A stretch of DNA of 64,000 bases from Hirudinaria manillensis. Taxonomy: Eukaryota > Annelida > Clitellata > Hirudinida > Hirudinidae. Under the pieces are notes generated by a model. It was not told where the DNA came from. It saw nothing but the letters and a program-made list of their open reading frames with translations, and searched no databases. A program made the position numbers and the translations under genes. Location: positions 1,071,001 through 1,135,000 of the forward strand of contig CM067533.1 of the NCBI GenBank assembly GCA_034509925.1, written 5' to 3'. Numbering within the stretch: position 1 is the stretch's first letter; each line of letters begins with the position of its first letter. Below, in pieces: positions 1-64,000 of the stretch.

Positions 1-3000
1 AAATCTCCAACAGATGCTCCAGGAGACTGGAGGTGCTGCTTCTAGGTGGTTGCCCTCTGGTGACGGGGAAAGCCCTGACACTCCTGTGTCGGTTCTGCCC
101 CAGGCTCACTCGCCTCGGCTTAGAAGGGACAGCTATCAAGCAGCTTAGCCCTCTGCTAGTCTGCTTAGCCAGCCTGCAGCGCATCAGGCTAAGCAAGCAG
201 TTGTTGCCTAAGCGCTATAAAAAGCATCTAGGAAATTCCCAGTCAAAAAACGATACCGCAAGAAAAAGAGGTCTCGATGGCAATGATGATGATGATGATG
301 ACGATGACGATGATGATGATTTTGAAGACGACGATGACAACGACGATGCTCGCTGGTTTACGTCCGAGGAGATTGGTAGATTCTTCTGGGAGTACAATCT
401 CGGCCCAAGGTTTAAATTTACAAATTGTAATAATAAAAATAAATTAGCCAAGGATTTCCTAATTTTTATTATTTATAACCTAAATTATTAATTATGCATT
501 TACATAAATATTAATAGATTAATGATTTAATAATCAGAATGTTTTTCCAATAATTCGTATTAACACAAAATTGGGGTCAAATCTATCTATTAAAAAAAAT
601 TATTTCATCGTAGTGTTATTGTCGTTATTGATGTTATTATGACGTCATCGTCATCCATGTCTATTTATAACTTGGTCCTTGCAGGCAAAGAATTTTTCTG
701 ACATCAGAAGCTGGCATTCCAGTGTCGAAGTTGATCAAATCCTTGTTAGGTCAGGTGACTTATTGTCATCACAATCATCATCATCACCACATCCATACTA
801 TCAATACATCGTAACAATCATTATCAAAACTATAATTGAGTGAATGATCATTACCAGGAACACAAAGATTGACGTCACCATCCTCCTTCTCGTCATCATC
901 ACCATCATCATCATCATCGTCATCGTCAGCAGCAGCAGATTCAGGATCCAGGAGGAACTCTTGTCAAGAGGAGACCTTCAATGAAGGTGAAACTTAATGA
1001 TGACGACGACGACGACGACGATGATGATGATGATGACGATGGTGATGGTTACGCCTGAGTAAATATGATGGTGGGGAAGGGTCTGTGTTTTTAATTAATT
1101 ATTAACCAGAATAAAATGTTATTTCTTAACTAAACATCGCCAAGAATTCACATCCATCTAAAGCCACGCACACAAGTGCAACACAAAGTCACAGCCCAAT
1201 TTGATAACCTTAATACCTCCAGTTACCAAAAAAAAAAAGTAATTGTCCATTTCTGAAATATGGACGTGATATTATGAGTTATGCATTGAGAGATAATTTA
1301 TTTTATTTATTATTTTTATTTGTAAAACATTATTAGATTTCTCTAATAATTATTGCAGTTTTCTCTCAAAAATTATTTCAATTTCATCAAATGGGCACCA
1401 AGGGATTGCCATGGTGATGAGACTTTGCCATGAGAAATAGACTTTAAAGTCTTTTAAGGGTCAGGGTTATTGGACTTGGTATGTTCCTCTTAGGACTTAA
1501 AATGATAGGCTAGCCATAATTTATTCATGAATATTTATGAATAACTGAATAGCTGATAATTATGCAGATGAGGAAAAGCAGGACCAATGGCGTACGACGA
1601 CACAGCATTATTGTGTCTGGAGGAGCAGGGGAAGAAATGGTTTGTTTATTAAAAAAGTTTTAATTCTGTTGCATTGTTGCTGTTTTTTTTATAAATATTT
1701 ATTAGCTTTCATGGTATTTATGAATAAATTATGTTTATTGGTATAATAAAAATATGTAATGTCAACGCGTTTACCTTAGAAAATGGAGCCGCTTCGAGGA
1801 AGGAATATTTCATAGAATTCTTGAGATGCTCCGCCCATCAGGTTTAGTTCTATGAATAATTAATTAATTGACTAATTAAAAATAACTAATCTAAACATTT
1901 CATGATTCCTAAAAGGATTACTATAACTAATATTTGACTAAATAAAGTAGCCAAGGTTGGGGAGGTTGGGGAGGTGAGATGACCAAGGTGACGAAGACGA
2001 CGAAGATGACATCAACACGTCATAAAGAGAATGCTATGTCGAATAGAAAGGTTTTAAAAAGAAGACATTATTATTCAAAAAGCCCCTTAAGTGTCCTAAC
2101 GAAACTGGCAGGATTTGAACTCAACACCTTATGAATGAACCGACTGTCCGACTAACCTCTCTATCCAATCGTACAACCATCGGAAAAGTACCAATGAGAA
2201 TCGCTGGTCATTGGGGTCAATTTAAGTCGAGGTGACCCGGTCAAAGTTCACTGAGTCTGTCTGAAAGTGACTTAGTGCGAATGACCTTTGACAATCTGAA
2301 GGTGATGATAACAACTAGGATGTTGACGACGATGATAGTTATGCCACCTCTTAAGAGCCATTCTTCTGAAAGGAGCAGCTGTAAAAGTACCAAATAAGTG
2401 ACTTAATGACATTTTTTCTATTAATTAATTAAGTAATTTAAAAAACAAAAAAAAAGATTAATTAAAATATTAATAATAATAAAGATGATGATTATTATTA
2501 TTATAAGAATAACGTGCGCGTGACAAGCAAACTATTAACGTGTCGTGATGACAATAATGGAAATGAGGAAGACGAAGAAGAAGATGGCGATCATGATCAA
2601 GATGATTACCTTGAGTTGTACCTGGGTTGAAATGAGACGAATCCTTGAAGGATAGGATTAGCACATGAAAAATATCATTACTTCCATCTATCCTGACACC
2701 TATTCATTCATCCGTCCATCTATCCATCCATCCATCAATTTTCCATCCACCCATCCATCCGTCCATCCATCCATCTATCTATCCATCCATCCAACCATTT
2801 TCCATACATCTATCCATCCGTCCATCCAGTGGCATCAAGGCATCCTCCATCACTTATTTGAGGACAGCGACCTTCACCTTGTGATCTTCAATTCAGACGA
2901 CAAAATAAGCGTCGAAAATCTCTCGAGAATCTGGTCCATGCTGACCCAGAAGGTCAGTCTATCTTCCAATCAAATTGGAGCTGACTTTATCATGACGATT

Positions 3001-3358
3001 ATGACGACGACGATGATGACGATGAAGTCAAAGTCGCAAGCTAGTGATAAACTTGTGGGGTTCCATGCTAACTGCTTGCAATTATTTGATTATAATATAT
3101 TACCACTGTGACTGTGATATTGTCATTAAAACCTAAAACCTCTATCATTATCACTATCGTCATCATCATCATCATCATCATTATCATCATTATCATCAGG
3201 TAGCCAGTGTCAAGGTCATCTTCTTGGGCATCGTCCACACGACTACGAAATGCAAAACCATTGACGAAGTCGCGAAAAATGACCAAACTAAAAGTCACGA
3301 GCGGTCATCCAAAGACATCGGCCTGAGTCCGTTAGTTACGACGACGACGACGACGACG

Positions 3359-3402
<44 letters not shown>

Positions 3403-3919
3403 GATACCTGTAGTGTTCGGTTGCCATGACGACCGGTAAGCAATTATTGAAATTTTTATCGATTCTTGTGCGTTTTTAATTATAGTTTACATTCATAGGT
3501 CCGGCAAAACAGTCGAACGCGAATCGAAAACTGCAGGTGCAAGTACTCTTTACGATGGCGTTAATTAAGAACTTTTATTATTATTATTATTATTTTATTT
3601 ATTTTTTATTATTATTATATTAACATGTTATTATTAATATATTATATTATTATTAATAACGGGATCAATCCGGTATCACAGGCCAATTATTTTAATTAAT
3701 TATTATTTTAATTAATTAATTAATCATTATAATTATTTTAATTAATTAAAATAATCCGGTTACAGGACGTGGACCAATCAGAGCAGAGGAAGGGATGGAT
3801 GGATGGAGGAAGTTGCTGGAGAAGAAAAGAAACGACGTCTTTTATTACGTCAGGGAAAGTCAAAGCATCTCTCGTGAGAACATTAAGAGGGAGACGAAAT
3901 ACCTCAGGTGGTAATTATT

Positions 3920-3950
<31 letters not shown>

Positions 3951-3983
3951 TCATTATTATTATCATCATCATCATCATCATCA

Positions 3984-4017
<34 letters not shown>

Positions 4018-4286
4018 ATAAATTTTTAAAATATTTAAATTGTTTTTGTTGGCTATTTGTGGATGTTTCAGGATGGATGTATAAGACATAATAGACTAAG
4101 TGGTTGTATTACCTAACTTGATTTTTATTTAATTAATATATAATAATAGGAAATATTGGTTATTATAATTACTTATAGTTATATATTATTAAACATCAAT
4201 ATTACAATACACATTATATATAATAAACAATATTACAATACTACAATACACATACAATATTTCAATACACATGATATATAATAAAC

Positions 4287-4331
<45 letters not shown>

Positions 4332-7300
4332 TATAATAATAATAATAATTATTATTTTGCCCATTCACCGCAGTGCCTTTGAAATAATTATATGTGCTCG
4401 CTCAGGTCCAAAAAAATAACCGCAAAAAGTGTAGAGTGTACCTTATCTCGTCAATAGTGGAATTGAGTTCGGACAACAGTTTGGATTGTTGGTGATTCAC
4501 CATGGATGTCTAAATGAAAATTAATTACAACTATTTCTTGTCATGTCATGTTTTTTCTAGAATTTTCATTATTTTTTTTAAATATTTTTTACTTTTAAAA
4601 CTTATTTTTTTTTAATGCGAAATGAGTCCAATTGAATTTAATACAATTAGAAACCATTTTAGAACGATATACACTGCCATCTGTCGATAAATATTTTTTT
4701 AAATTGTTGTTTCTTTACATTCCCTGACATACAAACGAACACCATCATAGCTCCCTGCCCGGAGACTCAAAGATAGCAGACGAGTTGGCAAAGTTGAAAA
4801 CACTTTCATCATTCAGATCCGATGTTTCGGAAAGCTATCCTGTCATTACGTTCATCACCAGACGCTGTCTGGAAGGTCACACTGACGATGACGAGTACGA
4901 AGATGGAGATAAAGATGATGGTGATGATGATGATGACGATGATGATGACGACGACGAAGGTGATGCCAATGGGCAGAAGATGAGAATGTGTGGGGTGAGC
5001 AAAAATTATGACCGGGAATTATAAATTATCAGAATTGGTTTTCGGCTGTAATTATATTTCATGACTTTTTATTAATTGATATTTCGAGTCTATGTTTTTT
5101 TTATGTTATCACTTTACTCTTTATATCGATTACCATGTTTTATTTATTTTTTAAAACAAATTATTTTCTTATTATCATCACAATTTGGCATCATTTCGAC
5201 TGTTAGTTAAATGTTATATAATACTAAACACCAATATTAAACATGCCATTTTTTTAAAGAATATATGTTCAGAAAAATATCTCGCTTATTTATAAATAAT
5301 AATAATAATAATAAATTTATAATTGAAAGTAAATTAAAATTAATGCAATAAAATATTACTCCATCATCATGGCATTATCATCAGGGCATTCGTATTCTGA
5401 AAAAGAAGATGCTTCAACTGCTGGACGCCATCAGAACAACATCATCATCATCATCATCAACAACAACAACAACATCGTCCAAGAAGCCACAACATGCAGC
5501 TACACTCCACAACAATTTCACACCTGTCAGACCAATAACGGTGGAACTGATACAGGTGTTGATGGATCTCAAACGATCCGGACAGGTGTTAATGAGGTGC
5601 TCGGAATTTAAGAAACTGTTGAAGAAAAAAGATGTCTTCCAATTCTTAAGCGGAGATGAAGTAGAAAAAGAAATCAAACTATGCAGGTCAAAGGTTAGCA
5701 ATTAGGGATGTACAGGCAGGAGTAGCTGGTTATGATTGTGATTGCAAGTAATTATAATAAGGAATCTGTTAACATCTTGATTTTTGAATTAGAATTAAGA
5801 AAATACCTCTTTAAATAGGACAAAACGTGATAAGCAATGGTTTTATACAAATGAAAATAATTCTTGATTAATTCACTTATCACTAAATCAAATAATAATC
5901 TATTATTACATTATGTGAAATTATTTGTTATATTATGTTAAATTAATTAAAGATTAAAGATTATATTACCTCCATGTTCTCAGGGTCTGCTTATGGACTT
6001 TGAATTCATGAGTGAAACATCTGATAGTCTTTCGAATGAAAGGTTTCTGAGTCCAAATCCTGTCAAGTTTATTCAAATCCTCTGCAAATTGCATCTTAGT
6101 TCTTTCGAACAATCAGATTTAGCCATAGACACCAAACGATTTTGGCCCCAAGGAGGCGGTCTGAAACCACCTCTACCTCAGCTACTATTGGCTGCAGTGC
6201 GAGACATTTTCATAACGGGCGTGGTCAAGGAAAATCTTCTTCCAATCTTGCTAGGGGTAAGAAAAACGCTTTAGCTGCTGCTATTATGAAATATTTCAAC
6301 CTAAAAATTATTTTTATTAAGCGTTCTTGCTATAATAACCCTATTATTTGAAAAATGCATTTTATATAAATTAGTTGTTTTTTTTTTAAATATTGCTCGC
6401 CTATGTCCATTGTTAGAGCAAAACAGGCAAGTTAAAACGAAAAGAGAAATCCTAATCTTTCTATAATATTGTCTTAAACTCAAACAAAGTAATTATTCTA
6501 TAGACACTGTTAAATTCTCCTTTTGCAATAGAATCGTAAAGCCGTGGAACGCATTGCCAGGTGATGTTGTTGAATCAACCACGGTCTCCCGCTTCAACTC
6601 AATAATACAAGACCTGGATTTTAATAGCTATTTAAATTACACTTAATCTGTAAATTACACTTAATGCTGCCACTGTGTACACGCCGGTCGATGTTCTCTG
6701 TTCCGCTTGCAATTGTATTAGTGGCCCAATGGGCCCTTCAATTGTGTCCAATAAATTCAAATTCAAATTCAAATAATTCCACCAGCAGAAGGACTTTATC
6801 ACAGATTCCGATCAGGTATTACTCATCATCGAATTCTGTCGCCATCTTGGTCTTCTCATGAAGTTGGATGACGCGCCTGACATTGGAAGAGAGGCCAAAG
6901 GTCAGGATAACCTATGCACAAACGTCGAACCAACGGATTCGCAAAATTGGAAGCTATTTGGTTTTGAGAAACTGTCACCGGTGTCGAGATATTACTTGAC
7001 TTTAACCTCTCTCAACGATTGTCGGAGACCAGTGAGTGATTTCCTTGCAATTTATTTATTAATTTAACAATAAATCAATTTAGAAATTTAATTATAAAAT
7101 AGGCTGCTGATAAATGCGTTTTAAAATCAATTAGTATTCCTCCGTTTTACGTTTCCCCTGCTGGAATCTAAACGAATGGTTCTGATTGGTCAGGGCATCA
7201 ATTGGAGCTCTCGACCAGTAAAAGGAGACCTTCAAGTCACGTGGAGATTTGAATTCCCCAACGGGATTCCTTTCTGTTTCAAGTCTGCACTGGTTGCTGC

Positions 7301-9560
7301 AGCTTGTGAGAAACAAGTTGGCAAATATCAGTTCAAGTACATTTGGAGTCAGGGAGTGTTTTACAAGATCGAAGAAGTATTTGAAAGCGTTTATTATCAA
7401 ATGTCAATTTATGATTATAAAAATATTGTATTATGAATATTAAATTTAGAATATAGTTAGTTATATAAATATAGAATAATGATCCTAGTATAACTTATTG
7501 TAGTTGTATAAAGATTATTTTTCTTACAAGTGTGCATTTGAATTTGATACTTAAGAATTGCAAATTCCTTACGCCATACGTTAATGTCTTAGCCAGAACC
7601 ATTTCTTTCATTTCTAGGTTTACATACACGTGGAATTGGACTCTAAAAGGCTGGACATCGCCGGAAGGATAAATGCCGAGATACTTGAAGATTCTAAGAT
7701 GGCGTCTGAACTCCTGTGGTGCCATATAGCACCAATTATATTGGCCACCCTTGACTTTGTGGAAAGAATTTGGCCTGGAATCTTTCTAAAAGTGTTTAAT
7801 TTAGTTGTCTATGTATTTATATTCTAATAATTCACTTCTGCCGAATACAGAGCCGCTCTTATGGATAACTGGCCTACAATTCATAGAGTTTTGTCAAAAT
7901 TTTGTCTATGTGATATATAACAAGGAGAAGATATGTCAATAATTTGTTACTGACGAACAGAATAATTTCGATTTTTTAAATGATGGTTTTATGATCAAAT
8001 TGATCATTCTTTTTTTTTTTTTAGGCCAGTTTGGTACCGGCAGGAAGTATACCGTTTTTCGATACTGTAGTATCTTGTGAGAAGTCCTTCAACATCTTTT
8101 ACTGCTTCAGCTGTCTCTGCCAAAATGTGGCCGTGAAATTTCTCGATGATGGCATTGAGAGAGAGGTGGATCTGAAGGTTCTCTTGCCTTACGACGGTAT
8201 ACACCTTTTATAACGGCTTCGAGCATAATAATGATGATTTTTTATTTAAAATGTTTCATTTAAAATTAAACTATGAATTAAAGCATTTGCACAAAATCAT
8301 CGCAATTTTGGTCATTTTTAAGCATCGGCGACAATGACAAATATGTTTAGGACATACCGTTTGTAACAATAACATTGTCATCAATAACACATTTTTTGTT
8401 TAATTTTCCGCAGTTAACTCCTTCCAGACGATCAGGGATTGGTTGAACCACTTGAAGCTGGGCAGGTCAGCAGTAGTAAGCATGACGGAAGCATTCCTGA
8501 AGATCGAAAGCGAAACCATTTCCCATTGGATTGTCAGCGTCGACGAAAAGTTAACTTCAAAAATGAAAAAGAAAAAGAATTCTACAAAATTCCAGGTCAC
8601 GGAGTTGTAAATAATGGGTTTAGCTTTTACAAAATAAAAAATACATTATTATAATAATTGAAAAAAATTTATTTGAAGAATAAATACATGTTTCTGTCAT
8701 AATTATCGAGTGAATATTCTATTAGTGCAAAGTTAGGTGGCTGAATGATGAGAGTGGCAGCCACAACGAGGATGGAATCAACGAAAAGAAAGTGAAGGAT
8801 TATTTCATCACTGATGGCGGACGAATTTCCAGAAATCCTGAGAACTACGGTGCTGATGATCATGACGATGAGTCTCCTATTAAGTTCAAGGTTGGTTGAG
8901 ATGAGTTCTTTGCACGAAACCAGATGTAATTTCATTAGGATTTCTGAGAAAGCTCTATGATTAAAATTTTAATTAAATGATGAGGATTTTACAAATTTCT
9001 TTAAGGAATAATCGATAACTTTATTTCTGAACCGTTAGATGGTTAAGAACTCTTCGACTCAGACCAATCACAGTCACGTGGTCAACCACAAATCCATGCA
9101 GACGAATCCATATATAGCCAGCAGGAGTCAAGACTTGACTGTTTTTCATTCCAACAACAACAACGATCATTTCAATACCAAGCAAAGCTACTTTGCCCAT
9201 CTCCACAAGTCCAGAACGCAGCGTCATCTTAATTTGACAGCTATATCGCCGACATCGGCTGCCTCAGCCACCACGACGACACCTGCGACTGCCGCCAGGA
9301 GGCAACTGACTTCGGCTCCGACCACACCGATTACTCCGACGATGGCAGCTTCAAGCCAATTCATAACTACAAAGATGACCTCTCTCACCCCAACTGATTC
9401 TATGAAATCGAAGTCCCGCTCAAAACCTGATCTTTCTCAGTCATCGAAAAGGCTCCCATTAAGCAATCTTTCTTATTTGCCCAGAAGAGGAAACTTCAAG
9501 AATTCCAAAGTGTCGAAGGTGCAAAGGCAAAGCAAGTCCCCATCAGATGCATTTAACTGA
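1..9560 (+). CDS. ROCO-family protein (LRR-Roc-COR, no kinase), 3' portion; Roc domain degenerate
   Basis: Exons, all phase-compatible: <3-409, 685-749, 952-986, 1568-1639, 2830-2952, 3200-3435, 3499-3536, 3766-3907, 4374-4405, 4765-4994, 5385-5693, 5984-6256, 6786-7031, 7194-7376, 7618-7791, 8025-8196, 8414-8595, 8726-8890, 9039-9560 (stop TGA). The first exon ends a leucine-rich repeat block ([22 protein letters not shown]). The next exons follow a Roc GTPase core in order: [19 protein letters not shown] where the P-loop belongs, [13 protein letters not shown] at G3, LHLVIFN, and [11 protein letters not shown] at G4. COR follows ([62 protein letters not shown]), as in MFHAS1- or LRRK-like proteins. 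The last exon is a Ser/Thr-rich tail with no kinase. Roco proteins are normally GTP-regulated scaffolds, but here the P-loop Lys and the G3 Asp are missing, so nucleotide binding is doubtful. Poly-Asp tracts occur at 280-355 and 4885-4965. The 5' end lies outside the window. The ROCO assignment rests on motif order and is fairly secure. The small exons 3499-3536, 4374-4405 and the start at 4765 are less sure. Confidence 0.7.
2104..2190 (-). repeat. tRNA-derived SINE-like remnant
   Basis: Read on the minus strand, this intronic stretch contains GGATAGAGAGGTTAGTC, like a tRNA A-box/D-arm. About 30 bases later comes GTTGAGTTCAAATCCTG, like a B-box/T-arm (consensus GGTTCAAATCC). The spacing is tRNA-like but no clean cloverleaf or CCA-adjacent acceptor stem is visible, so it looks like an old SINE head rather than a functional tRNA. 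A diverged relative lies at 12770-12835. Confidence 0.45.
2703..2829 (+). repeat. (TCCA)n microsatellite abutting a splice acceptor
   Basis: An imperfect TCCA/TCTA tract that directly forms the polypyrimidine side of the acceptor for the ROCO exon starting at 2830. Confidence 0.8.
3914..4016 (+). repeat. (ATT)n/(ATC)n microsatellite
   Basis: Trinucleotide tract in a ROCO intron. A further (AAT)n tract lies at about 4287-4350, just before the 32-nt exon at 4374-4405. Confidence 0.85.
6503..6778 (+). mobile_element. Truncated 3' end of a CR1/L2-like LINE
   Basis: Translation from about 6503 ends at a TAA at 6644-6646 and includes [17 protein letters not shown], the conserved C-terminal motif seen after the reverse transcriptase in CR1/L2/jockey-clade LINE ORF2 proteins. 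A short 3' UTR follows, ending in tandem TTCAAA units at about 6758-6775, the kind of short 3'-terminal repeat typical of CR1/L2 elements. It lies in the intron between exons 6256 and 6786 and is a 5'-truncated dead copy. Its 3' end differs from that of the intact LINE at 39326-42899, so it is another family. Confidence 0.75.
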
Positions 9561-9567
9561 CTACGGG

Positions 9568-9573
9568 AATAAA
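9568..9573 (+). promoter_or_regulatory. Polyadenylation signal AATAAA, ROCO gene
   Basis: AATAAA starts 7 bases after the ROCO stop codon. A further AATAAATAAA at about 9797-9806 would give a more usual 3' UTR and may be the one used. Confidence 0.4.
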
Positions 9574-11477
9574 TAATAACCAGGGACATATGAAGAAGCC
9601 GGAAGAAGATTTAATAGCTCGAACAAATTCGAAGATTTTGTTGAATGTCTCCAAAGATTCTTTGGCCTTAATGAAGGGATACAAATGGATTTGATACCGG
9701 TCTGTTAGAGGGAAGAAGATAAACATATTAAGTTAATATTTTACTGTACATATTCTATGACAGCTTTTTCACTACTGGGATTACAAAAATTAAAAAATAA
9801 ATAAATTTCAGTCCATCCCAAAATTCTAGCTTAAATTTTAGCTAAAGTATTTTCAAAACATCCTTTTGTTTAATACTTTAGAAACACGATAAACTTTATT
9901 TTAATTTGCCCTTTGTTGATTGTTTTAATAAATGGTATGCTCATAAACACATCACAGTATCGAAGCAAGACTTTTGGCTCACTAAAGCCTGATAGGTTTT
10001 CAATTAACTATTCAATTTTTGAAAACGAATGAAACGAAAAATGCTAAAAAAAACTTTGCCGTCATGTAAAATAAACTGTTGATCGAAAATAATTGATGCG
10101 AAAGATTATCCAAATATTTTGTTTGATTGGGTTTCAAATGCGGTAATGATGATAATTAGTCACTTACAAAGCCATTAATTACATTCGAGAACCGACGTTT
10201 AATATTGCAAAACATTTGCACTATATATAATCATGAAAAGTGCAATATTAGATTAATTTATGGAAATTTATTTTAGTGAGCGAAGTCCAAATTTAATACT
10301 AACGTTCTGGAACGGACTTGTTGGAATGGCAACTGAAATGAAATGTGCAATTTTAACGACAGTAAAATTCAATTACAAATAGGACTTACAATATGAAATA
10401 AGAAATTATTATTAATTACAATGTTACCATTCTTTCATATGGTGAGGTTTGTAACAATCCTTAGCTTAAAATGCCTGGATACGTGCTTTTATCTACCTTA
10501 AATGTTATTAATTGGTTAAAACATCCCTTAACTCCACATATGTTACTTGGATACCACTAAGTAATAATTGAAATAATTATATTGATATTTTAAGACATAA
10601 ACGAATAGGTCATCTCGATTTTGCTTCAATAACTTGCCGCCGCAAGGGGGAAAATCTCAGAATAAACTTGATACTTGGTTCGAATTCTGCGGGATCCCCG
10701 GCCATTGGCATGTAATTGCGATTCTTCTGTTCCGCTCACCTTCCCTCTTCATTATTATAATTCGATTATAATATTTTAATTATTTGCAAGTCATGCGCAG
10801 AAGCAGGTCCGAAAGGAGAGAGCATCGCATCTCAGCAAATGTTTATTTACATCAGCAGAAGGTGCTTCTTTCTCGTCTGCTCTTTTTAGATGATGCATTA
10901 TTTTCTTCATTTTCGAATCCTTTTCAAAGAAGCAACTCCTGGGCATATAACACTAAACATCAGTTATTGATTTACAAGGCTTCTGAAGTTTTACAAGGTT
11001 GGAGTCTTGCGAATTATAAATATTTTTTTTATACTTTTTGTGGTTTCTAACCTGCGAACGTAGCCCAGTTGTGTTGAGAACTTATCACGGTTTGCCTAGG
11101 TTTTACAACTTAAATATTTAGTAAACAAAATAGATTGCCACACAATTTTTTTCTAGATATATTTTTAAACTTGGTTCTAATTTGTAGTTACATTAAGTAA
11201 TTTTTGATAATTCAAATGTCTGGCAACTCAGCCAGCCATCTCAACAATGCATTTTGTTGTCTATTTTGTAATGTTTGCTTGCACTGGTCTTTTACAATAC
11301 AAGGATGTCATGAGATGTTATTAATCAGCATGGGGATTATGGAGATATCCATATCACAATATTGGAATTTTTGTTATTGATTACTTATTATTAATTAAGT
11401 AAATTATTCTATTCTTGATTGCAAAGTTATACTAAGATTTCTGTTTATGAATCCATTCTAGGCTATAAAGCTGAATC
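9574..11477. other. Intergenic region, no gene seen
   Basis: AT-rich sequence between the ROCO and KIF21 genes. The open frame at 10784-11050 has no recognisable protein character. The stretch before 11478 should contain the KIF21 promoter and 5' UTR, but I see no clear core promoter motif. Confidence 0.5.
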
Positions 11478-28129
<16,652 letters not shown>

Positions 28130-28639
28130 CCCGGACTGGGGAGGACATTAACATAATCTATGCTTGGCATCGTCGTCATCATCACAACCGTCATCATCAT
28201 CGTCGTCATCATCGTCATCATCATCATCATAATTCATCTGCTTGAAGTGCATCTTGCTTTGCTTCCTAACCTGCTTAGAAACACGCAAGTACTGCTGATG
28301 ATAATGATAATGGAGGTGTTGATGATAGTTACGGTGGTCGGGGGGGCAGTGCTGATGATGATCACGACTGAAGCATAAATTATGTTAAGCAGTAGAGCTT
28401 TAATGCACCGATTCATTCAATGTTGTTGTGGGGTTTCCTCGCCTGTTTAGATAGCCAAGAGCTGCTCGACCCTTTTGGGTCGCGCGACCTGGGAACTCGA
28501 CCTTCGGCACGACCTATTTTTCGTCATTCATTCGTTCGTGTTTCGTTCGATCGTTCACGAGTTAGGAGGATTCTGAGTTCCGCGTGCCACATCAAAGTCA
28601 TCAAATAGATGCAGGATTTAGGAATATTTTAAGTGATGA

Positions 28640-29120
28640 TGACGATGATAGTGATGATGATTGTGATGATGATGGTGGTGATGATGATGGTGATGATGTG
28701 AGTAGACTCTGTGACGATGTCTTGGATGTATTTTCTCAAGAATTTCACTCATCTAGTTCACCTATCTTGTCCTATCATTGCATTGTGATAAATATTTGAA
28801 CCAGTGATGATGATGATGATGATGATGGTGGTGATGATGATGATGTGAGTACACACTGTGGTGATGATGTCTTGGATGTATTTTCTCAAGAATTTCACTC
28901 ATCTAGTTCACCTATCTTGTCCTATCATTGCATTGTGATAAATATTTGAAGCAGTGATGATGATGATGATGATGATGGTGGTGATGATGATGATGTGAGT
29001 ACACACTGTGGTGATGATGTCTTGGATGTATTTTCTCAAGAATTTCACTCATCTAGTTCACCTATCTTGTCCTATCATTGCATTGTGATAAATATTTGAA
29101 CCAGTGATGATGATGATGAT
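28640..29120 (+). repeat. 150-bp tandem repeat, three copies
   Basis: CTTGGATGTATTTTCTCAAG recurs at 28721, 28871 and 29021, exactly 150 bases apart. Each unit combines a GAT-rich segment with about 85 bases of unique sequence; copies 2 and 3 are almost identical. Confidence 0.9.
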
Positions 29121-29519
29121 GGTTCTTGCCAGATCACGTGTTATTAAATGTTATCATTCTTGCTTTGATTGCGTTGTTATCACTTCTGCTATTAAACATC
29201 ATCTTCTGTCCTTCGGATCCTTTTGAGTTATCAGTAAACACACATCCTAATCACTTTATCACTATTCTGAGCCAACGTTGAATGTCAACGGCACAATTTT
29301 TATTTTTAGTTGTAATGATATGTAATTTGTGGATGTGGAATTACCATTACGTTGTCGTCATCATCATCATCATCACTATCATCGCCACCACCACCATCAT
29401 CGTCATCATCATCATCCTCGTTCAACCTGTGATCCAATGACTTGAACCTCTCAAGATATTCCACCATGGTTTTTTTTTTGCTTCATTTTGAACTTCGAAA
29501 GTAATTTTTAATGAAATTC

Positions 29520-29702
29520 TGATTGAATTGTTTGATTGATTGATTGATTGAATTGTTTGATTGATTGATTGAATTGATTGAATTGTTTGATTGATTGATT
29601 GATTGAATTGTTTGATTGATTGATTGATTGAATTGTTTGATTGATTGATTGATTGAATTGTTTGATTGATTGATTGAATTGTTTGATTGATTGAATAATT
29701 AT
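29520..29702 (+). repeat. (TTGA)n/AATTG compound repeat
   Basis: Blocks of two to four TTGA units separated by ATTGAATTGTTTGA. Confidence 0.9.
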
Positions 29703-29876
29703 TGATTGAAGTGTAAAGTTTCAATCATGTCACCAATGTTTATCTTTTTTATCAAAATCATGTTTGTATGATGATGATGATAATGATTGTGTTTTACAAA
29801 TATTTTTCATGTCTTAAGTGAGACCACATTCAGTTATTAAATCATGATATTCCCTTTTTTTCCTTTCCATTCTTTA

Positions 29877-29943
29877 TCCATCCATCCATCCATCCATCCA
29901 TCCATCCATCCATCCATCCATCCATCCATCCATCCATCCATCC
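29877..29943 (+). repeat. (TCCA)n microsatellite
   Basis: About 16 units of TCCA. Confidence 0.95.
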
Positions 29944-31635
29944 ACACATCCTTCCATCTCGAAAGTACTCCATGACACCAATGACGCATTAAATTTCACC
30001 TGGCTAGCATTCCTTTAAAATTCCCGCCATGACGACAGATCAACATGACGTCATGACATGGATGTCAACAACAATCGTTTCATGAAAACCGTGTCAAAGT
30101 CGTCTGCTCGACTCAAAGTCAAAGTCAAAGTCGTTGTTCTTTCTAGTCATCGTCGTTGACGTTGTTGTGTCGACGTCTCACGTCACGTACATCTATTACC
30201 GCGTCTTCCCATATCGTCTGCGCATCTTTTTTTTTGTTTTGTTTATGTTTTGTTTTAAGTAATCGCATCGATGCTTGGCGAGTGTTGCTCTCGTCACCGC
30301 TTGAGTTGTGTGTTGCTTTTTTGCTGATATAGTATTGTTGTTGTTGTTGTTGATAATGTTGTTGTTGTTATTGTTGTTGTTGATAATGTTGTTGTTGTTG
30401 TTATTGTTGTTATTGTTGTTGTTGCATCTATGCATGGCCTCATCCAAAGTTTTGTCTTCACGGCTTTTCCTTGCATTCATCGTCCGCTGTGAGAATAGAA
30501 TTTTTTTTTTTTAAATCTTTCGATCCTTCGACTTTTGAAATCGTTTTTTTTTTTTTTGTGTTTTGAGAATTGGATTGCAATGGCTGCCAAAAAGCTGCCT
30601 TTTAACATTTCAAGGGGGGAATTGTATTTATGGAACAGTTAGATTGAGTAGGTGAGAGATCGAATAACTAATGTTGGAGATGTTAATATATGTTAATATT
30701 AGTATTAGTACTAAGTATTACTAGTATTATGACCAATATTAGTGTTAGTGTTAGGGTTAGTGTTAGCATTATTAAGTGTGCCACGCGCCACATGACAAAT
30801 GTCATTGTTAGGCCAGCATTGCTTGCATCTGCCATTCTAAAAGTCATTAATGACGAGCTAAATGCTGGAATAAATTGAAATTTAGCGAATAAGATCAAAA
30901 GAAGAAAAACATTTATTCACTCGAAAGAATAGGATCTGAATTAAATGTAGGATGTGGTTAGTATGTATGTGTGTGTTAACATTAGGTTTAATATTAGTAC
31001 TAATATTGGTGTTAGTACGTTAGTATTAGTATTAGTAACTGGAGACAAAGTAGGATCTGAATTACATATAGGATGTGGTTAATATACTTGTTAACGTTAT
31101 TTTTAATATTAGTACTAATATTGCTGTTAGTATGTTAGTGTTAGTATTAGTATTAGTATTAGTGTTAGTAGGTATTGGAGACAAATATTCAAGGAGAAAA
31201 AAACCCGCCCATCACCTTCTGATATTTACGTAAAGACACATTTCGAGTATCGTCTGAACAACGATCTCTTTCGGTCTTTTCAGAGAGAAGATCACTTCAA
31301 CTTGGATGGAAATTTTTCTGAGTGAACGAATTGAATACCTATGTCTTGACTTCATTTTATGAGTTATTTTTCCTTTTTTTTTGCATTATATTTATAATTA
31401 ATTATATTTCCTGAAAATCGTTTTTGAACTTCTGAGATCCATTTTATTTTCCAGGAAATAGAATAAAAAATTAAACGAGAAAAGTATTTAGCACAGAAAA
31501 AAATGATAATATTAATAATAATAATAAAATGTATAAAGCGTTCATCTTGGTCAAAAATCTTACATTCAAAACACAGGTTGAATAACATTGGTCAATTTTG
31601 TTTGTTCGTTATCATATCAAGCGATGTCTTATGTC

Positions 31636-32322
31636 CTATCTGTAGGGTGCCATCAGCGTCGTCGTCGTCGTCATCAACAGCATTATAGAAACCACAAGTG
31701 AAATCCAAGTTGAACCAAAGCTAACGGCCGAATTGCGTCTACGGCCATAATGGGATCCGGGAAACTTTGATCCATAACCGGGGCTATTAATACCTTTATC
31801 GTGGTTGTCGTAGCCAATTCCTGGATAAACGAACTGATTTCCTTTGTTATAACTCCACGATCTTGTCGTGATAGGCTTCAGAAAATTTTCGTTGTTATAA
31901 TGATTATTGAAGCCTATTGGTGGATAATTAGGTTGATTTCCGATATTTTTAGGTCTTACTGTTACAAAAGCAGGTCGATTTGTCGCTAACGCTTGCCAAC
32001 GTTTCTGTCTCTTTATCACTTCCAGCAGACTTGGTTTTGGTCCTTTTGCTTCGTGAGATCCAGGGAGATGTAAGATTGAATTCATTCCACAACGTGGATG
32101 TCTCACATCAACAGCCACCTCTTTGGAACGTTCGACTGTCTTTGCGTAAGCTTGTTTCGACGTATTTTCTGTAAGAATTAGGAAAATAAAAATATTAAAC
32201 TTGTAATGTTATTTAATACAACATTATTTAACATAATATAACAATATTTCTAAAAAAAAAGATTATAACTCACCTGTAGCAACTAAACATAGCAACAGAA
32301 GCAAAATGGCGAACACGCCCAT
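31636..32322 (-). CDS. Small secreted or GPI-anchored protein, cluster member A
   Basis: Two exons on the minus strand: 32322-32274 encodes a signal peptide (MGVFAILLLLLCLVAT) and ends in phase 1 before GTGAG. Exon 2, 32168-31636, starts after CTTACAG and runs to the stop, giving about 193 residues. After the junction comes ENTSKQAYAKTV, which resembles ETANQAYGIKI in members B and C. The middle is Asn/Gly/Tyr-rich (PNYPPIGFNNHYN, YPGIGYDNHDKG). The C-terminus has a hydrophobic stretch (WISLVVSIMLLM) followed by TTTTTLMAPYR, a less typical GPI signal than in the other members. Family unknown. Compared with its neighbours exon 1 is 49 rather than 43 nt. Confidence 0.6.
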
Positions 32323-32849
32323 GGTAGAGAAAATGTTCAATACTCAAAAGCTACGAAACATTCCGTAAGCAATTGAATTTTATCGAGTACTTAAATAGAG
32401 CTATACTTGATGAGACTTACCAAAGGAATTTTGTTTACGACAAGAAATATGTAATAGACAGATTTGCAGCCAGTACACAGTCACAGCTCTGTTTTCAAGT
32501 ACAGTGCTAGTACCACCACCACCATCATCATCATCACAATCATTGTTGCAAACAAACGAAAATACAATTAAGTCCAATCACAATTCAACTATTCCCCCAA
32601 AATATAGTGTTAGTATTTAGGATCCAGTACAACAAGTCTGGTATTTTAATAGCAGAGTCCCTAAGTATATCATGTAGAATAAAGATTATCCAACAACTCT
32701 ATATTTACCTAGTTAGTGGGATTCTAGATTTTTTCTCTCTTAACTTTAACACGAAAAACCAAAACCAATGGTTTTTGATTGCAAGTATGGCACCATTTTA
32801 CACTGCCAAGTTTTTAGTACAACGCTTGTTTGTACTTTTATGAAGGACC

Positions 32850-34905
32850 GGTCTTTGGAATTTTTAGAATATTAAGTATAAAATAAAAAAAACAAAGTGT
32901 TTCCATATTTGGGACATTTTCTAGAAAATTAAAGCGAATTATTTAACTATTTATTTAAAAAAAAGAAGATGTTTGAGCGTTTGGCTGACCTTTTTTTAGT
33001 ATCAAGTACTAGTAAAGTGGCCTGAGTAAAGTGCTCCCCTTCCCCACCAAAATCGAATTATTGAATTTGATGAATTTTATTGAACTCGAAGGGAAGCATC
33101 GGTAGGTGTCGCCATCAACATTAAAACAATTTTATTTATTCTGTCGTCACGAAATGAAATCAATCGAAAATAGGTCTTAAAGTTCTATTTAATGATCTTA
33201 AATGGACGATCTTGCAACTGGAAACAGAAGAAAAGGTTAGATTTAAAGAGATTGGAAGCTTTGGCTTAAAATTGAAATATGAATTTATCTAAAATCATGA
33301 GGCAGTTTGTCATGGACAAGGCGATTACATTCTAACAAACAAAGCCTGGGCACTATTTAAGTACTGTTATCAAAACCAAAGTGAATGAAGTAATGCATTG
33401 AAAACATGTGATGCTATTATTAAGTAGCAAAATGGTCAACAACAACCACAGCAAAAAATCGTCAACATGTCCCGAATTACTGGTTATTAATTGTTAAAAG
33501 AATTTTTAATCGTATCTTCATTTTTATCTATTTATTTTTTTATTTATTTATTATTTATTTTTGTATACACGCATTTCATTGCTTTTATAATTTAAAACGA
33601 TGCCATCACTGATACGACAGCAGCCAAGAACATGATGTTTGAGGGATTGATGCTGCCAGGTGAACTTGACTTTGTTGTTGACTGAGTTGTTGCTTCTGGC
33701 ACCGGATTCGTCTGATTCGGCAGATTCTGCAGATCCTTGAAATTCGGCAGATTCTGCAGATCCTTGATATTCGGCAGATTCTGCAGATCCTTGAAATTCA
33801 GCAGATTCTGCAGATCCTTGAAATTCGACAGATTCTGCAGATCCTGGAAATTCAGCAGACTCGGCAGCGTATCGTGACGCTTCAGGCGTTTTAGCAGAAT
33901 TCCCATAGATTCTGGACCTGTCGCTGCCTGATATTCTCCGACGAACTGCTTTTCCAGATCCTTTACTCCATCGGTGGAATTTACCTTGACATCTTTCAAC
34001 GGGGTCGACTCATTAATCTTTATGCCGTAGGCTTGATTCGCAGTCTCTGAATTGAAATTTTAGGATTTTTTGAAAAAATAAAGAGAAATCTAGGAGTTTT
34101 ATAAATTAATATAATAATATATCGTATAATAAGGGTAATAATTGTTTAATAAAATCATCATGCCTCACCAAAAGCGAACACGCAGAAAAGTAAGATGATG
34201 AACTTGTCCATGATGCTGCAAAGATGTTGTTTTTTGTCTGAAATTTCAATATGAAACGATTCCAATAACATTATAATAATGCAAATTAAACGTCCAAAAT
34301 AACTTTGATTTTAGATTTTATAGAAACAAATAACACAAGTGAAATTAACTTCAGTTAAAATGCAAATCAATTTAGCTTTTGTAAGATTATTATTTATTAT
34401 TATTTATGCGCAAAAAAAAAACTGAAATCCTTGCTCCCTGAAATTGTAATCGTAATGTTCTAACTTACTTCCTACCTCCTTGAGATTAACTTAAGCTCTT
34501 TTGAAAAGCAAAATTTTACATAAAATCGAAGAATCGTAGGCCTTTAATAGTTGTAAACGGATCAATATTCCTCAGAAGCAAAAGTATCAAGTACTCTCAT
34601 CTTGGTCTGCTCTTAAGAATACTCCACTCTTGTAAGAGTCTTAGTCTTAGTCATTAAGATAGAAATAGGAAATAAAATCTTTTTAATGGCTTGAATTTTC
34701 AATCTGAAGAGACTTTGCTACTTGCTTAGATTAAAGAGATTTGTCTGCAAATTGGAAAATAGTAATGATGTCGATCCAAATAATTTCGAATTAGCTTCCT
34801 AGGCGTTGAGTGTTGAGTGAATAACTGTAGGTTGCCGATTGAACTAACTGAAGAATGAAAATCAAGTTTTAAGATTTTTTTTAGATTTTAAATTGGGCCT
34901 ATTTT
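32850..34905. repeat. Segmental tandem duplication, copy 1
   Basis: About 2 kb that matches 35140-37060 at high identity, covering gene B, its intron, 5' flank and downstream sequence. Both copies end at TTAAATTGGGCC- or TTAGATTGGGCC-type sequence. The main differences lie in the coding stalk and in poly-A/T length. Confidence 0.9.
33592..34211 (-). CDS. Small secreted GPI-anchor-type protein with 9-residue repeats, member B
   Basis: Exon 1, 34211-34169, is 43 nt: signal peptide MDKFIILLFCVFAF plus one base (phase 1, donor GTGAGG). Exon 2, 34046-33592, begins after TTCAG and runs to the stop. After a conserved start (ETANQAYGIKINES, then LKDVKVNST) and a charged segment (ILLKRLKRHD) there are five to six tandem 9-residue units of the LPNFKDLQN type. 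A Thr/Ser-rich linker (TTQSTTKSSSPGS) leads to a C-terminal hydrophobic tail (NIMFLAAVVSVMASF) with no cytoplasmic residues, which fits GPI attachment. It is the tandem paralogue of member C. Function unknown; a cell-surface or secreted structural role is inferred from layout only. Confidence 0.75.
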
Positions 34906-35180
34906 TTTGTAATCTGTGGTTTCGGTTGGTTGGGTTGTCTTGACCGGTTCTGTGATTTTATCCTGCTCTGTTATTTTGTCTGGTCGAGCTGTTTTCACTG
35001 TGTATGTTACTTTATCCTGCTCTAGTATTTTGGCCGGTGGAATTGTTTTGACCGGATCTGTTATTTCTTCCTGCTCTGTTATTTTGTCTGGCTGAGATGC
35101 TTTGACTGGGTCTGTTACTTCTTCTTGCTCTGTTATTTTTAGAACATTAAGTGTAAAATTAAAAAAAAAACCAATTGTTT
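34888..35180 (-). pseudogene. Orphan exon-like frame with four 18-residue repeats
   Basis: On the minus strand an open frame ends at TAA 34890-34888 and contains four tandem 18-residue units of the type KITEQEEITDPVKTIPPA (54 nt each), then PTETTDYKKIGPI. It has no start codon or signal exon of its own. It lies exactly between the two duplicated gene units and ends at their shared breakpoint sequence. It resembles the stalk regions of its neighbours in style (Thr/Pro/charged) and is probably the leftover exon 2 of a third gene, or part of a longer ancestral one. Confidence 0.5.
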
Positions 35181-37060
35181 CTGTATTTAGGACATTTTCT
35201 AAAAAATTAAAGCAAATTATTTAACTATTTATGAGAATAAATAGATGTTTGAGAGTTTAGCCGACCTTTTTTAGTGTCAAGTACGAGTAAAGTGGCCTGA
35301 AAACAACAAAAAAAAACACACCTACAGTCGAATTTTTGAATTTGCTGAATTTAATTGAACTCGAAGGGAAGCATCGGTAGGTGTCGCCATCAACATTAAA
35401 ACAATTTTATTTATTCTGTCGTCACGAAATGAAATCTATCGAAAATAGGTCTTAAAGTTCTATTTAATGATCTTAAATGGACGATCTTGCAACTGGAAAC
35501 AGAAGAAAAGGTTAGATTTAAAGAGATTGGAAGCTTTGGCTTAAAATTGAAATATGAATTTATCTAAAATCATGAGGCAGTTTGTCTTGGACAAGGCGAT
35601 CACATTCTAACGAACAAAGTCTGGCACTATTTAAGTACTGTTATCAAAACCAAAATGACTGAAGTAATTCATTGGAAACATGTGATGCTATTATTAAATA
35701 GCAAAATGGTCAACAACAACCACAGCAAAAAATCGTCAACATGTCCCGAATTACTGGTTATTAATTGTTAAAAGAATTTTTAATCGTATCTTAATTTTTA
35801 TTTATTTATTTTTTTATTTATTTATTATTTATTTTTGTATACATGCATTTCATTGCTTTTATAATTTAAAACGATGCCATCATTGATACGACAGCAGCCA
35901 AGAACATGATGTTTGAGGGATTGATGCTGTCAGGTGAACTTGACTTTTTGCCTTTTGTTGTTGTCTTTGGTGTTGTTGTTGTTGTTGTTGTTGTCGTCGT
36001 CGTCGTCGTCCTTGCATCTTGACGCTTCAGGCGTTTTAGCAGAATTCCCACACTTTCTGGACCTGTTGCTGCCTGAGTTTCTCCGACGAACTGCTTTTCC
36101 AGATCCCTTATTCCAGCGGTGGAATTTACCTTGACATCTTTCAACGGGGTCGACTCATTAATCTTTATGCCGTAGGCTTGATTCGCGGTCTCTGAATTGA
36201 AATTTTATGATTTTTTAAAAAATAAAATTAAAGAGAAATCTAGGAGTTTTATAAATTAATATAATAATGTATCGTATAATAAGGGTAATAATTGTTTAAT
36301 CAAATCATCATGCCTCACCAAAAGCGAACACGCAGAAAAGTAAGATGATGAATCTGTCCATGATGCTGCAAAGATGTTGTTTTTTGTCTGAAATTTCAAT
36401 ATGAAACGATTCCAATAACATTATAATAATGCAAATTAAACGTCCAAAATAACTTTGATTTTAGATTTTATAGAAACAAATAACACAAGTGAAATTAAAT
36501 TCAGTTAAAATGCAAATCAATTTAGCTTTTTATTGTTATTTTGTATTATTAATGCTCAAAAAAAATCTAAAACCTGAAATCTTTGCTCCCTAATAATTGT
36601 AATCGTAATGTTCTAACTCACTTCCTACCTCCTTGAGATTAACTTTTGAAAAGCTAAATTTTTACATAAAATCGAAGAATTGTAGGCCTTAAATAGTTGT
36701 AAACGGATCAATATTTCTCAGAAGCAAAAGTATCAATTACTCTCATCTTGGCTCGTAGTCTGCTCTTAAGAATACTCCACTCTTGTAAGAGTCTTAGTCA
36801 TTAAGATAGAAATAGGAAATAAAATTTTTTTAATGGCTTGAATTTTCAATCTGAAGAGACTTTTCTATTTGCTTAGATTAAAGATATTTGTCAAAAAATT
36901 GGAATAACATTTTAGTAATGATGACGATCCAAATAATTGTGAATCAACAATGTTGAGTGACTAAATGTAGGTTGCCGATTGAACTGACTGAAGAATGCAA
37001 ATCAAGTTTTAAGTTTTTTTTTAAAGATTTTTTTTTTTAAGATTTTAGATTGGGCCTATT
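35140..37060. repeat. Segmental tandem duplication, copy 2
   Basis: Second copy of the unit at 32850-34905, carrying gene C. Confidence 0.9.
35866..36361 (-). CDS. Small secreted GPI-anchor-type protein with poly-Thr stalk, member C
   Basis: Exon 1, 36361-36319 (43 nt), encodes MDRFIILLFCVFAF with donor GTGAGG in phase 1. Exon 2, 36191-35866, gives ETANQAYGIKINES, then the same charged segment as member B, but the 9-residue repeats are replaced by a run of 13 Thr and TPKTTTKGKK. The C-terminal tail NIMFLAAVVSMMASF differs from member B at one residue. Signal peptide and tail are near-identical to B while the stalk has been swapped completely. No enzyme motif is seen. Confidence 0.75.
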
Positions 37061-37337
37061 TATTTATTTTTTTAAATCTTCGTTTAATTCCAAAAGCAAT
37101 TCTCGTAAATTTTACATTATTTTATGTTACTGTATTTCTGCAATACTTCGATCGGGTTTATTGATTGGTTAATTGTTGGAGTCAAGACAATATTTTATTA
37201 TTAAGGCACTATGAAGTCTGTAGGCCTTCAAATAACTAATTTAAAATAATTCATTATTGATATTGAGCCATCTTTTCGATAAACCCTGCACATAATATTA
37301 ATGTAATAATATCACTTATTAATTACTTGTTGATTAA

Positions 37338-38083
37338 TAATACTATTATTATTATTTATTATTTGTTTATTCATAATCACGGCTTCCGCCGGAGAACAGT
37401 GACCCCAGATCCCAACAAGGGATCACAGGTAGTCACAACATAATAAGCATAAATAAGAATAGTCATATACAAACGGAAATAACAAATAAAAACCCAAAAC
37501 TTAAACAAAGGATAATTAAATTGTACACGCAGTTATATACAATATCAAAATCATTGTCAGTTTAAGATTCTTCTTAAGATATGTGTGTCCCACACAAAGC
37601 GCTTTTCTGCGCCTCAAGAGGAGATGGATTTCCAGGGATGAGATAAAGGTAATCTTTAAATTTCTTTGATGGTATTCCTAACGCATCACTGTTATTACCT
37701 GATATTTCATCCCCCACATTCTCTGAATTTCAATTTGTGGATCTTTATACTTCGTTGATTTTTCCGTCTCCTTCCGAGTCACATTCACATCATCCGGGAC
37801 AGCAACATCAATTATTAGACAATTTCTTTTGTTCTTGTCATGATAGATGAGATCTAGCCTGTTTGCAGGCACTGTTCGGTCAATTGTTATTGGATAATCC
37901 CACATCAACACTCCATGGTCAAAATTTGTAATCCCAGTCGGTGCATTTCGCACAATTTGTAGGTCAGTGGGATTCCGCATTTCTTGTGAACTTTTCTCCA
38001 GTGAACATATCTAGCAATTCTGTTGTGCCTCTCTAGGTATTCTGTGGCAGCCAACAAGCTTGTTATTATTATCATTATTGTTC

Positions 38084-38126
<43 letters not shown>

Positions 38127-38165
38127 TATTATTATTATTACTCTAATATTACTTAATCTATTGAC
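37338..38165 (-). mobile_element. 3' remnant of a non-LTR retrotransposon
   Basis: On the minus strand two frames carry C-terminal LINE protein motifs: LLAATEYLERHNRIARYVHW (38055-37990) and, in another frame, VPANRLDLIYHDKNKRNCL and IQRMWGMKYQVI (37980-37678). They resemble the 'NRPDIV..DK..K.CLLIDVAVP' C-terminal region found in R2/NeSL-like or related LINEs. A 3' UTR follows, with GGGATCTGGGGTCACTG, an AATAAA, and an AAT-repeat tail near 37338. The break between frames and loss of the reverse transcriptase core make it a dead 5'-truncated copy. An (ATT)n tract at 38065-38145 marks the 5' side. Confidence 0.65.
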
Positions 38166-39325
38166 GGAATGCAACTCTCTTATAAACTCTCGAATTAGTG
38201 GAATTAGTTTTTATCTAAGTGCCTTTTTTACTCTTTATTCGCGCCCTATTCCTGCTTCCCTCAAAACGTACATCTTCCTTGGAGTGGCGGATGAACATGA
38301 ATCAGTTAACCTCAACGTGTCAAATAATTAGGCGAATTAATTGAATTATTTGGCTTAAATCATACTTAAGTATATATATATTTAACCGGCTGTTTATTTA
38401 ATAAAAGAGTTTCGTGATAATCTGATTGTTGCACCAGGGAGGTGTTGAGGAAGGATGGCTTGGTAGCGCTTAGGAATGACTTGATCAAAGATTGTCAGAA
38501 AAAAGATATTTTATAAGTATTAAAAATCAGTTGAAAATAAACACAGTTCAAATAACGTTTCAATCTTACTAAAGTCGCCATTAAATTGGAGTAAGGTTTA
38601 TTAAATGTTTTTTGTTAAAAAGCAAAGCAGATTTTCTTGTTAATTTCTTGTTAATTAATAAGAAATGCTATTATCAATGCCAGTAATAAAGTTTTAGAGA
38701 AGGTGCCTCTGACAGATGAGGAAGTAGTTGTGGACTCTGGCTTTCGTCCTGTAGTTACTATGGTTGTTTCTAGAGTAGCTTGAGTTGAGTTGCTTGGATG
38801 GGTTGACTTGGGTGGTTCAGTTGGCTGGGTTGGCTTGGTTGGTTGGGTTGGTTGGGTTGTCTGGGTTGGCTTGGTTGGTTGGGTTGGTTGGGTTGTTTGG
38901 TTTGGTTTGGTTGGTTGGGTTGTCTGGGTTGGCTTGGTTGGTTGGGTTGGCTTGGTTGGTTGGGTTGTCTGGGTTGGCTTGGTCGGTTGGGTTGGCTTTG
39001 TTGGTTGGGTTGTCTGGGTTGGCTTGGTTGGTTGGGTTGTCTGGGTTGGCTTGGTTGTTTGGGTTGGCTGGGTTGTTTCAGTTGGCTGGGTTGGCTTGGT
39101 TGGTTCAGTTGGGTGCGTTGGCTTGGTTGGTTCAACCTCACCCTTTTTCATTACATTCGATTCGCAGCAGGTTACTGTTGTTTGAATTTTGAAATATTTA
39201 ATAATAGAATTTTATTCTTTTAAATATTTAATAATGTAACCAACAATAAAGACACAAAAAAATTCAGCAAATAACAAATGTTCTTACTGAAGACAGCCAA
39301 GACCAAAATCAAAGTGAGTTTATTC

Positions 39326-42300
39326 CTTCATTAACACAAAAAACTGAAAAGAGCAGCAGAAAACATAAAACTCAAAGGGCCAGCCTTAAGGAAGCACACG
39401 CTTCCGCTAGTAGACTGACCCATGAAACACAATAAGCACAAAAAAATTAGGAATGATGGTATATAGTTGATCCGACAGATTATAGTTAGTTTAATCCGAT
39501 AGAGTTAATGATGAAATGTTTTAATGCTCTCTTATAACCATAAAGATTAGAAATGTTGGTAATATTAATAGGAACAGCAGAGTAAATTTTTGGTCCCATA
39601 CAGACAATAGAACGAGAGCCAGTGACAGATTTAGCAAAAGTCGGTCTATAATTATTAGACGTTCGAACAGAGTATTTGTGCAAGGAGGATATTTTTGAAA
39701 ACAAACTATCGAAAAGACGAGGCAGCATGTGATGATCTACTTTATACATGAGAATGGCCAAATGGAAATTATTAATTTGATGAATTTTAAGTATGTTTAA
39801 ATTTGTAAATGCATAATCGGTATGAGAATTATATGGCAAACAAAGGGCAACACGTAAGAATTTTTTCTGAAGATTAAGTAAAGGTTTTAAGCAAGTTGAG
39901 TAGTTACAAGCCCAAATTAAATTACAATAGTTTAAATATGGATAGATAAATGAATAATACAATGTAATTACTGTTTTTGTATTTATATAACGACGTATGC
40001 GATAAATTAAGCCAATATTTTTGGAGATCTTTGCTGCTATGTACTGAATATGTTGTTTGAATGACAGATGCTGGTCTATAATGACGCCAAGGAATCTACA
40101 AGATTCAACCCTAGATATAGAAGAATTACTAATATAAATGGTATGATCGTCCAAGACGAATTTTTTCCTTGCTTTATGAAAAAACATGTATACTGTTTTT
40201 TTAGTGTTGAGAGACAGCAGGTTTGCCCTAAACCATTCTGCCAACTTCTCAAGTTCAGTATTCATGGTAGAGTAGAGTTCAGTAATATTATTTCCAGACA
40301 GAAAAACAGTTGTGTCGTCTGCGAACAGTAAGCACTCAAGACGATCCGAGGAGTTACACAAGTCATTGATGTAAATCAGAAACAATAGTGGCCCCAAGAC
40401 TGAACCCTGTGGAACACCCAGGTTAACAGCACCCAACGACGATGTTTGATTTGCAAATGAGACCATCTGACTCCGGTTTTTTAAATAACTTTCAAACCAA
40501 GAAAAACATCTTCCTCGGATACCATAATGATGAAGTTTTTCCAGGAGAATGTCATGATTGACTGTATCAAAGGCCTTGGCAAGATCCAGAAACACTCCAA
40601 TGGTAGATTGACCTTGGTCCAATCTGTGAGAGATTTTCGTTTGGAGAAGTGCGATTGGCATGTATGTTGAATGGTTTTGTCGAAATCCGAATTGATTATT
40701 TTTTATAATGGAATGTTTTTCAAGGAAAGAAATTGTTCTATTATATATTGCTTTCTCAAAATATTTGGAGAAGTACGGAAGAATAGATATGGGCCGATAA
40801 TTAGCGATGTTTTCCTTGGAGTCTGATTTATACAGTGGGATAACTTTGGCAATTTTTAAGTCATCGGGGAAGATACCGGAGCGGAACGAGCAGTTGATAA
40901 GTGCCGCGATGATCTGGGCAATCCCAGGTATTGACAGTCTCGCAAGGGCTGGATCAATCTGATCATATCCGGAGCTGTGGGATTGCTTAAGAGTTCTTGA
41001 TATTTGAATAATTTCTTCAGGAGTAACGTCGTTTAGGTACATAGATTGAGAAACAGGATTTCCGAGATACTGCTTGTAAAAAGTACTGCCTGGTGTTATT
41101 TTTTGGGCAAGTTTTGTACCAATTGAAGCAAAGTATTCATTGAACGACTTAGCAATTTCGCTTGGTGTGGTTAGTGGCTGACCGTCACAATCGTAAAAAG
41201 CACATGGAGGGGGTTGATACCTTTCTCGACCTAATAGCAGCTTTAACAAGTCCCACGTTTTTCTGATGTTGTTTGAGTATTCAGTGAATTTTTCTGAGTA
41301 GTAACGTTTGATGGTTTCATCTTTGACGCTTTTGAATCTATTCCTGTATCCAATGAATTTTGATTTATTTTCAGTTGAGGGATCTTTCAAAAACTTTTTA
41401 TAGAGATTGTTTTTTTTTTTGCATGATTTTAGGAGTCCCGGAGTCATCCAGGGTTTTTTGAAACGATAACATTTTGTGCGATGAGGAACAATATGAAAAC
41501 ATTTGTTGTATACTTCATAGTACACATTAATAAAGGATTGGTATGCTTTAGAAATCTCCAGAGTCTTGCAATAACGCAAAATTTCAGACCAATCCATTCC
41601 CTCAATTTCTTCAGTAAATCTAACAATGCTTTCCACCGTATGCACTCTAATAGGTGAAGAAATTGGTCTGTGGTAATTGAGAACACTAGCACTGAAGGAG
41701 AAGTAGATTGGAAGATGATCCGAAATGTCGTCTACTATAATTTTTGAAAAACTGTTTCTGTCGAATACATTCGTGAAGATGTTATCGATAACGGTCGCGC
41801 TCTTTGATGTTATTCTTGTTGGTTGATCAATTTTGGGGTGTAGGCAATGACTTGATAATGTCGTTAAAAACTCCTGTACAGGGGTGGAATCACTTGTTAC
41901 GTCCAAATTGAAATCACCCAACAACACACAATCTCCATTTTTTTTAATCTGGTCAAGCATGACTTTGAGCTCCTCACTAAAAAGTTGTAAGTTGCTTTTA
42001 GGAGGTCGGTATATGACACCAAGTGTAACCGTGGTGTTGAGTAACTTTAAATTCACGAACATGCTTTCAAAGGTCGCAGCAGCAGAATGACGTTTTATTA
42101 AGGAAAACACAATATCCTGATGAATAAAAAGTCCAACTCCTCCACCCCTCTTTTCAGATCGACTTGTTGCAATAAACGAGTAGCCAGGAATACAAATGGA
42201 ATCACAATTACTATCATTCAACCAGGTTTCAGTCACTGCAATTATTTTGGCTTTTATCCCATTATTCAGTATATTGATGTCGTTTATTTTGTTTGGTAAA

Positions 42301-42899
42301 CTTCTACAATTTATATGGAGAAAAGAGATATCATTTGGAATTTTTGGCAGCCCAGCAAAATCTTCAGGTGTTATATATGAATGTTTGAATTCCTTATTTA
42401 TAAAATTATAATCTGGGTCAATATCCTCTAATTGAAAAGCTGAGTCTTCTTTATTATAATCAAAATCAAAATCCGAAACAGAAGCCATCTTCATGGGGGA
42501 AAACATAAAATTTCTTGTCTTAGACCAGCTTCTCCAGCCCGTCCAAGTCCTGTACTCGAACGGGCCTCGAAGTTTCAGCCTTCCTGAGGTATACTGAACC
42601 ATTCCATGTCCAGACTGCTGCAATTTTTTTCTCCCTAAGCAGTTTCCTTCCTTTTGCAAATATCTCTGAGTTTCTCTTTGTGAGATGTTCATTGACGAAG
42701 ACTTGAGAGTTGCCGCGTGTTCCACGAAGTGCTTTTTTTGCTGCATAGTGAGATTTTCCATTTTATTTTGAAGTTGTTCCTTTCAAATTTCTTCGAAAAA
42801 TAATGGCTAAATACATACGTTGTAAGTGATTGAATAGAAATTGGCAAAATGTATTCTGCATTTATCTCCCAGACATAAAATTCAATCGATCCATCATGG
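39326..42899 (-). mobile_element. Full-length, intact CR1/L2-like LINE
   Basis: About 3.57 kb with one long frame (42761-39486, 1,091 residues) and short UTRs. The ends are proposed from a 4-bp direct repeat GAAT (minus strand) at 42903-42900 and 39325-39322. I see no poly-A tail; the 3' end is TTAATGAAGG. Confidence 0.65.
39486..42761 (-). CDS. LINE ORF2: endonuclease-reverse transcriptase
   Basis: A 1,091-residue protein with no internal stops. An apurinic-like endonuclease (EEP fold) lies at about residues 145-355: FLHINCRSLPNK, AVTETWLND, GGGVGLFIHQD, VIYRPPKSN, LLGDFNLDV and SDHLPIYF, with all catalytic-type residues present. A reverse transcriptase follows at about 650-900: YRPISILPYFSKYFEKAI, FLDLAKAFDTVNHD, VPQGSVLGPLLFLIYINDL, the catalytic FADD box LLFADDTTVF, and FLGVIID. 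The C-terminus has SVRTSNNYRPTF. It nicks target DNA and reverse-transcribes its own RNA there. The motif set fits the CR1/L2/jockey superfamily. No separate ORF1 is seen; the ~145-residue N-terminus is lysine-rich at first and unrecognised. An intact frame suggests recent insertion. Confidence 0.95.
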   Translation of the reverse strand: MENLTMQQKKHFVEHAATLKSSSMNISQRETQRYLQKEGNCLGRKKLQQSGHGMVQYTSGRLKLRGPFEYRTWTGWRSWSKTRNFMFSPMKMASVSDFDFDYNKEDSAFQLEDIDPDYNFINKEFKHSYITPEDFAGLPKIPNDISFLHINCRSLPNKINDINILNNGIKAKIIAVTETWLNDSNCDSICIPGYSFIATSRSEKRGGGVGLFIHQDIVFSLIKRHSAAATFESMFVNLKLLNTTVTLGVIYRPPKSNLQLFSEELKVMLDQIKKNGDCVLLGDFNLDVTSDSTPVQEFLTTLSSHCLHPKIDQPTRITSKSATVIDNIFTNVFDRNSFSKIIVDDISDHLPIYFSFSASVLNYHRPISSPIRVHTVESIVRFTEEIEGMDWSEILRYCKTLEISKAYQSFINVYYEVYNKCFHIVPHRTKCYRFKKPWMTPGLLKSCKKKNNLYKKFLKDPSTENKSKFIGYRNRFKSVKDETIKRYYSEKFTEYSNNIRKTWDLLKLLLGRERYQPPPCAFYDCDGQPLTTPSEIAKSFNEYFASIGTKLAQKITPGSTFYKQYLGNPVSQSMYLNDVTPEEIIQISRTLKQSHSSGYDQIDPALARLSIPGIAQIIAALINCSFRSGIFPDDLKIAKVIPLYKSDSKENIANYRPISILPYFSKYFEKAIYNRTISFLEKHSIIKNNQFGFRQNHSTYMPIALLQTKISHRLDQGQSTIGVFLDLAKAFDTVNHDILLEKLHHYGIRGRCFSWFESYLKNRSQMVSFANQTSSLGAVNLGVPQGSVLGPLLFLIYINDLCNSSDRLECLLFADDTTVFLSGNNITELYSTMNTELEKLAEWFRANLLSLNTKKTVYMFFHKARKKFVLDDHTIYISNSSISRVESCRFLGVIIDQHLSFKQHIQYIAAKISKNIGLIYRIRRYINTKTVITLYYSFIYPYLNYCNLIWACNYSTCLKPLLNLQKKFLRVALCLPYNSHTDYAFTNLNILKIHQINNFHLAILMYKVDHHMLPRLFDSLFSKISSLHKYSVRTSNNYRPTFAKSVTGSRSIVCMGPKIYSAVPINITNISNLYGYKRALKHFIINSIGLN

Positions 42900-42905
42900 A
42901 TTCAT

Positions 42906-44760
42906 TGGCAGAGCTAAAGATAAACTAATGATAAAAAAAACTAATGATTTCAAATAATCACATCGAACCGCCATACTTTGTTCACAAAATTCAACTTTAA
43001 TTATGTCGAATCAAATTATGTTTATTTAATAAATAAATAATTAATCAAATCAATATCAGAAACCAACGTACATAAAAGAAAGCTTTTTGCCTCTCGTCGT
43101 CTCAGACCATATTCGATAAGATCACTTTAAATAAGTGAGGCTCGAATTTTCCTAGCGGTCGGCATCCTCTTTGGATTTTCCCAGGACTCATTTTATTAAT
43201 TCTTCCTTTATTGGTTAAAGTCCAAAATCATCTTATCTTCTAGTGCCATAACTTTGAGCGCTGTTACTTAATTGTTTTATGATCATTTATTTGAATTTGA
43301 CGTTTATCTCGATTACATATTTATTTAGAAATTTATTATGTATAGTTTATTATAAATAACTATATTTATAATATCTAGTATTAAAAACATTGATAATTGG
43401 TTAATCGGATGAGACCCGAGAGACTATTGAAGAAAACTGTGGTGCTCCACTTTTTCAAAAGAACATTTCAAAAGAATTCCCGGTTTACAAGTCTTCCAAG
43501 TTTCCAAAATATATAGAAAAAAAAATTAACACACATAAATAAAATTTCCTTTGGCTATAAATAAAATGAAAATGGCCCATCTATGTAAGAATGTGGTAAT
43601 AAAAATCTTAAATCTTAAATTAAAATAATCCTAACCATTCGGAAATTTTAAACTACCTTGCATACTTCTTACACACCAAATCGAGGTTTTTCTTTCAGAA
43701 TTTGAAAGGTAAAAGTCAAATGAGTCGAATTATAAACTCGACGCGTAGCTCAATAGTTAAGTAAGTAACAAATAAAAATGTTAATATAGCTATTAATAAA
43801 TAAATAAGTAATTTTTCAAGTGCAAAATAAGGTGATTTACTAATATTTTGGATCGAATTTATAGTATAGTATCGTTTGTGTGCGGTAGTTTACCTTCTAA
43901 ATTTACAAATTTATAAAGAAATTTCATATTAATTTAGCCCTAACTTTAAACCTTCTGAGACTTTATTATGAGCAAAACGGGAATTTGGATTGGATTTTGG
44001 TATGATTTTGCCTGGAAATGACAAAATTCGAACCATTGATAGATTGAATTTTCCATTTATAATTAATATAAATAAGTATTAAAATATAAATTAAAGTTAG
44101 CTCAGGTTTGACTACTCAGCAAGGAAGCGAAACAAACAGGGAATTACGTCTCATTTTTATTACCGATTTTGAGGGGTCAAGAGCACTCCAATGATAGAAT
44201 CAAGTATTGATATGATAAAGTTGCATGACAATCTTATCAGGCAATTGAAGCACACCACGATAAGAAACAATATTATAATATTGTCCTAATTATTATCTCA
44301 GTCATAAATATTGTTAAATAGTTAATCATGAATAGTGGTTTAGGATTTGGGTTAATATAAATGCCCTGTGATATAGAAAAAGAAAATATATTAATATATT
44401 TAATACTCAATTTTTAAATTGAGTGCTTTAAATCATTTACCCTCCTGTTAGAAATGTCTTGAATCGATGATTACAAGCGTAAATTCTACTATGGCTATGG
44501 TATCGCAGGTCTGTCATACCAATTTTCCAATGATTTGAAGCATTGGTCAGTTGCTTAGGATTTAGGGGAGTGTTGCCTATATTAATAGTAATAATATTAT
44601 TATAATTATATTGGCTTTAATATATGTTGGGTAGTAGTATTATCTAATCATTTATAGGAAATAGTTAAAAAAAAATAACAATAACTATTATTAATCGTTA
44701 AAGTGAGATTACTTTACAAGTAGAACCCAGAAACGCGTTCATTGGTTTTTCACTGGTTGC
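42906..44760. other. AT-rich region, no gene seen
   Basis: It should contain the 5' flank of member D. No coding exon or structured repeat stands out. Confidence 0.5.
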
Positions 44761-44761
44761 A

Positions 44762-44969
44762 GGTGCTTACGACATCGCAATCTTTTCAAGAACTTGGTCA
44801 CAACATTCAAGACAAACAAAATTGATTTTTATTTTTTATTTTAAGCAACTTTTCAATTGTTCTGATCAATTTATTAATAACGACGACCATGAGGATGATG
44901 ATCTCAAGAAAATCTACTCGGTTGTTGAGACCAATGGAAATCACAGATCACTAATCACGCCATTGCTCA
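44762..44969 (+). pseudogene. Possible orphan plus-strand exon(s)
   Basis: After the acceptor-like TTTTTCACTGGTTGCAG and again after TTTTTATTTTTTATTTTAAG there are short open stretches. The second (44845-44969) reads NNDDHEDDDLKKIYSVVET and ends at a donor-like CTCAG/GTTAAT. Codon content looks protein-like, but there is no partner exon, start or homology I recognise. It is the only plus-strand coding hint in a block of minus-strand genes. Confidence 0.25.
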
Positions 44970-45092
44970 GGTTAATTAACATTTATAGACCACAAAGCAA
45001 ACCAGATAGCAGTAGGTTAATCGATATTCAAATTATAAATTAAGACTTTAGTCATATTAATTAATAGTTTCTAATCAATTAGAATTCCCTTG

Positions 45093-45625
45093 TTAGAGGA
45101 CTAGCAACAGAGCGGCTAGTGTAAATACGGCCTTGAAGGGGCTGATAGAAACGCCAGAAGAAGCAGTTGTTACAGATGGTCCTTTAGTTGTTATTTCTCC
45201 AGTTACTCCGGTTGGATCCGACGAAGTTGGTCCTGGGTTTGCCGTCGTAGTTGTAGTTGTTGTAGTAGTTTCATTTTCTGGTTCACCACTCCCAGCAACT
45301 CCAATAACGATTTCACCTGCATCGTTGTCCAGAAGTGAGCACAAAGTTTGATCTGTCATCTCTAGTTTACACGAGTCCGAGGGTAGATTTAAAAAAGGGT
45401 TTAAAAAATATTTTAAAAAATATTAGAAAATATTTATGAAAATATATTATGATTAAATTATGTTAAATATATTACATCATAAATATTAAAGATAATAAAA
45501 AAAATAAATTTAAAAAAGATAATAATTCATGAAATGTCGTTAATCTTATCGAGATGACAGTCATACAGGAAATCCAACTCACCAAAAATGGCCAAGCAGA
45601 AGACGATGATGAAGACTTTATTCAT
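45093..45625 (-). CDS. Small secreted GPI-anchor-type protein with Thr stalk, member E
   Basis: Exon 1, 45625-45583 (43 nt), encodes the signal peptide MNKVFIIVFCLAIF and ends in phase 1 at donor GTGAGT. Exon 2, 45361-45093, starts after AAACTAG and gives EMTDQTLCSLLDNDAGE, then a nine-Thr run and a Pro/Thr/Ser stalk (PTSSDPTGVTGEITTKGP). The C-terminus VSISPFKAVFTLAALLLVL is hydrophobic and terminal, as in GPI signals. Total 103 residues. No known family recognised; one Cys in the mature part. Gene architecture is identical to members B, C and F. Confidence 0.75.
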
Positions 45626-48236
45626 TGTTATGATTTGATTGAGAGATTTCTTTAATTTTTTTCTGTAATTATTTTTAAAATTTGATTAATTAATTTTTAA
45701 AGTTGAAAAATAATTTAATTTTCTTCCGAATATATGGTAAATCTGCTTGCTTCAAGCGACGATTTTAGATTTCTTTAACGAAAATATAAATATAAATATT
45801 CATTAATTGACAGAAAATTCTTTCTAAATGTAAATAACCTGTATCAGTTAAAAACATATCTTATTTATTTCTAAATGTAATAAAATTAATTATTAATACT
45901 ATTATAACTTATATTAATTAATAAAAATATTACTATTAATATTAATTATTAATAATATTTTTTTTTTACAATATTTAAATTCATTTCTTAAACTTAAAAC
46001 ATTAAGAAATAGAAATATCAGTAATGATAGTATCATTTAGACCAAATGTTATAACAATACCGAAATCCACAAAATGAAATCAGTTGAACAAATTGGTCTC
46101 AACATCCAAACTAAAAGTCGCTTATGAATAAAATAATTATCAAATGAATATTAAACTAGCATTTATCTATTTATTAATAATAAATATATTAATATTTAAA
46201 TAATTTAAATAACATTAATCCATTCAAATTTGTATCTATTAAATAAAAATTAATAATAATAATAATGATAATAATATATTTAAATTATTCAACTCAATAA
46301 CGTAATAACGTTCTAATTAACTAATCCAGCAATTTTAACCAAGATTAAAATTAATAATACCAGATATCCTACGTCTGAACTGACAGCGACTTCGATCCGC
46401 CTTCGAATGACAATTTAAATGAACCCGATTCTGTGGATTTCAGAGAGATAAATAGCTCGATACCTTAACAGATTAACAGCTACGTTATAAAAAAATTCCT
46501 AGAAAAAAAAATTAGGCACTTCATCGTTTCTAAGTTTCAGGCCGGTTAGATGGTCTTAACTGGAGTTTAGGCAGGAATATATGAAATTTGAAATATATAC
46601 GATTATGAATCATACATTAACTTAGTAATAATAAATAATAATATAGTAATAATAATAATTCTTATTATAATCATAATAGTAAATTAATATCCTCTTTTTA
46701 GAAATGCCAATCTGGGACAGATGGAAATATCCTGATTATCTCTCGATAACTTCCATTTTAATATAACATATTTGTTTCTCCAATTTCTATTTATTTATTT
46801 ATTATTATAACCTTATTTCTTATTATAACCTTATTTCTTATTATAACCTTTTAATAATCTGCCGAAAGTCTGAAAAGACTTTACCTTTTGCATTCAAATG
46901 AATATGTCTTACGTAATTTTTTTTTTCTTGAAAAGAGGATTTCAAGCCGTTATCAAGTTAACTGCGCAGAATGAATAATTCTTATCACAATAAGATTAGC
47001 GCTGCTTCCATTGTCTCAAAAGGTACTTGTGTACTTTTTATGACGATGACGACGACGATGACGATGATGATGACGTTTATGACGTAATTATAACATCATT
47101 ATCTTGCTTTCAAGAGGGCAAAGAAGGATCCACCAGTAAGTGGATGAGCCTGATTGGGGATTGATTGGAATTTTCAATCAATTATGTTGATTATTGGTGA
47201 TTTGAATATGTTATTCTACGGAAAATATTTTTAAAAACCAACTTAATAAATCAATAAAAATAAATCTGCAGATTATTCAAGATTCAACAGTTACAGAATA
47301 CAGGGAATACTGAATACGTCAGTGATATTAATATCAACATACAATTAAAAATGATTTAATAATAATAATAATAATAATCCAGAAAATATTCAATTTACTA
47401 TTTAAAAAATATTAATTAAACATGCAATTGCTTAGTAACTGACGACCATTATTCAGTTACGTGAGTAGATTAGTTAAGCTTTTGAAGGTCGTGACCTTGA
47501 AGTTTCGATGTTGGTCACGAGATTGGTTTATTTATAATTAACGCGCGTGATTTATAATTAACTTTAATTAACCATTGAGAAAATGGCGCCACTTTCCACG
47601 GATTTGGTTGGGAGAATATATTCAATAAATGTCGTATATTCATATGAAAGAATGTATTTAATATATTTCATTGCGTTCAAATTTAAAATTAAAATTTATA
47701 TAAATTTAAATAAATATTTTATTTAAAAAAAATCATATATTATTATTATTAAGAATGGTTTTCGATCCCAATATTCGTTATTTCCAGCTTCTCTTTTGGA
47801 CAATACGCTGAAAAGAGACATTTTTCAATACATTGAAAATATAATATGAATATAAATATGAAAATATAAATATGAAAATATGAATATGGAAATATAAATA
47901 TGATAATATTTTTCAACTTCGAAATCCACTTTTAGTAAAAGTTGAACTGTTTTATCTTTTATTTTTGATAATTGTTGAAATTAACTTTTAATTTTTAATA
48001 ATCCGCGAAATTCATAATTAGTCCATTTGGTAAAATAATGATTTGTAATTTAAATCCTTTTTAATATAATTCTTTAGGCTAAAATGTAGAAAATACCAAT
48101 CCAAGGTGTCAAACATAACGTTGTCGACATGTTTTGTATATCTTTGTTGCTCGACCAGAACAACAATAAAATTTAAACTCAAACTTAATATTCAACAATA
48201 GATAAAAACACAAACGAAAAGATTCATTTAACATAA
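45626..48236. other. AT-rich region, no gene seen
   Basis: Noncoding by inspection. A GAC/GAT tract lies at about 47040-47075. GCCACTTTCC at 47587 and TATA-like runs are not distinctive enough to call. Confidence 0.5.
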
Positions 48237-48242
48237 TTTATT
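48237..48242 (-). promoter_or_regulatory. Polyadenylation signal AATAAA, member F
   Basis: Minus-strand AATAAA about 130 bases past the stop codon of member F. Confidence 0.5.
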
Positions 48243-48371
48243 TCAATTCACCCATCAAAATCACAGTCCAATTAAACCCAATTATGCAAATCGCCAGACA
48301 TTTACATTGAAGAAAGAAAACAAAAAACATGATCAAATGACTTCATCAATATTCATGAAATTAAAACAGGC

Positions 48372-49062
48372 TTAATAGCCCAAGACCATCTTGGCTGCTG
48401 CAGCTGAGAAGAGCAAGAGGCTGACTGGTGTCAAAGCGGCCGATGACGATGGAGCGGTTGTGGTGGCTTCAGCGCTGGTAGTGGTGGCTTCAGTGCTGGT
48501 AGTGGTGGCTCCACTGCTGGTAGTGGTGGCTTCGGTGCTGGTAGTGGTGGCTTCAGTGCCGGTAGTGGTGCTCGAGGGTTCTGGAGTCGTTTCTTCAAGC
48601 TCGCCAAACTTTACCTTGGCTTGGGCGATTTGGCTGGCTGAAAAGTGGATGGAAAAGGAATTGTCATTTTTAGTCCGATATTCGTCATCACATGCGTCGT
48701 AGATTGTTAATGTTTTGCCCGAGCTATTTGAAAATATTGTTGGTATTAAAATATGGCTATAACTTACTTTGTTTATATTTATTTGTCTATATTTAGTAGA
48801 AAGCGAGATAAATTTTTTTTTTGTACTTAACCCTAAAGCTCTATTTAAATACCATCACAATTTGAACCACTGTCTTGATATCAATTCATATCCATCGATT
48901 ACACTCGATAATTTATAAATGATAACTATTATATTGTCTAAATATTTATAAAATATATATAACACTTTTAAATATATGTAATACGTTTATGTTTAATACT
49001 TTTAAAATATTAGACTTACCGATAGCCAAGACACAGAGAGCGAGGAAAACGTATTTGTTCAT
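48372..49062 (-). CDS. Small secreted GPI-anchor-type protein with TEATTTS repeats, member F
   Basis: Exon 1, 49062-49020 (43 nt), encodes MNKYVFLALCVLAI with donor GTAAGT in phase 1. Exon 2, 48637-48372, follows a strong acceptor (CCATCCACTTTTCAG) and reads ASQIAQAKVKFGELEETT, then five tandem TEATTTS-type units (21 nt each), PSSSAALTPVSLLLFS and a terminal AAAAKMVLGY. About 102 residues. A Thr-rich, probably O-glycosylated stalk with a hydrophobic end suggests a GPI-anchored mucin-like surface protein. The acceptor could lie further upstream, but only this one keeps phase. A 5' UTR intron is possible (acceptor TTTTTTATAG at about 49090; upstream donor AGTTCAG/GTGAGA at 49568). Confidence 0.7.
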
Positions 49063-50330
49063 GGTGACTGAAAATTTCGGGACTTTCTATAAAAAAGAAA
49101 AAATATAAAGTTAATTGAAAAACTAACAAAACTTAAAACTCAATGCTTCGAGAAATTCATCGGAAAACTAATTTATATCATTTACTTGAAATAAAATATA
49201 ATTCGTGAAAATATTTTTTAATTCACGCTAAAAAAAATGTAACGATATTCTTTCTAAAGAATTTATAAATTTTAATAAATAATAATAATAATAATAGAAC
49301 TTTAAATTGATCCTAAAAATGTACAGAAAATGTATAAAGGACGTCTCAGACCATTTATAAAGATGCGACCATCATTAATACATTCGTTTATTTTAAAGTC
49401 ATAATTCATAAATTTAACTCCCTCGCTGAATAATCAAAAATAGATTCTATTTTAAGACACACGTCAAAATAATCCTTTGCAAAAAATACGATTTAACCAT
49501 TAATATATTATAAACCAAAAAATCCAAACAAAACAACTATTGAGACTGGCAATGTCTAAATTCTCACCTGAACTCTTGCTTAAAGCAAACTTCTTGAACA
49601 ATTGTGACTTATCATCGAGGAAGACACCCCAGCATTTATAGACGACCAAATTGGCCTGGCAAAATACCACTCGAACGAAGATGATCTGTGATTGGTCGCC
49701 AGAAAGTTTGTCTTTGCATGCCAACAGCTGTCATGGGTCTTAAGACATGGCTTCTTAATGTATGCAAATGTTTAGATTTCCGATTCAAACATAAGATACG
49801 TGCTTCCAAACAAGGGGTAAGAAGATCCAAAATTGAGCAACTCAGCGTTTTTTTCTAGCGACCTGTTAATACTTTCCTGTTGTTGGAATATTAAACTCTC
49901 CTTTTTTTTAATTTTGAAAATTTTATGAATGAAAATCTAATCGAAGATGTGAAACAAAAGAGAGCCAATTTGCCAATTTGTAGAGCAAAATTACCAATTT
50001 GAAGATTTTAAATACTACGGTTCATTTTGTGTACCGTCTAGCGGTACGAACACCTTTTTGGGGCAGCATTATCTGGTACTAATATTATATATTTAGTTTA
50101 TTATATTATGCATATTCTTTCAGAATCATCGTTTTCATGCATTTTTTGTATTTATAAATTAAGATTAAATCCACAATGTCAATACCAAAGCTCCAAAGCT
50201 CACCAAAGTGGCTGGAATTTACGTGAGCTTAATTAGCTTAACGACAGGTTAAGAATTTCAAACCTCTTTTAAGGGCTTTTGATTTCCCTGGTGATTCTTT
50301 GCTAGGAGAGGCATTCCAACATCTCTTGGT

Positions 50331-50349
50331 ATTATTATTATTATTATTA

Positions 50350-50415
<66 letters not shown>
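50331..50415 (+). repeat. (ATT)n microsatellite
   Basis: About 28 units, one interrupted. Confidence 0.95.
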
Positions 50416-50417
<2 letters not shown>

Positions 50418-52344
50418 ATTATCATCGTCATTGATCTCTATTCAAATACTTGAGACCTATCGGTGCTCGAAACGTTTCAAAGTGGAAAGCGATTTCGAAC
50501 TTTACGATTCATCTGCATTGTCCTTGACTGATTTTTACCTTGATTAGTCATTCAGGTGAGTGGAAGACAGTGCTTACTGATTATCATCTGATTCACGGTC
50601 TCACGTGTGGAAAGGAAGTGATATGTCGAGTGCGCTGCGTGTTTGTGTCTCGCGAGCCCACATCAGAGGCACATATAAATATTCAAATGTAAGTTATTCA
50701 TGTATTCATGGGTCATATGAATATGGGATATGCTAATGTATGTATGGTTCATTTGCATTGAGCAAATGTTTCTCATACAAGTTTTTTTGTGGTGGTATGC
50801 CACTATGAATTTCCATTAAACATTTACAAAAAAGTTAAAGCTAGTGTAGATCTGGTTTCTCGATCCGATTAAGTTAAACAAATTATTTTAAAAAATATTT
50901 ATAAATCTTGACGGTTATTCTCATATTTTCACAAAATATATTTGCGTTACTAGCAAAACCACAACTAATCAGAATAAATCATTTCATTATAATGTCTATA
51001 TTATTTATTAAAGCAACATCAAGGAGATGATAATGACAAAATGATAACGTAATGGTAACAGAATACTTATGTAACAGAATACTACTTGTACTGACGCTAA
51101 TGTTACGAAACTTAGATTGATGGCGCTGCATAAATGGAATTATTGAATGGATTAAATGTTTCGATTGTCTTTTGAAATTGATGGGCATTATCGGCATGCA
51201 ATATCTTTTCTTGCATTTTCCTTCAGATTTCTCTGTATCTTATTTCGGTCAGTAATCTTGACGGCATTGCTTATGGCTACCACAGTGTCTTTATATCCTC
51301 TTTGCAAACTTGCGCACCATAAATATATACGTGCGTGGATAAATATTAATAATAATAATAATAACTTAATAAATAAATAAGTTTATATCCTTCCCTCCAC
51401 GTTAATTTAGCTGTTAGCTGTTGACCACGGCTTTCAGTTCAATTAAGTCACATGTTTAATATGTTTATCAATTTATTTATTATCGGTGGGATTATTATTA
51501 TAATTACTATTTAGAACGAATCCGTGGTCTGTCATCTGTGGTATATCAACGAGTAAGATTGTTGTTGCAAGATCTTTTCCCAAAGATTAGAGACAGGGAT
51601 GTCCTCTGCAATATAATCATAATAATAATCAATACTAAGCATAAACATTTAATTTTAATTACTTAATCAATGACTAACTCATAGAAAATAAATCACAGAT
51701 TGTTTAGCATAAGAGATCTAAATAAAGAAAGCAATCCATTACTGGAAGCAGTTCCAAGAATGGCATTGTGTCTAGCCGAATATCATCTCCATCAACGTAA
51801 TGTTATTCAATACTAACACAGACTCTCAAGAACCAAGAGCCTTCCTAATTGAATTGATCTCAACAATAAACCTACAAAGCTCCTGAGATCCACAACTCTT
51901 AAAGGTAAATTCCATCACCTGAGGCATTGGACACCCATCAGGTTGAGATGACCAGCAATTAACTGACCTACATTGCGTAACATGGCCCAGAATGACCATT
52001 AAGTTTAAGTGAAGACGTGACCGTGACATTCTCTTACGTAATCCCCGTGTGTGTCATGGAAATTTAAATGGTTGATTGGTTGAGTGATTGGTGAGTTAAC
52101 TCCTTTTAATTAAATGGAATGCTCGGTCGGAGTAGGTCAATGTGATCAATTTCAAAGCCATTTGCGGTGCAATATCGGGTCAACATACCCGAGGTGCCCT
52201 GACTAAATACTACTTAATAGGGAGTCTGAACTGGCCAAGACTAACGCCGTAACCAATAAATCAGCTTTATACCCTTCGAAATCGACAGCTAGATTGGAAC
52301 AGCCATCTAGCCGCCAGGCGACTGCTAACATGGCTAGCTAGCTG

Positions 52345-52418
52345 GAGCATCGATGCTCTTTTACCTAGTGAATGCTAACATCTAACATCTAAGAACAAAG
52401 AGCTATCTGTTAGATGTT
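52345..52418. other. Palindrome and stem-loop in a GC-richer island
   Basis: GAGCATCGATGCTC (52345-52358) is a perfect 14-bp palindrome. AACATCTAACA (52377-52387) pairs perfectly with TGTTAGATGTT (52408-52418) around a 20-base loop. CTAGCTAGCTAG-type sequence lies just upstream. No open frame accompanies them, so this could be a short non-autonomous element or a structured noncoding RNA. Confidence 0.4.
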
Positions 52419-53872
52419 GAAACCGGTCTAGGGCGGTCTCACCTTCAAAAGGGTATTGGGCACCTGCACGTATGGCAACAAAGGTGTCAGAGGTGCAGTG
52501 AAAAGGCCAAATTTAGAAGATCGCTTGGCTGTTGTCAGTGATGAAGAAGTTTGGATCTTTGCTTATATTTAAAACTCTCTATGGGTCTTTGAGAACAGAA
52601 GTGGTTCACTTTATAAACAAGTTTTTTTTTTACAGAGATTTCGAGACAAGACCATGACCAAGAAATAAAGAAATGAATTAAACTGTAGAAGCAGAAGATT
52701 AAACCTAGACTTAAATTGGTCTTAGCAGAATTCTTCTGAACTTATTTAATGTTTATCTCCGATGTATCACCGATGTATCACAAATGATAGCTGAAACAGC
52801 AATTACTGTTTCTCATGGATGGATGCATAGGTGACAGAGCATGGATGAAAGCATTGGGAGATCCTAAGGTATTCCAAGATTATGAAAGCAATTGAGTTCA
52901 TAATTTTAAACCTGTGCCTGGATAATCCGTCACCACCACCATCATCATCTTCATCATTATCCAGGCTGGTACGGACGAGGGACTAACATGCAAGTGACAT
53001 GCAACTAAGCTAAGCGTCACCATACAATATCCACACACCATTAACAGCTTTTAAAATGTTTTATCTACTACTTTATCTTGGATGAAAATAGATATCTGTC
53101 TGTCTGTTGATCAGACAATATAGAAAAAAATCAATTCTATTAACAACTTGGTTAAATACCAAAACCTCTCTTTAAGTTAAATGTTAAATATTTTGGACGA
53201 AAAGCAGAATTCAATGACATTCAAAGTTCACAGACGAACCAAGCAAATACCAACAACAAAAAAAAGAACATCCCAAATTCTCAGCCCAGATGTAGCGATG
53301 TTATAGCAAAGTTCTGGGCCCGCATGAAGTCGTGAATTGTGAATTGGTGAATTAGTGAATTGGTGAATGCTCGACAAGAGGGAATTGTTAATGCATTCAA
53401 ATGAATTATTAATGCATTCAAATGAATTCCAGTTCTTTTTTCCCCGTGTTGAATAAAAATAGGCATGCAAGTTATAATGATGGTGCTTTATTATAAATTA
53501 AAAATTATTAAAAATAATAATTAATAATAATAATAATAATATTGATGATTATTATTATAAAAAATTATTATACAATATTATTACCATACAATTATTTATA
53601 AAATGAGGTCATGGAATTGAAGAAAAAAATTATGCAAAAGATTATAAATTGAATGAATGCATGCATGACAGAACGATTGAGTGAGTGGATGAATGAATGA
53701 ATGAATAAATGAATGCATGCATGCTTAATTAAAGACATCAACTAGATGTTCTGTTCAAGATCAACATTGTAGCAAACCCGCAGACACATTGAAGGGAATT
53801 GTTATTATTATTATTATTGTTATTATTTTTTTCTTATAATATTATTATTACTACCACGGCCACCACCAGTGA

Positions 53873-55601
53873 TTACACGGCCATCACCAAAAGCATGGAT
53901 AGAAGCAACAGCAACAATGTAAGCAACAACTCCGATGATAAGAACTTTGTTGATGATGTTGACCTTGACTCCAGGGTCACCGTGCAGCACCCCAGTCTGC
54001 CGCCGGCATTTCCGGTGGTGCTGCTCAGGTTGTGAGTGGTCTTTCCGAGGTCGTCCTCCATGGCGTGAACCTGTTGTGGGCAAGCGAGGGAGATGAGGGA
54101 GATTTGCATAATCGAATAATCATGATTTCCAGCCAAAATGCTCAATAAATTTATTAAATCGATATTAAGGAAATAATATGGATATATCCTATTCATAATT
54201 ATGTAACAATTGCATAATAATAACTTAAATAATAATAATAATAATAATAATTATCACAATAATAAAAATAATAATTAAACTAATAATAATAATAATAATT
54301 ATCACAATAATAAAAATAATAATTAAACTAATAATAATAATAATAATAACCTCTAGTTAAATATAATTTTCAATAATTATTCACATGTGGCCGTAAGTCC
54401 ATGAACCTACCACAATCCCTCTTCCAATGATGCTGTTGTTAGAACTTGAAAGAAGAGAAATAACGGTATCATTGATCGTCACTGACACAGTACCGTTTGG
54501 TTGGACCACGATATTGCCCAAGTCCCCTACGTGCCTGGCGTACGTAATAAATAAGTTATTGTTAAAGAATTACGTAATTAATTATCGTTAATTGTTAGAT
54601 TATTTATTAATATTAATAATAACAAGTATACCGTGTGTGATAGCTAAATTATTAGAGGTGCCAAGAATTACCTTAACAATTAGCTTTAAATATCTTTCAA
54701 TTGATAATAATAATAATAATTATTATTATAATAATAATAATAAAGACAGTTAAGTGACCTCTTGTCAAGACCATCAGAAATATTGCCGTGAGGGACGTTG
54801 CCGGGATTGAAGTGGGGTCCACAGGAGTTGCATTTGTCAGTGAGATTTCCACTTTGATGGACGTGGAAGCCATGTTTGGTGGTCACGTTACTGAGAGGGA
54901 AACCAACCAAGTCCACTTTGACGGTCACATTTGAACCCTGGGGATTGGGATAGGGTGACGTGGGGAGAAGATCGATTTTATACAGGTTAATGTGCTTGTT
55001 ATTATCGTAAATTATTAATAATTGGCTAATCAATTGATTGGTGGTGATTGACAATAATAACAATAATATGTCATTTATATAGCGCCGTGCGCGTGAGCTA
55101 CTTGGTTGTTTTGCTATTGTCCGTTCGATGGTAATTATAGATTGCTTTTATTAAATTATTTATTTATTAACGATCATATAATTAGGTAAATGATAGGTAA
55201 TTGGCTAAACAAATAAATATCTTTTACTTATTTATTTATCAATTTTATTTTTATTTCTTTCTTAATTCTTTATTTTATTTATTTATTTATTAATTAATTA
55301 ATTTATTCAGTATTTGACCTACCGTCTGCGTCAAGCTGATGTTCCCCGACACATTTCCTATTCCGCTACCTGCTGCGATCACGCAGGTGGCCTTGATGAC
55401 GTCATCAGCAGACGACCCATCTGTTCATGAACATTAATGAGGGTAATTTGTTAATTAATTTAATAATAACTTTAATAAATTTAATATAATAATTATAGCT
55501 AAATTGAACATCACATTAAAACAAATTAAATGATGTTTCTCACCAAATGCAAGGAGTCCAAAAACTAGGCACAACGAGAGACTGATTCTCAGATGAAACA
55601 T
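53873..55601 (-). CDS. Extracellular Cu/Zn superoxide dismutase with C-terminal GPI-type tail
   Basis: Five phase-consistent minus-strand exons: 55601-55544, 55420-55323, 54937-54759, 54534-54411, 54070-53873; 218 residues. A signal peptide ([19 protein letters not shown]) ends in a phase-1 intron. The SOD fold follows: [18 protein letters not shown] with the first two Cu ligands; CGPHFNP with the bridging His; [11 protein letters not shown] with the Zn His and Asp; [10 protein letters not shown] with the last Cu His; and GNAGGRLGC with the active-site Arg and the second disulfide Cys. All ligands are present, so it should convert superoxide to peroxide and oxygen outside the cell. About ten N-glycosylation sequons are unusual for SOD. 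After GRLGC the usual GVIG ending is replaced by a Ser/Thr linker ([14 protein letters not shown]) and a pure hydrophobic tail ([18 protein letters not shown]), as in GPI signals. A short terminal membrane anchor is the alternative. Confidence 0.9.
54230..54352 (+). repeat. AAT-rich tandem duplication
   Basis: Two copies of a ~47-bp unit containing TTATCACAATAATAAAAATAA in an SOD intron. Confidence 0.8.
55045..55130 (+). repeat. Short dispersed-repeat-like segment (TTTATATAGCGCC)
   Basis: AATAACAATAATA followed by TGTCATTTATATAGCGCCGTG in an SOD intron. An (AAT)n run next to a TATAGCGC motif resembles the ends of small dispersed repeats common in invertebrate genomes; the element is too short to classify. 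Confidence 0.3.
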
Positions 55602-58600
55602 TTCGTTCGATTTACTGAAATGAACGAGGAATTAGGTCAGTTATAAAAGTATAATCTTCATCATCGTCATCATAAATGTCCTAATTTAATCATCAAGGAT
55701 GTTGCAATACTGAGAGTAGACAAGGCAAATACCACAAAAACCCCAAAACACAAGTCTATTTTTTTCGAATTTATCGATCAAAATGCAATTTTACGCAATT
55801 AATTAAATGTAATGTTTAGTAACAACTTAATTAATTAACTGATTATAATCTTAAAATTATAAACTCAACGTTTTATCACTACTTACAGGTCGTAATACAA
55901 CACCTTGAATCACCCGAAAAAAACCGACGAACGCATATCGTTTTACTGCGCATTCCCACCTCATTTGCAGCCGATCAGAGGCAACAGAAGTTCTGAACTT
56001 CTGAATCAACGGTCAATCAATCGGTCAATCAATTAAGTCGTGTTGTTTTATGTTTGATGTTTGATATCGATTTCTTATCAGTTAAAATTCAAACCTTGGC
56101 AAAAAATAAACACAAAACACGAAGTTCTGTGGTTGCACAATGTTTTACAACGCAAATTCTTATCGCTGTCAAAACACGAAAACATAGGGCGTTCCGCTTC
56201 AGTGCACGCAGATATTCTTTAAGTGTAACTTTGTACCTCGCACGTGGGACGTTTGCTTTGTTAAGGATTAGCAAACTAAGACTGAGCTTCGAACACGAGA
56301 TGAGATACTATTATACCACAAGATACTACTATTATACCACAGGATACTACTATACAGCAAGATACTAATATACCACAAGATACTACTATACCATAAGATA
56401 CTGATATACCACAAGATACTAATATACCACAAGATACTACTATTATACCACAGGATACTACTACACAGCAAGATACTAATAAACCACAAGATACTACTAC
56501 ACCACAAGATGCTACTATATCACAAGATACCAACAAACCACGAGAAACTAACGTCTCATTTATGTTCTTTCTAAGATTACGATAAGCTGAGGCAAGGGTT
56601 GAAATATGCAGGTAAGCATTGCAATGCCTTACATTTGTAATGTTTAAAGATATTTCAGGATGTTTCTATGCAGAAATGCATCCCTCCATTCAGAGTGGAA
56701 CAGCAATTTGTCTTCTTCGTCTGACAGTTTGGCGCGACTGCATTCAAAAATGAAGGCAGGACAATGAAAATAATACATGGCTAATTTAATAAAATTGCAA
56801 TATTTATCATATACCTAGTTATTATTATTATTAATTGTTTTATAATACTAGTTATTATTATTATTGCTAATATTGTTATTATTATTGTTATTGTTACTTA
56901 ATCATTAAAGCTTGAATTTGATTGATTGATTAACAAATTAGTTAATTTATTTATTTATTCATTCATTTATTTGCTTATATATTAAATTATATAATTATTA
57001 TTTAACTAATTTATTTGTTTATTTAAAAATATTTCGCGTCGAACATTTTTAAATGCATTTCAAACAGAAAACGAATCGATTAAAAAAAAAACAATTTTAT
57101 TTGCCGAACGACAATAGGTGATGTCACGAATTTATCAGCTCGACAAGTTTTTTTTGCGGTGATTATGATAATGATGATGATTATGACGACGATGATGATG
57201 ATGATGATTATTATTATTATTATTATTATTATATTATACAATCATCATCATCATCATCATTGCTACCACCATTACAGCCATGAATTAATGAATTTCCGGC
57301 ACAATTGAAACTCCAAGGATGACGTGAGATGAACAATTCAATCGATCTTTTCAATCAATTGCCAAGTGTTTCAATTGAATCACCCTCGCCTACTCATCAT
57401 CATCATCATCATCGTCGTCGTCGTCATCGTCAACATCGTCGTCATCATCATCACCATCCTCTTTACCAACCCCTAATTACGCAGTAACTGTGCTCCGTAA
57501 TTTTGCATAAGTTACCAGTCAATGGCAATAAGCTTAATTAAAGTCACTTGATTTACAAATTGTTAAATAATATTTTCATCTATTTTATGTTTAATTTACT
57601 ATTTATTTAAAATTTATTTTCGTTCAAACCAAACTAACAAAGCAATTGAGTTCTTAATGGAACGATCCATTGAGGCATTCCAAAGATTGAAACAAACGTT
57701 TGTTAAATTGTTGGACAGGATATTATTGAACAGCAACGTATGCGGTGGTGATAACGGTGTCGATGATGATGACGATGATGATGATGACGACGACGACGAT
57801 GATGATGACGATAAAGCCTGCAGGAAGTGCTCTGACTAATTCGAACGAGCTCCTTCTGGGAAACAAAGACTCGATATTGCTTTAAGATTCATTGGAGCGT
57901 GTCGGATCACGTGACCTTCGGGTTAGCCAATAGGCGTTTCGTCGGGTAAAAACCGCAAAAACAATGCATCATCACCGTTGTCGTCCTCGACCTCCTTCTC
58001 CTCATCATCACCGTAGTGTCATAATTTATACAACTGTATAAAATTTTTTATTTTCATTTAAAATTTAATGCGCTTTAATTTGTCTTCAAAGTTTCGGACC
58101 GCCATCAAAAACGAATACATATTAAGTTACCAGGACATGAAAGGATTTTGTAAAAGGAATTTTCGCTTTCATTCCTAACAAATTTATTAATATATTAATT
58201 AATATATTTATTTATTTATTATTATTATATATTATAGTAATGTTATTATTATTTATTTATTAATTAATATATTAATATATCTAGTAGAATATATGAAAAA
58301 TATAAATATATATATATATTCAGTATTATACTTTAAATCCTAACATTAAATCAGATGTTATTTGAAATTATATTAACATTTAAAATTCATTTCATTCTCT
58401 GAATTATCGCAGTTATAAATCGCAATTAAAAAGAAATATTAGAAAATTAATTAAATCAAATCATTCTTGGCTAATTTATTAAATTAATAATTTATTAGTT
58501 AACGCATTAAAACAAGGGGCCGTAATTTACGATAATTAATTTATATTAATATTTAAAATAATTGTCATTAATATCATTAATAAACATATAATAAATTTAT

Positions 58601-60184
58601 ATTATAAATGTATAATAAACTATTATAAACATAAAACGTAATAAATAAATAATAAATACACGATAATAATTAAAGATAATTTTATTTGCTAATATATTAT
58701 AATAATTTCATAAACATGATTAATAAATAATAATAAATAAATAAGTAATAAATAATAATTAAAGATAATTTTATTTTCTAATATATTATATTAATTTCAT
58801 CTAAAAATAATTTTTGTTGAAATTATTCCGAAACGAATTAAAATTAAAACTCACCTCCTTCAGGACAATGTAAGCTGCCGAACGATCAGATATTAAACAT
58901 GGACTCCTCTTTTTGTACTCAGTTGTTCTCGTTGCTAGGAAGTGACTGTCGGACGATGTTACAGTTGAATGATAACATCGTCGTCGTCGGCATCATCGTC
59001 ATCATCGTCGTCATCTTCATCATCATCTTCGTCGTCGTCTTCGTGGTTTGCGTTATTAATGCTGTCGGTCTTGTTGATGTGGTAAATACAGGTTCTATCA
59101 AGTTTGCTTCGAACTTGGTAGTACTTAATTAGTTATTTATGATGGCGATCATTAGAAATAATAAGTTAAGGTATTAAATATTATTAATTGAGTTATCATT
59201 TTAAATTATTAAAAAGTAATTATTAATTATTTTTTGTGAAATAATTGACACGATATTGATTTTAATTGCAACACAAAAATAAAGTTATGACGATGACGAC
59301 GACGACGTTGCAGCTGAAAATGAATCACGGTTCTTCTGATCATTAACAGGTTCGAACTATTTCTAAAAGGGTCACGTGCTACTGGCAAGCCACAAAAAAA
59401 TTTTAGCTGTTAAACATAATTACTGATATATACTGATATATAATGATTTAATTTAATAAATCATAAGTATTTGTTAAATATTATGCAAAACTAATAATTA
59501 CGGACATCTCTCGTGATTTTGATAACATTTACAATTTTATTTAATAGATTAATATATATTTATTAATTGAAAATAGAAATATATAATATAATAATTATGA
59601 AAGTACTTCACAACTTTGGCTTCTGGGAAGCCAAGTTCTTTTGACTAAATCCGCTTCTTTGACCTAGAGGCCTGACCTGGTTCAACCAGGATCATAATCA
59701 CGGCCATGTTCGTCATCGTCGTCGTCATCATCGTTCCCATCGGCCAACAATGCTCGCATTCAAGTAGGATGTAAATTTTGAGGTTTTGGTTTTTGAGGGA
59801 AATTCGTGCAAAAATTAACATCGCCAGGCAGTATAACGCAAGACAAAAACAACGGCATTATTACCTTACGATACCTCAAAATGATCCACAGCCAGACAAC
59901 GACGTGTCCCACATTGGAAGCTAGTGGTCGAGTTATTAAAGGTTAAATAATATCAATTGATTGTAATAATATTATAATAATACTAATAAAAGTAATGTTA
60001 TTAACAGCAGTTTCGCTGAACCCGTTGTGAAATCCAAGGAATTCTATTTTTAAACTATCGAGTCGAATCGTTGACATAGATAAATTGATTTCTGAGTAGG
60101 AAGATAGAAAATCTGAGACGCAGTTTGTGATATGATGGCATAACAACATTTCTTATTTAAATTTGAAATTTAATATTAAATGAA
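55602..60184. other. No confident gene; AT-rich with satellites
   Basis: It contains an ~18-bp minisatellite (56300-56535), GAT/ATT tracts (57150-57235), ATC/GTC tracts (57395-57460) and AT-only stretches (58180-58800). The poly-Asp frame at 57657-57839 comes from a GAT repeat and has no splice partners. Confidence 0.5.
56300..56535 (+). repeat. ~18-bp minisatellite (TATACCACAAGATACTAC)
   Basis: About 13 imperfect copies with AATATACC, ATTATACC and ACACAGC variants. Confidence 0.9.
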
Positions 60185-60190
60185 TTTATT
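60185..60190 (-). promoter_or_regulatory. Polyadenylation signal AATAAA
   Basis: Minus-strand AATAAA about 95 bases past the stop of the 494-residue gene. Confidence 0.5.
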
Positions 60191-60283
60191 GTCATTTTCT
60201 CAAAAGTGGTTAAAAATTCATGGTTAAAATTAAACGAAATCATTGTTACTTGAGTCTTGCAAGGTGCAACTCCTTGATCTTTG

Positions 60284-61768
60284 TCACTCTTCAACTGATT
60301 GATCTTCAACCGCTTGATCTTCAATCAAGGCTTCAATCATAACGTTGGACTTTTTGACAAATTCCTTAAACATCTTATACAATTTTTGTATCCAGTAAAC
60401 ATCGTTGAGGCAATCGTTCAAGAGACACTCAGGCGTTGCCTCCTTGTTTAGCGCTCTCTTGTACTCCACCTCTGAACAAGACTCTGTGTACATATGGAAT
60501 TTGAAATGCCTGACTCTGTGATAAGTGATGATCTGATTCAACATTCGGTCGTTCACGTAGAAAATCTTTTTGACAAAAGATGGAGAGCCGACCATTGTCT
60601 TTCTATCGTAAGCTTGACCACTGAGTTCCAAGGCCCTAGTAGCAAAAAGGGATCTCTTCCCGCTCAGGTCACACCACGGCCTCAACTGGCAAACTTTAAC
60701 AGACAGGTTCCTAACCGTCAATTCTGGCAGTTGGTCGACACTTTCTTTGACAGCCGAGCTCCAAGCAGCGTTGGACGACAGATTATCACAGCATTCGGAA
60801 AGCAGTCGGTCAATCTCGCTTACAGAATTCGTAAAATATTCCAATTTGGTCTGCGCGATTTCATTTATGAAGGAGCTATCCAAAGTCTGAGCTATAAGGA
60901 AGTGCATGTATATCTTGAAGAAATACAAGAAAGGCTCGGCATTTAAACTTTCGTCAAGTTTTACACGTTGCTGATGGTACCTCTCCATAACTTGAACTGA
61001 CTTAATCTTTTTTCCGAGACGCTCAACAACTTGAACCTCTACGTTCATGTAGATTGAGCCCAGCTCTTCTAAAGTTTTGTAAGCTAAAAACTTAGGAGAG
61101 TTCATGTGAAGTAGTACATTGTTCTGCATCACCGGTTCGAACTTCCTCAGCAGTTTCGTATCTTCGATGAAATAAATGGCAAACGGCTGATCACCAATGT
61201 AAAAGTTTTTGTCGACAATAAAGTCTCCATTGCTGAAACTCTGACGTTTGGGATACGAGTACGTTTCTTGTTCCAAATTAGGTAAGCACAAGCGCTGTTC
61301 AGGTTTGAACTGAACCTTAGCATTCCCTTTACTTATCGCTCTATCGTAGGGTGAGTGAAGTTTTGGACCGCTGTGCTTTGCCTTCATTGCCCTGACACTC
61401 TTTTGACCGCCTGATGACCTACCTAGTTCCTGATTGGATAAACTCAATGTTGGCAAGTCAACATTCAGTTTCAACGTCTGGGAAGAAATCGGCCTCACTG
61501 CTTTCTCCAGGAAAGTCGATTCTTGTTCGTCTGGTACAGAATAGGTGACAGTTGAAAACATACCGTCACCACCGTCGATGACTTTGCCAGTCGTTCGGTC
61601 ATAGAAAAAGCTGTCTTCGATTGAGCCATCGGGTCGTATAACTATGATTTGGTCGTATTTTGCCCTGTCGTACGAGAAAATGGAGCAGCCAGAGACGGGC
61701 AATCCTCCATTTCGCAATCGCTCTACAAACTTTTCCTTATCGATTTGGCCGTTTTCTGTACTATTCAT
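60284..61768 (-). CDS. Unrecognised 494-residue single-exon protein
   Basis: A long uninterrupted frame that starts MNSTENGQIDKEKFVERLRN with no visible introns, unlike most genes in the window. The N-terminus is acidic/mixed and mentions no signal peptide. Residues 100-200 are basic and Ser-rich (KSVRAMKAKHSGPKLHSP). The second half is helix-rich. Near residue 365 WCDLSGKRSLFATRALELSG, then QAYDRKTM and YHRVRHFKFHMYTESCSEVE, recall the C-terminal pattern of DUF4211-type nuclear proteins, but one expected Cys is absent, and I would not name it on that. The C-terminus repeats EDQAVEDQSVEE. It is paired tail-to-head with the TFIIF-beta-like gene on the same strand, also intronless. Confidence 0.8.
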   Translation of the reverse strand: MNSTENGQIDKEKFVERLRNGGLPVSGCSIFSYDRAKYDQIIVIRPDGSIEDSFFYDRTTGKVIDGGDGMFSTVTYSVPDEQESTFLEKAVRPISSQTLKLNVDLPTLSLSNQELGRSSGGQKSVRAMKAKHSGPKLHSPYDRAISKGNAKVQFKPEQRLCLPNLEQETYSYPKRQSFSNGDFIVDKNFYIGDQPFAIYFIEDTKLLRKFEPVMQNNVLLHMNSPKFLAYKTLEELGSIYMNVEVQVVERLGKKIKSVQVMERYHQQRVKLDESLNAEPFLYFFKIYMHFLIAQTLDSSFINEIAQTKLEYFTNSVSEIDRLLSECCDNLSSNAAWSSAVKESVDQLPELTVRNLSVKVCQLRPWCDLSGKRSLFATRALELSGQAYDRKTMVGSPSFVKKIFYVNDRMLNQIITYHRVRHFKFHMYTESCSEVEYKRALNKEATPECLLNDCLNDVYWIQKLYKMFKEFVKKSNVMIEALIEDQAVEDQSVEE

Positions 61769-62560
61769 GATATTTCTTACTCAATGAAATTATATTTGCA
61801 ATAACGGAAAAATTGTAAAATTGGTCTTTAGTTAAAAGAAAACGATGAACATAGATACGACTTGATTGGGAGTCTTTTGAGAATCTGGTGTGCATCTGGA
61901 GTCCTGCTCTGGAGGTGCTCAGGAAAAGATTGTGAATCGTAGACTAATTTTGTTACTTTTTTAATTAAATTTTAAGAAAAATTAATATTTATGATCTTTT
62001 ATCAATTAATTTTTTTCTGATTGTTTAATCCGTTATTTAAATATTTTCGACGCTTTATGACTTGTGCATTATCACCAATTTAATAAAAATAAATATTATA
62101 AATATAAATAAAGCTTCCTTCAAAATGTCGCCCCAACAAATTCACTGAAGCCATACGCAGCTTCAAATGGCGATAATTTGTTTTACCAGCCTAATGACCT
62201 TAATGACCTCAAACTTTATAGATTTAAAATATATTGAACAATGTCGTTCAATTGTATTAAAAAATGGCATTCAGTGATAATGAATTCTATTCATATTCAT
62301 AAATATCTAATAGTTGTTGGTCAAAGTTTGCTGGACCGTTGTCGCAACTGGAAGCTGATGTTTTAAAAATAAATAATCGCCTATTGAAACAATCACAATG
62401 TTCATTTTCTGATACTCCAATGACGCTAAGAGTTCTCATGTGACAAAATAAATTTTAAAAAAGTCCGTAGTAAATTTTAAGTTGATCAAAATAATTGGAT
62501 TTACTGCGTCTAATTTGGAGAAATTAGAGAAAAACCACGAGAAATATAAAGATTAACAAG
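61769..62560. other. Spacer between two intronless genes
   Basis: AT-rich noncoding sequence. No core promoter motif can be named with confidence. Confidence 0.5.
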
Positions 62561-62566
62561 TTTATT
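62561..62566 (-). promoter_or_regulatory. Polyadenylation signal AATAAA, TFIIF-beta-like gene
   Basis: Minus-strand AATAAA about 95 bases past the stop. Confidence 0.55.
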
Positions 62567-62661
62567 TCTTTTTTTAAAACTTAAATAACTATCCGCTAGT
62601 AACTTTGGATTATCAGAAAATCCAATTAGTATTAACGAAGATATATCGATCGATAAAAGAT

Positions 62662-63402
62662 TCAGTTTTGATAATGTCTGAACTGGGATTTCAATTCGTA
62701 GGTCAGCTTGTGCGGTCCAGCTAAATTGAAATCGCAATATTCTTTCAGGATATCTTTCAAGTAACCGACAGGCTGCTTCGTCAGATTGACAAGATCGTGA
62801 AGCCTGTAGTACTGGTGCTTCTGGAAGACGGAGAAGAGCTGGTCCACTACCACTTCTTTGTCCGCTCTGAAGTTCTTGCCTTCGTCCTTCTTTACCTTCT
62901 TGTTGTTGATTTCGTTGTTCGTCCTCGGTCTGAAATTCTGGACGGGATGGTCGATCTGGATCACCTGCTTTTCAGGCAGGTTCTCCTGCTCGAATTTCCC
63001 GCGCTTCCATCTCAAGTAGCTGTCGTTCATGACAGGCTTCATGGCACATCTCTTCAAGACTTTACCTTCGACATTCGGAACTGCCACGGTATCGTGAGAC
63101 TGGCCTGAAGAACTGGAAGAGGCGAGCTTATCTTCCGACAGGATGAACATCTTTGAATCGACCAGATTATCCTCAACAAACTCGTGTTCTTTAGGAGTGT
63201 TCTCTTTCTGATATTCCTTGCTAAAAGTGAAGACAGGCTTCTTGGATTTGTCGAGATAGAACTTCAATTTTCCAATTTCTGCACCAGGAGGCCCGTTGAA
63301 AAAGATTTCTTCCATGTAAGTCGGAAGTTTGACCAGGAAAACTGCCGCGTCCTTAGACGCCTTTACCTTCCCGCTACTTTTGGCCTTGTTTGATTTTTCC
63401 AT
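62662..63402 (-). CDS. GTF2F2: TFIIF beta subunit (RAP30)-like, single exon, divergent
   Basis: 246 residues, close to the usual ~250 for TFIIF-beta. The N-terminal dimerisation part shows FLVKLPTYMEE and EIGKLKFYLD. The middle shows VEGKVLKRCAMKP and SYLRWKRGK, matching the conserved GxVxxRxExxP and YxRxKR region. The C-terminal winged helix is best conserved: DQLFSVFQKHQYYRLHDLVN, TKQPVGYLKDILKEY, YELKSQFRHYQ. TFIIF-beta binds RNA polymerase II with TFIIF-alpha, helps bring it to promoters and stabilises initiation. Lack of introns in an intron-rich genome plus strong N-terminal divergence suggests a retrocopy that stayed intact, possibly with tissue-restricted use. No poly-A tract or flanking repeat is evident, so the retrocopy may be old. 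Confidence 0.88.
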   Translation of the reverse strand: MEKSNKAKSSGKVKASKDAAVFLVKLPTYMEEIFFNGPPGAEIGKLKFYLDKSKKPVFTFSKEYQKENTPKEHEFVEDNLVDSKMFILSEDKLASSSSSGQSHDTVAVPNVEGKVLKRCAMKPVMNDSYLRWKRGKFEQENLPEKQVIQIDHPVQNFRPRTNNEINNKKVKKDEGKNFRADKEVVVDQLFSVFQKHQYYRLHDLVNLTKQPVGYLKDILKEYCDFNLAGPHKLTYELKSQFRHYQN

Positions 63403-63835
63403 GTTTGTTTGCAGATGAGAGTTCAGTAAAGTTTAAAAGATAATATCTTGTTTAGATTATTTAGAAATGCTTAGCTTGCTTCTGTATCTGGTGACTTAAT
63501 GCTTAGGAGCTTGACTAACGAAAGATACTGAATATATTTTAATCAATATTAATTATTGTAATTGTAATAAAATTTAAAAAATTTAATTAATTTTAAACTC
63601 TCTGTAGGCTCAGCTGCATGATTTTTTAAGTTTGAACAAAGTATGAACTTTCCCTTCACTCATAAAAAGAGTTCAAATGAATTTAATAAAATGACATAAT
63701 ATTGCCATAATATTCCATGATAGGTCAATGAGTGTGATTCTTTTATGATTTATGATTCACAATTTATAATTATGTTTGAGCAAACAAATTTTAAAAAAAT
63801 ATTAAAACGAAACTTGAAGTATACAATATTACAAT

Positions 63836-63841
63836 TTTATT
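63836..63841 (-). promoter_or_regulatory. Polyadenylation signal AATAAA, edge gene
   Basis: GGAATAAAATTG on the minus strand, about 30 bases past the stop of the exon at 63872-63988. Confidence 0.55.
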
Positions 63842-63871
63842 CCAAACAATCAAAGTAATTTACATAAAATA

Positions 63872-63988
63872 TTAGACAAGCTCGTGATGCTCCAATAAAA
63901 ATGGACTTCTCGACACCCTTCCGATAGCCGAAATGCCGCCCAAAGTCATAAACTCAAACATCCACCTCTTGAGTAATTGTGGAAGTCT
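63872..63988 (-). CDS. Last coding exon of a gene extending beyond the window
   Basis: On the minus strand, after the acceptor-like GAAAGCAG, an open frame reads RLPQLLKRWMFEFMTLGGIS and ends RSPFLLEHHELV before TAA at 63874-63872. A canonical AATAAA lies just beyond. The clean acceptor, 38 codons of protein-like sequence and poly-A signal support a real terminal exon. I do not recognise the protein. Confidence 0.55.
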   Translation of the reverse strand, partial: RLPQLLKRWMFEFMTLGGISAIGRVSRSPFLLEHHELV

Positions 63989-64000
63989 CTGCTTTCAATT

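Follow-up and report, generated by a model that had tools for sequence, protein, structure and literature searches.

A cluster of short minus-strand genes for predicted GPI-anchored, mucin-like surface proteins in the leech Hirudinaria manillensis

Gene content of the locus

The window analyzed here is a 64,000-nucleotide stretch of the Hirudinaria manillensis genome (C8:1071001-1135000), and the genome searches covered the assembly of 148,429,096 bases in 23 contigs. Six short genes, termed A to F, and a neighboring Cu/Zn superoxide dismutase (SOD) gene lie within about 24 kb of the window, all on the minus strand (Table 1). The flanking regions contain a kinesin motor exon and genes for a DUF4211 protein and TFIIF beta. 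Rfam and tRNA scans returned no matches.

Table 1. Features of the gene cluster and its flanks; positions are counted from the first base of the window.
Feature	Position	Strand	Description	Basis
Kinesin motor exon	13443-14114	+	Flanking gene	Pfam
A exon 2	31636..32168	-	N-terminal region to RQKR, Asn/Gly/Tyr-rich body, hydrophobic tail with terminal Arg	
A signal exon	32274..32322	-	49 nt, phase 1	Phase-1 scan match
B exon 2	33592..34046	-	Conserved N-terminal region to RLKR, 9-residue (27-nt) repeats, GPI-like tail	
B signal exon	34169..34211	-	43 nt, phase 1	Phase-1 scan match
Open stretch between C and B	34888..35139	-	54-nt repeats	
C exon 2	35866..36191	-	N-terminal region and tail as in B, Thr run as stalk	
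C signal exon	36319..36361	-	43 nt, phase 1	Phase-1 scan match
D exon 2	38651..39174	-	Pro/Thr/Lys/Gln repeats, GPI-like tail	Tail rule
D signal exon, second piece	39288..39313	-	About 26 nt, putative	GTAAG donor at 39287
LINE inside D signal exon	39315..42747	-	Reverse transcriptase and endonuclease	
D signal exon, first piece	42748..42761	-	14 nt from ATG	End set by LINE edge
E exon 2	45093..45361	-	Thr-rich stalk, GPI-like tail	From first acceptor
E signal exon	45583..45625	-	43 nt, phase 1	Phase-1 scan match
F exon 2	48372..48637	-	TEATTTS-type 21-nt repeats, GPI-like tail	
F signal exon	49020..49062	-	43 nt, phase 1	Phase-1 scan match
SOD gene	53873..55601	-	Cu/Zn superoxide dismutase, five exons, GPI-like tail	Pfam, PDB alignment
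SOD exons	55601-55544, 55420-55323, 54937-54759, 54534-54411, 54070-53873	-		
DUF4211 protein	60284-61780	-	Flanking gene	Pfam
TFIIF beta	62662-63432	-	Flanking gene	Pfam

The SOD gene encodes a complete Sod_Cu domain (PF00080, 130.3 bits against a cut-off of 28.9, profile positions 1-132 of 133) and has a signal peptide. Its five exons, full domain, and PDB alignment led us to reject it as a member of the family, and it is an unrelated neighbor, an ordinary Cu/Zn enzyme whose phase-1 signal exon is of the standard kind. The product is possibly a cell-surface-tethered animal SOD. A second Sod_Cu locus is present on contig C4.

Homology to known domains was rejected on the Pfam results for A, B, E, and F and on the PDB result. 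In Pfam, A and B had no match at E 1, and E and F scored below the cut-off; the PDB search gave nothing meaningful, its one match (E 0.07) falling inside the repeat part. The scores of E and F for the trypanosome mucin family PF01456 (17.4 and 16 bits, respectively) are far under the cut-off of 34.7 bits, and neither was accepted as a member. Genome searches at the DNA and protein level, in which the top candidates were scored, found no extra copies of B/C, A, E, or F; further copies elsewhere were rejected, the scored candidates being weak or low-complexity matches. Genes A to F most likely constitute a small lineage-specific group. A literature search combining leech, GPI-anchored, and mucin gave no leech surface-protein title among the matches listed.

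Two observations concern the assembly itself. A nuclear copy of COX1 at C9:3026446-3027786 shows 5 differences from the mitochondrial contig over 1341 bases and reflects either recent insertion into the nuclear genome or an assembly error. The mitochondrial contig, of 15,581 bases, starts with COX1, and its AGA/AGG and ATA codons, set against known COX1 sequences, fit the invertebrate mitochondrial code (code 5) best, which gave no backing to an ascidian or a sponge/cnidarian origin.

Signal exons and their clustering

The first exons are short and, measured to the GT donor, have the lengths given by the first-pass annotation: 49 nt in A, 43 nt in B, C, E, and F, and 58 nt in the SOD gene, all in phase 1. 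The 40 nt reported for D once its LINE is set aside were also recovered, as 14 nt plus about 26 nt, the pieces being read by eye. The donors of exon 1 in A, B, C, E, F, and the SOD gene are GTGAG or GTAAG, and a rule-based scan detected an N-terminal signal peptide in the same six genes, D being interrupted. The M[ND][KR] starts described for the whole group are present in B, C, E, and F and absent from all other members.

The phase-1 scan picked out six candidates in the window, every one an exon listed above; background sequence from this genome, sampled as 24 stretches of 10 kb each (4 adjoining the window), yielded two in 240 kb. Redrawing the 24.1-kb cluster 40 times with an order-2 Markov model gave a mean of 0.075 phase-1 candidates and a maximum of 1. 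Outside phase 1, the window contained 6 candidates in phase 0 and 5 in phase 2, compared with 11 and 2, respectively, in the background, and nearly all of these came from microsatellites of ATG/ATT type. A strict scan returned six candidates in the window versus one in 200 kb. The second-exon rule applied automatically in that scan passed four of the six (E and SOD failed) and not the single background candidate. The acceptor of B exon 2, picked by eye, is accepted by this rule. When the hydrophobicity cut was relaxed and all phases were allowed, there were eight candidates in the window and eight in 240 kb. A second exon with a tail followed six of the eight in the window, where the one assigned to the SOD is a spurious frame and those assigned to B and C start from an AG later than the acceptor adopted here, and two of the eight in the background, both in a microsatellite. 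A loose donor gave 45 candidates in the window versus 69 in the background; the enrichment thus depends on a proper donor consensus. Since B and C are duplicates, the 43-nt exons represent three independent cases (B/C, E, and F). The exon layout is confirmed as real and above chance.

Upstream of the signal exons, B, C, and F have TATA motifs at about -111 and -115, among them a TATAAAA that precedes the ATG of B by 111 nt; the same pattern found none in A and E.

The layout as such has precedent. PMC1626468, which credits Tordai and Patthy, describes phase-1 introns as over-represented close to the signal-peptide cleavage sites of vertebrate and arthropod genes, at about codon 20, and ties this excess to glycine codons at proto-splice sites. 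Given the general excess described there, such a layout is expected of secreted proteins, whereas tight grouping within 24 kb is not.

Second exons, stalks, and C-terminal tails

Exon 2 was said always to carry a low-complexity body. Two corrections apply: the body of A is Asn/Gly/Tyr-rich and not a simple repeat, and the SOD has no low-complexity body. In E, a second in-frame acceptor puts the start of exon 2 at 45316.

All seven hand-picked C-termini pass a GPI tail rule, as do 65 of 1026 ORFs of ≥60 aa from the background; the rule is home-made and crude, and was calibrated on background ORFs only. The GPI-like tails noted earlier are therefore plausible by this rule, with the exception of A, whose tail passes but ends in Arg, making a GPI signal doubtful there.

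The RQKR of A and the RLKR of B and C occupy the same position in the alignment of the three proteins, at the end of a region of about 58 residues. This RxKR sequence, which we take to be a furin-type motif, may be a site at which that region is cut from the tethered stalk. The region could even be the active product of A, B, and C, with the stalk as a membrane-held remnant, as in a peptide precursor. Besides the shared place of the motif, such a role is favored by A and B being most alike before it; however, no motif of this type was noted in E or F, and the region itself had neither a Pfam match nor a PDB match outside the repeat part. We regard precursors of this kind as quite unlikely.

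Duplication of B and C and replacement of the stalk

B and C, spaced by 2,150 bases, form a 2.15-kb tandem duplicate. They differ at 35 of 556 positions upstream, 2 of 43 in exon 1, 5 of 122 in the intron, 12 of 177 in the first part of exon 2, 2 of 82 in the tail, and 13 of 466 in the 3' flank. In the middle of exon 2, between these alignable parts, B carries an array of 27-nt repeats and C instead a Thr run. The constant ends and changing stalk that had been proposed for the cluster are thus seen directly in this pair. The coding lengths are 129 nt apart, a multiple of three, and the frame is kept, whereas indels in the flanks are not multiples of three.

Exon shuffling, one of two origins suggested for the stalks, was rejected on the B/C alignment, where the changed stalk is internal to exon 2 and flanked by conserved parts of the same exon. 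With the stalk and the tail encoded in a single exon, shuffling bounded by introns cannot exchange the stalks. Repeat turnover, the other suggestion, is able to change stalks inside exon 2, and expansion and contraction of repeats would be the simplest account. ACA-rich sequence adjoins the tail in both genes, and the Thr run could have arisen from it by slippage. The 54-nt-repeat open stretch between C and B, for which no signal exon was found, is probably a relic of another stalk.

Across 99 alignable codons, B and C differ by 12 nonsynonymous and 3 synonymous changes (a ratio of about 1.15), and their coding parts diverge at the same pace as the intron and flanks. The fast evolution ascribed to the cluster is compatible with this ratio, which an absence of constraint would fit equally well.

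Interruption of D by a LINE

D is interrupted in this assembly by a young LINE inserted into its signal exon. The element is near full length: at least five copies elsewhere in the genome extend over this span as well, reaching within 7 bases of the 3' end, at 95-100% identity, the closest among the matches listed (best 40 of 145 candidates) being 100% identical. CTCAC occurs on both sides of the insertion; since the other copies align to 39315, the target duplication is limited to 1 to 5 bases of it. The reverse-transcriptase/endonuclease frame is open, and a near full-length copy on contig C5, at 100% identity, suggests recent activity. At C3:13267648-13300879, three LINE fragments of equal span at about 16.1-kb spacing suggest a tandemly repeated segment.

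The interruption of D, together with the relic between C and B and the B/C ratio, could mean that some or all of the genes are pseudogenes, their triplet-type repeats staying open by chance. Against such decay, A, B, C, E, and F each keep an ATG, a donor, and an open second exon, the frame was held in B and C despite quite different stalks, and the TATA motifs persist in B, C, and F, though that pattern found none in A and E. We consider decay unlikely.

Sequence kinship among the genes

As judged from the alignments, the kinship of B and C is certain. That of A to B/C is suggestive only: A aligns with both from the split codon to the RxKR motif, with shuffle p values of 0.0046 and 0.0056 for the N-terminal regions compared end to end and of 0.022 and 0.059 for local alignments, and a protein search of the genome with B did not retrieve A, nor did one with A retrieve B.

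The links of D, E, and F to the other genes are weak or nil and stand as unproven. In composition-keeping shuffles over 21 pairs of tails, the raw p values were 0.018 for B-E and 0.0125 for B-F, 0.10 (E) and 0.069 (F) with C in the place of B, 0.09 for E-F, and 0.21 for D-E. The signal-peptide cores gave 0.008 for B-F, 0.049 for B-E, and 0.40 for E-F. The second-exon starts of D and F reached 0.012 in one of ten local tests, which we read as shared composition. Among 40 DNA comparisons that included upstream and downstream sequence, one was below 0.05 (exon 1 of A and B), followed by the E-F upstream (0.053) and A-SOD upstream (0.06) pairs, and no shared upstream or downstream elements were found. 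The single family of seven proposed in the first-pass annotation is not supported, with D, E, and F unjoined on sequence, A suggestive only, and the SOD an unrelated enzyme.

These values bear on whether unrelated genes for secreted proteins merely adjoin by chance, each with a generally common phase-1 start, so that the family would shrink to B and C and perhaps A. The general phase-1 excess near codon 20 that PMC1626468 describes for vertebrates and arthropods speaks for such convergence, as do the unrelated SOD gene that starts alike and the lack of a significant link for D, E, and F given the number of tests. It would, however, have to pack six signal exons into 24 kb of a single strand, versus two in 240 kb, to reach the 43-nt length three independent times, and to supply all members with GPI-like tails, among which those of B, E, and F are weakly alike. 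We judge convergence possible but doubtful.

Proposed products and comparison with known systems

Our preferred reading, to which we give a probability of roughly 0.6, is that A to F are short genes for orphan, mucin-like, predicted GPI-anchored surface proteins with repeat-driven stalks. The six genes would encode secreted proteins of roughly 100-190 residues, the short phase-1 exon specifying the signal peptide and, after the predicted splicing, the second exon the stalk and a C-terminal signal, to be replaced by a GPI lipid anchor. On this model, the products stand on the outer cell face as extended, mostly Ser/Thr-rich stalks, probably O-glycosylated, and may form part of the glycocalyx or a mucous surface. 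The cluster would have grown by tandem duplication at least once (B/C), with gain and loss of tandem repeats within exon 2 altering the stalks.

B and C make a natural before-and-after pair, in which a stalk was replaced between near-identical ends within a recent duplication. If expressed, they would show repeat turnover diversifying animal surface proteins in a medicinally used leech. The layout is general and implies no new exon-shuffling system.

CD52 and CD24 are small GPI-anchored mammalian sialoglycoproteins encoded by a signal-peptide exon followed by a short exon. Like the proposed leech products, they are tiny, secreted, glycosylated, and GPI-anchored, with a two-exon start; their mature parts are far shorter than the leech proteins, and the likeness is one of architecture, with no sequence relation seen.

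The animal signal-peptide exons of Tordai and Patthy, as cited in PMC1626468, likewise have a phase-1 intron at the cleavage site, although around codon 20, whereas the introns of the leech cluster mostly follow codon 14. In Trypanosoma cruzi, according to PMC8591177, MASP proteins have conserved ends and a variable center, and TcMUC genes encode Thr-rich GPI-anchored mucin backbones. The proposed leech products would be like them in both respects, but these protozoan families comprise hundreds to over 1300 genes, compared with six in one animal cluster, and no homology was seen, as the PF01456 scores of E and F indicate. With such phase-1 introns and MASP ends on record, the earlier statement that no described family has this layout was too strong. 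There is a slim chance that the leech locus is a small animal parallel to the trypanosome coat, in which signal exon, cut site, and GPI tail are fixed and the stalk is swapped between neighboring genes, and perhaps between individuals, under selection for diversity.

The GPI-anchored adhesins of yeasts and other fungi are unlike the leech genes in being cell-wall proteins with ligand-binding heads and in lacking a signal exon; their stalks likewise vary by gain and loss of intragenic tandem repeats.
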